Assembly: GCA_902798385.1 (NCBI GenBank)
Contig: CADBWK010000007.1
Location: 37,781 to 101,780 of the forward strand
Reading direction: 5' to 3'
DNA: 64,000 nt
From: an uncultured Bacteroidales bacterium
GTDB lineage: Bacteria > Bacteroidota > Bacteroidia > Bacteroidales > Paludibacteraceae
The notes under the pieces were generated by a model. The model was not told the DNA's origin. It made no database searches and saw only the letters and a list, made by a program, of their open reading frames with translations. The position numbers were made by a program, and so were the translations under genes. Of this stretch, positions 1-64,000 are shown one piece after another (position 1 is the stretch's first letter; every line of letters begins with the position of its first letter).

Positions 1-197
1 CCCGTACGGGGATGAACGATCGCGCGCTCTTTGCGCTCTTTGATTTCAAAAGCCCCCAGCCCTTGTAACTGAATCGCTTTGCCGTCCATCAAGTTCTCAC
101 GAATGATGGCGTTCATCGTTGTCAGTAACAGCTCCGTGTCTTTCTTGCTTAGCCCCGATGCGTTCGACACTAAGCCGATAAAATCTTTTGTCAGCAT
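1..197 (-). CDS. HU/IHF-family DNA-binding protein, partial
   Basis: The reading frame runs from the ATG at 197 off the left edge of the window, so only about 65 N-terminal residues are seen. It begins MLTKDFIGLVSNASG and continues with a helical segment and the stretch IQLQGLGAFEIKER, which matches the start of the HU/IHF fold (two helices, then the beta-sheet that leads to the DNA-binding arms). HU-family proteins bend and compact DNA. It follows rimO on the same strand with a 9 bp gap and so is probably the third gene of the recQ-rimO operon. The missing part should hold the arm with its conserved proline. Assignment is by family resemblance only. Confidence 0.75.
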   Translation of the reverse strand, partial: MLTKDFIGLVSNASGLSKKDTELLLTTMNAIIRENLMDGKAIQLQGLGAFEIKERKERAIVHPRT

Positions 198-206
198 GGT
201 ATGTTG

Positions 207-1523
207 TTATATTATTTCTCCGTATAAATCAAACTCCTCCGCCTTGGTGATCTTCACATTCACAAAATTTCCAATTTCCAATTGCCCATTTCCATTGTTC
301 TCAACGAGAACTTCGCAATCCACCTCCGGACTGTCGTATTGGGTGCGCCCGATCCAGTAGTCGCCATCTTGGCGGTCGAGAATGACCTTCTGCGTTGTGC
401 CCACTTTCTGCGCCATCAGCTCGCCGCTGATCTCCTGCTGGATTGCCATCAACTCGGACGCCCGCGCTTCCTTTGTTTCCTGCGGGATATCGTCCTTGTA
501 ATGCTTGTTGGCGTACGTGCCTTCTTCGTCCGAGTACGCAAAGCATCCCATCCGCTCAAACCGCATCTCCCGTACCCACGCTTTCAGCGCCTCGAAATCC
601 TCGTCCGTCTCACCCGGGTGCCCCACCAACAGGGTCGTCCGGATACAGATACCCGGCACTTTCTCCCGGATCTTACGGATCAGCGCATCCTGTTCGGTCT
701 GCGTGATATGTCGCCGCATCAGCCCCAACATGTGGTCGGTACAATGCTGCAGCGCGATATCGAGGTACTTGCACACGTTTTGATGCTTGGCCATCACGTC
801 CAACAACTCCTCCGGAAAATCCGTCGGGTAGGCGTAATGTAACCGTATCCATTCAACACCTTCTATCTGCGCTATCTCATCGATCAACTCCGGCAACATA
901 TGGCGTTTCTCTATGTCCAGCCCGTAGCTGCTCAAGTCCTGTGCGATCACATTCAGTTCCTTTACGCCCTGACTCACCAGCCATCTTACTTCGTCTAAGA
1001 TCTCCGCCTTCGGTCGACTCGTATGTCGTCCCGTGATGAGTGGAATCGCGCAGTACGAACAAAATCTATTGCATCCCTCTGATATCTTCAGGTAGGTATA
1101 GTGCTTGGGTGTGGTGAGACTCCGCTCAAACCACGGGTAAAGTCTAGGATTAGTACCTATTGCATAGGCGCCGAGTAGGTCTTTGATGCCTTGGAAATCG
1201 AATTTGCCAAAATACGCATCCACCTCCGGCAGTTCCTCTTCCAACTCCGCCCGATAGCGCTCACTCAGGCATCCCATCACGATCAGCGTCTTCAGCTTCC
1301 CTTTCTTCTTCCGCTCCGCCATCTGGAGGATCATGTTGATGCTCTCTTCTTTCGCGTCTCCGATGAATCCGCAGGTGTTGATCACGCATACTTCCCCTTT
1401 TGGCTCTTCCGGGTCATGTACACACGTCCATCCCGCCGCCTCCATTTGCCGCATCACCCGCTCTGCATCCACCAGGTTCTTTGAACACCCGAGCGTTATG
1501 AAATCGATTTCTCCTTTGTGCAT
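207..1523 (-). CDS. rimO: Ribosomal protein S12 methylthiotransferase RimO
   Basis: RimO is a radical-SAM enzyme that puts a methylthio group on the conserved aspartate of ribosomal protein S12. The 438-residue protein has the N-terminal MTTase domain (LGCSKNLVDAE; VINTCGFI) whose cysteines bind the auxiliary cluster, the radical-SAM motif CNRFCSYC (CxxxCxxC) near residue 150, and a C-terminal TRAM domain. Length is normal for RimO. Its ATG overlaps the recQ stop by one base (TAATG), which points to translational coupling. A period-7 repeat array at 266-300 codes for part of the TRAM domain (residues about 408-419, NGNGQLEIGNF). The family assignment is firm. Confidence 0.95.
   Translation of the reverse strand: MHKGEIDFITLGCSKNLVDAERVMRQMEAAGWTCVHDPEEPKGEVCVINTCGFIGDAKEESINMILQMAERKKKGKLKTLIVMGCLSERYRAELEEELPEVDAYFGKFDFQGIKDLLGAYAIGTNPRLYPWFERSLTTPKHYTYLKISEGCNRFCSYCAIPLITGRHTSRPKAEILDEVRWLVSQGVKELNVIAQDLSSYGLDIEKRHMLPELIDEIAQIEGVEWIRLHYAYPTDFPEELLDVMAKHQNVCKYLDIALQHCTDHMLGLMRRHITQTEQDALIRKIREKVPGICIRTTLLVGHPGETDEDFEALKAWVREMRFERMGCFAYSDEEGTYANKHYKDDIPQETKEARASELMAIQQEISGELMAQKVGTTQKVILDRQDGDYWIGRTQYDSPEVDCEVLVENNGNGQLEIGNFVNVKITKAEEFDLYGEII
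266..300 (-). repeat. Period-7 array inside rimO (5 units)
   Basis: Reading the + strand, the units are AATTTCC, AATTTCC, AATTGCC, CATTTCC and ATTGTTC. On the coding strand the unit is GGAAATT, which has no stop codon in any frame. It lies in the TRAM domain of RimO. Confidence 0.75.
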
Positions 1524-3706
1524 TAGTTACCTAAATCGCAGTGAAATTTAAGTCGTACGAGCCGCACATGCATCTCGTCGTAGTAATCCTCCCCGAGTTC
1601 CTCCATGGCCTTCTTGATGTTATCGTCGTCGGCGTTCTTGAAGTAGTCGTATATCTCCTCCTCTTCGTCCGGATCGACTACCTCTTTGATGAAATAATTA
1701 ATGTTGATCTTCGTGCCGCTGAAAACGATCGCCTCCAATTCATCCATCATCTCCTCCATCGACATACCGTTGCTCTCGGCAAGATCGTCCAGATCGACAC
1801 GCCGGTCGATCGCTTGGATGATCTGTTTCTTTCGGGTTGATTTCTTTGCTACCGTACGGATACGCAAGTCCTCCGGACGGATGATCTCGTTCTCATCGAC
1901 ATACTCCTTGATGATCTTCAGGAACTCCTCGCCGTACCGTTTGGCTTTTGCTACGCCCACGCCCGGGATAGTCAGCAGTTCCTCCATCGTAATGGGGTAG
2001 GTGGTGGCCATCGCTTCCAGACTCGGGTCTTGGAAGATCACAAACGGCGGAACGTCGTTCTTCTTCGCTACTTTACGGCGTATATCCTTCAAGATAGCAA
2101 ACAGCACCTCATCGGCGGCGGCACAAGTAGCACCTGCACCTTCCATCATGTCTGCCTCCTCATCGATGATCTCGATAGGAACCTCGAACTTACCCGGCCG
2201 GCGCATGAACTTAAGACCGTCCTTGGTCAACTTCAAGTCACCGTACGAATCGACGTCTTTCTTAATCATGCCGGCTACCAGCGCCTGACGGATGATGGCA
2301 TGTAACGTGCTCTCTTCTTCGTCGCTGGCCGAACCGAAGTTCTCCAAGTCGTCGTGATGATAGCTCATCACCTCCGCCGTCGTGTTGCCGTGCAGGATAT
2401 CTACGATATGTTCGGCTTTGTGATGCTCGTTCACCTGCTGGATCGTCTCCAGAATCAGCTGCAACAACTCGCTCGCATCTACCTGCTTGTAGGTCTTGCG
2501 GCAGTTATCGCAGTTACCGCATTTCTCCTCCGTGTACTCCTCGCCGAAATAATGCAGCAGCAACTTACGGCGGCAGATCGTACTCTCTGCGTAACTTTGT
2601 GTCTCAAACAGCAACTGGTTGCCGATGCCGATTTCTTTCGGTGTCTTGCCCTGTTGGAAACGTCTCAGACGCTCGATATCATCCGGGCTGTAGAAGCAGA
2701 TACATTGTCCTTCGCCGCCGTCACGACCCGCGCGACCGGTCTCCTGATAGTAGCCCTCGAGCGATTTTGGGATGTCGTAATGCACCACAAAGCGTACGTC
2801 CGGTTTGTCGATTCCCATACCGAAGGCGATCGTTGCTACGATCACCTGTACCTCCTCCATCAGGAACGCATCCTGATTCGCCGTACGCGTCGCCGCATCC
2901 ATACCGGCGTGGTAAGGACGCGCCGAGATGCCGTTCACTTTCAGCACCTCCGCCAAGTCCTCCACTTCCTTGCGCGCCAGACAGTAGATAATACCGCTCT
3001 TGCCTTCCATTCCGCGGATGAAACGCACCAAGTCCTTGTCGATATCGGCGGTTTTCGGACGTACTTCGTAATACAGGTTCGGGCGGTTGAAACTCGACTT
3101 GAACACCGTGGCATCCGGCATGCCGAGGTTCTTCTGGATATCTTTCTGCACCTTCGGTGTCGCCGTAGCTGTCAACGCAATGATCGGCGCCTTGCCGATA
3201 CGCTGCACCATCGAGCGTATCTGGCTGTACTCCGGACGGAAATCATGACCCCATTCTGAGATACAATGTGCCTCATCTACTGCGTAGAAAGAGATCTTCA
3301 CGCCCTTTAGGAAATCCACGTTCTCACCTTTATTCAAACTCTCCGGCGCCAAGTACAGCAATTTGGTCTTTCCCGCCAATACATCATCCTTCACGGCGTT
3401 GATCTCACCCCGGCTCAAACTCGAGTTGATGAAATGCGCCACACCTTCCTCCTCCGAGTAGTTGCTCATCGCATCCACCTGGTTCTTCATCAGCGCAATC
3501 AGCGGCGAGATAACAATCGCCACACCCTCCATCATCAACGAAGGCAATTGATAGCACAGACTCTTACCGCCACCCGTAGGCATCAACACGAACGTGTCAT
3601 TGCCCTCCATCACATTGCGGATGATAGCCTCCTGATTGCCCTTGAACGTGTCAAAACCAAAGTAGGTTTGTAACGCCCCCACTAACTGTTCATGTGTTAC
3701 TTCCAT
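1523..3706 (-). CDS. recQ: ATP-dependent DNA helicase RecQ
   Basis: RecQ unwinds DNA 3' to 5' in recombination and fork repair. The protein (727 residues) shows the helicase motifs in order: motif I MPTGGGKSLCYQLP, DEAH box (VDEAHCISEWGHDFRP), motif III TATAT, and motif VI with QETGRAGRDG. A zinc-binding segment with four cysteines follows (CRRK...CGNCDNC), then an RQC winged helix, an HRDC domain (LLTIPGVGVAKAKRYG) and a C-terminal helix-turn-helix-like extension as in other Bacteroidales RecQ. I chose the ATG at 3706. The frame stays open to a TTG at 3739, but that lies in the predicted -7 box (3729-3736), so it cannot be in the mRNA. It is the first gene of recQ-rimO-HU. Confidence 0.95.
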   Translation of the reverse strand: MEVTHEQLVGALQTYFGFDTFKGNQEAIIRNVMEGNDTFVLMPTGGGKSLCYQLPSLMMEGVAIVISPLIALMKNQVDAMSNYSEEEGVAHFINSSLSRGEINAVKDDVLAGKTKLLYLAPESLNKGENVDFLKGVKISFYAVDEAHCISEWGHDFRPEYSQIRSMVQRIGKAPIIALTATATPKVQKDIQKNLGMPDATVFKSSFNRPNLYYEVRPKTADIDKDLVRFIRGMEGKSGIIYCLARKEVEDLAEVLKVNGISARPYHAGMDAATRTANQDAFLMEEVQVIVATIAFGMGIDKPDVRFVVHYDIPKSLEGYYQETGRAGRDGGEGQCICFYSPDDIERLRRFQQGKTPKEIGIGNQLLFETQSYAESTICRRKLLLHYFGEEYTEEKCGNCDNCRKTYKQVDASELLQLILETIQQVNEHHKAEHIVDILHGNTTAEVMSYHHDDLENFGSASDEEESTLHAIIRQALVAGMIKKDVDSYGDLKLTKDGLKFMRRPGKFEVPIEIIDEEADMMEGAGATCAAADEVLFAILKDIRRKVAKKNDVPPFVIFQDPSLEAMATTYPITMEELLTIPGVGVAKAKRYGEEFLKIIKEYVDENEIIRPEDLRIRTVAKKSTRKKQIIQAIDRRVDLDDLAESNGMSMEEMMDELEAIVFSGTKININYFIKEVVDPDEEEEIYDYFKNADDDNIKKAMEELGEDYYDEMHVRLVRLKFHCDLGN

Positions 3707-3728
3707 AACAAAAATTCCAATTTGGGCA

Positions 3729-3759
3729 CAAAGATACAATTTATTTTTTATATGTGCAA
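3729..3759 (-). promoter_or_regulatory. Promoter of recQ-rimO operon
   Basis: The minus strand has TTG at 3759-3757, a 20 bp spacer and TATCTTTG at 3736-3729, matching the Bacteroidetes TTG / TAnnTTTG promoter. The -33 box is part of TTGCACATATA, a half of the palindrome seen at other promoters here. Confidence 0.75.
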
Positions 3760-3806
3760 TAATTTACGCATTTTTTTAAAAAAAATCGAAAAAAAGAACA
3801 AAACTC

Positions 3807-3837
3807 TTGCGTATGTCACAAAAATGTTGTAATTTTG
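3807..3837 (+). promoter_or_regulatory. Promoter of MFS-susCD operon
   Basis: TTG at 3807-3809, 20 bp spacer, TAATTTTG at 3830-3837. The predicted leader before the MFS start at 3885 is about 40 nt. It is divergent from the recQ promoter. Confidence 0.7.
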
Positions 3838-3884
3838 TCGCCGATTTATGAAAATCGGAGCTTAAGCTTAATAGACACAATACT

Positions 3885-5228
3885 ATGCAGAAACGGAATT
3901 TATCCTTTACACAACTCTTTAATCTGAGTTTTGGTTTCTTCGGAGTTCAAATTGCTTATGCGCTGCAGAGCGCTAATATCTCCCGCATTTTTGCTACTTT
4001 GGGTGCTGACCCGCACACGCTGAGTTTCTTCTGGATTCTCCCGCCGCTGATGGGTATGATCGTGCAACCGCTGGTAGGTAAGTATAGCGACAAGACTTGG
4101 AATCGTCTCGGTCGCCGTAAGCCTTATTTGCTCGTGGGCGCGCTCATCGCGGTAGCAGTTATGCTGCTCCTCCCGAATGCCGGTAACTTCACCTTCACGC
4201 AAGCCGCCTTCCTTGGTCTGAATGCGGCGATGTGGTTCGGGCTCTTCAGCCTGATGTTCCTCGATACGAGCATTAATATAGCCATGCAGCCGTTCAAGAT
4301 GATGGTGGGTGACATGGTGAACGAAGAGCAGAAGGGTACGGCTTATGCCATCCAATCGGCTCTCTGTAACGCCGGCTCGTTGGTAGGCTACGTGTTCCCG
4401 ATCTTCTTTACCTGGATCGGAATCGCCAATACGGCTCCCGAGGGCGTTATTCCGGACTCTGTCAAGTGGTCGTTCTACGCAGGTGCAGCCATTCTTATCC
4501 TCTGCTCGCTCTATACCTTCGCTACCGTTAAGGAGCTGAACCCGCAGGAATATGCGGAGTTTCACGGTATTGATGCCAAGAAAGATGATAAGAAAGAGGA
4601 AGAACCGGGCTTCATCAAACTGTTGGCTACCGCGCCGTCGGCTTTCTGGACGGTCGGTCTCGTGCAGTTCTTCTGCTGGGCAGCTTTCATGTATATGTGG
4701 ACATACTCCAATGGTGCTATCGCCTCCAACTGCTACGGCTGGGACGGTGTCAGTGCCGCGGATGCCGCGTTCCAGACTGCCGGTAACTGGGTAGGCGTTG
4801 TGTTCGCTATCCAGGCGGTGGGCTCGCTCCTCTGGGCGATGTTCCTGCCGAAGCTCGAGCATTGGACGGGCAACAAGGGTGCGTACGCTATCTCGTTGAT
4901 AGTCGGTGCCATCGGATTTATCTCCATCTGGTTCGTGACGAGCCCCTACGTCCTCTGGCTCAGTTATCTGCTTATCGGTGCCGCTTGGGCGGCTATGTTG
5001 GCGTTGCCGTTCACCATCGTGACCAACGCGATCAAAGGAGGCAATATGGGATACTACCTCGGTTTGTTCAACTGCACGATCTGTGTTCCGCAGATTGTGG
5101 CAGCCCTCTGTGGCGGTATACTCCTTAAATATATATGCGCGCACGTACAAGCAGGTATGCTGGTGGTAGCCGGTGTACTGCTGCTGCTTGGTGCTGCTGC
5201 GGTCTTTACGATCAAAGAGAAAGAGTAA
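3885..5228 (+). CDS. MFS/GPH-type sugar transporter
   Basis: This 447-residue protein has about 12 hydrophobic membrane segments and is an inner-membrane transporter. The loop motif RLGRRKPYLLVGA after the second segment is the RxGRRxP signature of the SLC45/GPH-like sugar:cation symporters common in Bacteroidales polysaccharide loci. A charged central loop (AKKDDKKEEEPG) separates the two six-helix halves. It is first in the operon with susC, susD and a surface lipoprotein and faces a galactan-degrading operon, so galactose or galacto-oligosaccharides are the likely cargo. That substrate is inferred from context only. Confidence 0.85.
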   Translation: MQKRNLSFTQLFNLSFGFFGVQIAYALQSANISRIFATLGADPHTLSFFWILPPLMGMIVQPLVGKYSDKTWNRLGRRKPYLLVGALIAVAVMLLLPNAGNFTFTQAAFLGLNAAMWFGLFSLMFLDTSINIAMQPFKMMVGDMVNEEQKGTAYAIQSALCNAGSLVGYVFPIFFTWIGIANTAPEGVIPDSVKWSFYAGAAILILCSLYTFATVKELNPQEYAEFHGIDAKKDDKKEEEPGFIKLLATAPSAFWTVGLVQFFCWAAFMYMWTYSNGAIASNCYGWDGVSAADAAFQTAGNWVGVVFAIQAVGSLLWAMFLPKLEHWTGNKGAYAISLIVGAIGFISIWFVTSPYVLWLSYLLIGAAWAAMLALPFTIVTNAIKGGNMGYYLGLFNCTICVPQIVAALCGGILLKYICAHVQAGMLVVAGVLLLLGAAAVFTIKEKE

Positions 5229-5267
5229 ATAATAACAAACAATAATACTAACAAAACACACAAGCAA

Positions 5268-8200
5268 ATGAAACACAATTTTCTTTCATTCCGCGCCGTG
5301 ATGATGGCATTCCTGTTAATGATGGGAATGACCGCCTTTGCTCAAGTAGCCGTTCAGGGAACGGTGACTGACGTAGCAACGGGTGATCCTATTATCGGCG
5401 CTTCTGTGCTGGAGATCGGTACTACCAACGGTACGATTACCGATTTTGATGGTAATTTCTCGCTGATGGTTCAACCGGGCGCGAAACTGTCGATCTCGTA
5501 CATGGGTTATAAGACCCAGGAGTTGGATGCCACTCCGATGATGGTGGTTAAGATGGGTGAGGACAATGAGCTCCTCGAAGAGGTAGTCGTTGTCGGTTAC
5601 GGTGTCGTTAAGAAAAACGATGCTACCGGTTCGGTTACCGCCATCAAGCCCGATGAGATGAACAAAGGTCTCGTCCTGAATGCGCAAGACATGTTGGCCG
5701 GTAAGATCGCCGGTGTAGCCGTTACGAGTAACGGTGGTGAGCCGGGCGCTGGATCGAACATCCGTATCCGTGGTGGTTCGTCCCTCTCCGCTTCCAATGA
5801 CCCGTTGATCGTTATCGACGGTGTGCTTATGGACAACAACGGTCTGTATGGTATCAACAACCCGCTCTCGATGGTTAACCCGAGTGATATCGAGACCTTC
5901 ACCGTCCTCAAGGATGCTTCCGCAACCGCTATCTACGGTTCGCGTGCATCGAACGGTGTCATCATCATCACGACTAAGAAAGGTGCTTCCGGCTCGAAGC
6001 CGAAATTTACCTATGACGGAAACGTTAGTGCCGGTGTGATCACCAACCGTCTCCAAGTGATGACCGCGGATCAATACCGCACCTTCTTGACCGACAATGC
6101 GAAAGCATACGGTAACATCGCAGCCGGTCTTGGCCCGCTCACAGGTACAGGTACAGACTGGCAAAAAGAGGTAACTCGCGTAGGTATCGGTACGGATCAT
6201 AACTTCTCCGTTGTAGGTGGTACGAAGCATATGCCTTATCGTGCTTCGCTCGGTTACACCTACCAAGACGGTACCATCAAGAAATCGAATATGCAACGTG
6301 TAACCGCTGCGGTTACCCTCAACCCGACTTTCTTGGATAAACACCTCTCCTTCAACTTCAACGCGAAGGGTATGTACATCTCCAATAACAAAGTGGGTGA
6401 CGGTAGTATCATCGGTGCTGCTTTGGCAATGGATCCGACCCGTCCGGTAAACAGTGATGCTCACTTGCTCGAGTACGGTCCGTACTATCAGACTGAGAAA
6501 CCTTGGGATCCGGACGATCAAGGTCGTTACACCGATACCGAGTGGCGTTACACGATCAACAGTAACGTGCCGCAGAACCCGGTAGCTACTCTTGAGACCA
6601 AAGAGTATGGTGCAAAAGCCGGTGTGTTCATCGGTAACCTTGAGGCTGACTATAAGATCCACGGATTTGAGGATCTCCGCCTCCACGCTAACTTCGCAGC
6701 CGATTATAACTACGGTGAGGAGAAGACGGACATTGCTCCGCAGTCTGCGTCCAATAACTACTACGGTTGGAAAGGAAAGAACCAACGTCATAACTACAAC
6801 CTGCAGTTCAACTGCTACGCGCAGTACTATAAGGACTTCAACGACAAGCATCACTTCGATGCACAGGTTGGTTACGAGTGGTCGCACTTGAAAAACTGGG
6901 GTGTACAGGATGGTAACGGTTTGTTCCCGATGACCTATAACGATGCCGAGTTAGGCACGAGCAACGCAGGTCAGATCTACAACCCGTACCACTATGAGTG
7001 GGCTACTGAGAGTTACCTCGTTTCCTTCTTCGGTCGTGTGAACTACATAGCCCTCAACCGTTATATGATCACGGCTACCGTCCGTGGTGATGGTTCGTCT
7101 CGTTTCGCTCCGGGCAGACAGTGGGGTGTGTTCCCTGCAGTCGCACTGGGTTGGAAGATGAAAGAAGAATCCTGGTTGAAGGATGTTAACTGGCTCAGCG
7201 AGTTGAAACTCCGTCTTGGCTTCGGTATCACCGGTCAGCAGGAGATCAACCAGGGTGACTACCCGGGCTTGGTACTCTATAGCATCAGCCGTGAGCACGC
7301 TTCCTACACCCTCGGTGAGAAAGATGCCAACGGTAACTATAAATACTATCAGAGCTATCGTCCGGAGGCCTTCAATACCGAGCTGACTTGGGAGAAGACC
7401 ACGACCTACAACGCAGGTATCGACTACGGCTTCCTCAACGGACGTATCTCCGGTTCTATTGACTACTACTATCGTATTACCAAAGACCTGATCTCGGTAG
7501 TCGATGTAGCTGCAGGTATGAACTTCAAGAACCAGGTAGTAAGCAACATCGGTTCGCTCTCGAACCAAGGTGTTGAGTTCTCGATCAATGCAGTTGCTAT
7601 TGACAACAAGAAACTCAAATGGGATCTGGGCTTCAACTTTACCTATAACCAGAACAAGATCATCAAGCTTACCACCGGTAAGACTGCTGATCCGAACAAT
7701 CCGTACTTCGTAGAAACCGGTGGTATCTCGGCCGGTACGGGTAACACGATCCAGCGTCACCAAGAGGGTCTGCCCGCTGCTACGTTCTTCGTTTATCAGA
7801 CTTATCTCAGCGAGGACGGTTACTATGAGATCGTTAACCAGAACGGTGATAAGGATGCCAGCGGCAAGGACATCATCGATGATAAGGACCTTATCGCATA
7901 CCACAATGCCATGGCTCCGTTCACCCTCGGTCTCCAGTCCAAGTGGCAGTTCTATAACTTCGACCTCGGTATTACCCTCCGCTCGAGCATTGGTAACTAT
8001 GTTTACAATGACGTCCGCGCAGGTCGTATGAATAGCCTCCAGACGCCGTTGCGTGAAGGTGGTTATACCAACATCCTCTGCGGTACGGAGACTGAGTTCG
8101 CTCGTATCTCCGGCTCGAATACTGTCGGCGTAAGTAGTAATGCTTACAAGATGGATATCTGGGTTGAGAACGCTTCCTTCCTGCGTATCGATAACATCAC

Positions 8201-8375
8201 CCTCGGTTATACTTGGAACAAGCCGGCCATCAAGGCTCGTCTCTACGGTTCGGTATCCAACCCGCTGGTGATCTCCGGTTACAAGGGTCTGGATCCTGAA
8301 GTATTCGGCGGTATTGACAACAACATCTATCCGCGTAGCCTCACGGCGCTCGTAGGTGTTAACCTCCAATTTTAA
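5268..8375 (+). CDS. susC: SusC/RagA-family TonB-dependent outer-membrane transporter
   Basis: The protein has 1035 residues, normal for SusC. In order it shows a signal peptide ending near FAQVAVQG, a CarboxypepD_reg-like beta-sandwich (VQGTVTDVATGDPIIGASV), a plug domain opening with LEEVVVVGYG, the typical GGSSLSASNDPLIVIDG segment, and a long 22-strand barrel ending in aromatic ...VGVNLQF. SusC proteins import oligosaccharides using TonB energy with SusD as the lid. The gene lies 39 bp after the MFS gene and 16 bp before susD. Likely cargo is beta-1,4-galacto-oligosaccharides, inferred from the GH53 and GH2 genes nearby. The symbol is used in the family sense. Confidence 0.95.
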   Translation: MKHNFLSFRAVMMAFLLMMGMTAFAQVAVQGTVTDVATGDPIIGASVLEIGTTNGTITDFDGNFSLMVQPGAKLSISYMGYKTQELDATPMMVVKMGEDNELLEEVVVVGYGVVKKNDATGSVTAIKPDEMNKGLVLNAQDMLAGKIAGVAVTSNGGEPGAGSNIRIRGGSSLSASNDPLIVIDGVLMDNNGLYGINNPLSMVNPSDIETFTVLKDASATAIYGSRASNGVIIITTKKGASGSKPKFTYDGNVSAGVITNRLQVMTADQYRTFLTDNAKAYGNIAAGLGPLTGTGTDWQKEVTRVGIGTDHNFSVVGGTKHMPYRASLGYTYQDGTIKKSNMQRVTAAVTLNPTFLDKHLSFNFNAKGMYISNNKVGDGSIIGAALAMDPTRPVNSDAHLLEYGPYYQTEKPWDPDDQGRYTDTEWRYTINSNVPQNPVATLETKEYGAKAGVFIGNLEADYKIHGFEDLRLHANFAADYNYGEEKTDIAPQSASNNYYGWKGKNQRHNYNLQFNCYAQYYKDFNDKHHFDAQVGYEWSHLKNWGVQDGNGLFPMTYNDAELGTSNAGQIYNPYHYEWATESYLVSFFGRVNYIALNRYMITATVRGDGSSRFAPGRQWGVFPAVALGWKMKEESWLKDVNWLSELKLRLGFGITGQQEINQGDYPGLVLYSISREHASYTLGEKDANGNYKYYQSYRPEAFNTELTWEKTTTYNAGIDYGFLNGRISGSIDYYYRITKDLISVVDVAAGMNFKNQVVSNIGSLSNQGVEFSINAVAIDNKKLKWDLGFNFTYNQNKIIKLTTGKTADPNNPYFVETGGISAGTGNTIQRHQEGLPAATFFVYQTYLSEDGYYEIVNQNGDKDASGKDIIDDKDLIAYHNAMAPFTLGLQSKWQFYNFDLGITLRSSIGNYVYNDVRAGRMNSLQTPLREGGYTNILCGTETEFARISGSNTVGVSSNAYKMDIWVENASFLRIDNITLGYTWNKPAIKARLYGSVSNPLVISGYKGLDPEVFGGIDNNIYPRSLTALVGVNLQF

Positions 8376-8391
8376 TGAACCTTAAAAAATC

Positions 8392-10062
8392 ATGACTGAT
8401 ATGAAAAAGATATTTGCTATAATTGGAGCCGTGTTAATGCTCACGATGAACTCCTGTGTGCAAGACTTGAAAGTAGAGTCCATTGACCCGAATACCAAGT
8501 CCACCATCGATATGCAGTCACTTTTCGTAAAGTGTTATGCAACCTTGGCGCTTACCGGTCAGAAAGGACCGGACGGTAACGGCGATATCGCCGGTATGGA
8601 TGAGGGTACTTCCTCGTTCTACCGTATGATGTTCTCTCTGAACGAGTACTGTGCTGACCAGATCTACTGGATTTGGCCGGATGTAGGTGTAGATGATATC
8701 CGTAAAGCTACTTGGACTTCGTCCAACTCGCTCATCAAAGGTGTGTACTCGCGTTTCTATTTCGACATCACCCTTTGCAACCTTTTCATCGATAAGTTCG
8801 CTGAAGAGGCAGGCGCTCGCAAGACCGCTGAGATCCGTTTCATCCGCGCCCTCAACTATTACTATCTGCTCGATATGTTCGGTAATGTACCGAAGGTATG
8901 GAAATCCGGTCTGATGGATCTGCCGGAGCAGTACAAACGTGCTGACCTCTATGCAGACCTGATCAAGGAGATCGAGGACTTCCTTCCGGATCTGGCTCCG
9001 GCAGGTAACCGCGAGAGCTACTACCGTGTGGACCAAGCTGCAGCATGGTTGCTTCTCTCCCGTATCTATATCAACGCCGCTATCTACAAAGGCGTAGCCG
9101 AGGCGGACGAGGCAACATGTATCCCCGATTACAACAAGGCTGCTGAGTACGCAGAGAAAGTGATGAACTCTTCCTACAGCCTCGCTACCGAGTACCGTTA
9201 CCTCTTCATGGGTGACAACGATGATATGTCGGCTGTCAATGACGCGTACAAAGAGATCCTTCTCCCGGTTGGTCAGGATGGTGTTGAAACACAGTCTTGG
9301 GGTGGTTCGCTCTTCCTCATCGCTTCCTGCTACACCGGCGGTATGCCGGCTTCCGGTACGACCGAAGCATGGAAATGTATCCGTACCCGCGCACAACTCA
9401 TCCAACTTTTCTGCCCGGACTTAGTTCGCCCGGTAGATGCAAAGGATGGTGCTAAGACGGTTGCGCAAGGAGGTTACGGTCCGTACTTAGGCGGTGCAGC
9501 TGAGATCATTGCCGCTACCGGTGATAAACGTGCTATGTTTATCAACAAAGGTACAGGTGACTATGCTTGTAACTTCTGGAAAGAGAACGAGGATGATAAG
9601 TTCAAATCCGGTTGGGGTACAGTTAAGTACAGCAACCTCATGGCTGACGAGAATCGCGTAGCGCATGATTCCAAGTTCCCGGATACTGACCTCGCGTTGA
9701 TGCGTAAGGCAGAGGCTTACCTCACCTATGCAGAGGCTATCCTCCGTGGTGCTACGCCGCTGTCCATGACAGCTGATGAAGCTATCAACACTGTTCGTCG
9801 CCGCGCAGGCGCTGTAGAGAACACCGGTTATACGCTTCGCGATGTACTCGACGAGCGTGGTCGTGAGTTCTATGCAGAAGGATTCCGTCGTAGTGATCTG
9901 ATCCGCTATCGTATGTTCACGGGTAAGAAATACGCCTGGGAGTGGAAAGGTGGCGCTATCCTCGGTCAACAAGCTAATATTGAAGAATATCGTAACCTCT
10001 ATCCGCTGCCGCTGTCTGAGGTTACGGCTAACCATAACCTGAAACAAAACGAAGGTTATTAA
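8392..10062 (+). CDS. susD: SusD/RagB-family surface glycan-binding lipoprotein
   Basis: SusD proteins form the lid over SusC at the cell surface and bind the glycan. The 556-residue product has a lipoprotein signal peptide (MKKIFAIIGAVLML, with the acylated cysteine in MNSC), a helical TPR-like core (RFIRALNYYYLLDMFGNVPKVW is the classic RAxNYYxLxxxFGxVP pattern) and the usual C-terminal region ERGREFYAEGFRRSDLIRY. An alternative start at 8401 (MKKIF) would give a more typical signal peptide and may be the true one. It is the partner of the upstream SusC. Confidence 0.93.
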   Translation: MTDMKKIFAIIGAVLMLTMNSCVQDLKVESIDPNTKSTIDMQSLFVKCYATLALTGQKGPDGNGDIAGMDEGTSSFYRMMFSLNEYCADQIYWIWPDVGVDDIRKATWTSSNSLIKGVYSRFYFDITLCNLFIDKFAEEAGARKTAEIRFIRALNYYYLLDMFGNVPKVWKSGLMDLPEQYKRADLYADLIKEIEDFLPDLAPAGNRESYYRVDQAAAWLLLSRIYINAAIYKGVAEADEATCIPDYNKAAEYAEKVMNSSYSLATEYRYLFMGDNDDMSAVNDAYKEILLPVGQDGVETQSWGGSLFLIASCYTGGMPASGTTEAWKCIRTRAQLIQLFCPDLVRPVDAKDGAKTVAQGGYGPYLGGAAEIIAATGDKRAMFINKGTGDYACNFWKENEDDKFKSGWGTVKYSNLMADENRVAHDSKFPDTDLALMRKAEAYLTYAEAILRGATPLSMTADEAINTVRRRAGAVENTGYTLRDVLDERGREFYAEGFRRSDLIRYRMFTGKKYAWEWKGGAILGQQANIEEYRNLYPLPLSEVTANHNLKQNEGY

Positions 10063-10114
10063 TAAACAATAATCAATTAACCCAATTAACATTTATTAAC
10101 AAATTTAATTCATT

Positions 10115-11254
10115 ATGAAAGCTTACAAATTTTTTGCATTTGCCATGATGGCATGCGCTGTAATGATGACTGCATGTAAGAAGGACAACACTCCTGTTAA
10201 TCCTCCCATCAAGAGTGATCTTCCTGAGGTAGAGGCTACCGAAGGTGCTGTTACCGTTGTTTGGAACATTGCTAACATCGACGAAATGTGCGACGAGGTT
10301 GGTTATGTATTCGCTGGTAACTACAACAACTACAACACGGATCCTGAGGCAATGGTACACTTCGAGGCTATCGAGGGTTACGAAGGTTGGTTCAAAGCAG
10401 TTATCGCTACTGAAGAAGCTCTCCAAGGTAAACCTTGTGCATTGGCAAAAGACGGTACTTTCCCGAGCAGCTGGGACTACCAATGGATCGGTACCGAGGA
10501 GCATCCTTGCGAGGTTGTTAAAGGTGATGCTACTCTCGAGGTTGAGTACGAGGTAGAGTCGAAGCTCGTTTGTGGTGCAGAGGCTGACGTTGTTTACGTT
10601 CGTTCCTATGCTTTCAAGGGCAATCCTTGCGTTGACGCTGTGTATGATAACGTTACCTTCAACCTGACGGTTACTATTCCGGTTAACGATGGTGACACCG
10701 TATTCATCGTAGGTGATGCATTTGAGAAATCTTGGGATCCCGCTGCTTATCCGATGGAGGGTGCAGGTAGCCACTGGGCTATCACTCTTCCGGCTATCGT
10801 TGGTAAGAGCTACAAGTTCGTTGTTAACGGTTCTTGGGACAATGACCAAATGGAGTATGACGAGGAGAAAGCTTGTGTAAACAAGGCTGGTAACATGAAG
10901 GTTGACTTTGTCACCATGGCTCCGGAAGTTTACGGCTTCATGAACTCTGGTATTACCGAGGATCAAGTATGTAAGGCTGAGGTTGTAGAAGGTGTTCTTT
11001 ACATCAAGTGTGCTGGTGAGGGTTGGAATTGGAATCAGATGACTCTTGACCCAGAGGATGGTCATAAGTTCACCTTTGAAACGACCGTTAAGGGTGACAA
11101 TGTTGGCGCAAACATCAACGTTGAAGGAAAAGATGGTGATGGTGCTAAGTGGTATCCGCTGGAGATGGGCGAGCTCGTTGAGGGTGACGCTATCGTTTAT
11201 ACCTTCGTTCAGACTGAAGGCGTTGAGGGTACCCTCTCTGTTGCAAAGAAGTAA
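10115..11254 (+). CDS. SusE/SusF-like surface lipoprotein, putative glycan binder
   Basis: This 379-residue protein has a lipoprotein signal peptide ending MMTAC, followed by KKDN, which resembles the Bacteroidetes export signal for surface lipoproteins. An N-terminal Ig-like part is followed by repeated beta-sandwich-like modules with aromatic patches (FEKSWDPAAYPMEG, VNGSWDNDQMEYD, GEGWNWNQMTL) reminiscent of SusE/SusF carbohydrate-binding modules. Its position right after susD, 52 bp downstream and before a strong hairpin terminator, fits the SusE position. Sequence families here diverge quickly, so glycan binding is inferred from position and architecture. Confidence 0.75.
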   Translation: MKAYKFFAFAMMACAVMMTACKKDNTPVNPPIKSDLPEVEATEGAVTVVWNIANIDEMCDEVGYVFAGNYNNYNTDPEAMVHFEAIEGYEGWFKAVIATEEALQGKPCALAKDGTFPSSWDYQWIGTEEHPCEVVKGDATLEVEYEVESKLVCGAEADVVYVRSYAFKGNPCVDAVYDNVTFNLTVTIPVNDGDTVFIVGDAFEKSWDPAAYPMEGAGSHWAITLPAIVGKSYKFVVNGSWDNDQMEYDEEKACVNKAGNMKVDFVTMAPEVYGFMNSGITEDQVCKAEVVEGVLYIKCAGEGWNWNQMTLDPEDGHKFTFETTVKGDNVGANINVEGKDGDGAKWYPLEMGELVEGDAIVYTFVQTEGVEGTLSVAKK

Positions 11255-11289
11255 TGGTAGAATAACTACTTGGTAGTTAATCTACATCA

Positions 11290-11325
11290 AAAAAATAGCC
11301 TGGGCACTGCTCAGGCTATTTCTTT
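11290..11325. terminator. Bidirectional terminator between the two galactan arms
   Basis: A 9-bp perfect stem (AATAGCCTG 11294-11302 with CAGGCTATT 11312-11320) is flanked by an A-run on the left and TCTTT on the right. It can end both the susCD operon and the convergent GH2 operon. Confidence 0.85.
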
Positions 11326-11357
11326 ATCATTCCATCATTTAGCACCGAAGGTGCGGC

Positions 11358-13829
11358 TCATTTTATCATTCTAAATCGTCCCTTACTTCCTTTCCGTACG
11401 ATGAATGTACATTGTCCGGCGAAGGCATGCATCTGCGGTTCTACGAAGCTGTCCAGACAAGCGGCGTCTCCGTTTGCAGCGGCTACAAAGCCGTCACCCT
11501 GATACGCTATCAGGTTATTCGCCTTTGGACAAAGGTTGCCCGCCTTATCTACTACGCGTACGGTCATGTAGCAGAGCTCCTCGGGATGCTCATCCTCATT
11601 CGCCCAAACAACCTCTAGATGATCCGGTTCTCCGGCGGTTTGAATCGTCTCACGCGCTGCTTCTTTGCCTTCCTCATCATACGCTACTACGGTGATCTCT
11701 CCTGCCTCATAGGGCACGTCAAACCACATCAGTCGATAGCGCGGTAACAACTCCGGTCTTGGCGCAGAACCCCAAACGGGTACTTCAAAATCTGCAACCT
11801 TCGGCATCTGGCTCACGCCTTCGATTGTCTCGCCCTTTGCCAAGCGCGCTGTCTCTTCCGCCGTGGCAAAACGCAGTTTACCGTAGCTCTTACCGTTCAC
11901 GAAAAGCTCCGCGCTCGGGTAGGTTGTGTAGCAGAAGATAGGCACTAAGTCACCTTCGTTCCAGTTCCAATGCGGCAGCACATGCAAAGTGGCGTCCTCT
12001 TTGTTCCATTGGCTGCGATAGAGCCAGTACCGGTCTTTCGGCAGCGAGGCCAGATCAATGATGCCGAAATAACTGCTGTGACTCGGCCACGCGTCCGTGT
12101 CATAGGGCGACGGCTCACCTAAGTAGTCAAAGCCCGTCCAAACGAACTGACCCAAGGTCCAGTTATAATCATCCTGCAATTGGAAATCCTGTTCGGGCAG
12201 TCCCGACCATGCACAGTACTCCACGTCATAACCGGAAGACTGTTGATCCTTGTAGAGTGCGTCCGGCTGGATGACGGCAGGCGTTTTATATACGCCGCGA
12301 CTCGAGACGGTGCTGGCTGTCTCCGAACCCAGAATCATCTTCTGTGGCAAGTGCTCATAGCCCTCTTCATAGCGGCTCGTACGATAATTGAAGCCAGGGA
12401 TCTCTACTGCTGCACCGAAGCCGTTGTGGATGACGTACATCGCCTGATCCATGCCGTTTGTCACGGGGCGGGTGGGGTCGAGTTCATGGAAGAGCGCCTG
12501 CAGATTGGTCACGATCTCAATGCCGTCCGGCAGCACTTGGTTCCATACCTCGTTACCGCTCGACCACAGCATAACAGAGGCGTTATTGCGATAGTGCTTG
12601 ACCATATTCGTGATGTCCCATTTCCACCAGTCGTTGAAATCTTTGCTGTAGTCATTCTCGGTCTTGCCGTGGTTCCACACGTCAAACGGCTCGATCATCA
12701 TCATCATACCCATCTCATCGCAGAGCTCTACGAGTTCCGGCGCGGGCATGTTATGACTCGTACGGATGGCGTCGCACCCCATGGCTTTGAGCATCGTGAT
12801 CTGGTGACGCAGCGCATCCTTATGAACGGCAGCGCCCAACGGACCTAAGTCATGGTGATTGCAGACACCCTTGAACTTACGGGTCTTGCCGTTGAGTTGG
12901 AACCCATGCTCGGGTGTATAACTCAGACTGCGGATACCAAACACCGTCTCTTTCTCGTCAATGAGTTCTGAAGGCTGATGGCTGACTTCTGACTGCTTAT
13001 AAACTCTCGTACGTGCGGTGTATAGATGCGGAGTCTCGGGGCTCCATAACTGCGGGTTCATCACCTCGGCTACAGCCTGCTGCCCTTCCGCCGTCGCTAC
13101 GACCTTACCCTTATAGAGGATATCGGTCTGAATACTGAATTCTGAATCCTGAATGCTGAGCGGCTCCACCCCGTTTTGCAGTTCTACTGCGATCGTCACT
13201 TGGGCGAACTCTTTGCTCACTTTCGGCGTACGCACCAGCACACCGAAAGTCGGGATATGAATCGGATGCGTCTCTACGAGGTGTACGTTGCGGTACAAGC
13301 CTGCGCCCGGATACCATCGGCTCTGCTGGGGTTTGTTCTCCAGATACACATCGATATCCACGCTATCTGAATGCTGATGGCTGAATGCTGACGGCAGTAT
13401 ATAGCAGTCAAATGTATTGTATCCGTACGGCCAATACACCATCTCTTCGCCGTTCACATACACGTCCGCATGACTCATCGCGCCGTCAAAGACAAGGGTG
13501 TAGAACTTATCCTTATTCACTTTGACGCGCGTGTGGTAATGTCCCTTACCCATCCACGGCAGACCACCGCTACGACCTGTCTTCCACGTCGGCTCCTTCT
13601 CTCCGTTCTGCACGACGATGACCTCTTGCAAGTCGTTCGCGCGATCAAATGGACCGCTGATCGACCAGTCGTGCGGAACCATGACATCCTGCCAAACGGG
13701 GTTCTCTGTGGTGTCTTGGGTGAACTGCCAGTGACGAAGCAAGGTGTCCGTACGAACAGGTTGTTTCGTGGAGCAGTTACACAAAACCATGCTACCGATC
13801 AGCAGCATGGTAAAAAGATTTTTTCTCAT
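11358..13829 (-). CDS. GH2 beta-galactosidase, putative lipoprotein
   Basis: The product (823 residues) is a glycoside hydrolase family 2 enzyme with sugar-binding, immunoglobulin-like and TIM-barrel domains in the usual order. The acid/base glutamate is in SSGNEV (about residue 427) and the nucleophile in LGSETAST (about residue 503). The N-terminus (MRKNLFTMLLIGSMV, then CNC) looks like a lipoprotein signal with an unusual lipobox, so it is probably membrane-anchored in the periplasm. It would release galactose from galacto-oligosaccharides. Its start overlaps the galM stop by 4 bp. Three separate period-7 arrays (12968-12995, 13128-13162, 13367-13394) code for short insertions rich in Ser, Gln and Ile in the N-terminal beta domains. 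No frameshift is seen. Confidence 0.92.
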   Translation of the reverse strand: MRKNLFTMLLIGSMVLCNCSTKQPVRTDTLLRHWQFTQDTTENPVWQDVMVPHDWSISGPFDRANDLQEVIVVQNGEKEPTWKTGRSGGLPWMGKGHYHTRVKVNKDKFYTLVFDGAMSHADVYVNGEEMVYWPYGYNTFDCYILPSAFSHQHSDSVDIDVYLENKPQQSRWYPGAGLYRNVHLVETHPIHIPTFGVLVRTPKVSKEFAQVTIAVELQNGVEPLSIQDSEFSIQTDILYKGKVVATAEGQQAVAEVMNPQLWSPETPHLYTARTRVYKQSEVSHQPSELIDEKETVFGIRSLSYTPEHGFQLNGKTRKFKGVCNHHDLGPLGAAVHKDALRHQITMLKAMGCDAIRTSHNMPAPELVELCDEMGMMMMIEPFDVWNHGKTENDYSKDFNDWWKWDITNMVKHYRNNASVMLWSSGNEVWNQVLPDGIEIVTNLQALFHELDPTRPVTNGMDQAMYVIHNGFGAAVEIPGFNYRTSRYEEGYEHLPQKMILGSETASTVSSRGVYKTPAVIQPDALYKDQQSSGYDVEYCAWSGLPEQDFQLQDDYNWTLGQFVWTGFDYLGEPSPYDTDAWPSHSSYFGIIDLASLPKDRYWLYRSQWNKEDATLHVLPHWNWNEGDLVPIFCYTTYPSAELFVNGKSYGKLRFATAEETARLAKGETIEGVSQMPKVADFEVPVWGSAPRPELLPRYRLMWFDVPYEAGEITVVAYDEEGKEAARETIQTAGEPDHLEVVWANEDEHPEELCYMTVRVVDKAGNLCPKANNLIAYQGDGFVAAANGDAACLDSFVEPQMHAFAGQCTFIVRKGSKGRFRMIK
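12968..12995 (-). repeat. Period-7 array in GH2 gene, copy 1
   Basis: Plus-strand units are CTGAAGG, CTGATGG, CTGACTT and CTGACTG. They code, on the minus strand, for part of QSEVSHQPSE (about residues 279-288). Confidence 0.75.
13128..13162 (-). repeat. Period-7 array in GH2 gene, copy 2
   Basis: Plus-strand units are CTGAATA, CTGAATT, CTGAATC, CTGAATG and CTGAGCG. They code for LSIQDSEFSIQTD (about residues 223-234). Confidence 0.8.
13367..13394 (-). repeat. Period-7 array in GH2 gene, copy 3
   Basis: Plus-strand units are CTGAATG, CTGATGG, CTGAATG and CTGACGG. They code for PSAFSHQHSD (about residues 146-155). Confidence 0.8.
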
Positions 13830-14821
13830 AAGAATCGATATTCCGTTATTTCATCTAATCGTTCGTCCGGACGGAGAACAATATTCGGGAAGTCCTCGTG
13901 GTGGATGCTATCCGGCCAAGCTTGAGCCTCGAGACACACGGCATGTTTTTCGTCGTACAGCGTACCGCTCTTGCCTTCGTTGCGCTCAATGAAATTGCCG
14001 GTATAGACCTGCAGACCCTTCATCGTCGTCCAACACTCCATCGTACGTCCGTCGGCCTGCAGCGTACATGCGTGACGCAGCTGCTTGGAGGCATCACCGG
14101 CACACAGGCACCAGTTATTGTCGATACCTTTCCACAGCTTAAAGAACGGATCGTACATACGGTCGCCTAAACGAACCGGTTGGCGGAAGTCCATCGGTGT
14201 GCCCTCTACGGGCTTGATCTCGCCGGTCGGACACGTCCACTCATCGAAGGGTGTGTACTGATCGGCGTTCACCTGGAGCACGTGCTCGTCCACCACGCCG
14301 CTCGCTTCGCCCGCGAGGTTGAAGTAGGCATGATTGGTCATCGCCACGATCGTCGGTGCATCCGTCTTCGCTTCGTAATGAATGACGAGGCGGTTGTCTT
14401 TGGTCGCCGTGTAGGTCACCCATACATCGAGGTTGCCGGGGAAACCTTCCTCGCCGTCCTTGGCGCGGTAGTGAAGTTTGATCTCGTAGATGCTCTGCTC
14501 CACAACCTCCCAGACCTTCGCATTGAAGCCTTCCAGACCTCCATGCAGACAGTTAGGACCGTTATTGACCGGCAACTTATAGGTCTTGCTGTCCAGTTCG
14601 AACACACCTCCGCCGATACGGTTCGCCACGCGCCCGCAGATCGCATTGAAATAGGTCTCCTTCGTGCGCCACTCCTCGGCAGTCCGGAAGCCCAACACGA
14701 TGTCTTTAACTTCGCCTTTGCGGTTAGCTACCAGCAACTTGGTGATCTTCGCTCCCAGGTCGCTGATCTCGACTTTCAGTCCGCCGCTACTCTTGATGGT
14801 ATAGAAGTGAATTGGTTTCAT
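13826..14821 (-). CDS. galM: Aldose 1-epimerase (galactose mutarotase)
   Basis: GalM interconverts the alpha and beta anomers of galactose so that galactokinase can use the sugar freed by the beta-galactosidase. The 331-residue protein shows the family motifs: NGPNCLHGG, the catalytic histidine in TNHAYFNLAG, the DE/E region VCLEAQAWPDS and the closing FPNIVLRPDE. The enzyme is cytoplasmic. It sits between galK (19 bp gap) and the GH2 gene (4 bp ATGA overlap) in one operon. A small period-7 array occupies the galK-galM junction. Confidence 0.95.
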   Translation of the reverse strand: MKPIHFYTIKSSGGLKVEISDLGAKITKLLVANRKGEVKDIVLGFRTAEEWRTKETYFNAICGRVANRIGGGVFELDSKTYKLPVNNGPNCLHGGLEGFNAKVWEVVEQSIYEIKLHYRAKDGEEGFPGNLDVWVTYTATKDNRLVIHYEAKTDAPTIVAMTNHAYFNLAGEASGVVDEHVLQVNADQYTPFDEWTCPTGEIKPVEGTPMDFRQPVRLGDRMYDPFFKLWKGIDNNWCLCAGDASKQLRHACTLQADGRTMECWTTMKGLQVYTGNFIERNEGKSGTLYDEKHAVCLEAQAWPDSIHHEDFPNIVLRPDERLDEITEYRFL

Positions 14822-14848
14822 ACACTGTACACTTTACACCTTACACCA
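14821..14848 (-). repeat. Period-7 array at galK/galM junction
   Basis: Plus-strand units are TACACTG, TACACTT, TACACCT and TACACCA. The array supplies the galK stop codon (14841-14843) and forms the entire spacer up to the galM start. Confidence 0.75.
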
Positions 14849-16022
14849 GGCGTGCTACGCCGTCACCAATCTCTGCTACATAGAAGTCCGCCTTCAGGCC
14901 GGTCTTTGCTTCGTACTCTTTGCCTACGAAAGCCTTGAAGTTCTCGATGGCTTCGTCCTTGACGAGGCTGACCGTGCATCCGCCGAAACCGCCGCCGGTC
15001 ATACGACTGCCGAGCACACCGTCCACTTGCCAAGCTGCCTCGGCTAAGGTGTCCAGTTCTTTGCCCGTTACCTCGTAGTCATCGCGCAGCGACACGTGGC
15101 TCGCCGTCATCAGTTCGCCGAAATAAGCGATCTCGCCTTTCTTGAGTGCCTCAACCGCCGCGGCAGTACGTGCTACTTCGCCTACGACGTGACGCGCACG
15201 TTTCTTGGCGATCGGGTCGGTGATAGCACCCTCTACCTCTTTCCAGTCTTCCGGACTCAACTCGGCAAGGAACTTTATCGGCTTCACCTTGCTGATCTGC
15301 TCTACAGCCGTGTGGCATTGACGCACGCGGTCGTTGTACGCGCCGCTGTCCAGATGGTGCGGGCTGTGGGTGTTGGTGATCACGACCTTGATGCCCTCTA
15401 ACTTAACCGGCACATGCTCGAACTCAAGCGTGTCGCAGTTGAGGTAGATAGCGTGGTCTTTCTTACCTTGTGCGCTGGCGAACTGATCCATCACGCCGCA
15501 CATCACGCCTGCGTACTCGTGCTCGCATGCCTGACCGATCAACGCTAACTCCGTACGGTATTTCTTATCGTCCGCATCTTCCCAACCCATTTCCTCGGTG
15601 AAGGCACGTGCGGTCACCACCTCCATAGCGGCACTACTGCTCAGACCTGCGCCGGCGGGTACGTTGCCGTAATAGAGGATGTCATAACCGCTCTGCAGCT
15701 TCGCCTCCGGATGACGGCGTGCGATGATGTCGATACAACCCAACGCGTAGTTGCACCATGCGCGATCCGGCTGAGGGCTGATAGCTGACAACTGAATGCT
15801 ATATTTCTGCGGCATGTTGAGCGATTGGAAACGCAGTACCTTGTCAGCATTCTTGGCTAACAGCAGCCACGCACCGAAACTCAGCGCGCAGGGGAAGACA
15901 CAACCGCCGTTGTAGTCGGTATGCTCGCCGATAAGGTTCACGCGCCCGGGGGCAAAAAAGATCTTCTCCGCCTTGCGGCCATAGGCTTGCTCAAAAGCCG
16001 ATTTCATTTCTTGTGTTGTCAT
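14841..16022 (-). CDS. galK: Galactokinase
   Basis: GalK phosphorylates alpha-galactose at C1 with ATP. The 393-residue product carries the galactokinase signature PGRVNLIGEHTDYNGG (from residue 25), the GHMP ATP-binding motif PAGAGLSSSAAME and the C-terminal TGGGFGGCTVSL. It lies second in the GH53-galK-galM-GH2 operon, 25 bp after GH53. A period-7 array (15771-15798) codes for an insertion around residues 75-84 (YSIQLSAISP region). galT and galE are not in the window, so the rest of the Leloir pathway must be elsewhere. Confidence 0.96.
   Translation of the reverse strand: MTTQEMKSAFEQAYGRKAEKIFFAPGRVNLIGEHTDYNGGCVFPCALSFGAWLLLAKNADKVLRFQSLNMPQKYSIQLSAISPQPDRAWCNYALGCIDIIARRHPEAKLQSGYDILYYGNVPAGAGLSSSAAMEVVTARAFTEEMGWEDADDKKYRTELALIGQACEHEYAGVMCGVMDQFASAQGKKDHAIYLNCDTLEFEHVPVKLEGIKVVITNTHSPHHLDSGAYNDRVRQCHTAVEQISKVKPIKFLAELSPEDWKEVEGAITDPIAKKRARHVVGEVARTAAAVEALKKGEIAYFGELMTASHVSLRDDYEVTGKELDTLAEAAWQVDGVLGSRMTGGGFGGCTVSLVKDEAIENFKAFVGKEYEAKTGLKADFYVAEIGDGVARLV
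15771..15798 (-). repeat. Period-7 array inside galK
   Basis: Plus-strand units are CTGAGGG, CTGATAG, CTGACAA and CTGAATG, the same unit family as in the neighbouring GH2 gene. Confidence 0.75.
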
Positions 16023-16047
16023 AGTGTATGTGTGTTTAAATGATTGC

Positions 16048-17391
16048 TTATTGCATTTTCTGTCCGGTGAAGGTATAGGTCTCGCCGTTATGCTCGATGA
16101 GGAACTGTCCGTCCTTCAGTACCTTGCGGCTGCGGGTGGTCGCGTCGCTGTGGATGGTTTCTACACCCTCGGCGTTCCAATAGAAATTACGCATGTAATG
16201 GGGTGCCCGGCTGTTGAGGGCATGACCCGAGGTGGTAGCTTTCTCATCCCAGAAACCGCGGTTAGACCAGCTCTCTTCGATCAAGCGGGATTTGGTATTC
16301 CAATCTACGTAGTCACCGTTACCGGCATCCTCCGGGAACCAATAGCTGATGCCGTCCAGATTGGTGAGGGGCTTGAGAATATCCACGAGGTCTTGGATGT
16401 ACTGATATTGACCTGCTACGCTGCATTCCCAGCGTTTCCGGGTGTCATAGTTAACCCCTTTGTTCGGCCAGTACTGGAAGTTATACGCCGTCTCTACGAT
16501 CTGCACGCGCTTGTCGGGGAACTGTGTGCCTAAGTACTTGATGGCGCTGGTGAGCGGGTACAGCGTTTGTTGCGCGGTGCTCGCTGCGGTCGGCGTGTAA
16601 TCGGCATGCCAGAACGGGTAATAACTCAGACCGATGACGTCAAAGTCCACGTTGTTTTGAACGAGCCTACCGTAATAGTAGTTATTATACTCCTTGTTAC
16701 ACGGGCGATCGGTATGAATGATGATTTGTGCGTTCGGGCACTCCTCGCGTACTGCGTTACAGCCTGCTTGCAAGATGCCTATATAACCTGTCCAGTTATC
16801 GCCGCTATAGTCGTAGGGATGCACTTTTCTGCCGCATACGCCGTACATGATCTCGTTGCCGACCTGCACCAGATCGGGTGTCGCACCTGCAGCCTTGAGC
16901 GTCCGGAGCACACGGTGGGTGTAGTTAGAGACACTGTCCGCCATGGCTGCGTCGTTCGCACCTGCCCATGCATCGGGAGGAAGGATCTTACCGGCATCTA
17001 CCCAGAAGTCCGAATAATGGAAATCGAGCATGAAGTACGCTCCGGCGTCCTTGATGCGCTTACCGAGCGCGGTCACGTAGGCCAAGTCCTGAATGATGGC
17101 GTAGTCCTTCGGTAAGGGCTTATTATCTTCCTTATAATGCGCCGTTCCGAAATCGGGGTTAGGGTTCACGAAGAGGCGTACACGGAAGGTGTTCCAGCCG
17201 CAGTCGTTCCGTAACCACGTGATCAGGTTGCTGATCTTCTGATTGTTCGCATCTTTGTAACCGGAACTGTGTTTCTCGTACTGCGGGAGCATGGAGATGT
17301 CTCCGCCGACATAACGAATGTGTTCTTGCTCTTGGGCTTGCGCACTCGCGAACGCGAAGACAGCCGTTAGAATGAAAAGGAGTTTTCGCAT
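16048..17391 (-). CDS. GH53 arabinogalactan endo-beta-1,4-galactanase
   Basis: GH53 enzymes cut beta-1,4-galactan internally. The 447-residue protein has a Sec signal peptide (cleavage after FASAQAQ), the family start YVGGDISMLPQYE, the acid/base glutamate in VGNEIMYG (about E180) and the nucleophile in IVETAYNF (about E300). The C-terminus ends with a short domain (KVLKDGQFLIEHNG, ETYTFTGQKMQ) that also ends the BspA-like protein at 20568-24653 and may be a sorting or anchoring tail. I chose the ATG at 17391. Upstream in-frame starts fall in or next to the predicted promoter at 17418-17449. It is first in its operon and defines the locus as galactan-directed. Confidence 0.93.
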   Translation of the reverse strand: MRKLLFILTAVFAFASAQAQEQEHIRYVGGDISMLPQYEKHSSGYKDANNQKISNLITWLRNDCGWNTFRVRLFVNPNPDFGTAHYKEDNKPLPKDYAIIQDLAYVTALGKRIKDAGAYFMLDFHYSDFWVDAGKILPPDAWAGANDAAMADSVSNYTHRVLRTLKAAGATPDLVQVGNEIMYGVCGRKVHPYDYSGDNWTGYIGILQAGCNAVREECPNAQIIIHTDRPCNKEYNNYYYGRLVQNNVDFDVIGLSYYPFWHADYTPTAASTAQQTLYPLTSAIKYLGTQFPDKRVQIVETAYNFQYWPNKGVNYDTRKRWECSVAGQYQYIQDLVDILKPLTNLDGISYWFPEDAGNGDYVDWNTKSRLIEESWSNRGFWDEKATTSGHALNSRAPHYMRNFYWNAEGVETIHSDATTRSRKVLKDGQFLIEHNGETYTFTGQKMQ

Positions 17392-17417
17392 AATAGACAA
17401 TTTATACATTTCGCGTG

Positions 17418-17449
17418 CAAAGATACAAAAAAAAACCGACATATGCAAA
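17418..17449 (-). promoter_or_regulatory. Promoter of GH53-galK-galM-GH2 operon
   Basis: Minus strand: TTTG at 17449-17446, 20 bp spacer after the TTG, TATCTTTG at 17425-17418. The -33 box starts the half-palindrome TTGCATATGTC. Confidence 0.75.
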
Positions 17450-17464
17450 AAAATTCAAAAAATA

Positions 17465-17496
17465 TTTGCGTATTTCAAATAAATGTTGTATCTTTG
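17465..17496 (+). promoter_or_regulatory. Promoter of the 17546-18292 gene
   Basis: TTTG at 17465-17468, 20 bp spacer, TATCTTTG at 17489-17496. It is divergent from the GH53 promoter. Confidence 0.7.
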
Positions 17497-17545
17497 CAGC
17501 AAGTTATAGTATGGCATAATATAACCACCTTAAATTTATACGCAT

Positions 17546-18292
17546 ATGAGACTTGAAATTTTACTCTATTCGTTGTTATTTGTCCTTATCGGACTGATGT
17601 TGGTTTCGCTCTTTTTGGTGTGGACCTGGTTTGATGCACGTGAGCGACTCAAAGTAGTACGTGAAGTAACGCGCGAGCAGACGATTCATGCGATTCGTCA
17701 TGCGCATAACAAGTGCCGCATACTGCTGTATATCAGTTTGTTGTTGGCGCTGGCATATGTTCCGATTCCGTTTGTGCTGCAGGATTTCTACGGTACCTTG
17801 GCATACCCGGGCGTGGTGATTATCGCCGACCTGCTGATGCTCTTCGGGCTGCGTTTCCGCGCGAAGATGTATCTGGGTATGATCGATGACTATGTAAATG
17901 AGAACGAGGAACATGTGCGCGAGGCAGCGGCAGAGCGTGAGCGCGTACGCGAGCAGTGGAGACGCGAAGCATCGACGCTCAACCCGCAGGCAGAGGCGAT
18001 GATCAAAGAGACGCTGGGAGATAACTACGAGGTATGGTATCAGCACGATATCTTGGTGGGACGTAATGTCTTAGCCAATACCGAACTCGGTCTGCTGTAT
18101 GCGCAAGGCATTGTCATTCCGTTCTCGGAGATCATGGAGGTGCGTTACGGTCGTAAGGACCTCAAGCTCGTGACGACCAACAGTACCTATCCGTTTATCA
18201 CGATTGACTTCGGCGCTCTGCCGATCAACCCCGAGACAGGTAATAAATACATGGACGAGATCGCGGAGAAGATCCAAGCACTCATCCCATAA
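17546..18292 (+). CDS. Hypothetical membrane protein
   Basis: I do not recognise this 248-residue protein. It has one N-terminal hydrophobic helix (ILLYSLLFVLIGLMLV), then a short basic stretch, a pair of hydrophobic helices (about residues 55-105), a charged coiled-coil-like segment (VREAAAERERVREQWRR) and a soluble C-terminal domain (about residues 150-248) that looks like a PH-like or YcxB-like beta domain (YAQGIVIPFSEIMEVRYGRKDLKLVT). It has its own promoter and is followed at once by a strong terminator, so it is transcribed alone. No function can be given. Confidence 0.8.
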   Translation: MRLEILLYSLLFVLIGLMLVSLFLVWTWFDARERLKVVREVTREQTIHAIRHAHNKCRILLYISLLLALAYVPIPFVLQDFYGTLAYPGVVIIADLLMLFGLRFRAKMYLGMIDDYVNENEEHVREAAAERERVREQWRREASTLNPQAEAMIKETLGDNYEVWYQHDILVGRNVLANTELGLLYAQGIVIPFSEIMEVRYGRKDLKLVTTNSTYPFITIDFGALPINPETGNKYMDEIAEKIQALIP

Positions 18293-18327
18293 AAAAAGAG
18301 GCTCACGCGAGCCTCTCTTTTTTTTGT
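18291..18327. terminator. Bidirectional terminator, 17546 gene / panB
   Basis: An 8-bp perfect stem (AGAGGCTC, loop ACGC, GAGCCTCT) is flanked by seven A on the left and nine T on the right. It serves both converging genes. Confidence 0.92.
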
Positions 18328-19142
18328 TAGTAGCTTTCCTCATTGTTCGGGAAGCTGTTGTCTTTGACGGCGGATACATATTCGCCTACCGCGTCTTTGA
18401 CCACCTCCGCCAGCTTTGCAAAATGGCGTAGGAACTTCGGTTTGAAGCCCTGGTTGAGTCCTAACATGTCATGCAGCACGAGCACCTGTCCGTCGCATTG
18501 GTTGCCGGCGCCGATGCCGATCACGGGGCAGCTCACCGCCTTCGTCACTTTCGCTGCCAGCGCCGCAGGGATCTTCTCCAGCACGATGCAGAAACAACCT
18601 GCCTCATCCAATAACTTTGCGTCATGCAGTAACTTCTCCGCTTCGGCCTCTTCCTTCGCGCGTAAGCCGTAGCCGCCGAACTGATTCACGCTTTGCGGGG
18701 TCAGACCCAGGTGTCCCATTACCGGTACTCCGGCCTGAATCATATGACGTATCGACGGCAGGATCTCTTCGCCGCCCTCCAGTTTGACGGCATCACAACC
18801 GCTCTCTTTGAGGATCTTGATGGCGCTGCGTACTGCCTCCTCTTCGCTCACCTGATAACTGCCGAACGGCATGTCGCATACCACCAGCGCATGCTCCGCT
18901 GCGCGTACCACACCCTTCGTGAGGAAAATCATCTCATCCAGCGAGATAGGCAGCGTCGTCTGGTTGCCGCATACAACGTTGCTCGCGCTGTCGCCTACCA
19001 GCAGCATATCGATACCTGCTTCGTCCACCAGACGCGCCAGCGTAAAATCATAACTTGTTAACATAGCGATCTTCTCGCCGTTCGCCTTCATCTGACGCAA
19101 CTTGGCAGTCGTCATCCGGCTATTTTGTACATGTACAGACAT
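18327..19142 (-). CDS. panB: 3-methyl-2-oxobutanoate hydroxymethyltransferase
   Basis: PanB makes ketopantoate from 2-oxoisovalerate and methylene-tetrahydrofolate, the first step to pantothenate and CoA. The 271-residue protein shows LTSYDFTLARLVDEAGID, the metal-binding LLVGDSASNV and VCDMPFGSYQ, VKLEGG, and the catalytic glutamate in IVLEKIP, then the closing PVIGIGAG...VLVLHDMLG. Length is normal. It starts 3 bp after the FecCD-type permease and so shares its operon, with no obvious functional link. Two other CoA genes, coaBC and coaD, are elsewhere in the window. Confidence 0.96.
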   Translation of the reverse strand: MSVHVQNSRMTTAKLRQMKANGEKIAMLTSYDFTLARLVDEAGIDMLLVGDSASNVVCGNQTTLPISLDEMIFLTKGVVRAAEHALVVCDMPFGSYQVSEEEAVRSAIKILKESGCDAVKLEGGEEILPSIRHMIQAGVPVMGHLGLTPQSVNQFGGYGLRAKEEAEAEKLLHDAKLLDEAGCFCIVLEKIPAALAAKVTKAVSCPVIGIGAGNQCDGQVLVLHDMLGLNQGFKPKFLRHFAKLAEVVKDAVGEYVSAVKDNSFPNNEESY

Positions 19143-19145
19143 TAT

Positions 19146-20102
19146 TTATTTGTTTTTAAGAATAATCCAAATGATGACCGGCGCACCGAAGAGAGCCGAG
19201 ATCGTTGAGATCGGGAGCGGGTAGATAGCCAGCGAGCAGAGGACGTCGCAGACCAGCAGCAGACACGCACCGATCAATACGCAGGCAGGGATCGTCACGC
19301 GGTGATTCGATGTCCGAAAGATGCCCCGCGCTATATGCGGAACGGCGACGCCGATGAAGGCAATCAGTCCGCAGAAAGCCGTTACACCGCCGGCCAGCAA
19401 TCCCGTCGCTAACACGATGTACAGACGCGTTCTGCGTACGTTGATGCCTAAGCCTCGGGCGTAGTCCTCGCCTAACATCAGGCCGTTCAGCGGCTTGAGA
19501 CTCAGCACCACAAACAGCGCACCGAGCAGTAGGATAGGGAGCATCAACTGCATGTCGCCCCAACCGACGCTGCTTAACGAACCCAGCGTCCATACGATGA
19601 AGAGCTTGAGTGCATCGGGGTTCGCGAAGTTCTGTATCAGACTCACCAACGCACCGGCGATCGAGCCGAACATCATACCCACAATCAGCAAACTCACATT
19701 ACTCGTCACGCGCCGGCTGACCGCCAAAACCAGCAGCAACACCAGCAACGCACCGATACACGCCGCGATAGGAATACTGACTGCTGATAGCTGAATGCTG
19801 ACTCCCATCATCGTCAGCAGCGCGACACCCAGACTTGCACCCGAGCTGACACCTAAGGTGTACGGACTCGCCAAGGGGTTGCGGAACAGCGTCTGCATGA
19901 TCAGACCCGCCACCGACAATGACGCACCGGCTAAGATCGCTGTGATCGCCTTCGGCAAACGGATCGCATGCAGGATGTTTTGCTCCATCGGATTCAACTC
20001 TCCGAATGGCCATAACCACATGCTCCCGCTACATACATCGAGGCAGAAAAGCAGCGCCATCAGCGCCACCAGCCCTATGAATATTCCTGCGTTTCTCTTC
20101 AT
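19146..20102 (-). CDS. FecCD-family ABC transporter permease (iron/cobalamin type)
   Basis: This 318-residue membrane protein has about ten hydrophobic segments and the FecCD/BtuC motifs RLPKAITAILAGASLSVAGLIMQTLFRNPLASPYTLGVSSGA (family-typical, residues about 45-90) and GLIAFIGVAVPHIAR near the end. Such permeases move ferric siderophores, haem or vitamin B12 through the inner membrane. Neither an ATPase nor a binding protein is next to it, so the rest of the transporter is elsewhere. The ATG at 20102 is chosen because the predicted promoter's -7 box lies at 20120-20127, which excludes the longer open frame to 20210. A period-7 array codes for residues about 100-109 (SIQLSAVS). Confidence 0.88.
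   Translation of the reverse strand: MKRNAGIFIGLVALMALLFCLDVCSGSMWLWPFGELNPMEQNILHAIRLPKAITAILAGASLSVAGLIMQTLFRNPLASPYTLGVSSGASLGVALLTMMGVSIQLSAVSIPIAACIGALLVLLLVLAVSRRVTSNVSLLIVGMMFGSIAGALVSLIQNFANPDALKLFIVWTLGSLSSVGWGDMQLMLPILLLGALFVVLSLKPLNGLMLGEDYARGLGINVRRTRLYIVLATGLLAGGVTAFCGLIAFIGVAVPHIARGIFRTSNHRVTIPACVLIGACLLLVCDVLCSLAIYPLPISTISALFGAPVIIWIILKNK
19777..19804 (-). repeat. Period-7 array inside FecCD permease gene
   Basis: Plus-strand units are CTGACTG, CTGATAG, CTGAATG and CTGACTC, the same family as in galK and the GH2 gene. Confidence 0.75.
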
Positions 20103-20119
20103 CGTTTGCAACAACGATG

Positions 20120-20150
20120 CAAAGGTACTGCTTTTTTTAGACATGTGCAA
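20120..20150 (-). promoter_or_regulatory. Promoter of FecCD permease-panB operon
   Basis: Minus strand: TTG at 20150-20148, 20 bp spacer, TACCTTTG at 20127-20120. The predicted leader is only about 10 nt. Confidence 0.7.
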
Positions 20151-20216
20151 GAAAAAACAAAAAAATCGCAATTTATTGTTCAAAAGGATGCGATTATATA
20201 TTTGAGCCAAAAGTGC

Positions 20217-20265
20217 TTATGAAAAGTATATTATATATAAATATATAATATAGTATTGTTCATAA
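20217..20265. repeat. AT-rich inverted repeat (cruciform)
   Basis: Perfect 11-bp arms (TATATTATATA at 20227-20237 and TATATAATATA at 20242-20252, 4-nt loop) are nested in outer arms TTATGAA (20217-20223) and TTCATAA (20259-20265). No T-run suited to a standard terminator follows. Confidence 0.75.
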
Positions 20266-20291
20266 ATTTTTGGGGGTTGTCGAGTCGACCT

Positions 20292-20357
20292 TGGCTTCAC
20301 GTTGGCTTTGACTGTCGCTTCACCGTCGCTTGACCGTCGTTCGACCGTCGTTCAAAG
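20292..20357. repeat. Six-unit 11-bp degenerate tandem array
   Basis: Plus-strand units are TGGCTTCACGT, TGGCTTTGACT, GTCGCTTCACC, GTCGCTTGACC, GTCGTTCGACC and GTCGTTCAAAG. The array lies about 10 bp downstream of the predicted start site of the orphan minus-strand promoter. Confidence 0.8.
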
Positions 20358-20372
20358 TACCTAATTCGGGTG

Positions 20373-20404
20373 CAAAGGTACAACAAAAATCCCACATATG
20401 CAAA
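20373..20404 (-). promoter_or_regulatory. Orphan promoter reading into 11-bp array
   Basis: Minus strand: TTTG at 20404-20401, 20 bp after the TTG, TACCTTTG at 20380-20373, with the half-palindrome TTGCATATGTG at -33. No start codon with a sensible frame follows before the next promoter at 20150, so the product may be a small RNA. Confidence 0.6.
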
Positions 20405-20490
20405 TTTTAATGCAAAAAAGTTCGGCGGAATAGCGCCAAAATGTAGACAGCCACGAGCGCGCAATATGATTGCCCTGACAATAGACAAAA

Positions 20491-20525
20491 CAAAAAATCC
20501 GAGGCGCGGGTTGGGCGTCTCGGAT
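20491..20525 (-). terminator. Terminator of BspA-like gene
   Basis: Arms ATCCGAGGCGC (20497-20507) and GCGTCTCGGAT (20515-20525) pair with one wobble. Six T follow on the minus strand. Confidence 0.85.
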
Positions 20526-20567
20526 GGATGAGCGGGCGATTAAATCGCCCTGAAATGGACAAACGTC

Positions 20568-23500
20568 TTATTTCACCTCTGCGCCGGTGAGGGTGTAGGT
20601 CTTGTCTCCGCGGAGGATGAAGATTTGGCCATTATGGAGGATGAGCCTACCTCTGTCTCCTCCCTGAAGGGAAGAGGAATCAAGGTTGTCTATTCCCTCA
20701 TTCGTGTTAGAGGACTCAAAGTGTTCCTTCGTGTCAAAATATACATAATGTATCGAGAGTTCTTTGTTTTGAGTTCCCTTGACACACAACACAAAGCAAT
20801 AGGTCTGGGAACTTTCCAATCCACTAACCGTAAAAGTAAATCCTCTTCTGATATTGTTCTGGGCAGAACTAGAACGTCTGCTGATATAATTAGTATCATC
20901 TAAATCCGTAGAATTGGTAGTCGTTGAATCTGTACTTTGAGTTACCATTTGTCCCTTAGAGTCAAAACTCTCGTTCCAAATAGTATCACCATCCTGAAGA
21001 ATCTCAGCATCATATGTCTCTGCATCATCTGTCGTCGGCCATTGCAAGGTTACTTCATTCGCAGAAGGATCTGCTCCTACATCATTTATATCACCTGTGG
21101 TTCCAGAGGCCCCAATTGTCATTATATTAAGGAAGTCCTCCCATACCTCTGCGGAAAGGTATGCTCCTATTGAGGTAGATAACACATGTAGCATACATAT
21201 TGATTTATCTACATTTTCGAATGTACTATTATATACCGCTGGCGGCACCTCACGATAGCAATATATATCCCGCAGATTCGAACAATAAGAAAAAGCGTTT
21301 TCATCAATTGTTTCCACACTAGCAGCAAATTCCAAATACTGTAGATTTATAAAATCTGAAAAAGCATGCCTACCTATAGATGTCACACCATTTGATATAA
21401 TAAGTTTTTCTGCTTCCATTTGAGCAACAGGTTCATAGTGATAATTGCTATGAAGTGTACCATTCCCCAATATTGTCAGTGACTTTTTCACCTCATCGTA
21501 TTCCCACATGAGATTTAAATCATCACCACAATAACCACTCTTGTTGGCTTCCATAAATTCAGCCGTAAAGGTCGTATCGCTTACCAATTTTATCTTCCTT
21601 GGGTTTTCGGTATTTTCATCTGCCCATTTATCAAATTTATATCCAAAATGTGCGATGGCCCTAATTGATACTTCAGCACTATCGCAAGACTCTCCAGTTG
21701 AGATTATCTCGATGTGTCCTTTAATAGAATCTGTCTCAAAATTGATATTGTTAGTTAGATTAAACGGCATGTAGTTTGTAAAAGGCCACTGGTTATCCAA
21801 CTTATATGCTTTTATACTTTCACAAGGTACATAGACAGGAATCGAATAATTATCATCAGCAAAATCTCCGTCACGTAATATCGGCGGTGTTGTTGCTTTG
21901 CATGTGATAGATTTTATGGAGGGACATGCCGCAAATACACGTCCTTCTAGCGTTTCAAGACCTGCTCCCAATGTTATAGTTCTTAACCTTGAACACCTAC
22001 AAAAAGCATACGAACCTATGCTTTGAACACTATTGGGGATATCAATATTTTTTAGCCCAGTACAGCCATCAAAGCACCCACTTTGAATATTTGTAACCGT
22101 ATTGGGAATGATTATCTCCTGTAATTTCGTGCAAGAATAAAAAGCAGAACTACCAAGAGATACTATACCTTCAGGGATGATAGTATTTTGACACCCTATA
22201 ACCAGAGTATTCGTGGCTGTCTCAATAATCGCATTACAGTTGTTTCTACTATCAAATACTGTATTTTGCGAGGCAACTTGAATCGATTCTAAGTTGTAAC
22301 AGCCATAGAAGTTGCCATAATGAATTTCTGTCAAAGTACTTGGAATAATGATACCTGTAAGTTTCTCACAAAACTCGAATGCACGCTCATATATAGTGGT
22401 AATTCCTTCCGGTATCTCATAAACGCCTTTATAAACGCGCGGCATATATACGAAGAGAGTATCATTGTATAACGGCGTTCTAATCCGACTATTGTATCTG
22501 TCAACAACATCATATCCCCAATAAGTCAAACTATTGGGAATGTTGATTTGCTGAAGTGCTCGACATTGTTGGAAAGCCCTATCCTCTATTCTTTGTAAAC
22601 CCTCCTCAATATACACTTCTTTAAGATTTTCACATTCCACAAATGCTTCTCGCTCAATGGTAAGCACACTACCGGGAATATGAACAGATTTGATTCCCAT
22701 GCATCCCGCGAAGGCCATCTCTCCAATGGTAGTCGTGGAGGATGGTATATGTATGTCTCCAGTTGCCTTATTAGAGCACCCACGAAGGTATTGTTTGGTT
22801 GAATCGCTAAACGAAAACCATCCATCCGTATATCCATTAATGCACTTCGCTCCCCACGGAGAACCACTTGCGGTGCCGGAATACATTATGTTGACAATAT
22901 TGTAGAAGGCTTGCGTACCAATAGTCGTTACGTTATTGGATACCGCAATAGAAGGAATAGCGGCATCATAAAAAGCAAACCATCCTATTTCTTTTACACT
23001 TTCAGGGATGCTAATGGATGCAAGTTTAGAGAAATATGAAAAAGCCCATTGCCCTATATTCTCCACTCCATCTTCGATATCGACATGAATGATATCATCT
23101 CGATAGGCCACCCATGGCGTTTCGAAATTAAATTGCCAATCTGGCATTCTTCCATTGCCTGTAATAGTTAATACTTCCGTAGAACTATTGTAAGTCCAGC
23201 TAAGCGAATCACCACATTGCCCCGTGGAAATTTTGGCATGAATTATGTATTCAGCCGTTGCCACTTCGCTTTCTTCTAGTCCTTCCCGTATGGCTATTGC
23301 TTTTATGGTTGTATCTCTATTTGCTCTAATAGCTTTGGTATATACTGATGAATTAATTGTTGGAGTAGTTCCATCTGTAGTATAGTAAATAGTAGCCCCA
23401 CGTGTAGTGGATGAAATTGTTACGTATTGAGGTCCTTCGTATGTTCCGGGTTCTGGAGAAAATGTTGGCGTTGCACATATTGTAGGCATCTTTGATATTG

Positions 23501-24653
23501 AAATATCTCCCAAAGCGATACTCCCTTGAGTATGTCTAGTGCAACAGAATTTAACATAGCGTGTCGTATCCTTCAAATATGTAGGTACAATAACGGTTGA
23601 GTATTCATATGTGATAGAAAAAATATCAGTATAGTCTTCCCCATCTGCGGACTCTTGGACAACAAATTCGCCTTTAAAATTATCACCTCTTACAATAAAT
23701 GAGAATTCTTCAGGAGAATCGGAAAATCTTATTACAAGATAATCACCTTCTCCGTCAAATTTTAATTTTGGAGACGTGGTGTAATCATCTCCTAAACCTT
23801 CTTGTAAGATTCCATCCGTGATTTCCGCATCATCTCTTCCTCCATCAAAATAAAAGGGCAAAATAGCGGAACTCAAATATTTGACTTGCGAGATATTAAG
23901 TATTGCCGAAGCACTATCTATGTCATCCGAAACTATTACCTTTAGCCATAGTTCACGTGCTTCAGACAAATTATCTGCTACGTCAAATGTCATCCGCGTT
24001 TTTTCTTCGTTAAAGGTAATATTTGTTATCCATGCATCAGATAGTATGAAGTTATTACATTCTGCATCGCTATACAACGCAGTAGTGACCGAGGAAATGG
24101 CATTAGAAAAATTTGAAGGTACCAAATCTATAACTTGATTAGCGACGTTTATTGCTTTCAATTTCAATGTGGTAACTTTTTTGTTATTATGTTTTAAGTA
24201 AAAACTTGGCCGTCTATCGTTAGTATCAGTTATTTTAACTGCTGCTATGCGACGGTGACCAGAAGTACCACCTACCGTAAATTCAACTAAACTTGCATCA
24301 CCCGTCCATATACTATCCAAAAGAGTACCCACGTTTGCCGTAATTGGATTGCTTTTATCACCATTGCCGAATATCAATTGTATTTTTTTGATAGAACCAG
24401 AATCTGCCGATATAGTCATTTTACCATTTGCGTACACTCGCATTGCGGCTCCAACATCATAATATTTTGCTACAACGTTTCCTTCAGAGAAGGTAATAGA
24501 AATATTTTCATCTAATACAAAAGGATCTGGGTATGAGACACCATTTTCTAATCCCAGTTCAGAAAATGTAATCGATATTTCACCTGCCCACATGGAAGTT
24601 GCACAAATGATGAGCGATATTAAAATTGAAAAATGAAGAAAATGCTTTTTCAT
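20568..24653 (-). CDS. BspA-like secreted leucine-rich repeat protein
   Basis: The 1361-residue product has a Sec signal peptide (MKKHFLHFSILISLIICATS). N-terminal beta domains are followed by a chitobiase C-terminal-like module (GATIYYTTDGTTPTINSSVY). Then come about fifteen LRR_5 units of the BspA/Treponema type (for example IPSSTTTIGEMAFAGC, IPNSVQSIGSYAFCRC). A divergent InlB B-repeat (FGYKFDKWADENTENP), a fibronectin-III-like domain and a short tail (GQIFILRGDKTYTLTGAEVK) complete it. BspA-like proteins are usually surface proteins involved in adhesion. The tail resembles that of the GH53 enzyme. The gene is clearly AT-richer than its surroundings (about 37% G+C in a line counted, against about 55%), which suggests transfer. 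No standard promoter is seen directly upstream, so it may be read from the toxin-antitoxin operon 64 bp away. Confidence 0.9.
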   Translation of the reverse strand: MKKHFLHFSILISLIICATSMWAGEISITFSELGLENGVSYPDPFVLDENISITFSEGNVVAKYYDVGAAMRVYANGKMTISADSGSIKKIQLIFGNGDKSNPITANVGTLLDSIWTGDASLVEFTVGGTSGHRRIAAVKITDTNDRRPSFYLKHNNKKVTTLKLKAINVANQVIDLVPSNFSNAISSVTTALYSDAECNNFILSDAWITNITFNEEKTRMTFDVADNLSEARELWLKVIVSDDIDSASAILNISQVKYLSSAILPFYFDGGRDDAEITDGILQEGLGDDYTTSPKLKFDGEGDYLVIRFSDSPEEFSFIVRGDNFKGEFVVQESADGEDYTDIFSITYEYSTVIVPTYLKDTTRYVKFCCTRHTQGSIALGDISISKMPTICATPTFSPEPGTYEGPQYVTISSTTRGATIYYTTDGTTPTINSSVYTKAIRANRDTTIKAIAIREGLEESEVATAEYIIHAKISTGQCGDSLSWTYNSSTEVLTITGNGRMPDWQFNFETPWVAYRDDIIHVDIEDGVENIGQWAFSYFSKLASISIPESVKEIGWFAFYDAAIPSIAVSNNVTTIGTQAFYNIVNIMYSGTASGSPWGAKCINGYTDGWFSFSDSTKQYLRGCSNKATGDIHIPSSTTTIGEMAFAGCMGIKSVHIPGSVLTIEREAFVECENLKEVYIEEGLQRIEDRAFQQCRALQQINIPNSLTYWGYDVVDRYNSRIRTPLYNDTLFVYMPRVYKGVYEIPEGITTIYERAFEFCEKLTGIIIPSTLTEIHYGNFYGCYNLESIQVASQNTVFDSRNNCNAIIETATNTLVIGCQNTIIPEGIVSLGSSAFYSCTKLQEIIIPNTVTNIQSGCFDGCTGLKNIDIPNSVQSIGSYAFCRCSRLRTITLGAGLETLEGRVFAACPSIKSITCKATTPPILRDGDFADDNYSIPVYVPCESIKAYKLDNQWPFTNYMPFNLTNNINFETDSIKGHIEIISTGESCDSAEVSIRAIAHFGYKFDKWADENTENPRKIKLVSDTTFTAEFMEANKSGYCGDDLNLMWEYDEVKKSLTILGNGTLHSNYHYEPVAQMEAEKLIISNGVTSIGRHAFSDFINLQYLEFAASVETIDENAFSYCSNLRDIYCYREVPPAVYNSTFENVDKSICMLHVLSTSIGAYLSAEVWEDFLNIMTIGASGTTGDINDVGADPSANEVTLQWPTTDDAETYDAEILQDGDTIWNESFDSKGQMVTQSTDSTTTNSTDLDDTNYISRRSSSAQNNIRRGFTFTVSGLESSQTYCFVLCVKGTQNKELSIHYVYFDTKEHFESSNTNEGIDNLDSSSLQGGDRGRLILHNGQIFILRGDKTYTLTGAEVK

Positions 24654-24716
24654 GATATCTAATGTTTATAGTATCCAAATATGTCCTCCTGTTTAACGTC
24701 AGTGAGTGACGAGAGG

Positions 24717-25037
24717 TTATTTCATTCTTTGAAGAATATCCTTTAGGAATACCTCCGATATGTTTTCATAATCCGCTTTATCGTAAATGTAAAGCAACTG
24801 CAATTCATCTTCTACAATTTTGGCACGGATGATTACTCGAGCGCCACCGCTTCTGCCACGTCTTTTGGACGTGATAGCCATCCGAATCTTACGTGCTCCA
24901 TCAGTGAGTTCCACACCTTGGTTTGGATTATTCAGTAACGACAACAATAAACGCTCAAAATCTGCCTCTAATGAACGATGGCGTTTTTTCAAGCGTTTGT
25001 AGGCTACTTTAAAATCATCAGACATTCTTACTCTCAT
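24717..25037 (-). CDS. RelE/ParE-superfamily toxin, type II TA system
   Basis: This 106-residue basic protein opens with a DDFKVAYKRLKKRHRSLEADFERLLLSL helical hairpin and then has a beta-sheet core (GARKIRMAITSKRRGRSGGARVII; LQLLYIYDKADYENI), the pattern of RelE/ParE-like toxins, which act on ribosome-bound mRNA or on gyrase. Which of these applies cannot be told. Its start overlaps the antitoxin stop by 4 bp (ATGA), the usual antitoxin-first arrangement. Confidence 0.82.
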   Translation of the reverse strand: MRVRMSDDFKVAYKRLKKRHRSLEADFERLLLSLLNNPNQGVELTDGARKIRMAITSKRRGRSGGARVIIRAKIVEDELQLLYIYDKADYENISEVFLKDILQRMK

Positions 25038-25219
25038 AGTGCGCGAAGAGTTTCTATCGCTTCATCTACACTCATTCTAGGAGCAGATTCCACTTGCTTC
25101 ATACTCCGTTTGATCGTCTGAGCTAAGCGGTATGCTTTGTCTAACTCCTGCAATCGAGCCCATCTGCGATTACTAAGACGCACAGTTGTCGTAGTTGCTG
25201 TTTGTTCCAATACACACAT
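25034..25219 (-). CDS. Antitoxin of the RelE/ParE-type pair
   Basis: This 61-residue protein precedes the toxin. Its N-terminus (TTTTVRLSNRRWARLQELDKAYRLAQTIK) could form a ribbon-helix-like or short helical DNA-binding unit, and the C-terminus (APRMSVDEAIETLRAL) would be the toxin-binding tail. I chose the ATG at 25219. A longer frame starting with TTG at 25252 overlaps the predicted -7 box (25250-25257). The antitoxin role is inferred from position, size and overlap. Confidence 0.72.
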   Translation of the reverse strand: MCVLEQTATTTTVRLSNRRWARLQELDKAYRLAQTIKRSMKQVESAPRMSVDEAIETLRAL

Positions 25220-25249
25220 AACTTTACCTGTATTAATGATTTTGCGCCG

Positions 25250-25292
25250 CAAAATTACACAAAAAAAATGACACTTGCAAATAAAAGTGCCA
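25250..25292 (-). promoter_or_regulatory. TA operon promoter with operator-like inverted repeat
   Basis: Minus strand: TTTG at 25281-25278, 20 bp, TAATTTTG at 25257-25250. An inverted repeat, TGACACTT (25269-25276) and AAGTGCCA (25285-25292), with one mismatch, brackets the -33 box, as expected for autorepression by the antitoxin or the TA complex. Confidence 0.65.
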
Positions 25293-25343
25293 TTTTTTGA
25301 AAATTAGTGATTTATTGTGGTAAAAACGTTACCATAAAATCCT

Positions 25344-27395
25344 TTAATTCCGGAATTGGAGTTCGCCGTCGTGCAATTCGACGATGACGGGTTTGTTCTG
25401 ATCGACTTTGCCGGCGATGATGGACTTCGAGAGTTCATTGAGCACGAGTCGTTGCAGTGCCCGCTTAACCGGTCTTGCACCGAACTGCGGATCGTAGCCT
25501 TCCTTGGCGATATAACGGATGGCATCGTCCGTGACGCGCAGGTCGATACCTTGGTCTTCGAGCATCTTATGGATGCGGCTTACTTGCAGTCCGACCACGG
25601 CCTTGATATCGTCTTCGGTCAGTTCGCTGAAGTGGATGATCTCATCGATACGGTTGATGAACTCCGGTCGTACTTGTGCCCGTAACTGCTCTTCCGTGAG
25701 GTTGGAGGTCATGATGATAAGGGTGTTCTTGAAGTTGACGACACGTCCTTTGTTATCCGTCAGACGACCGTCATCGAGCACTTGCAGCAGGACGTTGAAG
25801 ACATCCGGATGGGCTTTCTCTATCTCATCGAAGAGTACAACCGAGTATGGCTTGCGTCGGATGGCTTCGGTCAGTTGACCGCCTTCATCATAGCCTACGT
25901 ATCCCGGAGGGGCACCGATCAGACGCGTCGCGCTGAACTTCTCCTGGTACTCGGACATATCGATACGCGTCATCATGTTCTCATCATCGAAGAGGTAGTC
26001 TGCGAGCGCTTTGGCGAGCTCGGTCTTACCGACACCGGTGGTACCTAAGAAGATGAAACTGCCGATGGGTCGTTTGGGGTCTTGTAAGCCCGCGCGGCTA
26101 CGCCGGATGGCGTCGCTGACCGCCTCGATAGCGGCATCTTGCCCGATGACGCGCTTGTGCAGTTCTTCCTCGAGGTGCAGCAGCTTATCGCGCTCGGACT
26201 GCATCATCTTCGCTACCGGTATACCCGTCCAACGGGCTACTACCTCGGCGATATCGTCTTCATCGACTTCCTCTTTGATAAGCGCCTCGTTGCTGATGGC
26301 ATGGAGCGAGTCCTGCGCGGACTTGATATTCGCTTCTGCGGCAGGGATTTGGCTGTAGCGGATCTCGGCTACCTTACCGTACTCGCCTTCGCGTTCTGCC
26401 ACCTCGGCTTGGTGCTTGAGGGTCTCGATACGTGCTTTCTCATTCTGGATAGTAGCCACGTACCCTTTCTCCTTATTCCACCGCGCGTTCAGTTCTTCGG
26501 ACTGCGCTTTGAGGTCTTTGAGTTGACCTTCAATAACTTTCAGTTTCGCCTCGTCCTTATCGCGTTTGATGGCCTCGCGCTCGATCTCGAGTTGCTTGAT
26601 CTGGCGGTCGAGCGTATCGATCTCTTCGGGTTTGGAATCCACCTCCAGACGTAACTTAGCGGCTGCTTCATCGACGAGGTCGATGGCTTTATCCGGCAGG
26701 AAACGATCGGTGATATACCGCGCAGAGAGGGTTACGGCCGCAATGATGGCGTCGTCTTTGATACGTACCTTATGATGGGTCTCGTAGCGCTCCTTCAGAC
26801 CACGCAGGATGGAGATGGTAGCTGCCTCATCCGGCTCGTCCACCATGACCTTCTGGAATCGACGCTCGAGGGCCTTATCGGTCTCGAAATATTTCTGATA
26901 CTCGTCGAGGGTGGTGGCACCGATCGCACGCAGGTCACCACGTGCCAGCGCCGGTTTGAGAATGTTCGCTGCGTCCATGGCGCCGCTCGATTTGCCTGCC
27001 CCTACGAGGGTATGGATCTCATCGATGAAGAGGATGATCTCACCCGCCGCGGCAACGACCTCGTTGACCACGCCTTTCAGACGCTCCTCGAACTCACCCT
27101 GGTATTTCGCACCCGCGATAAGGGCACCCATATCGAGGGAGTAGATCTGTTTCTTCTTCAGGTTCTCCGGTACATCCCCGCGTACGATTCGATGGGCAAG
27201 ACCCTCTGCGATAGCAGTCTTACCGACACCCGGTTCACCGATTAAGATAGGATTATTCTTCGTTCTACGACTCAGAATCTGTAATACACGCCGGATCTCG
27301 TCGTCTCTACCGATCACGGGATCCAATTTGCCTTCGCGAGCCCGCTCGCAGAGGTTGATGGCGAATTTTTGTAAGTTTTCGTTTTGGTTATTCAT
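25344..27395 (-). CDS. clpB: ClpB-type AAA+ disaggregase lacking the N-domain
   Basis: ClpB pulls proteins out of aggregates together with DnaK. The 683-residue protein has AAA-1 (Walker A GEPGVGKT at 53-60; Walker [10 protein letters not shown]), the coiled-coil middle domain that marks ClpB (about residues 235-360), and AAA-2 (Walker [23 protein letters not shown]; sensor-2 GARPVKRA). Usual ClpB is about 860 residues. Here the ATG falls at the linker before AAA-1, so the whole N-terminal Clp domain is absent and no remnant is seen upstream. In AAA-2 the stretch between TSNL and RPEFINRID is also shorter than usual by roughly 20 residues. It stands alone with no clear promoter. Confidence 0.9.
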
Positions 27396-27427
27396 AGTTA
27401 TGTGTGTTTTAGTTAATCATCTTTTAG

Positions 27428-27465
27428 GATCCTAGGGACCTAGAAAACCAGGAAGCTAGTCACTA
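27428..27465. repeat. Degenerate CTAGG-rich repeat upstream of clpB
   Basis: On the minus strand the motif runs TTCCTGG, TTTTCTAGG, TCCCTAGG, ATCCTAAA. This is a degenerate repeat of period about 8 in the 100 bp gap between clpB and the YggS-HAD gene. Confidence 0.45.
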
Positions 27466-27495
27466 AACACTACACAAACTATGCGCCAAAACGCG

Positions 27496-28809
27496 TTAGA
27501 CTGACAAAATGGCAGTTAAATGTTGCAGCAGGGCTTTCATGTCGGGCAGGACGATATCTGCGCCTTCGGCGGCCAGATCAGCGTCTGACAGGATGCCTGT
27601 GTTGACGGCGACCGTATAGAGTCCGGCGGCTTTGCCGGCACGCACACCAAGCGGTGCGTTCTCCACGACCATGCACTCGTTCTTGGCAAAACCGCTCCGT
27701 TCCCATGCCTTCAGGTACGGCTCGGGATCGGGTTTGCCGTGCGTGACATCGTAGGCACAGATGATGCCGGTGAACACATGATCGAAGGTATCATTGAGGC
27801 TGCTGATGAGGTTGCGTTGCCCGGAGCCGGTCACGACCCAGCACTGTACACCGTGTTCGTGCAGGAAACGGAGCACGTCTTGGATGCCGGGAATCAGTTC
27901 GGGCAGCTGCCCTCCGGTGAGGCGAATGAAATGGGCGGACTTGGCGGCATAAACGGCCTCGACCACCTCTTGCGGTGCGTCCACGCCGTGTATGAGGCGG
28001 TATGCCTCGTTGATGACCGAAGCACCCGTACGCCCTTCGTTGCGGTAGGTCTGGTTCTTGGTGAACGGCAGTCCGTTCTCGTTCATCGCCAGTTCCCACG
28101 ACTGCGCGTGGTACGGCATCGAATTGAAGAGGACACCGTCCTGATCAAAAAATACGGCTTTTAGTTTACGCGAGTAGTCACGCGCACCGAAGATGGTAGA
28201 GCCTATGCGCACCATGGTGGAGCCGCACTCGATAGCGATCTGATAGTCATCGGACATACCCATGGATAAGGTTGAAGGTTTAAAGTTTAAAGTTGAAAGA
28301 AGTGAATGAGCGGTCTCAAAGCATCTTCTTATCTCTGCCTCATCCTCCGTATTCGTGGCCATGGCCATGAGTCCGCATATGCGGACATTGGATAATTGGT
28401 GATGGGTAGTTGGTAATTGGTCCGGGCTGAAGCCTGTCTTGGTTTGTTCGCGGGCGACATGCACTTCGAGCAGTACATCTTGGACAATGCCTTGTTTGGC
28501 GGCTTCTTCGTTGATGGCCTGCAGCAGGTGTTCGGAATCGACGGACTGAATGAGGTAGGGGCGTAACTTGAGCAGGTCACGCACCTTATTGGTCTGGAGG
28601 TGTCCGATGAAATGCCAGCGGATGTCCGCGGGTAGTGCCGCTACTTTCTGCTTCAGTTCCTGCACACGACTCTCCCCAAAATGGCGCTCGCCGGCGGCAT
28701 ATGCCTCGCGTATCGCCTCGATAGGTTGGAACTTACTCACGCACACCAGCGTCACGTGCGCGGGCAGGTGTGCGCGTACCTTATTTATTTGTTCTGCGAC
28801 TCCAGCCAT
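27496..28809 (-). CDS. YggS-family PLP homeostasis protein fused to a HAD phosphatase
   Basis: Residues 1-212 form a YggS/PROSC-like PLP-binding barrel (lysine in LVCVSKFQP; GERHFGESRVQE; WHFIGHLQTNK; MGMSDDYQIAIECGSTMVRIGSTIFGAR), normally a stand-alone protein. After a two- or three-residue linker, residues about 216-437 form a HAD-superfamily domain of the beta-phosphoglucomutase type: catalytic aspartates in FFDQDGVLFNS (D222/D224), VVTGSGQRN, and KPDPEPY followed by ENAPLGVRAGKAAG. The frame is continuous. The HAD substrate is unknown. A PLP- or sugar-phosphate-related substrate would fit but is a guess. Two period-7 arrays code for residues 130-141 and 171-180. It is the last gene of the long operon and overlaps the preceding gene by 25 bp. 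Confidence 0.88.
   Translation of the reverse strand: MAGVAEQINKVRAHLPAHVTLVCVSKFQPIEAIREAYAAGERHFGESRVQELKQKVAALPADIRWHFIGHLQTNKVRDLLKLRPYLIQSVDSEHLLQAINEEAAKQGIVQDVLLEVHVAREQTKTGFSPDQLPTTHHQLSNVRICGLMAMATNTEDEAEIRRCFETAHSLLSTLNFKPSTLSMGMSDDYQIAIECGSTMVRIGSTIFGARDYSRKLKAVFFDQDGVLFNSMPYHAQSWELAMNENGLPFTKNQTYRNEGRTGASVINEAYRLIHGVDAPQEVVEAVYAAKSAHFIRLTGGQLPELIPGIQDVLRFLHEHGVQCWVVTGSGQRNLISSLNDTFDHVFTGIICAYDVTHGKPDPEPYLKAWERSGFAKNECMVVENAPLGVRAGKAAGLYTVAVNTGILSDADLAAEGADIVLPDMKALLQHLTAILSV
28272..28299 (-). repeat. Period-7 array in YggS-HAD gene, copy 1
   Basis: Plus-strand units are TTGAAGG, TTTAAAG, TTTAAAG and TTGAAAG. They code for STLNFKPSTL. Confidence 0.7.
28386..28420 (-). repeat. Period-7 array in YggS-HAD gene, copy 2
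   Basis: Plus-strand units are CATTGGA, TAATTGG, TGATGGG, TAGTTGG and TAATTGG. They code for QLPTTHHQLSN. The coding-strand unit CCAATTA recurs in mnmE, folC and the EamA gene. Confidence 0.75.
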
Positions 28810-29717
28810 TGGATGTACGGCGTGATGTAACGTTCTTTCTTCTCTTGGTACACGGTCTCCAGATCGACCATGATGCCGGTCTCATACACATTCGCCAACT
28901 CATCGTTGATGGCGTTGCCGAAGAACATCAGATCGTTGGTGAGGTTGAGGTAAGCGGAGAACATAGGCGGGATGACCGTTCCTTGTTCGCGTACGGCTAA
29001 CTGCAGGATGCGGTAGTTCTCTTGTTTATCCTCGCCGCTGAAGGGGTTCGTAGCGAGCGGTTGCGACACGAAGGGATGATAAGGACCGAACAAGCCCTCT
29101 TCGCCTTTGTGATATTGGTTGAGGTACGCATAAATCAGTTCGCGCGCAGCCTCGTTATAATCGGGGTAGATCGTGACCTTACCGATCATCCATCGTATCT
29201 CCGGGTGGTTATTCATCACAGCGCCGATGCCGTCCCAAATGTTATCCAACGCAAAGAGCGCCTTGACCCCCATCTCGCGCTGCTGGTACATCGGCTGTAC
29301 GAACGCGCGACCGAACTCGATCGTGTGCGGCAGGTACTCGCGGATGAAGCGCTCCGAGTAATGGAACAGGTGCGCCGAGGTGATGAAGGGTTGTCCGTCG
29401 CGTATCTCCGCCTCGTGACCTAACAGATAGCGATAACCGCCGATGATCTGCTGATTCTCGGGATCCCACACGATGAGCTGGTGGTACGGTTTAGCCATCG
29501 TGTCCATCTCGTCGATGTCCATCTCTTTGCCGGTTGCTCCACCTCCGTCACGGTAACTGATCTCACGCAGACGCGCTATCTCGCGCATCACGTTCGGACA
29601 CTCATGCGCCGTGATGTCATAGATGAGGTTGTCCGCTTTATTGGACGGACGAAGCAAATGACCTTCTAATTCCCGGATCAGAAGTGACCTGTCAACTGCT
29701 GGTATGATTGCTTGCAT
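28785..29717 (-). CDS. GNAT-type N-acyltransferase, GlsB-like
   Basis: The 310-residue product matches the hemolysin/OlsB-type acyltransferase group that N-acylates an amino acid at the start of ornithine- or glycine-lipid synthesis (ECPNVMREIARLREISYRDGG; IIGGYRYLLGHEA; EFGRAFVQPMYQ). In Bacteroides thetaiotaomicron the homologue GlsB acts with GlsA to make glycine lipids. The PlsC-like gene directly upstream (26 bp overlap) is the natural partner. I chose the ATG at 29717 because the frame's first start is a TTG six bases upstream. The family is clear. The amino acid used is not shown by the sequence. Confidence 0.85.
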   Translation of the reverse strand: MQAIIPAVDRSLLIRELEGHLLRPSNKADNLIYDITAHECPNVMREIARLREISYRDGGGATGKEMDIDEMDTMAKPYHQLIVWDPENQQIIGGYRYLLGHEAEIRDGQPFITSAHLFHYSERFIREYLPHTIEFGRAFVQPMYQQREMGVKALFALDNIWDGIGAVMNNHPEIRWMIGKVTIYPDYNEAARELIYAYLNQYHKGEEGLFGPYHPFVSQPLATNPFSGEDKQENYRILQLAVREQGTVIPPMFSAYLNLTNDLMFFGNAINDELANVYETGIMVDLETVYQEKKERYITPYIQWLESQNK

Positions 29718-30531
29718 AAACAATGGATTTTATGGTTTGAGCCCATGCTTTGGGTGATTTACTATTATCTAAAGTGGTGTAGGGGATAGGCGGTAACACA
29801 TGCACCTTGAAGTGCTTGCCGTGTGCGCCGTACATCTCGTCCACCAGGTATAACATTTCGATGTTCAGTTTGATATGCAGCCATTTGCGTATCAAAGCCA
29901 AAAGGTAGAAGAACGTGCTGTTCTTGCCCTCGAAATAGATCGGAATGATGTCGCGCTTGTACTCACGGGCACGTTGCACGAAGTTCTTCTGCCATTCCAG
30001 ATCCTGAATATGCCAATGGCCGTCTATCCGTTGGAGCCTACTGCATGCGCCGGCAGGAAACGTCAATACATCCGTCTCACTCTCCCACATTCGTTGCTGC
30101 GCAGCGGCTTGCTCTTTGCTCAGGTGCCCCACCTTATTCACCGGTGCCCAGAGTTCATTGATCGGCTCTATGTACATGAGCAGCTCATTGACGACGACCT
30201 TCAACTCCCGACTTTCCGGACGACTCTCGTGGATCATCTGCGCGATGATCATGCCGTCGAGTCCACCGAGGGGGTGGTTGCTCACGAAGATCACCGGTCG
30301 GCCGTCGGTGGGTATGTTATCGATGCCGTCGATGGAGGCGGTGCAACCCAACTCCTCATGAATGACGCGGTCGATAAACGCGTAGCCTTTCAGATCCGGG
30401 TACTTGCGTAGGAACGCATTCATCTGCTCGACATGCACGATACGCTCCAAGTACCGGATGATGAAATTCGGTACTTTCGCCTTCGGAGCTTTGCTCTTGA
30501 GGATCGCGCGTATGTTGAATTGCAGCGGCAT
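29692..30531 (-). CDS. PlsC-type acyltransferase, GlsA-like
   Basis: This 279-residue membrane-associated acyltransferase has the motif VSNHPLGGLDGM (the H and D of the catalytic block), the substrate-binding region TFPAGACSR and a hydrophobic segment. In context it is likely the O-acyltransferase that adds the second fatty acid in glycine- or ornithine-type lipid synthesis, with the overlapping downstream gene as the N-acyltransferase. The start at 30531 overlaps the DUF4494 stop (ATGA). A longer frame upstream would lie wholly inside that gene. Confidence 0.82.
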   Translation of the reverse strand: MPLQFNIRAILKSKAPKAKVPNFIIRYLERIVHVEQMNAFLRKYPDLKGYAFIDRVIHEELGCTASIDGIDNIPTDGRPVIFVSNHPLGGLDGMIIAQMIHESRPESRELKVVVNELLMYIEPINELWAPVNKVGHLSKEQAAAQQRMWESETDVLTFPAGACSRLQRIDGHWHIQDLEWQKNFVQRAREYKRDIIPIYFEGKNSTFFYLLALIRKWLHIKLNIEMLYLVDEMYGAHGKHFKVHVLPPIPYTTLDNSKSPKAWAQTIKSIVYASNHTSS

Positions 30532-30947
30532 CAGTGAACGGCGTGCAGGATGTCCATGATCGGGGTCTTGGCGATCGAGATGATCTCGCAATCGAGGGAT
30601 TTCAGTGCCTCTTTGAGTGCGAAGACAGCATCGTCCAGCATATTGGCTTGAACGAGGAACGCTACGCTCTTGCGCGTCTCTTTGTCGCCGTCCACGGTGA
30701 TCATCTCCACGCGGGCTTTGTACCAGAATGCACCGCCCTCGTTGGGGAATACGTCATAGAACTGGCTGCGTTTGCAGTTCTGTACCTCGCAGTCACCGAA
30801 GATGAACGGTTTGATCTCGTCCATCAGGCAGTTCTCTGCGTCTGCAAAACTCACTGCACCGTCGATGAGGTAGGTCTCTTTGACCTTACCCGGGTTGTCT
30901 TCACCCGTTTGACGGTCGTACTTAACTTTAATCTCGTGAAATATCAT
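30531..30947 (-). CDS. DUF4494 family protein
   Basis: This small soluble protein of 138 residues (MIFHEIKVKYDRQTGE; VKETYLIDGAVSFADAENCL) belongs to DUF4494, found across Bacteroidales. It has alternating beta strands and helices (two ferredoxin-like halves seem likely) and no catalytic motif I can name. It starts 4 bp after the alkaline-phosphatase-like gene and overlaps the acyltransferase gene. Function is unknown. Confidence 0.85.
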   Translation of the reverse strand: MIFHEIKVKYDRQTGEDNPGKVKETYLIDGAVSFADAENCLMDEIKPFIFGDCEVQNCKRSQFYDVFPNEGGAFWYKARVEMITVDGDKETRKSVAFLVQANMLDDAVFALKEALKSLDCEIISIAKTPIMDILHAVH

Positions 30948-30951
30948 TGTC

Positions 30952-32412
30952 TTAAAATATTAAATCTGCTACTTGGGTGGCGTCCAATCGCTCTTGCGGC
31001 ATCGGACGGATCGTTCCGCTCCATAGGAGGACAGGCGACTCCGGATTGTCGTCGATCACCTTATCGATGCTTCGTTTCTCGTCCTGCATCAGTCGCCAAC
31101 CGGGTTGGAGCATAAAGACCACATCGCCCGTATGGCGCTTGCAGAGCGTGGTGCCCAGCATCGGATAGCGCATGGCTTCATAGTTCGGGATGGCAATCTG
31201 TACCCCCTCAAAATCCATCAGAAAATTGGCTACCTGCCGCTGGAGCGTCTCCAAGTTGAGCCGTTTCTGCTCGATGAGGTTGCGGTTGAGGTATATCGAT
31301 TGTCCGTAGGCGCCGTCCACCCAACGCTCGTGACCGTACAGCGCCATGAGGTACGTACCGGTCAGTGCTGCGGCGCGGTCGGCATTGAAGGCCTGCACCG
31401 GCATATGGATGTCCGCCAAGCTCTGCGGGTCAGTGCCTAAGATCGGACGGCCTACGACTAAGATCTGGTAGTTCGTGCGACCGATCCGTTTGTCGAGTTG
31501 TTCCATCAGATAGCCCAGGTCTTGATTGAGCCACAGGTACATGTCCTCGTGCTCGGCACTGGCGATCCGGTCGGACTTGGCATTCGGGCTGAGGGTGTTG
31601 AGTTGGAGCATCAGCATGTCGGGCGTCGCATCCATACCGAGTTTCTCTTCTTTCTGGATAGCCAGCGCCAGCTCAATGACGAGCGTATTGGCTTGCGGCG
31701 CATGGAGCAAGACGTCCTCTACGTTATATGCAAAACCTTTCTTGCGCTCCTGATCGGTAGGGGCGGTATAGGTGGGGATGTCCATGCGCGGTGTCCACTG
31801 ACGTGCCGCCAGCGTAGCGATCCGACCGGACTTGTTCTGCTCGTAAGCCGCCGAAGGCAGTCCTTCGGTATAGGCGGCCGTCGCCGTCCATTGTCGGGTC
31901 TCGGCGTCTATCCAGCAACAAGCGTTCGCAGCGTGTCCGGCAAGGAGCACCGAACTCTCCGGCTGCAGACCGATTGCGTAGATTTTCGCATTCGGATAGG
32001 CGATACGCATGCGGTCGGTGAGCGTCTGTGCCAAGAGGTTCTTGGCGGAGATCTGCTGCTTCGTGCCTATGCCGCGGACCGACTCGTCCTCCAGCATGGT
32101 GTGGGTCTTGCGGTCGCGGCGGGCGAAATAATTATCCATACTATACCCGTGCCGGTCCGGCGTGACACCGGTCATGAGGGTCGCCGTGGTCTCATTACCG
32201 CCATATACGAGTTGCGGATACGCCACGGTTGTTTGGAAAGCCTCTTCGCTCAAGGTTCGTAAACCGCCCTGCTGCCAGTAAGGACGCAGCGTGGTGAGGT
32301 TGTCGGCCGTCAGACCGTCCACCACCGCTACCACCGTCAGGCGCGGCGCCGCTTGCAGACCAAGCGCGAACAAGCAGAGAATCAACGTATGATATAGATA
32401 AGTCTTGCGCAT
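30952..32412 (-). CDS. Alkaline-phosphatase-superfamily protein with lost metal ligands
   Basis: The 486-residue protein has a signal peptide (LYHTLILCLFALGLQAAP), so it is periplasmic. It follows the PafA-like alkaline phosphatase layout: the first metal aspartate in VVDGL, the nucleophile region GGNETTATLMTGVTPDRHGY and the conserved GHAANACCWID. Two later metal-binding blocks are not recognisable: SSTDYxGH is replaced by LNTLSPNAKS, and TADHG by VVGRPI. The HGS block near the C-terminus is also missing. It is therefore probably a non-catalytic relative. The start at 32412 gives a good signal peptide and a 31 bp overlap with the Lnb-like gene. Confidence 0.75.
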   Translation of the reverse strand: MRKTYLYHTLILCLFALGLQAAPRLTVVAVVDGLTADNLTTLRPYWQQGGLRTLSEEAFQTTVAYPQLVYGGNETTATLMTGVTPDRHGYSMDNYFARRDRKTHTMLEDESVRGIGTKQQISAKNLLAQTLTDRMRIAYPNAKIYAIGLQPESSVLLAGHAANACCWIDAETRQWTATAAYTEGLPSAAYEQNKSGRIATLAARQWTPRMDIPTYTAPTDQERKKGFAYNVEDVLLHAPQANTLVIELALAIQKEEKLGMDATPDMLMLQLNTLSPNAKSDRIASAEHEDMYLWLNQDLGYLMEQLDKRIGRTNYQILVVGRPILGTDPQSLADIHMPVQAFNADRAAALTGTYLMALYGHERWVDGAYGQSIYLNRNLIEQKRLNLETLQRQVANFLMDFEGVQIAIPNYEAMRYPMLGTTLCKRHTGDVVFMLQPGWRLMQDEKRSIDKVIDDNPESPVLLWSGTIRPMPQERLDATQVADLIF

Positions 32413-33383
32413 AAATGGGTCAAAGGAATAATCATCAGTCTCCAGCCGAAGCCCACCAGCGGATGGCAGGAGAAGAATGTCAAAAACGTCACAATACAGA
32501 TCAGCAGCAGGTAGGGAATACCGGCTACCAGTTCTACCCACCACGACCAGCGTTGACGCTTTCGGTCGTAAACACTGATGAGGCAGATGAATACAAAATA
32601 AAGGATGATACCCAAATACCAGGTCTTGTACCATGGTACGGGTTGTACCGCAAAGGGCGCGATCTGTTCGCTGCTCACCATCCATGCATCGGCCGTACGG
32701 GCTTGGCTGAGGTAGAACATCAGCTCTTCGGGCAGGAACAAACGCTCTTCGCCGTGCATCGGTTGGTCGGCTTTGGGACCGAAGACCAGATTGATGCCGA
32801 AGTCCGCCCACGAACCTCTCGGCGTATAGTGTTGAATGAACCGGCGGTAGGTCATACCCTCTGCGCCTTCGTACTCCGACCACGAGCCCTCGGCGTTGTT
32901 ACCGCAGAAGATCCGGTCGATCATATGGAACGGACGTGTGGCGCAGTTGTCAAACACGAAGTTATAGAGGTATTTGCGATTCTGCGGTTGGTAGTTCTCC
33001 ACCAACGCCTGCCACAACGCCTCGCGCTGCTCGGCATCGAGGTTCAGCACCTGCTCATAGACCGGTCGCTCTTCCTCTTCGTACTCCCGCATGAACCACC
33101 AGTAGGGTGTCGCCCCCAACTCATACCAGGTCTCGCCCTTGACGAACTTCCAGTAGAAATGATCGGTGTTGAAATCGAAGATACCGTAGTTGAAGACGAT
33201 ATCGAGGTCGTTCACACTGTCGCATACGCGGATGGCTGTGTGCCCGTAGCGCGCGTACAGTTCCTCGCCCGGTGTGCACGTGAGCAGAGAGATACGTGCC
33301 TGTTCGCTCAATGCCTCGGCCTGCGCGCCCAGACAGACGAACAGGATACAAGACAGGATATATGTGCGAAGGCGGTTATACAT
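32382..33383 (-). CDS. Lnb-type protein (DUF4105), lipoprotein N-acyltransferase candidate
   Basis: The 333-residue product has a signal peptide, a periplasmic DUF4105 domain (ISLLTCTPGEELYARYGHTAIRV; FNYGIFDF; YLYNFVFDNCATRPFHMID) and about three C-terminal membrane helices. This layout matches Lnb, the lipoprotein N-acyltransferase described in Bacteroides. The conserved His (YGHTAIR) and Cys (DNCATRP) are good candidates for catalysis. Neighbours are a PAP2 protein and lipid acyltransferases, so an envelope lipid role fits. Assignment as Lnb is by family resemblance. Confidence 0.8.
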   Translation of the reverse strand: MYNRLRTYILSCILFVCLGAQAEALSEQARISLLTCTPGEELYARYGHTAIRVCDSVNDLDIVFNYGIFDFNTDHFYWKFVKGETWYELGATPYWWFMREYEEEERPVYEQVLNLDAEQREALWQALVENYQPQNRKYLYNFVFDNCATRPFHMIDRIFCGNNAEGSWSEYEGAEGMTYRRFIQHYTPRGSWADFGINLVFGPKADQPMHGEERLFLPEELMFYLSQARTADAWMVSSEQIAPFAVQPVPWYKTWYLGIILYFVFICLISVYDRKRQRWSWWVELVAGIPYLLLICIVTFLTFFSCHPLVGFGWRLMIIPLTHLCARLIYIIR

Positions 33384-34011
33384 TGCTGACGATGAAATAG
33401 GGTAAAAAAGTGCAAGCGATACCTAAGAGCCAACCGGCGCTCACCTGCGCGCCCGTGTGGGCATCCATATAGAGCCGCGCCCACATAAGCAGCCACGACA
33501 GTCCTAACCACAACGCCCAGGTGCCCATAGTGGGGATGGCACCGATGCCTAAGCAGTAACTGAGGATGCCACCTATCAGTCCTCCCAAGCCTGCGAGATG
33601 GGCGCTGATCTTCCATGTACGGTTGATGAGCGCGATCAGTCCGATGGCGATCGTAGCACCAACGGCTACGCCGGAAAGGAAAGTCGGGGCGTGGAGGATA
33701 TGCGTCAGGAAATAGCACCAGAAACCAAAACCCAAGGCTGCGTATACATATGGCATCGTGCGTTCCTTCGGGTTGTCGATATAGAGGTCCTTGACCAAGC
33801 CCTTTTTCATGAGGATCCAGATGGCGGTGATCGGCAACACACACGTCAAGAGGAACGTACCCGTGACAGCCACCGCGATCCATACGCCTGCCAGCGGCGC
33901 GATGTGCAGCGAATGCGCGACGCAGAAGAGGATGATCCCGTAGGTAGGGATGAAGAGCGGGTAGAGCAACACGCTCAGACTCTTGGCTACTATGTCGAGG
34001 ATCTTATTCAT
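33376..34011 (-). CDS. PAP2-superfamily membrane protein
   Basis: The protein has 211 residues and about six membrane helices. Degenerate PAP2 phosphatase motifs are visible: KERTMPY (motif 1-like), ISAHLAG (motif 2-like, with His) and ARLYMDAHTGAQVSAGWLLG (motif 3, R...H). PAP2 enzymes remove phosphate from lipid phosphates such as undecaprenyl pyrophosphate or lipid A. The target here is unknown. It overlaps rpoN by 4 bp and the Lnb-like gene by 8 bp. Confidence 0.75.
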   Translation of the reverse strand: MNKILDIVAKSLSVLLYPLFIPTYGIILFCVAHSLHIAPLAGVWIAVAVTGTFLLTCVLPITAIWILMKKGLVKDLYIDNPKERTMPYVYAALGFGFWCYFLTHILHAPTFLSGVAVGATIAIGLIALINRTWKISAHLAGLGGLIGGILSYCLGIGAIPTMGTWALWLGLSWLLMWARLYMDAHTGAQVSAGWLLGIACTFLPYFIVSNV

Positions 34012-35504
34012 AAACTCTTACGCATACGGGCCACGGGGATACCTAACAGGTCGCGGTACTTGGCGATCGTACGCCGTGCGATCGGGTAACCGTGTTGGCC
34101 CATGAACTCTACCAACTGTTCGTCGGTGAGCGGACTGCGTTTGTCTTCGTTATCAATCAACTCCTGGAGCATCTTCTTGATCTCCCGCGTGGAGACCTCG
34201 TCGCCTTCGGCATTGGTCATCGACTCCGAGAAGAAATACTTGAGCGGATAGATGCCAAAGCGCGTCTGGACGTACTTGCTGTTACTTACGCGCGAGATAG
34301 TGGATACATCGAATCCTGTCCGGTCGGCGATGTCCTGCAGCACCATCGGCTTGAGACTCGTCTCTTCGCCGTCCAGGAAGAAATCGTACTGTGCTTTGAG
34401 AATTGCCGTCATCGTTTTCATCAGCGTCTCATTGCGCTGTTGGATGGCGTCAATAAAGGACTGCGCAGCCTCTAACTTCTGCTTAATGAACGCTTTCGCC
34501 TCGCGGCTCTCCTGGTTCTTGGGCATGTTGTTATACTCCTCCAGCATGTCCTTGTAGTCGCGGCTTACATGCAGTTCGGGGATGTCGCCCGTGTTGAGAA
34601 CCACGTATAACTCATCGTCGCGTTCTTCGATCGTGAAGTCGGGGATGATCGTCTCGCGCTGGGTCTCATAGACGTTGCCGGCGAAGGCATTGGCGGGTTT
34701 TTGATTGAGATGCACAATCTCCTGTACCGCCGCCTGGAAATCCTCATCCGTACAAGTCAGGCGCTGTTTGATCTTATCGAAATGATGCTTGGAGAAGGCC
34801 TCAAAATGATCGGACAGAATCGTGTGTGCGAGTTGGACACTCGCGGTCTGCGGCTTACATTCCAGTTGCTTGATCAGGCACTCCTGCAGGTTCGCGCTGG
34901 CGATTCCGGGAGGGTCAAACTGCTTGATCTGCCGTACGATATCCTCCATCTCCGCATCGGTGATGGTGATCTGCTCCTGGAACATCAGATCGTCCACCAG
35001 CTGCTCCGTTGTACGACGCAGATAGCCGTCGTCATCGATATTACCCAAAACCCACTTGGCGACATGTCGCTGCGGCTTGGTCATCTTCGTCAGATAGACC
35101 TGCGCCTTCAGTTCTTCGATCAGACTGCTGCCACCGATGATCGGCACTTCGCGTCGGTCCTCGTCGGCGGGGTTATACTGCTGACGAAGCATGTAACTCG
35201 GGGTCTCGTCATCGGATATATACTGCTCGTAATTGAAGTCTTCGTTCTGCAACGGATCACGCTGACGTCCGTCATCATACCCGTCCTCGGGCATGTAACC
35301 CTCCTCATCGATCGTGGCATCGTCCATTCGCAGATCCTCCGTCTCGTCGCGTCCCTCTTCCAACGCGGGGTTCTCCTGTAACTCCTCGTTGATACGTTGG
35401 TTCAACTCGATAGAAGGCAACTCGAGCATACGAATCACCTGAATCTGGGTGGGCGACAACTTGGTTGTCTGCGTGAGTGTTTGTTGAAGACCTACTTTTT
35501 GCAT
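34008..35504 (-). CDS. rpoN: RNA polymerase sigma-54 factor
   Basis: The 498-residue protein has the region I Gln/Leu-rich N-terminus (LQQTLTQTTKLSPTQIQVIRMLELPSIELNQRI), an acidic region II, the core-binding domain (DPPGIASANLQECLIKQLE), a helix-turn-helix segment (TGFDVSTISRVSNSKYVQT) and a C-terminal RpoN box with YPIARRTIAKYRDLLG. Sigma-54 needs AAA+ activators, none of which is in the window. The gene is embedded in an envelope operon, 10 bp after the DegT gene. Confidence 0.96.
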   Translation of the reverse strand: MQKVGLQQTLTQTTKLSPTQIQVIRMLELPSIELNQRINEELQENPALEEGRDETEDLRMDDATIDEEGYMPEDGYDDGRQRDPLQNEDFNYEQYISDDETPSYMLRQQYNPADEDRREVPIIGGSSLIEELKAQVYLTKMTKPQRHVAKWVLGNIDDDGYLRRTTEQLVDDLMFQEQITITDAEMEDIVRQIKQFDPPGIASANLQECLIKQLECKPQTASVQLAHTILSDHFEAFSKHHFDKIKQRLTCTDEDFQAAVQEIVHLNQKPANAFAGNVYETQRETIIPDFTIEERDDELYVVLNTGDIPELHVSRDYKDMLEEYNNMPKNQESREAKAFIKQKLEAAQSFIDAIQQRNETLMKTMTAILKAQYDFFLDGEETSLKPMVLQDIADRTGFDVSTISRVSNSKYVQTRFGIYPLKYFFSESMTNAEGDEVSTREIKKMLQELIDNEDKRSPLTDEQLVEFMGQHGYPIARRTIAKYRDLLGIPVARMRKSL

Positions 35505-35505
35505 A

Positions 35506-35533
35506 AATTACCAATTACAAATTACCATTTACC
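35506..35533 (-). repeat. Period-7 array at DegT/rpoN junction
   Basis: Plus-strand units are AATTACC, AATTACA, AATTACC and ATTTACC. The array codes for the last residues (NGNL) and stop of the DegT protein and forms the leader just upstream of rpoN. On the coding strand this orientation contains TAA, which supplies the stop. Confidence 0.75.
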
Positions 35534-36651
35534 AATCCGAGCACATTACCCGTAATGTACTCGAGTTGCTCGTCATCCAACTCGGTGTGCATCGGCAGCG
35601 ACAAGACACAACTTGCCAGCTTTTCTGCTACAGGGAAATCGCCGTCTTTATACCGCGGGTCGAGGTATGCTTTCTGCTGATGCAGGGGAACGGGATAATA
35701 AATCATCGCCGGGATGCCGCGCTCTGCCAGCCCCTCACGGAGCTTGTCCCGATCGGCTCCTACCACGCGCAGCGTGTATTGATGGAACACATGGGTCGAG
35801 TGAGGCTCATGACCCGGGATAAGGAGCTTGTCGTTGTTCGCAAACGCCTTGTCGTAATAGGCTGCCGCGCGTTGACGGGCTTCTATATACGCATCCAGAT
35901 GCGGTAACTTGGCATCCAGAATCGCCGCTTGAATACTGTCCAGACGACTGTTCACACCGATCTCATCGTGATGATAGCGGACACGGCAGCCGTGGTTGGA
36001 GATCGCCCGCATGCGATCGGCTAAAGCATCATCGTTGGTGAAGATAGCACCGCCGTCACCGTAGCAGCCGAGGTTCTTCGAGGGGAAGAAAGACGTACAA
36101 CCGATATCGCCCATCGTGCCTGCCTGTTTGGTCTCGCCGTTGGCGAAGGTGTACTTCGCTCCGATGGCCTGGCAGGCATCTTCTACTACGTACAGATGAT
36201 GCGCTTTGGCCAAGTCCATGATGGCTTGCATGTCCGCGCATTGGCCGAACAGATGTACCGGCACGATGGCCTTTGTCTTGGGCGTGATCGCGCGACGGAC
36301 GGACTCAAGGTCGATGTTCATCGTGTTCCAATCTACGTCCACTACCACCGGTGTCAAGCCCAATAAAGCCACCACCTCTGCCGTCGCAATAAAGGTGAAG
36401 GTCGGGGTGATCACCTCATCGCCGGGTTTGAGACCCAGCCCCATCAAGGCAATCTGCAACGCATCCGTGCCGTTGCCTACGGGGATGACATGCTTCGCAC
36501 CCGTATAAGCCTCTAAGTGAGCTTGAAAAGCAGCCACTTTGGGACCTTTGATGAACGCAGCGGAATCGATCACCTCCTGAATGCCGGCATCGATCTCTTG
36601 CTTGATATGTTGGTACTGCGTCTGCAGGTCGACCATTTGAATTTTTCTCAT
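35515..36651 (-). CDS. DegT/DnrJ/EryC1/StrS-family aminotransferase
   Basis: This 378-residue PLP enzyme belongs to the sugar aminotransferase family that makes amino sugars for surface glycans. The PLP lysine lies in FFPSKNLGCYGDGGA. Other family motifs are PVGNGTDALQIAL, VPVHLFGQCADM and EDACQAIGA. The start at 36651 overlaps the ybbR stop by 4 bp (ATGA). A longer frame lies wholly inside ybbR. No other sugar-nucleotide genes are nearby, so the substrate cannot be named. Confidence 0.9.
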   Translation of the reverse strand: MRKIQMVDLQTQYQHIKQEIDAGIQEVIDSAAFIKGPKVAAFQAHLEAYTGAKHVIPVGNGTDALQIALMGLGLKPGDEVITPTFTFIATAEVVALLGLTPVVVDVDWNTMNIDLESVRRAITPKTKAIVPVHLFGQCADMQAIMDLAKAHHLYVVEDACQAIGAKYTFANGETKQAGTMGDIGCTSFFPSKNLGCYGDGGAIFTNDDALADRMRAISNHGCRVRYHHDEIGVNSRLDSIQAAILDAKLPHLDAYIEARQRAAAYYDKAFANNDKLLIPGHEPHSTHVFHQYTLRVVGADRDKLREGLAERGIPAMIYYPVPLHQQKAYLDPRYKDGDFPVAEKLASCVLSLPMHTELDDEQLEYITGNVLGLVNGNL

Positions 36652-37562
36652 TGCTCCAAAATAAATTCTACCACACCCGGGTACGCCCACGCGGCGGTGA
36701 TGTAGGGGTTCGTGTAATGAATATCGACGTCTAATTTATCTGTTCGCTCGGGAGAGTAGGTGCAATAGGCATGAATGTCCTCCGCCTGTATCTGCGCGAA
36801 ATGACTGATCCCGACGCGGACGCTGACCTCTACTTCCTTGGGGAAGAGGCGTATATGATAGCCCTCCGGCACACCCTTCACGCGCAAGGGTACGGTGAAT
36901 TTCTTCTCCGTGAAGCGCTCGGCGATCAGGCGTATGTCCACACTGTCGGTCTCCAGACGCGTGTTACGCGGAGCCGCCAGCGCTGCGCGGATATCGACCG
37001 TGTCGCTGATGTCGCTCAAGCTCAAGCGCTCGGTATAGACCGTGTCGATGGCATTGAGTGCTCGGTCTTCGCCGTATATCTTGATACGCGTACGACTGAG
37101 CGTCGGACCTTGGATGATCTGATATTCCGCCGCAGGGTTCACCTCGCCGTCGAAAGCCAGCGTCACGCTGCGCTCTTTCTCCGTGAAATAGGAGCATGTG
37201 ATCTCTTCCGGCTTGGTGTTAATGAGTTTACTCGTTCCCTGCAGGATGTCGCTGATGCTACGTCGTAGCGCATCAGACGGCACCTGAATCGTTCCTTTCT
37301 CCCCGTGGATGTACGAATGCAGGTCGATCGTCAGACGCAAAGGGTTCTTATGGTACCTGTTCAGTCGCGCGCCGGCATCCCGTACCTCGATCATCACCGT
37401 GTCCGGCAGACCGGGTTCGTTCAGACCGATCGCACCCGGCTTACCGGTGTACTGAATCAGTACCGGTACATGCGTGTTGCGCACCGACTGCAAGGCATGG
37501 ATGTACCATACGATCGCAGCCAGCACCACGAACAGCAGGAATGTCAGAACGTCCTTTTTCAC
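36648..37562 (-). CDS. YbbR/CdaR-like domain protein
   Basis: The 304-residue protein has one N-terminal membrane helix (DVLTFLLFVVLAAIVWYI) and a long all-beta periplasmic region with YbbR-like repeats (PDTVMIEVRDAG; FTVPLRVKGVPEGYHI). In Firmicutes the homologous protein CdaR regulates a diadenylate cyclase. No cyclase gene is seen here. The start is GTG at 37562, 3 bp after yajC, and I see no ATG alternative that keeps the membrane helix. Confidence 0.82.
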   Translation of the reverse strand: MKKDVLTFLLFVVLAAIVWYIHALQSVRNTHVPVLIQYTGKPGAIGLNEPGLPDTVMIEVRDAGARLNRYHKNPLRLTIDLHSYIHGEKGTIQVPSDALRRSISDILQGTSKLINTKPEEITCSYFTEKERSVTLAFDGEVNPAAEYQIIQGPTLSRTRIKIYGEDRALNAIDTVYTERLSLSDISDTVDIRAALAAPRNTRLETDSVDIRLIAERFTEKKFTVPLRVKGVPEGYHIRLFPKEVEVSVRVGISHFAQIQAEDIHAYCTYSPERTDKLDVDIHYTNPYITAAWAYPGVVEFILEQ

Positions 37563-37565
37563 CTA

Positions 37566-37895
37566 TTATTTCTTCTCTGCTTGTTGAGCTGCGTCTGAAG
37601 CGTCAGCGAATACGCTGTCTTTGCTTACTTTGATGGTGACGTCCTTGGCGATCGTGATGATGAAAGTGGTGTCCTGAACCTCCTTGATCTCACCGTAGAT
37701 ACCACCGGCAGTAACGACCTTATCGCCTTTCTTCATCGCCTCACGTTGTGCCTGAAGCTCTTTCTGCTTCTTGGTCTGCGGACGAATCATAAAGAAATAG
37801 AAAACTACGAAGATCAGGATCATCATGATCCAAAAACTCCACTGGCTACCTTGTTGTGCAGCGCCTTCTGCCTGCAATAAAATAAGATTGAGCAT
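37566..37895 (-). CDS. yajC: Preprotein translocase subunit YajC
   Basis: This 109-residue protein has a single membrane helix (WIMMILIFVVFYFFMIRP), the following QTKKQKELQAQREAMKKGDKVVTAGGIYGEI motif and a short beta domain, all standard for YajC, an accessory part of SecDF-YajC. It lies between nusB (8 bp) and ybbR (3 bp). Confidence 0.95.
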   Translation of the reverse strand: MLNLILLQAEGAAQQGSQWSFWIMMILIFVVFYFFMIRPQTKKQKELQAQREAMKKGDKVVTAGGIYGEIKEVQDTTFIITIAKDVTIKVSKDSVFADASDAAQQAEKK

Positions 37896-37903
37896 AATTA
37901 TTA

Positions 37904-38857
37904 TTATTTTAATGTTAACGCTTTAACGAACTCTCCGCTGTTCTTGAGTTGGCGGAGTATTTCGGATAAGATTCCGTTGATGAACATGTAGTTCTTGTCG
38001 CCCGAGTAGGTCTTTGCCAACTCGATATATTCGTTCATGGAAACGGTTAGGGCAATGTCCTCAAACTCGAGTATCTCCGCGAGTGCGGTCTCTAAGATAA
38101 TACGGTCCATATACGCGATACGGTCGGCGTCCCAGCCCTTGAGATGCTCGTTGATCAACTTCTCGAACTGCTCATGTCCTTCGATGGATTTCTCCAGCAG
38201 CGTTGTGGCAAATCGCAGTTCATCTTCGTTGTCAAACATCTCCAGCAGCGGCATGTCCGGATCGCTGTCCTCTTGGAAACGCTTCACGGTCTTGATCACA
38301 TAACTGAGCACGATGTCTGCATCGATGGTCCAATTCGCCTTGTCCAGCGCCACCTCCATCTCCTCGAGCGCATCTTCCAAGGCCACGCTGTTAGCCAGCA
38401 GATTCTGGTAGATCAGGCGCCAGATGCGTTTGTCATCCTCGTAGGTGCAGGTCTCTGCCTCCATGTACTGGCGATAGAAATCACTCTCCGTCAGGCGTTT
38501 ATACGTATCGAACACGGCCGTCATGCCGCTGTCCCAACTCAAATGCTGCTCCTCTACGCGACGACGCAGGGCACGGTTGTCAAACAACTGCTGCGCAAAG
38601 CGGTTCTGCGTGAAGCGGCGGTTAGGCGTCCAATTGGAGTGCGTGGCCTTTGCCCGACCGATCTGCTCCTCCAACTGCTGCTGCGCGTACGCCGTCAGTA
38701 CGTTTGCAAAATCCAACAACGCAAAATATAAATCATACGTGTCGGCAAAACTTTTTATTAATTCCTTCCGCGCAGTAGTCGGCGTTTTGTCCCCGTCCTT
38801 GTAATAAGCGAACAGCGCCTGAACTACGCGTGTTCGAACCATCGTTCTGTTAATCAT
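37904..38857 (-). CDS. nusB: Transcription antitermination factor NusB, long form
   Basis: The C-terminal half (about residues 185-310; LINEHLKGWDADRIAYMDRIILETALAEIL, SMNEYIELAKTYSGDKNYMFINGILSEI) is the helical NusB domain, which joins the rRNA antitermination complex. The N-terminus (MVRTRVVQALFAYYKDG) repeats the opening helix, as in the roughly 310-residue Bacteroidetes NusB proteins. I chose the ATG at 38857. The ATG at 38842 is also possible. A longer frame would include the predicted promoter. It is the first gene of a 12-gene operon. Confidence 0.88.
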   Translation of the reverse strand: MINRTMVRTRVVQALFAYYKDGDKTPTTARKELIKSFADTYDLYFALLDFANVLTAYAQQQLEEQIGRAKATHSNWTPNRRFTQNRFAQQLFDNRALRRRVEEQHLSWDSGMTAVFDTYKRLTESDFYRQYMEAETCTYEDDKRIWRLIYQNLLANSVALEDALEEMEVALDKANWTIDADIVLSYVIKTVKRFQEDSDPDMPLLEMFDNEDELRFATTLLEKSIEGHEQFEKLINEHLKGWDADRIAYMDRIILETALAEILEFEDIALTVSMNEYIELAKTYSGDKNYMFINGILSEILRQLKNSGEFVKALTLK

Positions 38858-38917
38858 ATATCTATAAAATAATGTTCGCACATATACGCGCACATCGCGC
38901 GCAAACCAAAAATCGCG

Positions 38918-38948
38918 CAAAGATACAAAAAAATTTGCATATGTGCAA
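38918..38948 (-). promoter_or_regulatory. Promoter of the 12-gene nusB operon
   Basis: Minus strand: TTG at 38948-38946, 20 bp, TATCTTTG at 38925-38918. The -33 box is one end of the palindrome TTGCATATGTGCAA (38935-38948), which also serves the divergent promoter. Confidence 0.8.
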
Positions 38949-38965
38949 GAAAATGTGTAACTTTG
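38934..38965 (+). promoter_or_regulatory. Promoter of DUF3276 gene
   Basis: TTTG at 38934-38937, 20 bp spacer, TAACTTTG at 38958-38965. It shares its -33 palindrome with the nusB promoter on the other strand. Confidence 0.8.
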
Positions 38966-38993
38966 CAGCGAATTTTTAAAATTTAGTGGACAA

Positions 38994-39368
38994 ATGGAGA
39001 AGAATTTTGATGAGAAACGGGATCAAGAGATCGTTTACAGCCGTTCCGTGAAAGCCGGAAAACGTATCTATTACCTGGATGTACGGAAGGCGCGTAACAA
39101 CGATTTGTATCTCTCGATCACGGAGAGTAAGCGTCGTCAGAGCGAAGAAGGAGAGGCTCCTTCGTTCGAGAAACACAAAGTATTCCTCTACAAGGAGGAC
39201 TTTGCTCACTTTACAGAAGGACTTCAGGATGTCATCTCGTTCGTGCAGAACCAGTTAGGCACGATTGAAGAGCGTCAGGAGTGGACTCCCGAGGCTGCAG
39301 AGAAACAAGAGGCAGTTGCTGAAGAAGAGCCTAAGAAAAAAGGCTTGTTAGGATTTCTTCGGAAATAA
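38994..39368 (+). CDS. PUR-domain nucleic-acid-binding protein (DUF3276)
   Basis: The 124-residue protein has an N-terminal PUR-alpha-like domain (EIVYSRSVKAGKRIYYLDVRKARNNDLYLSITESK; FLYKEDFAHFTEGLQ), which binds single-stranded nucleic acid in related proteins, then an acidic tail ending PKKKGLLGFLRK. Its last 38 bp overlap the 3' end of coaBC on the other strand. Function in vivo is not known. Confidence 0.88.
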   Translation: MEKNFDEKRDQEIVYSRSVKAGKRIYYLDVRKARNNDLYLSITESKRRQSEEGEAPSFEKHKVFLYKEDFAHFTEGLQDVISFVQNQLGTIEERQEWTPEAAEKQEAVAEEEPKKKGLLGFLRK

Positions 39369-40539
39369 GCGCTTTGGATTGAAGGGGTAGGGCGGTAACC
39401 GTACCGTCGGCTTGCAGGATAGTAACAATGTTAGTATCCGCGCCGAAGCCTGCGCCCTTGTCGCGAAGCGAATTGAGCACGATAGCATCGAGATTTTTGC
39501 GTTCCATCTTATGGAGCGCATTTTCTTTTTCATGCTCCGTCTCCAAGGCAAAACCCACTAAGGTCTGGTTGTTCCGTTTGCTCTCGCCCAACGCGCGGGC
39601 GATGTCCGGCGTGGTCGTCAGATGCAGGTCTAAACCGGTCTGACCGGGGGCTTTCTTGATCTTGTTCTCTGCGGTTGTCTCCGGCGCAAAGTCCGCCACA
39701 GCGGCGCAGAGGATAGCGATGTCTTGTTGTGGCCAAGCTTGGATGCAGGCTTCGTACATGGCCTGCGCACACAGCGCATCGACGCGTTGGATCTTACCCA
39801 GCGGATTATAAAGAGGGGCGGTGACACTACCGCAGACAAGTGTCACATCGGCGCCTCTGCGGGCACAAGAATGCGCCAAGGCGATTCCCATCTTGCCTGT
39901 CGAATAATTGCTGATGAAGCGTACAGGGTCGATCTGCTCTTGTGTACCGCCGGCGGTGATCAGCACCCGCTTACCCGCCATCGTTTTCGGCGTCAGCGCG
40001 TACTCCAAGGCCTCTTGCAGTTCTTCGATCTGAGGCATACGACCCTTGCCGACCACGCCGCAAGCTAACATACCTTCGGCGGGTTCGACTACCGTCACGT
40101 TCTTCCAACCACGGATGGTCTCGATGGCTTGCTGCGTTGCCGGACTCTCCCACATCTTGTCGTTCATCGCCGGCGCTACTACGATAGGCTTGCGCGCCGT
40201 GCACGAACAGATCGTGGTCGTCAGTGCATCATCGGCGATACCCGCAGCCATCTTAGCGAGCACGTTGGCTGTAGCCGGCGCTACGATCATCGCGTCGCAC
40301 CATTCCGGCAACGATATATGTTCGGTCGAGTGCTCGTTGATAGCGGCGAACACATCTGAATACACCCTACATCCCGAAACGGTCTGTAGGGTGAGCTCGG
40401 TAACGAACTGCAGGGCATTTTGGGTCGTCGCAACCCGTACTTCCGCACCCGCTTTGACGAGTGAACGGATTAGTTCCGGGATCTTGTACGCCGCTATCCC
40501 GCCGCTGATACCCACTAAGATGTGTTTGCCTTGAAGCAT
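39331..40539 (-). CDS. coaBC: Bifunctional PPC decarboxylase/PPC synthetase CoaBC
   Basis: The enzyme joins cysteine to phosphopantothenate and decarboxylates the product, two steps of CoA synthesis. The 402-residue protein has the flavin domain CoaC (GISGGIAAYK; VAPATANVLAKMA; VVAPAMNDKMWE, with active-site His in TEHISL) and the CoaB domain (TAGGTQEQIDPVRFISNYSTGKMG; AAVADF; KIKK). It overlaps the rpoZ-like stop by one base. Its 3' end converges on DUF3276 with a 38 bp overlap. Confidence 0.96.
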   Translation of the reverse strand: MLQGKHILVGISGGIAAYKIPELIRSLVKAGAEVRVATTQNALQFVTELTLQTVSGCRVYSDVFAAINEHSTEHISLPEWCDAMIVAPATANVLAKMAAGIADDALTTTICSCTARKPIVVAPAMNDKMWESPATQQAIETIRGWKNVTVVEPAEGMLACGVVGKGRMPQIEELQEALEYALTPKTMAGKRVLITAGGTQEQIDPVRFISNYSTGKMGIALAHSCARRGADVTLVCGSVTAPLYNPLGKIQRVDALCAQAMYEACIQAWPQQDIAILCAAVADFAPETTAENKIKKAPGQTGLDLHLTTTPDIARALGESKRNNQTLVGFALETEHEKENALHKMERKNLDAIVLNSLRDKGAGFGADTNIVTILQADGTVTALPLQSKALISEEILTSLFS

Positions 40540-40871
40540 TATTTAAGTGCTTCGTCGCGGTTACCGGTACGGTAAACCAGTTCGCCGTCAATGAACTCCT
40601 GTGTCGCCATCAGCGTCGGCTTCGGCAGACGCTCGTACTGGCGGCTGATCTCAATCTGCTCGCGGTTCTCGAAAGTCTCCTCGAGGTTGTCCTGCGGGAT
40701 AGAGAAATCCTGCAGTTTGGCGTCTAACTCGCGCTTGATACCCATACTGATCTGGTTAGCGCGTTTAGCGATGATAGCTACGGTCTCATACACGTTACCT
40801 ACCGGCTCGGTGAGCTGGTTAACGTCACGGGTTACCGTGTTCTTAGGTGCTTTAGAATTCTTGTAATCCAT
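40539..40871 (-). CDS. rpoZ: RNA polymerase omega/Rpb6-like subunit
   Basis: This 110-residue protein matches the Bacteroidetes omega family (VGNVYETVAIIAKRANQISMGIKREL, the helical RpoZ/Rpb6 core). Omega helps assemble RNA polymerase. It lies between bamD (3 bp) and coaBC (1 bp overlap), a common order in this group. Confidence 0.88.
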   Translation of the reverse strand: MDYKNSKAPKNTVTRDVNQLTEPVGNVYETVAIIAKRANQISMGIKRELDAKLQDFSIPQDNLEETFENREQIEISRQYERLPKPTLMATQEFIDGELVYRTGNRDEALK

Positions 40872-40874
40872 ATA

Positions 40875-41681
40875 TCAATCTTTTATAATTTTCTTTATCT
40901 GGTTCATCATGCGTTCCGCCTCTTTGCGGTGCTTGGAGGTGGGGTATTCGGTGATGAAATTATAGTATTCGTCTTGGGCGTCGCGGGCGCGCTCGAGCTT
41001 CTTGTCCTCGAATGAGTTCAGCATCTGCTGGTACTTGGACTGAAAAATAAGCCAACTGAAATCCTCCTGATGCTTATTGCTCGGATAGTTCTTAAGCGCA
41101 TTCTTCGCCACGATCTCGCAGCTCAGGTAGTTATTGCCCAGATACGTACCGAGGTTATAGTATAACTGCGCACTTTTCAGCTCCTTATACGCCAACTTGT
41201 CGTACATCTCGCTCATCTCTTTGTACGCCTGCTCGGCATACGGACTCTCGGGGTACAACTCAACGAATTTCGTGAAGGCCTCAATCGCGTTGCGGGTGAT
41301 CTCCTGATCGAGCCGCGCATCCGGCGAATCGAGGTACTGACAGTGTCCTACCTGGAAATAGGCCTCGGCGGCGTACTTGCCTTTGGGGTAATTGCGTACG
41401 TAAGCCTGATAGTAACTGGAGGCGGACTCGTAGTTTTTCTGGCCCATATAACTGCGCGCCAGATAAGCCAAGACGTCCTCCGAGCGCTCCGTGCCCTTGT
41501 AGTAATTGCTTACGTCGTCCAACAGGGTCTGCGCTTTGACGTACTGTTTGTCATTGAAATAACGCAAAGCCGCCTGGTATTTCTCCTCCGGATCACGCGA
41601 TTTCAACAAACGCTGGTAGTCTCCACAACTCGTGAAGAACAGCATCGTCAACAATACTATGAATAATCCTTTTGTACGCAT
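40875..41681 (-). CDS. bamD: Outer-membrane assembly lipoprotein BamD
   Basis: BamD is the essential lipoprotein partner of BamA in inserting outer-membrane proteins. The 268-residue product has a lipoprotein signal ending FFTSC and then a row of TPR repeats (AALRYFNDKQYVKAQTLLDD; YLARSYMGQKNYESASSYYQAYVRNYPKGKYAAEAYF). I chose the ATG at 41681, because the longer frame runs through the predicted promoter at 41700-41730. Confidence 0.94.
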   Translation of the reverse strand: MRTKGLFIVLLTMLFFTSCGDYQRLLKSRDPEEKYQAALRYFNDKQYVKAQTLLDDVSNYYKGTERSEDVLAYLARSYMGQKNYESASSYYQAYVRNYPKGKYAAEAYFQVGHCQYLDSPDARLDQEITRNAIEAFTKFVELYPESPYAEQAYKEMSEMYDKLAYKELKSAQLYYNLGTYLGNNYLSCEIVAKNALKNYPSNKHQEDFSWLIFQSKYQQMLNSFEDKKLERARDAQDEYYNFITEYPTSKHRKEAERMMNQIKKIIKD

Positions 41682-41699
41682 TGTAATCAAAAAAGCCTG

Positions 41700-41730
41700 C
41701 AAAGTTACAACAATTTTTGCATATATGCAA
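41700..41730 (-). promoter_or_regulatory. Promoter of bamD-rpoZ-coaBC operon
   Basis: Minus strand: TTG at 41730-41728, 20 bp, TAACTTTG at 41707-41700. The full palindrome TTGCATATATGCAA occupies 41717-41730. Confidence 0.8.
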
Positions 41731-41739
41731 GTCTTTTCT

Positions 41740-42762
41740 TTATTTTGCAATCATTTCCTCCCATTTTGGGGATGTAACGGTCTCTAAACTGTCATTTTTT
41801 GCCACGATCAAGTAGCATGCGGCGTCGCCGGCGTGTTCGATCATTCGGAGCGCTTCGGTCTCGCCGAGTACCATACAGGCGGTCGCTAACGCATCGGCGC
41901 GCATACAAGTCGAACTGACCACCGTCGCGCTGAGCACCGAGTGCTGTACCGGCCAACCCGTACGAGGATCGATGGTGTGACTCCGACGCTCGTCTCCGTC
42001 GTAATAATAATTACGATAGTTACCGCTGGTCGCCATACAGATGTCCGTCACGGCGAGGATGTCTTGCAACTCGTCTTGCGCCCCCTCGTTGTTGAGGTTC
42101 GGCTTGGTGATGCCTACGTGCCAAGGCTCGCCTTTGGCGTTCAGACCATGTGCCACCACTTCACCGCCTATATCGACGAGGTAGTTCTCGCATCCGTTGG
42201 CGCGTAAGACCTCAGCGATCATGTCGCAGGCCTGACCTTTTGCCACCGCCCCGCCGTCTATCTGTACACGCGGGTCGGATTTATACACGTGATGATCAAT
42301 CAACTCGACTTTGTCGAAGCCTACGAACGCACGCAGCGAGTCGATCGTCAGAGGGCTGATCGCAGCAAACTGCTCACTCTTTCGACCAAAGCCAAATGCT
42401 TTCACCAGCGGTGCCACCGTGATATCAAACGCACCGTCGCTGAGCGTATAGACCTTGGAGGCCTCTGCCCACATGGCTTCGAAAGCCGCGTCGGTCATCG
42501 TGTCGCGGTTGGCGTTGATCGCACTCAGGATCGAGTTCGGGTTGAACATACTGAGGCTGCTGTCAAAGGCCTTCAAGGCCGCCTGTATGCTGTCTTGCAA
42601 GTCGGCTTTTGCTTCGTAGCGGATGTTATAATACGTGCCAAAGACCTTGCCTTCGTTGTGGAAGTACTTAGCCTTGGGTTCGTCCTCCCAACCCCAGATC
42701 AGCAACGCCGCCAAACCGATGCCTAACAGCGCACTGATGATATGTTGTTTCTTGACGCGCAT
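41740..42762 (-). CDS. apbE: FAD:protein FMN transferase ApbE
   Basis: ApbE attaches FMN covalently to threonines of flavoproteins such as NqrB/NqrC and RnfG. The 340-residue protein has an N-terminal membrane or signal segment, GKVFGTYYNIRYEA, DITVAPLVKAFGFG, IDGGAVAKGQACD, and SHTIDPRTGWPVQ with the metal-binding C-terminal region. The ATG at 42762 overlaps the preceding stop (TAATG). No Nqr or Rnf genes are in the window. Confidence 0.94.
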   Translation of the reverse strand: MRVKKQHIISALLGIGLAALLIWGWEDEPKAKYFHNEGKVFGTYYNIRYEAKADLQDSIQAALKAFDSSLSMFNPNSILSAINANRDTMTDAAFEAMWAEASKVYTLSDGAFDITVAPLVKAFGFGRKSEQFAAISPLTIDSLRAFVGFDKVELIDHHVYKSDPRVQIDGGAVAKGQACDMIAEVLRANGCENYLVDIGGEVVAHGLNAKGEPWHVGITKPNLNNEGAQDELQDILAVTDICMATSGNYRNYYYDGDERRSHTIDPRTGWPVQHSVLSATVVSSTCMRADALATACMVLGETEALRMIEHAGDAACYLIVAKNDSLETVTSPKWEEMIAK

Positions 42763-43577
42763 TAGAACCACAAGCCGATACCGAGGGCAGCATTCAGTTT
42801 TTGGTTATACAACTTGTCGTCGCCGGCTTTGTTGATGTACGCGTTCTGCGTGTTCACGTGATCCGGGTTGAGCGAACCCTGTGCGAAGATATCCAGCGTC
42901 AGGTGCTCGAACTCAAACTCTTTGTTGAGCTTGAGGCTGATGTTCGTGCAGGCGAAGGACTCATTGCCGTACAGGTCGCTGGCCCAGGGGGAGAGACCGA
43001 TCTCACCGCCGAGCGTCAGACCAATATTGTCCCAAGTGTAGGAGTAACCCAACTCGATGTACGTACTCCACGCGCGTTTCTCATTGCCGTCCTCGTCCTC
43101 GATCATATCGGCGCCGGCTACGGTCGTGTACCAATTGATATAGGCGTCTTGCTCGAAGAAATGGTCGAAGTTGTAACCAATCGAGATCTCCGAAGTAGCG
43201 CTGCTGAAATCATCGCAGTAGTAGTACTCGATGAAACCGACTGTTGCACCGTAAGCCGTGAAGCTGGCCATAAAATCCACCTCCGGCATGAACTTCGTGT
43301 AACCCGTTCCGTCTTTTGTGAATTTCCAAGCGCAGTCCGATGAACCGACATTAGCCCATACACCGCCGCGGAACTGAATGGCCTCGTCCAGGGCGTTAAA
43401 ACCTACCAGTGCTTCCGGTTGGAACGACAAGCCGCCGTTGTACTGACCACGCCAGAGATAACTGCTTACGCCCTCAAAACCGGCTTCGTAAGCAAACTCA
43501 ATCTTCTTCTCGTCTTCTGCCTTCGCAGAAAAAACAACTGCCATCAAGGCAGCACAAAAAACCAATACCTTTTTCAT
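42762..43577 (-). CDS. Outer-membrane beta-barrel protein, TorF/Gcw_chp-like
   Basis: This 271-residue protein has a signal peptide (FCAALMAVVFSAKA) and a beta-rich body opening with SSYLWRGQYNGGLSFQPE, the SxYxWRG pattern of the Gcw_chp/TorF-like group, and ending in aromatic GIGLWF as outer-membrane barrels do. It is a paralogue of the next gene upstream (RIQTSYLWRGLYCGAANIQ). Function is unknown. The operon places it just before apbE. Confidence 0.8.
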   Translation of the reverse strand: MKKVLVFCAALMAVVFSAKAEDEKKIEFAYEAGFEGVSSYLWRGQYNGGLSFQPEALVGFNALDEAIQFRGGVWANVGSSDCAWKFTKDGTGYTKFMPEVDFMASFTAYGATVGFIEYYYCDDFSSATSEISIGYNFDHFFEQDAYINWYTTVAGADMIEDEDGNEKRAWSTYIELGYSYTWDNIGLTLGGEIGLSPWASDLYGNESFACTNISLKLNKEFEFEHLTLDIFAQGSLNPDHVNTQNAYINKAGDDKLYNQKLNAALGIGLWF

Positions 43578-43597
43578 TTCTTATTGTTTGTTATGTT

Positions 43598-44455
43598 TTA
43601 TTTCAAAAAGACGCCAAAAGTAGCGTTGACGTTAATCACGTTGATCGCCGCCATCGGGCTGACCGCAATCTGTCCTTGCAGCATCACGCCGCAGTGTTTG
43701 GCTACGCTCCAGTCCTTGCGCAATCTCAGTTCGATATTCTGCAGCGCGGCACCGTTGGGGTTGTACACGCCTTTCCATGGTGTCATGCCGATCGCGCCGT
43801 ACACACTGAACCCGTCGCGACAATGATGCGTGTAACTGATCTCCAGATAACTCGAGTACGCCTGTACCGTGTCGCCTTGGGCGTTCAAATAACCGTCTGA
43901 TGCGGCGATACGGGTTGCCCAGAGAATGCTGAGCGGGATCTTACTGCTCAGCGTGTAGCGAACGTTCAGCTCCAAGCGGTTTCCCTTGTCGGGGTAGTTG
44001 TGGAAATCGAAGAACGGCGTGTTGAAATTGTGGATATAGAGAAGATAGACATCGAGTCCCCAGCGGGCAAAACCCAAACTGAAATCCACTTCCGGCTGGA
44101 AGGTCTTAAACGTCCAGTCCGTCACGCCGATGTTCCACCACATGTCGAGATACAAACCGCCGTACCCTACATTGGCACTCGCTTGTATGTTCGCTGCACC
44201 GCAATACAATCCGCGCCATAGATACGAAGTCTGTATCCTCGCCTGCGCATTGTACGTCAGCCCCACCGGCGCCTTGTAATCGTCAAGCCACTTACTCTCG
44301 ACTCTTGACTCTCGACTCTCGACTCTTGACTCTCGACTCTCGACTTTCGATTCCTCTCCCGCGTACGCGCTCGCGCTAAACACAAAAGGTAGCGCCCCGA
44401 TGCAGAGCATCAGAGCCACTAACTTTTTGCAAAATTTCAAATTTTCAATCTTCAA
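43598..44455 (-). CDS. Paralogous outer-membrane beta-barrel protein with repeat-coded insert
   Basis: The 285-residue product has a signal peptide (LVALMLCIGALPFVFSASAYA) and the same SYLWRG barrel pattern as its downstream neighbour. Directly after the signal peptide a nine-unit period-7 array codes for an ESRVESR-type charged repeat (about residues 34-54). The start is uncertain. The frame opens with TTG at 44455 inside another period-7 array, which gives a proper basic n-region. The first ATG, 44410, would leave a weak signal peptide. The function is unknown. Confidence 0.75.
   Translation of the reverse strand: MKIENLKFCKKLVALMLCIGALPFVFSASAYAGEESKVESRESRVESRESRVESKWLDDYKAPVGLTYNAQARIQTSYLWRGLYCGAANIQASANVGYGGLYLDMWWNIGVTDWTFKTFQPEVDFSLGFARWGLDVYLLYIHNFNTPFFDFHNYPDKGNRLELNVRYTLSSKIPLSILWATRIAASDGYLNAQGDTVQAYSSYLEISYTHHCRDGFSVYGAIGMTPWKGVYNPNGAALQNIELRLRKDWSVAKHCGVMLQGQIAVSPMAAINVINVNATFGVFLK
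44293..44355 (-). repeat. Nine-unit period-7 array in outer-membrane gene
   Basis: Plus-strand units are TACTCTC, then GACTCTT, GACTCTC, GACTCTC, GACTCTT, GACTCTC, GACTCTC, GACTTTC and GATTCCT. A 21-nt higher-order period gives a heptapeptide repeat, ESRVESR. This is the longest and cleanest array in the window. Confidence 0.9.
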
Positions 44456-44476
44456 TCTCCAATTTTCAATTTACAG
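44435..44476 (-). repeat. Period-7 array at the start of the outer-membrane gene
   Basis: Plus-strand units are TTTCAAA, TTTTCAA, TCTTCAA, TCTCCAA, TTTTCAA and TTTACAG. It spans the stop of the 79-residue protein gene (TTA at 44471-44473), the spacer and the probable TTG start of the barrel protein. Confidence 0.75.
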
Positions 44477-44710
44477 TGCATTCTGCACTTCCCACGCGCG
44501 GCGAAGAGCTACCTCCAGGATACGCGTGTTGGTAAAATCAACGATACCGCCATCGTAGCCCGGCTCCAGATGGTAGTCGGCATTTCCCTCACCGTTAAAA
44601 TACGCTCTAACCTCGTCACCGGAGATACCCAGCTCTGCGGCTATAGAGTCCATAGAACCATGTGGAAGACTGTCTTTTACTGCACGAAGGCGATTAAATG
44701 TTGTACGCAT
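44471..44710 (-). CDS. Small HTH-like hypothetical protein
   Basis: This 79-residue protein has a possible helix-turn-helix (GSMDSIAAELGISGDEVRAYF) followed by a short acidic tail (DGGIVDFTNTRILEVALRRA). I cannot name a family with certainty. It resembles small DNA-binding proteins of Bacteroidales. It has its own promoter and is first in an operon with two outer-membrane proteins and apbE. Confidence 0.75.
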   Translation of the reverse strand: MRTTFNRLRAVKDSLPHGSMDSIAAELGISGDEVRAYFNGEGNADYHLEPGYDGGIVDFTNTRILEVALRRAWEVQNAL

Positions 44711-44762
44711 GATAAATACTGTATTTTATGTCGTTTATAATGTTAATTATCAAAATTTTTTG

Positions 44763-44793
44763 CAAAAGTACTACTTTTTTTTTAATTGTGCAA
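44763..44793 (-). promoter_or_regulatory. Promoter of the 44710 operon
   Basis: Minus strand: TTG at 44793-44791, 20 bp, TACTTTTG at 44770-44763. Confidence 0.7.
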
Positions 44794-44820
44794 ATAATTT
44801 TGCTTTTTCTTTGTGTTTTC

Positions 44821-44851
44821 TTGCATATATGCAAAAATTGTAGTAAATTTG
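44821..44851 (+). promoter_or_regulatory. Promoter of mnmE operon
   Basis: TTG at 44821-44823, 20 bp, TAAATTTG at 44844-44851. The full palindrome TTGCATATATGCAA is at 44821-44834. Confidence 0.8.
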
Positions 44852-44867
44852 CAGGCAAATTTGATAA

Positions 44868-46205
44868 ATGGGAACAATTTGCGCGATATCGACCGCGTAC
44901 GGGACAGGCGGAATAGCTGTTATTCGCGTCTCGGGAAAAGAGAGTATCACCATCGTGGATACGCTCTTTAAAGGGCGGTCGGCTTTGGCGGATGCTCATG
45001 CAAACACGGTGCATTTTGGGAGGATTGAAAGGTTACGGGTTACGGGTGACGGGTTACGGGAAACTGAGGTGCTGGATGAGGTGTTATGCTCGGTGTTCCG
45101 CGCGCCGCATTCGTTCACGGGTGAGGACACGGTGGAGATTGCTTGTCACGGGAGCGTTTATATCCAGCAGACCTTGATAGAATGGCTCATTGATGCGGGC
45201 TGTAAGGCTGCTGAGCCCGGAGAGTTCACGCGCAGAGCGTTCCTGAACGGCAAGATAGACTTGACGCAGGCTGAGGCGGTGGCAGATCTGATAGCCGCGC
45301 AGTCGAAAGCCGAGAAAGATCTGGCGCTGAGTCAACTAAGGGGTTCGGTTTCTTCCGAATTGGCTAATCTGCGTGAAAGACTCTTGCACTTTACTTCTCT
45401 TATTGAACTGGAACTGGACTTCGCGGACCATGAAGAGTTAGAGTTCGCGGACCGAACTGAACTGAAGGCCTTGGCGGCTGAGATAGAAAAGAAACTCTCG
45501 GCGCTGATGGTCTCTTTCCGTACAGGCAACGCGATCCGGAACGGTATCCCCGTAGCGATCATCGGCGCACCGAACGTTGGCAAATCAACGCTACTCAATG
45601 CGCTGCTGGGTGAACAACGCGCGATCGTGAGCGACATACAAGGTACGACGCGCGACACGGTAGAAGACACCCTTATCCTTGACGGCATATTGTTCCGACT
45701 CATCGACACGGCAGGTCTGCGCGAGACGAACGATACGATAGAGAACATGGGCATCGAGCGCTCGCGTAAGGCAGCGGAGAAAGCGCAGATCATCATTTAT
45801 CTGAGCGATAACGGCGAATGGCCTTTGGAGATCAACTGTTCCGGAACGATCATTAAAGTGCGGAATAAAATAGACCAATTACCAATCACCGATTACCAAT
45901 CACCAATCGCTATCTCCGCGAAGAACAACGATATCGAGTCCTTAAAGCAGGAGTTGGTACGGATCGCGAAGGAATCGATGCAGACGAGCGCTGTGATGCT
46001 CAGTAATGCGCGGCACTACGAGGCTATCACCCGGGCGCATGATGCTATCGAACGTGTACAGGTTGGGCTGAGCGACGGACTGAGCGGTGAACTGCTCTCG
46101 ATGGATCTGCAGGACTGCCTGAATGCACTTGGCGAGGTGACTGGACAGATCACAAATAGTGAAGTGTTGGCGAATATTTTCAGTAAATTCTGTATAGGCA
46201 AATGA
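44868..46205 (+). CDS. mnmE: tRNA modification GTPase MnmE
   Basis: MnmE works with MnmG to modify the wobble uridine of tRNAs. The 445-residue protein has the folate-binding N-terminal domain (MGTICAISTAYGTGGIAVIRVSG), a helical domain (FTRRAFLNGKIDLTQAEAVADLI), an inserted G domain (G1 GAPNVGKST, G3 DTAGLRET, G4 NKID, G5 SAK) and the catalytic C-terminal FSKFCIGK. Two period-7 arrays lie in the gene. One codes for residues about 55-66 (RLRVTGDGLRE). The other codes for residues about 336-347 (DQLPITDYQSPI), exactly between G4 and G5. The frame is intact. Confidence 0.96.
   Translation: MGTICAISTAYGTGGIAVIRVSGKESITIVDTLFKGRSALADAHANTVHFGRIERLRVTGDGLRETEVLDEVLCSVFRAPHSFTGEDTVEIACHGSVYIQQTLIEWLIDAGCKAAEPGEFTRRAFLNGKIDLTQAEAVADLIAAQSKAEKDLALSQLRGSVSSELANLRERLLHFTSLIELELDFADHEELEFADRTELKALAAEIEKKLSALMVSFRTGNAIRNGIPVAIIGAPNVGKSTLLNALLGEQRAIVSDIQGTTRDTVEDTLILDGILFRLIDTAGLRETNDTIENMGIERSRKAAEKAQIIIYLSDNGEWPLEINCSGTIIKVRNKIDQLPITDYQSPIAISAKNNDIESLKQELVRIAKESMQTSAVMLSNARHYEAITRAHDAIERVQVGLSDGLSGELLSMDLQDCLNALGEVTGQITNSEVLANIFSKFCIGK
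45031..45065 (+). repeat. Period-7 array in mnmE, copy 1
   Basis: Units are GGTTACG, GGTTACG, GGTGACG, GGTTACG and GGAAACT. Confidence 0.8.
45873..45907 (+). repeat. Period-7 array in mnmE, copy 2
   Basis: Units are GACCAAT, TACCAAT, CACCGAT, TACCAAT and CACCAAT. It lies between the G4 and G5 motifs. Confidence 0.8.
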
Positions 46206-47089
46206 TACTATCTATGACGGGCTACGGGAAGGCCGAGATAACTTTCCGAAATCATAAACTCATCTGCGAGATCCGTTCACTCAACTCCAAGTCGATGGAC
46301 TTGAGTGTTCGTCTGGCTCCGTGTCTTCGGGCAAAGGAATTGGACATCCGCACGATTGTCAACCAGCGCCTCGAGCGGGGAAAAGTAGATCTCTTCATCA
46401 ATGAAGAGACAGCCATCAGCAATCAGCAGTCAGCCATCAGCCCCGTCAACTGGTCGGCGGTGAAGACCTATGCGGCGCAATACAAGGAGCAGTTCGGTGA
46501 AGTTCCGGCAGAGGTGATGGCGGCCATAATGCGTTTCCCGGATGTACTCAAACAGCAGGACGAGTCAGGTGATCTGACGGACGAGGAATGGAAGAGCGTT
46601 CAGGCGCTACTAAACACCGCGATCGACGGATTCATTGCATTCCGAACCCAAGAAGGCGCGGCACTGCAGGCAATGTTCAACGAGAAACTCGACGGGATAG
46701 CCGACCTGCTTGCACAAGTAGAACCTTTCGAGAAAGGACGTGTTGCCAAGATCCGCGAACGTCTGGAGCAGAGTCTGGCGCAACTCAGTGCCGAGACCCA
46801 AGCACAAACCGATCGGAACCGTCTGGAGCAGGAGATGATCTACTACCTCGAGAAACTCGATATCACCGAAGAGAAAGTGCGCCTCACCAATCACATCAAG
46901 TATTTCCGCGAGACCATGGACGGAGACGGAACAGGTGTCGGCAAGAAACTCGGCTTTATTGCCCAAGAGATGGGACGCGAGATCAATACCTTGGGTTCTA
47001 AATCGAACCAGAGCGAGATGCAGATCATCGTGGTGAAGATGAAAGATATACTTGAGCAAATTAAGGAACAGGTACTGAACGTATTATGA
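46202..47089 (+). CDS. YicC-family protein (endoribonuclease-type)
   Basis: This 295-residue protein shows the YicC start (MILSMTGYGKAE; EIRSLNSKSMDL) and the DUF1732 C-terminus (EEKVRLTNHIKYFRETM; GKKLGFIAQEMGREINTLGSKSN). YicC was reported to be an RNase in E. coli. It overlaps mnmE by 4 bp and gmk by 4 bp, and the yicC-gmk pairing is widespread. A period-7 array codes for residues about 70-81 (AISNQQSAISP). Confidence 0.93.
   Translation: MILSMTGYGKAEITFRNHKLICEIRSLNSKSMDLSVRLAPCLRAKELDIRTIVNQRLERGKVDLFINEETAISNQQSAISPVNWSAVKTYAAQYKEQFGEVPAEVMAAIMRFPDVLKQQDESGDLTDEEWKSVQALLNTAIDGFIAFRTQEGAALQAMFNEKLDGIADLLAQVEPFEKGRVAKIRERLEQSLAQLSAETQAQTDRNRLEQEMIYYLEKLDITEEKVRLTNHIKYFRETMDGDGTGVGKKLGFIAQEMGREINTLGSKSNQSEMQIIVVKMKDILEQIKEQVLNVL
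46410..46444 (+). repeat. Period-7 array in yicC
   Basis: Units are CAGCCAT, CAGCAAT, CAGCAGT, CAGCCAT and CAGCCCC. On the coding strand this is the same unit family as in the GH2, galK and permease genes. Confidence 0.8.
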
Positions 47090-47637
47090 TATATATTTTT
47101 TGTGCGCCTTCGGGCAGCGGTAAATCGACCATGGTGAAGCATCTGCTGACGATGCATCCGGATCTGTTTGAACTCTCTGTGTCCTGTACGACTCGTGCGC
47201 CGCGCGGCGAGGAGGTACATGGTCGCGAGTACTATTTCATCTCCGTGGAGGAGTTCCAGAAACGCATCGAGAACGATGATTTCATTGAGTTCGAGCAGGT
47301 GTATGACGGACTCTATTACGGTACGCTCAAAGAGGAGATCGACCGTATCGAAGCCGCCGGAAGACAGGTCTTGTTCGACGTCGATGTCAAAGGCGGACTG
47401 AACCTCAAGCGAATCTTGGGTGACAAAGCGACGTCGATCTTCATCTGCCCGCCGTCCATCGAGGAGCTACGCCGCAGGCTGGAAGGACGCGGAGACACGA
47501 GCCCCGAGATGATCGAGAAACGACTCGCCAAAGCGGAGTATGAGATGAGTTTTCAGCCGCAGTTTGATAAGGTGGTGGTCAACGATGACCTGACGCATGC
47601 TTTTGAGCAGTTGGATGCCATCATAGAAGATAAATGA
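47086..47637 (+). CDS. gmk: Guanylate kinase
   Basis: Gmk makes GDP from GMP and ATP. The 183-residue protein has the P-loop APSGSGKST, the GMP-binding SVSCTTRAPRGEEVHGREYYF and the C-terminal lid region with RRRLEGRGDTSPEMIEKRL. Length is normal. It starts 4 bp before the yicC stop and is followed by folC after 3 bp. Confidence 0.96.
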   Translation: MIYIFCAPSGSGKSTMVKHLLTMHPDLFELSVSCTTRAPRGEEVHGREYYFISVEEFQKRIENDDFIEFEQVYDGLYYGTLKEEIDRIEAAGRQVLFDVDVKGGLNLKRILGDKATSIFICPPSIEELRRRLEGRGDTSPEMIEKRLAKAEYEMSFQPQFDKVVVNDDLTHAFEQLDAIIEDK

Positions 47638-47640
47638 TAG

Positions 47641-48879
47641 ATGAACTTTAGCGAAGCTGTCACATATTTGTACAACGCGCGTCCGCCTTTCCATCAGGTA
47701 GGCGCTGAGGCGTACAAGCCCGGGTTGGAGAACACGCTCCGACTGATGGCGCATGTGGGCAATCCCCACGAGCGCCTGAAGGCGATTCATGTGGCAGGTA
47801 CAAACGGCAAGGGTTCGACCGCGCATCTGATCGCGGCGGCGCTGCAGGCTTCGGGACGTAAGGTGGGACTGTTCACCAGCCCGCATCTGGTGTCCCTCAC
47901 CGAACGCATCCGCGTCAACGGACAGCCTATCCCCGAGCAGATCGCGGCGGCTTTCGTCACGGAGCATAAAGCGTTTCTGGACGAACTGCAACCTTCGTTC
48001 TTCGAGACCATGACGGCCCTTGGCTTCTGGTATTTCGTGCAACAGGGCGTAGATATCGCGGTGGTGGAAGTAGGACTCGGCGGACGACTCGACAGCACAA
48101 ATGTGCTGACACCGGTGTTGAGCGTGATCACGAACATAGGACTGGACCACACGGAGTTCCTCGGCAACACCCTCACGCAGATTGCGAAGGAGAAAGCCGG
48201 CATCATCAAACCTGGTGTGCCGGTGGTTATTGGCGAGAGCCACCCGCAGACGATGAATGTGTTCCTCGCTAAAGCGCAGGAGTGCGGTTCGGATATCTGG
48301 TTTGCCGATCAATGTGAGTACCTGCGTCGCACCCTCCTGAAGGTAGCCCCTGAATGTGAGTTAAAGGGCAACTACCAGGAGCATAACTTGCAGACAGCTT
48401 TTGTCGCCTTGCGCGCACTAACCAATCTCCAATATCCAATCTCCAATGTCCAAATAGCCGAAGGCTTCGCGCACGTCTGTGCGATGACGGGACTGCGGGG
48501 CCGCTGGGAGATACTACGCGAACAACCGCTCGTCATATGCGACACCGGACATAACAGCCACGGACTGCAGTACGTAGCGCGGCAACTGAAGGAGTTGACC
48601 AACCCGCATATATGGATCGTGTTCGGCATGGTGAACGACAAAGACACGGAGGTCGTGATGCGCCTAATGCCCCCGGGAGAGCGCTATCATTATATATTCA
48701 CGCGCCCGAACACGCAGCGCGCGCGGACGGCGCAGGAGATGCTCGCGCTCTGGGGCAAAGAGGGGATCGCGATCGAAGAGCCGCAAGAAGCCATTCATTA
48801 TGCGCTCGAGCATGCCGCACCCGAAGATGCGGTGTTTATCGGAGGAAGCAATTACCTCGTAGCAGAGGTTCTACAATAA
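47641..48879 (+). CDS. folC: Folylpolyglutamate synthase/dihydrofolate synthase
   Basis: FolC adds glutamate to folates. The 412-residue protein has the P-loop HVAGTNGKGSTAHLI, the signature FTSPHLVSLTERIRVNG, the Mg-binding VEVGLGGRLDSTNV and NIGLDHTEFLG, and the C-terminal domain with ICDTGHNSHGL. A period-7 array codes for residues about 261-272 (NLQYPISNVQIA). Confidence 0.95.
   Translation: MNFSEAVTYLYNARPPFHQVGAEAYKPGLENTLRLMAHVGNPHERLKAIHVAGTNGKGSTAHLIAAALQASGRKVGLFTSPHLVSLTERIRVNGQPIPEQIAAAFVTEHKAFLDELQPSFFETMTALGFWYFVQQGVDIAVVEVGLGGRLDSTNVLTPVLSVITNIGLDHTEFLGNTLTQIAKEKAGIIKPGVPVVIGESHPQTMNVFLAKAQECGSDIWFADQCEYLRRTLLKVAPECELKGNYQEHNLQTAFVALRALTNLQYPISNVQIAEGFAHVCAMTGLRGRWEILREQPLVICDTGHNSHGLQYVARQLKELTNPHIWIVFGMVNDKDTEVVMRLMPPGERYHYIFTRPNTQRARTAQEMLALWGKEGIAIEEPQEAIHYALEHAAPEDAVFIGGSNYLVAEVLQ
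48422..48456 (+). repeat. Period-7 array in folC
   Basis: Units are CCAATCT, CCAATAT, CCAATCT, CCAATGT and CCAAATA. Confidence 0.8.
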
Positions 48880-48941
48880 AGGAGAATGCCGAAAATCCTA
48901 AGCAATAGAGTAGGCGTTAACAAACAATCATTATTACCCAC

Positions 48942-49418
48942 ATGAAAAGAATCTTTTTATTTACAGTCATCGCGTTAGGCGCATGTCTGAGTGCTTGTAA
49001 AGCTCCGTCGAGTATGTATTCGACTCGTACCGCTCGTACCCAAGAGATGCCGGTTGAGACCTGGAGTTCTTGGACCACAGCTGATCTGGAAGTATCGGAT
49101 CAACGCGTAAAACTGACTGTTGCTGTTCCGCAGAACGACAACATGATGGTCAGCGTAGAGCAGTACAAAGAGAACGCAGTCGGTGAGTTGTTGGAGAAGA
49201 GCAACGCAGACGTATTGGTTAACCCGTTGTTCAAGCTGGACTATCGCAACGGCCGTCTGGAGAGCATCACCGTCAGCGGTTATCCTGCAAAACATCGTAA
49301 TTTCCGTACCATCTCGTACGAAGAGCAGACCAAGTATCTGATCGACAAGTCGAAATCAGAAAATGTACCGCAAGTGGTTATCAACGGCGGTGAGATCATT
49401 AACGAGGTTAAAAAGTAA
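48942..49418 (+). CDS. Lipoprotein, family member 1
   Basis: This 158-residue protein has a lipoprotein signal (FLFTVIALGACLSAC). The body shares several blocks with the next protein: a TRTAR motif right after the acylated cysteine, an AD/VD strand, and GYPAKHRNFRTISYEEQ near the end. I do not know its function. It follows folC after 62 bp and could be in the same operon. Confidence 0.78.
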   Translation: MKRIFLFTVIALGACLSACKAPSSMYSTRTARTQEMPVETWSSWTTADLEVSDQRVKLTVAVPQNDNMMVSVEQYKENAVGELLEKSNADVLVNPLFKLDYRNGRLESITVSGYPAKHRNFRTISYEEQTKYLIDKSKSENVPQVVINGGEIINEVKK

Positions 49419-49424
49419 GCAATC

Positions 49425-50465
49425 ATGAAACATATTCGCATTTTATCATTGATGGTCATCCTGGCGGGTATGTCTTCGTGTAGTGTATCCAACTATCTGA
49501 CGACCACCCGCACCGCTCGTTCGCTCGAGATCAAATCGGACATCAAGCAGATGCCGACGGTGGCGGACCTCGTTGTGGATACCGTTTATGTGCGTAAGGA
49601 TACCGCTTGGACGAACACCGCCAAGTCGTTCACGACCAAGGCCGCGATGCGCGAACTCTTGATCGGTGCGATGATGGAGAAGGCCAATGCCGACTTGATC
49701 ATCCAACCGCGCGAGAACCTCGTGGTTAAGTCGGAGTCCTCGAAGCAACTTATGCGCATGGAGATATATGGCTACCCGGCCAGATATCGCAATTTCCGTA
49801 CCGCTACGGAAGAAGACCTCCGCATACTCAACGGCATTGACCCCAAGCCGGCTAACTACAACACGATCTATATCGGATCGGGTGCACAGCACGGACCGAC
49901 CCTCTCTCCGGTAATAGGTAGTGCGGTGGCGCAAGCTATCACACCCGCACCGAATGTAGCACCGAAAGGCGCAGGCAAAGGCTATCTGAGAAAACCGTTC
50001 TACTCCTCCATCGAGATGGGTTATAACGTGTTCTTCCCGATTACCGGTGAAGGCGATGTAGCACATGGATTCCTCGTTAACACGAATTACCTGTGGCGCA
50101 TGAAGAACCCGCATATCTACGAAGGTATGGGTATTGGTGTGAATGCTACTTTCGAGCAGTATTACCGTGAGTGGCTCATTCCGATGTACTGGCACAACCG
50201 CTTCTATTGGTCCAAGACCGCGGTCGCTCCGTTCTTTGACTTCCGTCTCGGTGCCTGGATGGGCGTAGCGCAAGCAAAGGTGAGCGCGAACAACTGGAAA
50301 GGCATGTTCATGGGAGGTATGTACTATGCTGCTTTCCTCGGACTCGAGTTCGGCAAGCACTTCAACATCTCTGTTGGTTCGGATCAGTTCTTAGGTGGAG
50401 CTGCCGAATACAACGATGTGATGTTCACGCTGAACGTAGTAGCGAAGATAGGCATCAATTTCTGA
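49425..50465 (+). CDS. Lipoprotein domain fused to an outer-membrane barrel-like domain
   Basis: The 346-residue protein starts with a lipoprotein signal (VILAGMSSC). Residues about 20-135 are a paralogue of the whole preceding protein (TRTARSLE; ANADLIIQPRENL; GYPARYRNFRTATEED). A proline- and alanine-rich linker (ITPAPNVAPKGAGKGY) leads to a beta-rich domain of about 155 residues (FYSSIEMGYNVFFPITGE ... VVAKIGINF) ending in phenylalanine, like an outer-membrane barrel. A protein with both a lipid anchor and a barrel is unusual. Its last 11 bp overlap the 3' end of nadD on the other strand. Confidence 0.78.
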   Translation: MKHIRILSLMVILAGMSSCSVSNYLTTTRTARSLEIKSDIKQMPTVADLVVDTVYVRKDTAWTNTAKSFTTKAAMRELLIGAMMEKANADLIIQPRENLVVKSESSKQLMRMEIYGYPARYRNFRTATEEDLRILNGIDPKPANYNTIYIGSGAQHGPTLSPVIGSAVAQAITPAPNVAPKGAGKGYLRKPFYSSIEMGYNVFFPITGEGDVAHGFLVNTNYLWRMKNPHIYEGMGIGVNATFEQYYREWLIPMYWHNRFYWSKTAVAPFFDFRLGAWMGVAQAKVSANNWKGMFMGGMYYAAFLGLEFGKHFNISVGSDQFLGGAAEYNDVMFTLNVVAKIGINF

Positions 50466-50982
50466 TCGCCTTTTCCCGTATTTGTGTAGAAGACACATCG
50501 AAATACGGTGCATCAGCCAGGAATGTAATGTTCCTGGCTTTTTTGATGCATGCGGGGCGGGATGTCTCACAACCGTGTCGCGGATAAACGAAGATTCGGA
50601 AGTTGTCGAGAATAAAGTCATACTCCCGCCAGCGGTCGAAGATAGCGAGGTTGTCCTCGCCGATGAGCAGGGTGAAGTCATGCTCGGGATAGGCTTTGCG
50701 CAACTCCCGTAAGGTGTTGGCCGTATAAGAAGGGCGGGGCAGAGCGAACTCAAAATCTGAGGCAACCAGTCCGGGGATGTCCTTAACGGCTTCCCGAACA
50801 GCGGCTAAGCGTTCCTCTTCACTCTTGGCTCTTAGCTCTTCGCTTTCGACTTTTAAAGGGTTAAGAGGGCTGACCAGCAGCCATAGTTCATCGAGGTCTG
50901 TATGCTCGATGACCCACTTCGCCAAACCCACATGTCCGAAATGGACGGGATTGAAACTGCCTCCGTAGATACCTATCTTCAT
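50455..50982 (-). CDS. nadD: Nicotinate-nucleotide adenylyltransferase
   Basis: NadD adenylates nicotinate mononucleotide in NAD synthesis. The 175-residue protein has the nucleotidyltransferase motif GGSFNPVHFGHVGLA and the C-terminal DVSSTQIREK. The ATG at 50982 overlaps the dnaE stop by 4 bp (ATGA). A period-7 array codes for residues about 43-54 (LKVESEELRAKSEE), a position where NadD normally has a short loop. Confidence 0.94.
   Translation of the reverse strand: MKIGIYGGSFNPVHFGHVGLAKWVIEHTDLDELWLLVSPLNPLKVESEELRAKSEEERLAAVREAVKDIPGLVASDFEFALPRPSYTANTLRELRKAYPEHDFTLLIGEDNLAIFDRWREYDFILDNFRIFVYPRHGCETSRPACIKKARNITFLADAPYFDVSSTQIREKAIRN
50821..50855 (-). repeat. Period-7 array in nadD
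   Basis: Plus-strand units are ACTCTTG, GCTCTTA, GCTCTTC, GCTTTCG and ACTTTTA. Confidence 0.75.
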
Positions 50983-53900
50983 TCTTTGGTGATGGGATGG
51001 AAATCCAGTACGCCGTCGGCGCGTTGTTCGCTGAGCCATTTATAGAACCGCGGGGTGACACGGATGGCATTGGAGCGGCTCGTGAGCGCCACCTGATGGC
51101 GGTTGATGGGATTGAAGATCGACACATGCAGACGTCCGTTGCCCTTGTTCGCCTTGATCTCATCCGCCAACTCATCGATGATCTCGTTATTGATCGCATC
51201 CAGCGACAAGCGGATATTGATGCCTTCGGTGCGCTTGTCCTGTACCTCGTTGAGCATCGTCACGTTCTGTACCACGAACTCATACTCCGCCACATCGTCC
51301 GGTGCTTCACGGAACCATTTCTGTCCGGCGCCTTTCTGCTGTACCACACCCGTGACGAGTACATACAGATCCTTGAGCATCATATGGGCGAACTGGTTAT
51401 ACGCATTGCCGAACAGCGCGAAATCATAGGTGCCCGTGTAGTCGGTGATGATGTATTTGCCGTAAGGATTGCCTTTCTGACTGATACGCTGCTCCGCCGA
51501 GGTGATGATACCGCCGATGAGGCAGGCTTGGTTCTTATGCTTGGCGAGGAACTCCGAGGGCAGCAGCTTGGGTTCATCCGGCTCTGCTGCCATCTCCTGT
51601 TTGATCCGAACCTCCGCGTCCTTACGTGCCTCGGGTTTGCGCCACAACTCGAACTGCATCAACTCATTCGCCGTCACGTTGCATAACTCACGTACCTCGT
51701 ACTCGTACTCATCCAGCGGGTGCGCGGAGAGGTAGATGCCGATGAGGTCTTTCTCTTTGTTGAGGCGCTCGATCGTGTTCCAGCGCGGCACTTGCGGCAG
51801 TTCGGGATGCTTGATCTCGATCGCGATATCGAAATCCGAGAAGAGCGAATTCGTGTTGGAGGCTTGGTCGGCCTGCCATTTCTGACCGTAGTTCATCAGC
51901 AGATCGAGTCCGGACTGACCGTTCTCATCCACGCCGAAGAACTGCTCCCGATACAGATCTTTGAAGCACTCGAAAGCACCCGCCTGCGCGAGGTTCTCGA
52001 TCGTCTTGCGGTTACAGCTCTGCAGGTTGACGCGCTCCAGGAAATCGAAGATGTCTTTGTACTTACCGTTCTTCTCGCGCTCGGAGATGATGACATCTGC
52101 GGCACCTTCGCCGACGCCCTTGATACCACCCAGACCGAAACGGATAGCGCCGTCGTGGTTGACGGTGAAGGTCAACTCGGACTCGTTCACATCGGGTTCC
52201 AACACGCTGAGGCCGAGCGCCTTGCATTCGTCCATGAGCTTGGTCACCTCTTTGATATCGTCCTTGTGGACGGTGAGGTTAGCCGCCATGAACTCCGCGG
52301 GATAGTGCGCTTTGAGGTAACCGGTCTGGTACGCCACCCATGAGTAGCAAGCTGCGTGCGATTTATTGAAAGCGTAGGAGGCGAATTTCTCCCAGTCTGC
52401 CCAGATCTTATTGAGGATCTTCTCGTCATGTCCGTTGGCTTTACCGCCTTCCATGAACTTATCTTTGAGGCTCGCCAGAACTGCCATCTGTTTCTTGCCC
52501 ATAGCTTTTCGGAGCTTGTCGCTCTCGCCGCGGGTGAAGTTCGCCAGCAGTCGGCTCAGCAGCATGACCTGCTCTTGGTAAACCGTGACACCGTAGGTGT
52601 CCTTGAGGTATTTCTCCATAACGGGAATGTCGTACGTCACCTCTTCGAGACCCTGCTTACGCTTGATGAACTGCGGGATGTAGTCCATCGGACCCGGACG
52701 GTAGAGGGCATTCATCGCGATGAGGTCCCCGATGACCGTCGGCTTCAACTCACGCAGGTATTTCTGCATACCCGCGGACTCGAACTGGAACACCGCCACC
52801 GTGCGTCCTTCCTGGAAGAGCTTATAGGTCAACTCGTCGTCGATAGGTATATGATCTATGTCGATATCGATGCCGCGCGCTTTCTTGACGTTGCGCAGAC
52901 ACTCCTTGATGATCGTCAGCGTGATAAGGCCAAGGAAGTCCATCTTGATCAGGCCCACGCTCTCCACCACATGCCCGTCGTACTCTGTCACCAGTACCCG
53001 TTTCTTGCTGTTCTTATCTTCTACGGAAGACAGCGGCGCGAAGTTCGTCAGGTCGTCTGCACCGATGATCACGCCGCAGGCGTGTACACCCACTTGCCGG
53101 ATCGTACCTTCGAGTCGTGCTGCGTACTCGAGCATCGAACGCGTGTTGGGATCACCGGTCTCGTACTCGCGTTTCAACTCCTCGATGTACTTATAGCAGT
53201 TCTTGAGGTTCACTTTCGGACGCTTGGCATCCTTCGGCAGGTCTTTGAGGACGCTATCGGGGAAATCGCGATCGGGCACATAACTCTTCAACTCATTCAC
53301 AAAAGCCAGCGGCACTTGTTGTACGCGCCCTACATCTGCGAGCGCGGACTTCGTCGCCATCTTACCGTAGGTCACGATATGCGCCACATGTGTCTCGCCG
53401 TACTTGCGGCTCACGTAGTCCAGCACCTTGCCGCGTCCGCAATCCTCGAAGTCGGTATCGATATCAGGGAGCGAGATACGGTCGGGATTCAAGAAACGCT
53501 CGAACAGCAAGTCGTACTTGAGCGGGTCGAGATCGGTGATCTTCAGACAGTAGGCCACCACCGATCCTGCGGCACTACCACGACCCGGTCCAACGGACAC
53601 ATCGAGCTCCTCGCGCGCCGCGCGGATGAAGTCCATCACGATGAGGAAATAGCCCGGGAAACCCATGGAGATGATCGTGTTGAGCTCGAACTCGATACGC
53701 TCTTTCAGTTCCTCGTCGTTGGCCAATCGCTCTTCGCCGTACCGCTCTTTCGCGCCCTCCATCGTCAGGTGGCGCAGGTATGCCGACTCAAACGCCAGAC
53801 GGTCGGGATAGTCCTCTTCTTTGCCGAACGAAGCAGGGATGTCGAACTTCGGCATGATCGGTCCGTGGTCGATGTCATATACCTCCACTTTGTCCACGAT

Positions 53901-54776
53901 CTCCTGCGTGTTCTCCAGCGCCTCGGGGATGTCAGCGAAGATAGCCGCCATCTCATCGGGCGTCTTGATCCACTCCTGCTTGGTATAATGCATTCGGTTG
54001 ACGTCGTTCACGTAGTGGTTCGTGCTCAAGCAGATCAAGCGGTCATGCGCCTCGGCGTCCTCTTCGTTCACGAAGTGGGCATCGTTGGTCGCGATGATCT
54101 TGATGCCGTACTTATGCGCGAGTTCGATCAGGATGGGGTTGACCTGCTTCTGTCGCTCGTACACCTCCACATCAGCCCCGGGCTTCTGCGTCTCATGACG
54201 CTGGATCTCTATGTAATAATCCTCTCCGAAGAGGTTCTTGAACCATTTGACGGTCTCTTCCGCTTCGCTGAAATCGCCGCCTTTGGCGATACCCTCGAGG
54301 ATCTTCTGCGGCAACTCGCCACCCAGACAAGCCGAACAGCAGATGATGCCTTCGTGCCATTTCTCGAGCAGCTCTTTATCGATACGCGGGGTGTGATAGA
54401 ACGCATCAGACATGTAACCGTGCGAGACGAGCCGGCAGAGGTTATGATAACCCTCCATGTTCTTTGCCAGCAGGATGAGGTGCCAACCCGAGCGGTCGAT
54501 GGCATACGTACGTCCCTCACCGTTGACGGCTTTCTCATCGGTCATCGAGTGACGACCGCGACGCGCACAGTAAGCCTCCGTACCCACGATGGGCTTGAAG
54601 CCTTCTTTCTTCTTGCAGTAGTCCAGCAGGTCTTTGATGCCGTACATGTTGCCGTGATCGGTCAGTGCCACGGCGTTCATCCCGGAGGCAATACACTTGT
54701 CCACTATCTCTTCCACCTTACTCAACCCGTCCAGCAGCGAGTAATGACTGTGTACATGTAAATGCGTAAAGTTCAT
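50979..54776 (-). CDS. dnaE: DNA polymerase III alpha subunit
   Basis: DnaE is the replicative polymerase. The 1265-residue protein has the PHP domain (FTHLHVHSHYSLLDG), the catalytic palm (GPGRGSAAGSVVAYCL; LPDIDTDFED with the metal aspartates), fingers (YRPGPMDYIPQF; SYAFNKSHAACYSWVAYQTGYLKAHYPAEFMA), a helix-hairpin-helix and an OB fold (QACLIGGIITSAEQRISQKGNPYGK). The ATG at 54776 is chosen from the family start. A longer frame crosses the promoter region and the EamA gene. The dnaE-nadD order forms an operon. Confidence 0.97.
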   Translation of the reverse strand: MNFTHLHVHSHYSLLDGLSKVEEIVDKCIASGMNAVALTDHGNMYGIKDLLDYCKKKEGFKPIVGTEAYCARRGRHSMTDEKAVNGEGRTYAIDRSGWHLILLAKNMEGYHNLCRLVSHGYMSDAFYHTPRIDKELLEKWHEGIICCSACLGGELPQKILEGIAKGGDFSEAEETVKWFKNLFGEDYYIEIQRHETQKPGADVEVYERQKQVNPILIELAHKYGIKIIATNDAHFVNEEDAEAHDRLICLSTNHYVNDVNRMHYTKQEWIKTPDEMAAIFADIPEALENTQEIVDKVEVYDIDHGPIMPKFDIPASFGKEEDYPDRLAFESAYLRHLTMEGAKERYGEERLANDEELKERIEFELNTIISMGFPGYFLIVMDFIRAAREELDVSVGPGRGSAAGSVVAYCLKITDLDPLKYDLLFERFLNPDRISLPDIDTDFEDCGRGKVLDYVSRKYGETHVAHIVTYGKMATKSALADVGRVQQVPLAFVNELKSYVPDRDFPDSVLKDLPKDAKRPKVNLKNCYKYIEELKREYETGDPNTRSMLEYAARLEGTIRQVGVHACGVIIGADDLTNFAPLSSVEDKNSKKRVLVTEYDGHVVESVGLIKMDFLGLITLTIIKECLRNVKKARGIDIDIDHIPIDDELTYKLFQEGRTVAVFQFESAGMQKYLRELKPTVIGDLIAMNALYRPGPMDYIPQFIKRKQGLEEVTYDIPVMEKYLKDTYGVTVYQEQVMLLSRLLANFTRGESDKLRKAMGKKQMAVLASLKDKFMEGGKANGHDEKILNKIWADWEKFASYAFNKSHAACYSWVAYQTGYLKAHYPAEFMAANLTVHKDDIKEVTKLMDECKALGLSVLEPDVNESELTFTVNHDGAIRFGLGGIKGVGEGAADVIISEREKNGKYKDIFDFLERVNLQSCNRKTIENLAQAGAFECFKDLYREQFFGVDENGQSGLDLLMNYGQKWQADQASNTNSLFSDFDIAIEIKHPELPQVPRWNTIERLNKEKDLIGIYLSAHPLDEYEYEVRELCNVTANELMQFELWRKPEARKDAEVRIKQEMAAEPDEPKLLPSEFLAKHKNQACLIGGIITSAEQRISQKGNPYGKYIITDYTGTYDFALFGNAYNQFAHMMLKDLYVLVTGVVQQKGAGQKWFREAPDDVAEYEFVVQNVTMLNEVQDKRTEGINIRLSLDAINNEIIDELADEIKANKGNGRLHVSIFNPINRHQVALTSRSNAIRVTPRFYKWLSEQRADGVLDFHPITKE

Positions 54777-54794
54777 AAAATCCAAATTTGGGTG

Positions 54795-54826
54795 CAAAAT
54801 TACAAAAACATTTTGACATATGCAAA
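54795..54826 (-). promoter_or_regulatory. Promoter of dnaE-nadD
   Basis: Minus strand: TTTG at 54826-54823, 20 bp after the TTG, TAATTTTG at 54802-54795. Confidence 0.75.
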
Positions 54827-54842
54827 TTTTTTTGTACCTTTG
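54812..54842 (+). promoter_or_regulatory. Promoter of EamA gene
   Basis: TTTG at 54812-54815, 19 bp spacer, TACCTTTG at 54835-54842. The two divergent promoters share the element TTGACATATGCAAA, so their -33 boxes lie face to face. Confidence 0.72.
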
Positions 54843-54851
54843 CAAGCTGAA

Positions 54852-55793
54852 ATGAAAAAAGATATAACATCCTACTTGGCAGTAGGGGCGTTGGTGGTGT
54901 CCATGATCATCTGGTCGGTGAGCGGAATCGCCATCAAACATGCCTTGGCAGTACTGCCTCCGTTCACGATGATCGTGATGCGTTTTGTGCCTTCGGTACT
55001 GCTGATGCTGGTCATCGGCCTTATCTGCCGCAAGAGTGCGTTGTTCCGCCTGCAGAAGATGGAACTCAAAGATCTGCCGCTCTTTTTGGTGGCGGGCTTC
55101 TGTCAACCCTTCCTGTACTATATGTTAGAGACCTACGCGTACGATGCGCTCAACAGTCCGACGATCGCGGAGACGCTGCTCTCAACGAGTCCGCTGCTCA
55201 GTCCGATCTTCGCCGCCATCCTTCTCAAAGAGCGGGTGACGAAGTACAACATATGGGGTATTCTCATCTCGACGGCCGGTGTTTTTGCGCTCACGTTAGC
55301 GGGTAGCACGAACTACTCGATCGGTAACTACTGGGGCATCCTGTTGGCTTTCGCGGCGGTGTCGGCGGCGGTGATTGACTCGGTCATGATGCGTAAGGCA
55401 CCCATGACCTACAGTTCGCTCTCGTTCATCTTCTATACGCAGTTGGTGAGCCTCTGTTTCTTTATCCCGATCTGGCTCATCAAAGAAGGACCGGAAACGA
55501 TTTACCAATTACCAATTACCATTTACCAATCCGAGATGCAAGTAGCGTTAGGTTGCGTGGCCTATCTCACGGTCTTTGCATCCGTGATAGCGTTCATCCT
55601 GTTCTGTTATGCGTTGCGGAAAGTAGGTGTGACGCAGGCGAATGCGTTCAATAACATCCGTCCGGCGTTCACGGCGCTTTGGATGATTCTCTTCTTCGGC
55701 GAACACCTCCCGCTTGCCAAATGGGTAGGCATGGGATTAATCATTTTCGGATTATTTGTATGCCAAATGAAAGAAAAAGTTTCCGATTGTTAA
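54852..55793 (+). CDS. EamA/DMT-superfamily transporter
   Basis: This 313-residue inner-membrane protein has about ten membrane helices in two EamA repeats (SMIIWSVSGIAIKHAL; YNIWGILISTAGVFALTLAG and later NAFNNIRPAFTALWMILFFGE). Members export amino acids or other metabolites. The substrate is unknown. The ATG at 54852 is chosen because the longer frame covers the promoter. A period-7 array codes for residues about 217-226 (IYQLPITIYQSE), in a loop between helices. Confidence 0.9.
   Translation: MKKDITSYLAVGALVVSMIIWSVSGIAIKHALAVLPPFTMIVMRFVPSVLLMLVIGLICRKSALFRLQKMELKDLPLFLVAGFCQPFLYYMLETYAYDALNSPTIAETLLSTSPLLSPIFAAILLKERVTKYNIWGILISTAGVFALTLAGSTNYSIGNYWGILLAFAAVSAAVIDSVMMRKAPMTYSSLSFIFYTQLVSLCFFIPIWLIKEGPETIYQLPITIYQSEMQVALGCVAYLTVFASVIAFILFCYALRKVGVTQANAFNNIRPAFTALWMILFFGEHLPLAKWVGMGLIIFGLFVCQMKEKVSDC
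55502..55529 (+). repeat. Period-7 array in EamA gene
   Basis: Units are TTACCAA, TTACCAA, TTACCAT and TTACCAA. Confidence 0.8.
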
Positions 55794-55798
55794 GATTT

Positions 55799-55830
55799 TT
55801 TGCATATACGAATTAAAATTCGTACCTTTG
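55799..55830 (+). promoter_or_regulatory. Promoter of steroid reductase cluster with operator-like palindrome
   Basis: TTTG at 55799-55802, 20 bp, TACCTTTG at 55823-55830. An inverted repeat TACGAATT-AA-AATTCGTA (55807-55824) fills the spacer and touches the -7 box. I see no such repeat in the spacers of the other promoters here, so it may be a repressor site. Confidence 0.7.
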
Positions 55831-55867
55831 TAAGCTTTTTTGGAGTAAAATTTAAATAACAAACAAT

Positions 55868-56677
55868 ATGCCGATAGAAAACATTTACTCTATTGATTTC
55901 TTTTACGACTTGCTGTACATCATGTTTTTGGTGGGCTTAGTCGTGTTCGTATCCCTGTATTTTGTGGATGCCGGTTATGGTAAGATGCGTTCGGAGAAGT
56001 GGGGACCTGCGATGAACAACAAGGTAGGTTGGCTGCTGATGGAGTGTCCGGTGTTCTTCGTGATGCTGTATCTCTATTTCAAGTCCTTCCCGCTCTACGA
56101 CGGCGTGACGAAGAATGCTCCGTACTGGTTGTTCTTCCTGTTCTTTGAGTTCCATTATTTCCAGCGCTCGTTCATCTTCCCCTTCATGCTGAAGGGAAAC
56201 GGCAAGATGCCGGTGGTGATCATGATGCTGTCTGTGATCTGGAACCTCATTAACGGTTATATCCAGGGCTATTGGCTCTTCCATCTGGCGCCGCAACATT
56301 ATCCGGAGTTGTACACCTCGTCGTGGATAACGAGTCCGCAGTTCATCATCGGTACGATCATCTTCTTCACGGGTTGGATCATCAACATGCACTCGGATCA
56401 TGTGATTCGTCACTTGCGTAAGCCGGGTGACACGAACCACTACCTGCCGAAGAAAGGTATGTACAAGTACGTGACGAGTGCGAACTATCTGGGTGAGATC
56501 ACGGAGTGGTTAGGTTTTGCGATCCTTACCTGGTCGCTGGCAGGACTGCTGTTCTTCTGGTTCAGTTGCTGCAACCTCGTGCCGCGTGCGAACTCGATCT
56601 ACCTCAAGTACGAACAGGAGTTCCCCGATGAGTTCGACCGCAAGAAACTCAAACGAATCATACCGTTTATTTATTGA
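55868..56677 (+). CDS. 3-oxo-5-alpha-steroid 4-dehydrogenase family protein
   Basis: The 269-residue membrane protein has about six or seven membrane helices and the C-terminal block of the steroid 5-alpha-reductase family (FFTGWIINMHSDHVIRHLRKPGD; YVTSANYLGEITEWLGFAILTWS; ANSIYLKYEQEFPDEFD). These enzymes reduce the C4-C5 double bond of 3-oxo-4-ene steroids to the 5-alpha form with NADPH. The next two genes encode an old-yellow-enzyme reductase and an SDR, the set used by gut Bacteroidales to make 5-alpha/5-beta and 3-beta-hydroxy bile acids. Family assignment is strong. A bile-acid substrate is inferred. Confidence 0.88.
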   Translation: MPIENIYSIDFFYDLLYIMFLVGLVVFVSLYFVDAGYGKMRSEKWGPAMNNKVGWLLMECPVFFVMLYLYFKSFPLYDGVTKNAPYWLFFLFFEFHYFQRSFIFPFMLKGNGKMPVVIMMLSVIWNLINGYIQGYWLFHLAPQHYPELYTSSWITSPQFIIGTIIFFTGWIINMHSDHVIRHLRKPGDTNHYLPKKGMYKYVTSANYLGEITEWLGFAILTWSLAGLLFFWFSCCNLVPRANSIYLKYEQEFPDEFDRKKLKRIIPFIY

Positions 56678-56717
56678 TCAATGACCAATAACCAAAAACC
56701 AATGACCAATAACAAAT
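56676..56717 (+). repeat. Period-7 array at the 5-alpha-reductase/OYE junction
   Basis: Units are GATCAAT, GACCAAT, AACCAAA, AACCAAT, GACCAAT and AACAAAT. The array spans the end of the first stop codon, the spacer and the first twelve codons of the OYE gene. Confidence 0.8.
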
Positions 56718-57982
56718 TGTTCTCCCCCTATAAACTGGGACCTATCACGCTGCGGAATCGTATTATCCGCAGCGCTGCTTTTGAAAATATGGCGCGTGCG
56801 AATGCACCGACCAAGGAGTTGCAGGATTATCATGTGTCCGTAGCGCGCGGTGGTGTAGGCATGACGACGGTCGCGTACTGTGCGGTGGATCAGAGCGGTG
56901 TCTCTTTCGACGGCCAGCTCTACGTTCGTCCGGAGATCATCCCCGACATGAAGAAGATGACCGACGCCATCCATGCGGAAGGCGCGAAAGCTTCTATTCA
57001 GTTGGGTCACTGCGGCAACATGACGCATATGTCCACCTGTCATTGTATCCCCGTGAGTGCCGATACATGGTTCAACCTCTACAGCCCGACGATTCACCGT
57101 CGCCTCAAAGTGGAGGAGATCAAGACCATCGTGAAGCATTTCGGTGAGGCGGTGGACTTCGCCCGTGAGTGCGGTTTTGACTGCGTGGAGATCCATGCCG
57201 GTCACGCCTACCTCATCTCGCAGTTCCTGGCCCGTCGTACGAACCATCGTCACGATGCCTATGGCGGTTCTTTCGAGAACCGTGCCCGCTTCATGAACGA
57301 GGTGCTCGATGAGGTGATGATTCATGCCAAAGACGATATCGCCGTGGTAGTGAAGACGAATATGTGGGACGACTGCTGGCAGGGTGTGTCGATCGAAGAA
57401 GGTCTGCAGGTGGCTCGCGAGATCGCGAAGCATAAGGTACACGGCATCGTCCTTTCCGGCGGTACCGTGAGTCGTAGCCCGATGACCATCCTCGGCGGTG
57501 CCATGCCGATCAAGACCCTGGCGCATTACATGTCGATGAAAGATCTGTGGTGGCTCAAGGCTGCCCTGCATATTCCGTTTGTGGGATCGATCATGACGCC
57601 GACCGTACCGTTCAAGGAGCTCTACTTCATGGACAAAGCGAAGTATTTCCAAGAGCAACTCAAGGACATCGATATCCCGCTGATCTATGTGGGCGGTGTA
57701 CAGAGCGGCGATAACTGTCAGCAGATCATGGACGAAGGCTTCGAGCTCTTCCAGATAGCGCACGTGCTGATCAAGGATCCGGACTTCGTCAAACATGTGC
57801 AGGAGAATCCGCACTATAACGCCGGCTGCAAGCGCTCCAACTACTGCGTAGGACGTATGTACAGCAAGCAGATGAAATGCCACGAGTGCGTAGAACGCGA
57901 CGGCGAGCAGATACCGGGCAATATTCAACGTGAGATCGCTAAATTAGAGAAAGATGCTAGCATTAGTAACGGGCGCAAGTAG
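56681..57982 (+). CDS. NADH:flavin oxidoreductase, old yellow enzyme family (5-beta-reductase-like)
   Basis: The 433-residue protein is an OYE-type FMN barrel (LFSPYKLGPITLRNRII; SIQLGHCG; CVEIHAGHAYLISQFL; HDAYGGSFENRARF; LIYVGGVQSG). Near the C-terminus lie four cysteines (CKRSNYC ... CHEC) that could bind an iron-sulfur cluster, as in BaiCD/DCR-type enzymes. The C-terminal nucleotide-binding domains of those longer enzymes are absent. In steroid-converting Bacteroidales a protein of this kind acts as the 5-beta-reductase. The ATG at 56681 lies in a period-7 array, and an ATG at 56702 is possible. It overlaps the SDR gene by 29 bp. Confidence 0.88.
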   Translation: MTNNQKPMTNNKLFSPYKLGPITLRNRIIRSAAFENMARANAPTKELQDYHVSVARGGVGMTTVAYCAVDQSGVSFDGQLYVRPEIIPDMKKMTDAIHAEGAKASIQLGHCGNMTHMSTCHCIPVSADTWFNLYSPTIHRRLKVEEIKTIVKHFGEAVDFARECGFDCVEIHAGHAYLISQFLARRTNHRHDAYGGSFENRARFMNEVLDEVMIHAKDDIAVVVKTNMWDDCWQGVSIEEGLQVAREIAKHKVHGIVLSGGTVSRSPMTILGGAMPIKTLAHYMSMKDLWWLKAALHIPFVGSIMTPTVPFKELYFMDKAKYFQEQLKDIDIPLIYVGGVQSGDNCQQIMDEGFELFQIAHVLIKDPDFVKHVQENPHYNAGCKRSNYCVGRMYSKQMKCHECVERDGEQIPGNIQREIAKLEKDASISNGRK

Positions 57983-58733
57983 CGGTATCGGTCTGCAGTA
58001 TGCCACCCAACTCGCACGGGATTATCACTGCGACCTGCTGTTGGTATCCAATCAGCGCAAGGAACTCGACGAAGTAGCCCAAGACCTCGCGGACAAGTAT
58101 CAGGTCAAGACCGTAGCGCATTTCGCTGACCTCAGTCTGAGTGATGCGGCGGAGAACCTCTACGAGTGGTGCAAGACCGAAGGATATGAGGTGGATGTTC
58201 TCATCAACAACGCCGGCGTGTTCTTCTTCAATACATACTGCGAGACGGACATCAAACGTATCGAGTTGATGCTCCAGCTGCATGTGATGACCGTAGCGAA
58301 GATGACGCGACTCTTTGCCGCCGATATGTGTGCGCGCAGGCGCGGGTATATATTAAATATGAGTAGCATGTCCGCGTGGATGGCGATGCCGGGTATCCAG
58401 ACCTACAACGCCTCCAAGGCCTTCATCTATAACTTCTCCAAGTCCCTCTGGTACGAACTCGAGCCCTATAACGTGCATATCACCGTCATGGCGCCGGGTG
58501 CCGTCGATACCGGTCTCTTCGGTCTCGCACCGAACCTGCGTAAGTTAGCGGTCGCACTGACCGTCTCTATCCCGCCGGAGAAACTTGTCAAACGGGCATT
58601 GAAGAAACTCTTCAAAGGCAAGAAAGCGGACACCCCGGGTTTCATCAACTGGCTCTCCACGCCGCTGCTCAAGCACACACCCGACTGGATACTGTTCTTT
58701 GCCCAGAAGAAACTCAAGAAGTATATGCATTAA
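57954..58733 (+). CDS. Short-chain dehydrogenase, hydroxysteroid-dehydrogenase-like
   Basis: The 259-residue SDR has the cofactor motif TGASSGIG (residues 7-13 region), NNAG at 85-88, the catalytic serine in MSSMS and YNASK (Y151, K155). The C-terminal part (ALKKLFKGKKADTPGFINWLSTPLLKHTPDWILFF) resembles the 17-beta/3-beta-HSD-like SDRs. Its position, overlapping the OYE gene by 29 bp, makes a 3-beta-hydroxysteroid dehydrogenase the likely role. This is inference from the cluster. A strong terminator follows. Confidence 0.9.
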   Translation: MLALVTGASSGIGLQYATQLARDYHCDLLLVSNQRKELDEVAQDLADKYQVKTVAHFADLSLSDAAENLYEWCKTEGYEVDVLINNAGVFFFNTYCETDIKRIELMLQLHVMTVAKMTRLFAADMCARRRGYILNMSSMSAWMAMPGIQTYNASKAFIYNFSKSLWYELEPYNVHITVMAPGAVDTGLFGLAPNLRKLAVALTVSIPPEKLVKRALKKLFKGKKADTPGFINWLSTPLLKHTPDWILFFAQKKLKKYMH

Positions 58734-58761
58734 AAAATAGCACCGCCGGCGCTATTTTTTT
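58734..58761. terminator. Bidirectional terminator, SDR / S41 protease
   Basis: The stem AAAATAGC (58734-58741) with GCTATTTT (58751-58758) is extended by a GC-rich inner stem. The S41 stop codon (58752-58754) lies inside the hairpin. Confidence 0.88.
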
Positions 58762-60278
58762 AATTCCTTCAACGCTCGCTTCAGTTCATCGTCGAAGCGC
58801 AGGTTATAGGCGATCTGCCCTTTCTGGAAGTAGTAGCGGAGCATGATCTCCGCGCCTATGAAATGCTGTACCTCCTCTTTGTTGCGCGATATCGCTTCGC
58901 GGAAATCCGGTGTCAGCACAGGTTCCAGCGCCTCTAACTGCGCGATCGTTGCCGAGTCGAGGTCTTCGTGCTTGGCCATCTTGATCATGTCCGCGAAGAA
59001 CTTGGAGGTCTCGGTCCCGTATTTGAACTTACGCTCGTCCAGGAACGCACAGAAATCATGGATCATCTCGTCCGTCACCTCGAAGTCCGGCAGGGCGGCG
59101 ATGCTGTCATGCAGACGGTGATAGCGCGTAGCGAAATCAAAGAAATAATGATTCATGTAGAGCGTGTAGCAGATGTCTACCTTCGCGCTGTCGTCCATCA
59201 CGATGTCCGGCATGATACCCACACCCTGGATACAACTGTCGGAGGGCAGGTAGTACTTGCTGGTCGTCACTTTCACATGTCCGCCATGCGCCACCGGTCG
59301 TACGTTCTGCACGAGTCCCTTACCGAAAGTCTTCTGTCCGATGAGCGTCGCGCGACCTAAGTCCTTCAACGAACCGGATACGATCTCACTCGCCGAAGCG
59401 GAGTTCTTGTCCACTAAGATGACCAACGGAAGGTCTTTGTAACGCGGGTTGTTACGGGTCTTATAGACATTATTGCTGCGGGCTACTTTACCGCGGGTCT
59501 CTACGATCTTCGTGTCCCGATCGACGAACAGGTTGACGATCTGCAGTGCCTCTTCGACGATACCTCCGCCGTTCCCGCGCAGATCCATCACGAGTGCCCG
59601 CGCGCCTTGGGTGTAGTAGAGTTCGTCCAGCGCATTGGAGAAAGCCTGTGCCGATCCCTCGGTGAACTCCGAGAAAGCGATATAGCCGATCGGATAGGGA
59701 AGGGTGTCCGCCACCAGCGTAGTGGCATAACTGACGGGCTCCAGATGGATGTCTTCGCGCACGATAGACACCTTAAACGGCTTCTCTACGCCCTCACGCT
59801 CGATCTCTAACACGACCGTCGTACCCGGTTCGCCACGCAGGTTATTGCTCACTTCGCTCACATTCATCCCTTTGGTCTTCTTGCCGTCCACCGTCAGGAT
59901 CTTATCGCCCGCGAGGATACCGGCTAACTGTGCCGGCTTGCCCTCGTAGGGGTTGACGGCGTAGATAGCACTGTCGCGCTGCTGGATGATACTGCCGATA
60001 CCGCCGTACTTACCCTGCGTGAGCATACGCAGGTCTTTGTCCTGTTTCTTCGAGTAATAAACGGTGTACGGGTCAATCTTACGCAGCATCGCGCCGATAG
60101 CCGCTTCGGTCAACACCTCATAATTGAGCGTATCGACATAATTGACATCCACCTGACGCATCACGTCATTGAAGATGTCGATCACCTCCGATGCCCGCGT
60201 CGTGGACTGCTGCGCCTGGACGGGAACAAAGATCAACAAGCAAAGAAGAATACTATTAACGAAGCGTGTTCGGAACAT
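58752..60278 (-). CDS. S41-family C-terminal processing protease
   Basis: The 508-residue protein has a signal peptide (FVNSILLCLLIFVPVQAQ), a PDZ domain (GGIGSIIQQRD; LAGILAGDKILTVDGKKTKGM) and the S41 catalytic core: LVMDLRGNGGG, the serine in KNSASASEIVSG and the lysine in IGQKTFGKGLVQ. Such periplasmic proteases trim or degrade exported proteins. I chose the ATG at 60278 from the signal peptide. It overlaps coaD by 23 bp and is last in the prfB operon. Confidence 0.92.
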   Translation of the reverse strand: MFRTRFVNSILLCLLIFVPVQAQQSTTRASEVIDIFNDVMRQVDVNYVDTLNYEVLTEAAIGAMLRKIDPYTVYYSKKQDKDLRMLTQGKYGGIGSIIQQRDSAIYAVNPYEGKPAQLAGILAGDKILTVDGKKTKGMNVSEVSNNLRGEPGTTVVLEIEREGVEKPFKVSIVREDIHLEPVSYATTLVADTLPYPIGYIAFSEFTEGSAQAFSNALDELYYTQGARALVMDLRGNGGGIVEEALQIVNLFVDRDTKIVETRGKVARSNNVYKTRNNPRYKDLPLVILVDKNSASASEIVSGSLKDLGRATLIGQKTFGKGLVQNVRPVAHGGHVKVTTSKYYLPSDSCIQGVGIMPDIVMDDSAKVDICYTLYMNHYFFDFATRYHRLHDSIAALPDFEVTDEMIHDFCAFLDERKFKYGTETSKFFADMIKMAKHEDLDSATIAQLEALEPVLTPDFREAISRNKEEVQHFIGAEIMLRYYFQKGQIAYNLRFDDELKRALKELKK

Positions 60279-60705
60279 AAGCACTAACGTCTTTACCATA
60301 TGCATACAGGTCGCGTACGAGGGTCGAGGATATATGGGCGTACTCAGGACGCGTATAGAGGATGACGGTCTCGATGCCGGCCATCTGTTTGTTCGCCTCC
60401 GCCATATTGCGCTCGTACTCAAAATCACCGATACAACGCATACCGCGCAATATGAACTGCGCCTCTTGCTCTTTCGCAAAATCAACCGTCAGACAGTCGT
60501 ATATAGCTACCTTCACACGCGGTTCGTCGGCGAAGATCTTCTTGATCGCCTCTTCGCGCTCGCGGATGGGGAAAGTCTCGCGTTTGGTACTGTTACGACC
60601 AATGCCGATGATGATCTCATCGAATAACTCTAAGCCACGCTTCACGATATCATAGTGGCCTACGGTAAACGGGTCAAACGACCCCGGAAATATCGCTTTT
60701 TTCAT
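60256..60705 (-). CDS. coaD: Phosphopantetheine adenylyltransferase
   Basis: CoaD adenylates 4'-phosphopantetheine, the penultimate step of CoA synthesis. The 149-residue protein has PGSFDPFTVGHYDIVKR, RGMRCIGDFEYE and the C-terminal ISSTLVRDLYAYG, all standard. It starts inside the end of the acyltransferase gene (32 bp overlap), where a short period-7 array (60704-60724) lies. Confidence 0.96.
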   Translation of the reverse strand: MKKAIFPGSFDPFTVGHYDIVKRGLELFDEIIIGIGRNSTKRETFPIREREEAIKKIFADEPRVKVAIYDCLTVDFAKEQEAQFILRGMRCIGDFEYERNMAEANKQMAGIETVILYTRPEYAHISSTLVRDLYAYGKDVSAYVPNTLR

Positions 60706-61723
60706 ACACTTTAAACTTTAAACTCTTCCGGTGATTGATCACCGGATTATCGTACATTTCATGAATTTTGTCACTTAAAAACTGCTCATCTTTATCGGGG
60801 ATGTCTATCTTCGCCAAACGGCTCTGCAGATAGTCCTCAAAATCTGTGCCACGCTCGAAGATCTCGTACCCTTGGAAAATATGCTGGTCGATGATAAAGC
60901 ACAGATGCTCGATCTGATCTTTGATCGGCAGCCCCTTGTAGTACGGGAATTTCTCTAACATCCGATCGATGTCATGGTTGATGCTCGGCGTGAGACGATA
61001 CACCACGCGTCCTTTCCATCCCTCGATACCCGTACGCATGGACTCTACATCATCTTTCGCACGTTTGCGCCAACGCGGGTTATCGCGCTTGAGTTGCATC
61101 TCGCGGGCCTTGAGATAGTCGCACGGATCGTATTCGTACGTGATGCTGACCGGACAGATATTGAGCGTCTTGATGTAGTCAAAGAACTCCTCCACGGGGC
61201 GGTGCTGCTGCTCAAAATCAATCGTCAGCATGTGCAGTACAGCCGGTTGCGTCGTGTCGTTACTGTCCTTGGCGCGACCTTCGCGTTGAGCCAACCAGAT
61301 GGACTTACCCTGCTGGCGCAGATGACCGATATAGGCACTCAACACCTTCGCGTTCTCCAACTGCGCATGAGCACCCGCACCGCGCTTGACAACAAAACAA
61401 CGGTTGAAACGCACGAACCACTCGATCCATTTGTACGCAAACAAGTTATTCCCGATGCCGATGAACGGACGAATGAAATACTTGCACCGCAGCAACAGCG
61501 ACAGCCACGCCGCGTCCATCACGATATCACGGTGGTTCGTCATGAAGAACGCCCCGTGCTTGATGTCCTTTTCTATCTGCTTGCGGTCACCTAAGTAATC
61601 CAATCGGATGCCCTTGGTCGTGCGCTTGGAGAGTATCCACAACGCCGGAAAATTGATCAGGAAATCGCAGATGGTCAGTATCCATCCAACCCGATATGCC
61701 CGTATGTCTTTAAATCTATCCAT
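60674..61723 (-). CDS. 1-acyl-glycerol-3-phosphate acyltransferase-like protein
   Basis: The 349-residue protein has the PlsC motif TNHRDIVMDAAW (H and D of the catalytic block), the region RFNRCFVVKRGAG and a motif LAQREGRAKD, as in the Bacteroidetes acyltransferases annotated as PlsC- or glycerol-acyltransferase-like. It probably works on phospholipid precursors at the inner membrane. It overlaps the yigZ-like gene by 8 bp and coaD by 32 bp. Confidence 0.85.
   Translation of the reverse strand: MDRFKDIRAYRVGWILTICDFLINFPALWILSKRTTKGIRLDYLGDRKQIEKDIKHGAFFMTNHRDIVMDAAWLSLLLRCKYFIRPFIGIGNNLFAYKWIEWFVRFNRCFVVKRGAGAHAQLENAKVLSAYIGHLRQQGKSIWLAQREGRAKDSNDTTQPAVLHMLTIDFEQQHRPVEEFFDYIKTLNICPVSITYEYDPCDYLKAREMQLKRDNPRWRKRAKDDVESMRTGIEGWKGRVVYRLTPSINHDIDRMLEKFPYYKGLPIKDQIEHLCFIIDQHIFQGYEIFERGTDFEDYLQSRLAKIDIPDKDEQFLSDKIHEMYDNPVINHRKSLKFKVYEKSDISGVV
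60704..60724 (-). repeat. Short period-7 array at acyltransferase/coaD overlap
   Basis: Plus-strand units are ATACACT, TTAAACT and TTAAACT. It codes for SLKFKVYE of the acyltransferase and includes the coaD start codon region. Confidence 0.55.
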
Positions 61724-62069
61724 AGTTTTCTAATGCTGCTTTGCTTGCTTCTCTATATGCGACCATGAGCCCCCCTGTCCCGAGTAACGTGCCGCCGAAA
61801 TAACGTACGACAACCACCAATATATTATCTAACCCTCGGGCATCGATGGAGCGGAGTATCGGTGCGCCTGCTGTACCGTGCGGTTCTCCGTCATCCTTCG
61901 TCCGCCACAGATTCGGTCCCAGACGATAGGCGTAGCATACATGCCGTGCATCGTGGTATTTCTTCTTGTACCACGCGATCCGTGCCTTCGCTTCGTCCTC
62001 GTCCTTGATCGGCTCTGCAAAACCCAAGAACTTCGATCCTCTGTCTTTATATATTCCTTCGGATGCCAT
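61716..62069 (-). CDS. YigZ/IMPACT-family protein (UPF0029), short form
   Basis: This 117-residue protein has the UPF0029 motif: SKFLGFAEPIKDEDEA, RTKDDGEPHGTAGAPIL, VVVVRYFGGTLLGTGGLMVAYREA. The usual YigZ has a second domain of about 70 residues, which is missing here. Homologues in eukaryotes (IMPACT) bind translation regulator Gcn1. The bacterial role is unclear. Its start overlaps the prfB stop (TAATG), so it is tied to a release factor gene. Confidence 0.9.
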   Translation of the reverse strand: MASEGIYKDRGSKFLGFAEPIKDEDEAKARIAWYKKKYHDARHVCYAYRLGPNLWRTKDDGEPHGTAGAPILRSIDARGLDNILVVVVRYFGGTLLGTGGLMVAYREASKAALENYG

Positions 62070-63175
62070 TACTCCGGAAATTCCATCAAGTACGCCTTGA
62101 TGAACGCATCGATATCGCCATCCATCACGGCATTGACATTACTCGTCTGGTAATTCGTCCGGTGATCCTTCACACGCCGGTCATCGAACACGTACGAGCG
62201 GATCTGCGAACCCCATTCGATCTTCTTCTTGCCCGCCTCGACCTTCGCCTGCGCCTGACGTCTCTTCTCTAATTCTAACTCATACAACTGCGAGCGCAAG
62301 TGCCGCAAGGCATTCTCGCGGTTCTTCGGCTGGTCACGAGTCTCCGTGTTCTCAATCACGATCTCATCCGGCTGACCGGTCAGCGGATTGACGAACTTAT
62401 AGTGCAGACGCACACCGGACTCCACCTTGTTCACGTTCTGTCCTCCGGCGCCCGAGCTGCGGAACGTATCCCAACTGATACCTGCCGGGTTGACCTCCAC
62501 CTCGATCGTGTCATCGATCAACGGCACTACGAACACCGACGCAAAACTCGTCATGCGCTTGCCCTGCGCGTTGTACGGACTCACGCGCACCAGACGATGC
62601 ACGCCGTTCTCCGATTTCAGATAACCGTACGCCATATCGCCTTCGATATTGAAGGTCACGGTCTTGATGCCCGCTTCATCGCCTTCCTGAAGGTTCTCGA
62701 TCGTCACCTTGTAATCGTGCTTCTCGCAGTAACGCATATACATACGCATCAGTTGCTCCGCCCAGTCTTGCGCTTCTGTTCCGCCTGCACCCGACACGAT
62801 CTTCAGCACCGCCGGCATCTGGTCTTCTTCGTGACTCAGCATGTTCTTCATCTCGAGGTCTTCCACCTCCGACAAGGCTTTCGCATAAGCGGCATCCACC
62901 TCTTCTTCGGTCACCAACTCCTCTTTGTAGTAGTCGAAAGCCAACGCCAGTTCTTCTACTGCCGCACGAACACCTTCGTAGCCTTCTATCCAGCGCTTGA
63001 TGCCCTTCACCTTACGCATCTGTGCCTCGGCAGCTTTGGCGTCATCCCAGAAGCCCGGCGCCTGCGTATGCAGTTCTTCTTCCTCGAGCTGAATACGCTT
63101 CTCGTCGATCTGCAGGTACGCTTTGAGCTTGTCCGCCCGCTGCTGCACATCCTTCAATTGTTCTATTGTGATCAT
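62069..63175 (-). CDS. prfB: Peptide chain release factor 2
   Basis: RF2 ends translation at UGA and UAA. The 368-residue protein has the GGQ loop (RSSGAGGQNVNKVESGVRL) and, in the codon-recognition region, RVSPYNAQGKRMTSFASV, with SPY where the textbook motif is SPF. I chose the ATG at 63175 (MITIEQLKDV). The gene is one uninterrupted frame, so the common programmed frameshift is absent. It leads the operon prfB-yigZ-acyltransferase-coaD-S41. Confidence 0.95.
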   Translation of the reverse strand: MITIEQLKDVQQRADKLKAYLQIDEKRIQLEEEELHTQAPGFWDDAKAAEAQMRKVKGIKRWIEGYEGVRAAVEELALAFDYYKEELVTEEEVDAAYAKALSEVEDLEMKNMLSHEEDQMPAVLKIVSGAGGTEAQDWAEQLMRMYMRYCEKHDYKVTIENLQEGDEAGIKTVTFNIEGDMAYGYLKSENGVHRLVRVSPYNAQGKRMTSFASVFVVPLIDDTIEVEVNPAGISWDTFRSSGAGGQNVNKVESGVRLHYKFVNPLTGQPDEIVIENTETRDQPKNRENALRHLRSQLYELELEKRRQAQAKVEAGKKKIEWGSQIRSYVFDDRRVKDHRTNYQTSNVNAVMDGDIDAFIKAYLMEFPE

Positions 63176-63207
63176 AAGCCTATAATTTGCCAAATTAAAA
63201 TCGGCCG

Positions 63208-63238
63208 CAAAATTACAACTTTTTTTGCATATATGCAA
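63208..63238 (-). promoter_or_regulatory. Promoter of prfB operon
   Basis: Minus strand: TTG at 63238-63236, 20 bp, TAATTTTG at 63215-63208. The full palindrome TTGCATATATGCAA is at 63225-63238. Confidence 0.8.
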
Positions 63239-63248
63239 ATAAAAACGC

Positions 63249-63275
63249 AAAAAAGAAGCGCCGAAGCGCCTCTTC
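63249..63275 (-). terminator. Terminator of the 63293-63682 gene
   Basis: On the minus strand AGGCGC and GCGCTT pair around a CUUCG-type loop and are followed by six T. Confidence 0.7.
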
Positions 63276-63292
63276 CTTGCCGAATACGTGGC

Positions 63293-63682
63293 TTAGCCGT
63301 TGTGAACAGCGTCGTACTCTTGACCGCAGACGAGCCAGAGGTAAGCCTGCATGGTCTTCTTGCCGCCGGCGGTGTTCTTCTGAGCCTCGAACGCTGCCTT
63401 GTCCTGCGTGATCTTCATGAGATCCGTCTTACGGAGTGCGACTGCCTCGCGAACCGCGCAGAAGCGTGCGCGAGCGTTCAGAGAACGAGACGACTGACTG
63501 ATCTTTTGTCCGTAGGTGTTGGCCTTACGGATATAAAGACGCGTACAAGCGGGGTTCTGGGTCGGTGCGACGCGGTGCGTACCGATGAGGTACTCTCCGT
63601 GGCTGTGACCGTCCACTTTCTTCGGTTTCGCCAGGGAGCCCGAAACGTACTCAATACCTGCCGAATAAGTAACTTTTCCCAT
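63293..63682 (-). CDS. Hypothetical protein, Bacteroidales-specific type
   Basis: This 129-residue soluble protein (MGKVTYSAGIEYVSGSLAKP, then DGHSHGEYLIGTHRVAPTQN) has a beta-rich first half with His and Thr and a basic helical second half (LNARARFCAVREAVALRKTDLMKITQDKAAFEAQ) ending in a short hydrophobic strand (MQAYLWLVCGQEYDAV). I cannot assign a family. It is transcribed between a leader hairpin (63703-63722) and a terminator, so it is probably its own unit. Confidence 0.78.
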   Translation of the reverse strand: MGKVTYSAGIEYVSGSLAKPKKVDGHSHGEYLIGTHRVAPTQNPACTRLYIRKANTYGQKISQSSRSLNARARFCAVREAVALRKTDLMKITQDKAAFEAQKNTAGGKKTMQAYLWLVCGQEYDAVHNG

Positions 63683-63702
63683 AGTGAGTAAGTGTGTTTT
63701 AG

Positions 63703-63722
63703 TTCTCGCAATGATGCGAGAA
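63703..63722 (-). other. Leader hairpin upstream of the 63682 gene
   Basis: A perfect 8-bp stem (TTCTCGCA and TGCGAGAA) with a 4-nt loop lies 20 bp before the start codon. No T-run follows on either strand, so it is not a plain terminator. Confidence 0.6.
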
Positions 63723-63772
63723 AAATGAATAGGGATTTATAGACGCATTCTTTGGATAGGCGCGTCCTTTAC

Positions 63773-63937
63773 CTATTTTTTTGAGGCATCGTAGGTCTCG
63801 ATGGTTTTGGTGACGATGGTGCAGGTCGTATCACCACGCTGGTAGTACTGGCTCTGGGTGGTGATGGTGCGGGTCACGTTGCAGGAGGCCATCACGATGC
63901 CTGTGACGATGATTGTCATGAGTAGTAAACGTTTCAT
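63773..63937 (-). CDS. Small lipoprotein
   Basis: The protein has 54 residues: a lipoprotein signal (MKRLLLMTIIVTGIVMASC) followed by about 35 residues rich in Thr (NVTRTITTQSQYYQRGDTT). The ATG at 63937 is chosen over the TTG at 63979, which lies above the predicted promoter's -7 box (63966-63973). Function is unknown. Confidence 0.72.
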   Translation of the reverse strand: MKRLLLMTIIVTGIVMASCNVTRTITTQSQYYQRGDTTCTIVTKTIETYDASKK

Positions 63938-63965
63938 AAGTATGGCACAATTTTCAAATCCGGTG

Positions 63966-63997
63966 CAAAAGTAGTACAAAAAAACGAAGCCACCAAA
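63966..63997 (-). promoter_or_regulatory. Promoter of small lipoprotein gene
   Basis: Minus strand: TTTG at 63997-63994, 20 bp spacer, TACTTTTG at 63973-63966. Confidence 0.6.
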
Positions 63998-64000
63998 AAA

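Follow-up and report, generated by a model that had tools for sequence, protein, structure and literature searches.

Degenerate heptamer arrays with short core words in intergenic DNA and permissive protein loops of a Paludibacteraceae genus

A stretch of 64,000 nucleotides from an uncultured member of the Paludibacteraceae (hereafter the window) carries 20 short and degenerate arrays with a period of 7 nt, and such arrays are found across the genus, where they occupy intergenic DNA and permissive loops of conserved proteins. About half of the unit classes tested repeat an invariant core beside variable spacers, deviations from the unit are independent of the codon position, and the content of the loops turns over rapidly between species. 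The explanation that we favour, and to which roughly even prospects of being correct are assigned, is recurrent slippage or template switching in 7-nt steps, anchored on short core words.

All 20 coordinate ranges listed as heptamer arrays in the first-pass annotation indeed correspond to period-7 arrays, with lag-7 identities of 0.64-0.90 (Table 1). Two scans of the window, one with a lag-7 score of at least 9 and the other requiring the same 4-mer four or more times at 7-nt spacing, detected 15 arrays each and in combination recovered 19 of the 20, while the array at 28386 was recovered by Tandem Repeats Finder only. A 4-mer core repeated four or more times was observed 15 times at a spacing of 7 nt, once at 11 nt and never at 5, 6, 8, 9, 10 or 12 nt in the 64-kb window. 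A larger sample, in which the window was joined by a further 400 kb of its genome to give 464 kb or 24% of the assembly, contained 88 period-7 arrays scoring at least 12, as compared to a mean of 0.2 in five codon-preserving shuffles and none in one Markov-2 shuffle, and chance or codon bias as their origin was thereby ruled out. Observed counts and codon-shuffle means in this sample were 0 and 0.2 for period 5, 3 and 2.4 for period 6, 11 and 0 for period 8, 9 and 3.2 for period 9, 0 and 0 for period 10, 8 and 0.4 for period 11, 4 and 2.2 for period 12 and 0 and 0.4 for period 13. Periods 8 and 11 are hence weakly enriched, far below period 7 with the top enrichment among short periods, and the anticipated excess of period 7 over periods 6 and 8 was borne out in the 464 kb (88 versus 3 and 11). 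Relatives used for comparison are uncultured Paludibacteraceae/Bacteroidales MAGs, with 178 genomes of the genus searched and the genome of the window labelled G000; arrays were present in 63 of the 80 best-matching MnmE loci, a set that represents the best 80 of 194 and includes at least one isolate twice.

Table 1. Heptamer arrays of the window, with strands given after gene coordinates
Array	Location	Unit	Remark
266..300	rimO (207..1523 -)	AATTTCC/ATTGGAA	residues 408-420
12968..12995	GH2-type gene (11358..13829 -)	CTGANNN	21 nt longer than five array-free relatives
13128..13162	GH2-type gene	CTGAATN	gap-free vs 15 relatives
13367..13394	GH2-type gene	CTGANNG	+3 aa vs most close relatives
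14821..14848	galK/galM junction	TACACNN	
15771..15798	galK (14841..16022 -)	CTGANNN	length unchanged vs 11 relatives
19777..19804	BtuC/FecCD-type permease gene (19146..20210 -)	CTGANNN	
28272..28299	YggS-HAD fusion gene (27496..28809 -)	TTTAAAG/TTGAAAG	
28386..28420	YggS-HAD fusion gene	TAATTGG	weak; cleaner array at same place in ortholog L269
35506..35533	3' end of DegT-type aminotransferase gene, directly upstream of rpoN	AATTACC	
44293..44355	ORF 43598..44455 - (without family match)	ACTCTCG	9 units, longest of the window
44435..44476	5' end of ORF 43598..44455 -	CAATTTT	
45031..45065	mnmE	GGTTACG	9-residue insertion
45873..45907	mnmE, between NKxD and SAK motifs	ACCAATT/ACCAATC	loop holds arrays in 8 loci including the window
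46410..46444	yicC	CAGCNNT	loop holds arrays in 6 loci including the window
48422..48456	folC	CCAATNT	loop holds arrays in 9 loci including the window
50821..50855	nadD-type gene (50455..51039 -)	NCTCTTN	
55502..55529	EamA-type transporter gene (54762..55793 +; best family match below cut-off)	TTACCAA	
56676..56717	spanning end of 55868..56677 and start of OYE-like gene (56681..57982 +)	GACCAAT/AACCAAT	
60704..60724	junction of ORFs 60256..60705 and 60674..61723	ACTTTAA	about 2.4 units

The earlier description of arrays inside and between genes stands with a qualification, as 15 of the 20 lie within ORFs and five at gene junctions or ends (14821, 35506, 44435, 56676 and 60704). In the window and the 80 loci together, 113 of the 201 counted arrays are wholly inside genes, and the density per 100 kb amounts to 10.1 in coding and 26.6 in noncoding DNA, both based on homology-supported genes. 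Arrays occupy intergenic sequence as well as the most weakly conserved loops of rimO, mnmE, yicC, folC, the nadD-type gene (a Pfam CTP_transf_like member, probably nadD) and the GH2-type gene (GalB-like, with a score below the curated cut-off), and mean column conservation at 87 arrays is 0.25, as compared to 0.75 for whole proteins. When rimO of G000 was compared with 16 relatives, identity was 0.32 within the array and 0.84 elsewhere, with other units in this loop in other species, and the aligned columns of the array at 44293 are occupied to 0.45 over 23 homologues versus 0.94 in random segments. The notion that arrays are insertions relative to homologues holds for at least mnmE 45031 and GH2 12968 (+7 aa) but not for galK. 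In an alignment of 40 proteins, comprising G000 and 39 chosen relatives, gaps take the place of mnmE residues 55-63 in 38-39, and a structure model of moderate quality (mean pLDDT 77, pTM 0.44), used for loop placement only, suggests that the 45031 segment forms a turn joining two strands. In other species, the same loops are filled with different units, with octamers or with palindromic inserts. Arrays of different species overlap more often than randomly placed ones would in MnmE (55 pairs versus 8.2), the nadD-type gene (135 versus 22.3), yicC (15 versus 2.5) and folC (51 versus 6.6), whereas placement in equally variable columns yields 43.1, 106.4, 17.7 and 30.9, respectively. Conserved hotspots beyond loop tolerance were rejected on this ground, and no site preference beyond permissive loops is claimed, because variable-column placement largely reaches the observed overlap.

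The two unit families recognized at first pass, TCAGCAT-like and CCAATTA-like, are real, and many more exist, with 21 greedy families in the 88 arrays and a mean unit GC content of 0.29-0.41, hence AT-rich. Identical-unit pairs number 81 among the 88 arrays versus a mean of 3.7 (maximum 10) for random genomic heptamers and 6.5 for GC-matched ones, and the 318 arrays of the genus fall into 116 unit classes versus 273 expected, indicating a restricted vocabulary. Variation within arrays is limited to certain positions in 11 of the 23 unit classes tested (p < 0.05), which leaves an invariant core such as CCAAT or GCTGA, while the other 12, including AATCACC, AAAGGTG and AAAAATC, miss this threshold; the combined Fisher value of about 1e-12, obtained with 5000 permutations per class on related genomes deduplicated only by 21-nt stretches, is no clean probability. 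Recurrence at 7 nt was observed 165 times for CCAAT/ATTGG, against 6 expected and compared to 17 times at 6 nt and 10 times at 8 nt, and 124 times for GCTGA/TCAGC, against 7 expected. The galK array exemplifies this design, with an intact CTGA beside four differing spacers. Deviations from the unit amount to 8.0, 6.5 and 7.2% at the three codon positions in 106 coding arrays and to 7.8% in noncoding arrays, and therefore the constraint acts at the DNA level. This independence of codon position speaks against a protein-level origin.

Array sites also frequently differ in length among close relatives. With flanks at least 88% identical, length differed in 51 of 90 directional and partly reciprocal comparisons (52 arrays) versus 12 of 615 controls. 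Once reciprocal pairs were dropped and each array was compared a single time, 39 comparisons remained, of which 24 differed in length, nine by multiples of 7 (3.4 expected, p 0.004) and 15 by other values. Examples of such steps are +7 (L076/L079), -7 and -14 (L081/L088) and +21 and -14 (L080/L095), and length changes include wholesale replacement of an array by a palindrome (L062/L064). Between array-bearing genes and their nearest array-free orthologs, multiples of 21 account for 11 of 89 nonzero differences (12.7 expected), and births of arrays in coding loops as exact multiples of 21 are thus not supported. The GH2 12968 site fits such a pattern, with +21 in G000, L303, L305 and L306 and +42 in L301; at the same site L313 has +21 without a heptamer array, and L304, L307, L308, L311 and L312 have other lengths. 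Loss of mismatch repair is not evident, as the MutS_I domain was found in 29 of 31 genomes, G000 included; a Y-family polymerase domain in 26 of the 31 is uninformative.

As a mechanism, we infer a slippage or template-switching step with the core as annealing anchor. According to this model, a genus-wide mutational process would duplicate DNA during replication, mostly in 7-nt steps and less often in steps of 8 or 11. The growing strand would slip, or switch template over a short range, and re-pair through a short core word, e.g. CCAAT, GCTGA or ATTGT. Since a match of the spacers would not be required, these could drift or be swapped, and the products might persist where both sequence and length are free, in intergenic DNA and surface loops, usually with the stop-free strand as the sense strand. 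Fast turnover would then fill one and the same loop with differing units, with octamers or with palindromic inserts, depending on the species. Array births are not shown to be clean 7-nt additions, which counts against anchored slippage, as do the 15 length changes by other values, the wholesale replacements, the 12 unit classes that miss the threshold for position-specific variation and the widespread MutS_I domain. Simple slippage copies the spacers as well, and the four galK spacers need the anchor assumption.

Replication slippage of the ordinary kind, independent of sequence, favouring 7 nt and followed by neutral decay, is unlikely as an alternative. It would account for the steps of 7, 14 and 21 nt between close relatives, the many unit sequences and the roughly one half of tested classes without significant position bias, and a polymerase-footprint idea is reported in PMC4679880 and PMC4692102; however, the vocabulary is much narrower than that of genomic heptamers, 11 of the 23 classes decay at the same positions in separate arrays, and intact cores stand next to saturated spacers.

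Dispersal, which the first-pass annotation deduced from the same unit in unrelated genes, is only partly supported: recurrence is beyond chance, but recurrence alone is no proof. A mobile or recombination process that carries heptamer blocks from locus to locus is quite unlikely, although besides the excess of identical-unit pairs it draws on genome-favourite units (AATCTCC-like in G000 and G197, AATTCAC-like in G228), the swapping of entire loop content between close species, and the greater likeness of nearby arrays (28% similar within less than 300 bp, 10% in different stretches), even if close-range pairs may include split arrays and a shared strand may reflect gene direction. Shared flanks, as expected around copies of mobile elements or MITEs, link some non-neighbouring arrays in G197, G228 and G013, the last belonging to another genus and having 46 flank-sharing pairs in all; of the 12 pairs in G197 and the 5 in G228 most are neighbours, with a few distant pairs such as L161/L165, L165/L166 and L185/L189, and the three pairs of G000 are confined to neighbours. 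Among the 80 loci, arrays from separate sites of one species resemble one another no more than arrays of different species do, none of 55 pairs being identical versus 1.5% of 3139 between species, and at orthologous sites of different species 15.1% of 292 are identical. Identical pairs in three sampled genomes amount to 2.1, 4.5 and 4.3% within and 2.1, 0.7 and 0.2% between genomes.

A further and improbable reading posits a trans-acting process dedicated to writing core words (CCAAT, GCTGA and others) into DNA every 7 nt with spacers left free; it would work by templated-core synthesis or core-directed template switching, and so continually rewrite permissive loops of essential enzymes in the genus. 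Selection on cores as candidate sites for a DNA- or RNA-binding protein needing 7-nt spacing is likewise improbable: variation independent of the codon position and the strict spacing of CCAAT and GCTGA are consistent with it, and cold-shock, S1 or Csr-type proteins are named as candidates for TAACTGA repeats by MacGregor (PMC4679880), yet each genome has numerous differing cores, orthologous sites gain, lose and replace arrays, and both orientations relative to genes occur, as judged from crude gene calls. That protein-level selection, codon usage or chance produced the arrays as a by-product has a negligible likelihood, since despite the absence of length change in galK, GH2 13128 and rimO, synonymous codon shuffling with unchanged proteins abolishes the signal and unit deviations are equal across codon positions.

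The preference of bacteria for 7 nt as a long repeat unit can be studied in this genus, where many orthologous sites either bear or lack arrays and the core-versus-spacer signature can discriminate plain slippage from anchored or motif-driven models. Loops of housekeeping enzymes that are repeatedly refilled with non-coding repeats also represent a route to protein change outside amino-acid selection.

Among known systems, the tandem heptamers of cyanobacterial STRRs are similar, and the STRR2 unit, which we take to be TTGGTCA, equals class AATGACC here (4 arrays); one of four STRR units compared matches a unit class and the others are absent as classes, so that the vocabulary shared with heptamers published from other phyla is weak. 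Rickettsia palindromic elements are non-coding repeats tolerated in frame within housekeeping proteins and resemble the palindromic inserts of array loops, whereas the heptamer arrays are non-palindromic. As summarized in PMC4679880 and PMC4692102, the heptanucleotide LSSRs of Mrazek 2007 are scattered over genomes with 7 as favoured length and lineage-specific abundance, and slippage is invoked. The present arrays share this length with a clear excess over chance and neighbouring lengths, and the whole-unit length change between close relatives, which was not seen between array and array-free orthologs. LSSR units are perfect or near-perfect, while the arrays described here are degenerate (some elsewhere near perfect), many have a fixed core with free spacer, and more than half are wholly genic. 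TAACTGA direct repeats, known from Beggiatoaceae, Cyanobacteria and several Bacteroidetes (MacGregor 2015, PMC4679880), likewise form heptamer arrays of few units at many loci, with 7-nt indels between close Cyanothece strains, but consist of one exact unit, in the main genome mostly directly preceding start codons and seldom accompanied by related heptamers; here units are many and related, and often intragenic. No array of the TAACTGA class was found among the 318 of the genus, and one in G013. The G-rich, quadruplex-forming repeats GGGAATC of Xanthomonas and GGGGA(T/C)T of Nostoc (Rehm 2015, PMC4692102) are similarly dispersed, with conserved gene neighbourhoods and variable length, but differ from the AT-rich units here. 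Bacteroidetes heptamer repeats, including two sets in Paludibacter propionicigenes, are already published (PMC4679880), and in the open-licence literature searched no report of heptamer arrays in Bacteroidales protein genes was found. Thus, the repeat class itself is known, and it is the fixed-core design and the position within housekeeping proteins that are unusual.

All 20 stretches listed as degenerate heptamer arrays in the first-pass annotation indeed hold a period-7 array, with lag-7 identities of 0.64-0.90, and 19 of them are recovered by the score scan and the core scan between them. Single 4-mers present in the window in at least four copies are spaced by 7 nt in 15 cases and by 11 nt in one, with none at spacings of 5, 6, 8, 9, 10 or 12. 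The anticipated excess of period 7 was borne out in the window and 400 kb of the same assembly (G000; 1.92 Mb, 74% complete), where 88 arrays with a score of at least 12 were detected against a mean of 0.2 in shuffles with codons redrawn while keeping each protein and with intergenic DNA shuffled by a first-order model. Enrichment was much weaker for periods 8 (11 arrays against 0 expected) and 11 (8 against 0.4), and period 9 gave 9 arrays against 3.2.

Uncultured Paludibacteraceae and Bacteroidales MAGs, many labelled with a ruminant source, supply the best MnmE matches among named genomes; the genus search took in 178 genomes. Using the best 80 of 194 MnmE loci (1.47 Mb, with at least one isolate included twice) and a score of at least 14, 170 arrays of period 7, 34 of period 8, 35 of period 11, 4 of period 6 and none of periods 2-5 were obtained; 17 of the 80 loci lack a period-7 array at this score. 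In same-genus samples, period-7 arrays per 100 kb amount to 12.9 in G000, 12.0 in G197 and 6.2 in G228. A 76-kb sample of G013, from another genus of the family, is richer than G000 (26.3), a 100-kb sample of G024 has 3.0 and the 40 kb sampled of G001 none. Other genera use different units, and GGTTAAT, meant as a reversed control, is abundant in G010, G013, G022 and G060, all of other genera of the family (60, 56 and 31 matches in the first three with at most two mismatches).

The units form a restricted vocabulary, since 318 arrays (2.7 Mb) fall into 116 unit classes versus 273 expected, and classes with at least five members take 161 of them versus 0.5 expected. Identical-unit pairs number 81 in G000 (3.7 for random genomic heptamers, maximum 10; 6.5 when GC-matched), 88 in G197 (2.0 expected) and 43 in G228 (1.1 expected). 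Within-array variation often recurs at particular unit positions from one array to another: in AATCTCC, deviations number 1/287 at A, A and T versus 27/263 at the next three positions, and ACGGCTG and AATGCTG show zero deviation at C, T, G and A. Using random rotation of each array, such position-specific variation is supported at p < 0.05 in 11 of 23 classes and misses this level in 12, such as AATCACC, AAAGGTG and AAAAATC. CCAAT/ATTGG recurs at a distance of 7 nt 165 times (6 expected), at 8 nt 10 times and at 6 nt 17 times, and GCTGA/TCAGC 124 times at 7 nt (7 expected) and 8 times at 8 nt. TAAAT is found at both 7- and 8-nt spacing, and in several arrays of period 15 steps of 7 and 8 nt alternate; those in L026, L079, L171, L172, L185 and L188 step one core in this way (AAATGGT + AAATGACC, for example). 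Units deviate to a similar extent at all three codon positions (8.0, 6.5 and 7.2% at the first, second and third in 106 arrays; 7.8% in noncoding arrays), and the consensus unit is stop-free on the sense strand in 90 of 113 coding arrays versus 45 on the antisense strand; the units hence change as DNA, with the reading frame as a filter.

Of the 201 arrays counted in the window and the 80 loci, genes contain 113 entirely, 46 fall outside them and 42 straddle an edge; densities are 26.6 per 100 kb outside genes versus 10.1 inside. Columns under coding arrays (n = 87) have a mean conservation of 0.25 versus 0.75 over whole proteins, and in a predicted MnmE structure (moderate model) one of the two mnmE arrays of the window is located between strands 47-58 and 64-77 and the other follows strand 327-332. 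Alignment with homologues identified only some arrays as insertions, others having left protein length unchanged.

Arrays and related features in the window and in a relative's locus (L072)
Feature	Position	Observation
mnmE array	window, from 45031	nine-residue insertion; residues gapped in 38-39/40 aligned proteins
GH2 array	window, from 12968	seven-residue gain versus five array-free relatives
GH2 array	window, from 13128	length unchanged versus relatives
Three GH2 arrays		G000 identity to 15 relatives ~0.79, 0.09-0.20 in arrays
galK array		length unchanged; identity to 11 relatives 0.90, 0.51 in array
rimO array		length unchanged; identity to 16 relatives 0.84, 0.32 in array
One YggS-HAD array		identity to 19 relatives 0.70, 0.20 in array
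Weakest of the 20 arrays	window, from 28386	detected by Tandem Repeats Finder; cleaner in ortholog L269
YggS-type protein fused to HAD phosphatase	window 27496-28809	fusion in part of genus; elsewhere halves match separate places
Degenerate 11/22-bp array	window 20308-20354	GTCGTTCACC-like; sole non-7 window array in score scan (periods 5-13)
13-unit GCTGANN array	L072 10565-10659	33 of 1367 residues; mostly missing from homologues (occupancy 0.20)

One loop of a nadD-type gene (Pfam CTP_transf_like) carries arrays in 17 loci, with units including ATCAGAA, GAAGATT, CAATCAC, TCAATTC and AATGACC, and, as judged by eye, palindromic inserts or nonamers in other species; the mnmE, yicC and folC loops likewise change content between species. 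Co-location of arrays across species is largely explained by their confinement to variable columns. In loci L041-L120, short in-frame palindromic inserts (SSRQTGGVASAEKG, PNPSLKGREL and NDEMSEALLLNDEM as peptides) occupy mnmE, yicC, folC and nadD-type loops that hold heptamer arrays in other species; we take them to resemble Rickettsia palindromic elements. The folC loop of L051, L062, L064, L081, L088 and L100 holds octamer arrays.

Between close relatives, at sites with flanks at least 88% identical, length differs in 51 of 90 directional comparisons versus 12 of 615 controls (noncoding 25/27, coding 26/63). With one comparison per array and reciprocals removed, 24 of 39 differ, by multiples of 7 in 9 cases versus 3.4 expected (p 0.004) and by other lengths in 15. 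Clear 7-nt steps separate L076/L079 (+7), L081/L088 (-7, -14), L080/L095 (+21, -14) and L077/L105 (-14). Against the nearest array-free orthologs, multiples of 21 show no enrichment (11 of 89, 12.7 expected).

Replication slippage or short-range template switching, for which the core would serve as an anchor, is the favoured mechanism, with selection presumably tolerating arrays only in free sequence; the observed part of this case comprises the period, the placement, the turnover and, for roughly half of the classes tested, a core. The first-pass annotation had instead argued from the same unit in unrelated genes for dispersal between loci. This agrees with the shared vocabulary, with units favoured by individual genomes (2.1, 4.5 and 4.3% of pairs identical within three genomes versus 2.1, 0.7 and 0.2% between genomes, the rate within G000 equalling that between G000 and G197), with entire loop content replaced at some sites (an AAATTTG array in L062, a palindromic insert at the same site in L064), and with flanks shared by a few distant arrays in G197 and G228 and by many in G013. 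However, shared flanks in G000 are confined to neighbouring arrays. In the 80 loci, identical units occur in 0 of 55 pairs at different sites within species versus 1.5% of 3139 between species, and in 15.1% of 292 pairs at orthologous sites. Dispersal is thus only partly supported. A MutS_I domain is found in 29 of 31 genomes, G000 included, which makes it unlikely that the arrays stem from a loss of mismatch repair.

Heptamers of Xanthomonas and Nostoc have been described by Rehm 2015 (PMC4692102), which notes the lack of any detailed literature on heptameric repeats. Within the open-licence literature, MacGregor 2015 (PMC4679880) was the only match for intergenic heptamer tandem repeats in Bacteroidetes, and no report of heptamer arrays in protein genes of Paludibacteraceae or Bacteroidales was found. 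The arrays are therefore a known repeat type in a new form, the novelty being degenerate core-plus-spacer arrays in housekeeping-enzyme loops across the genus.
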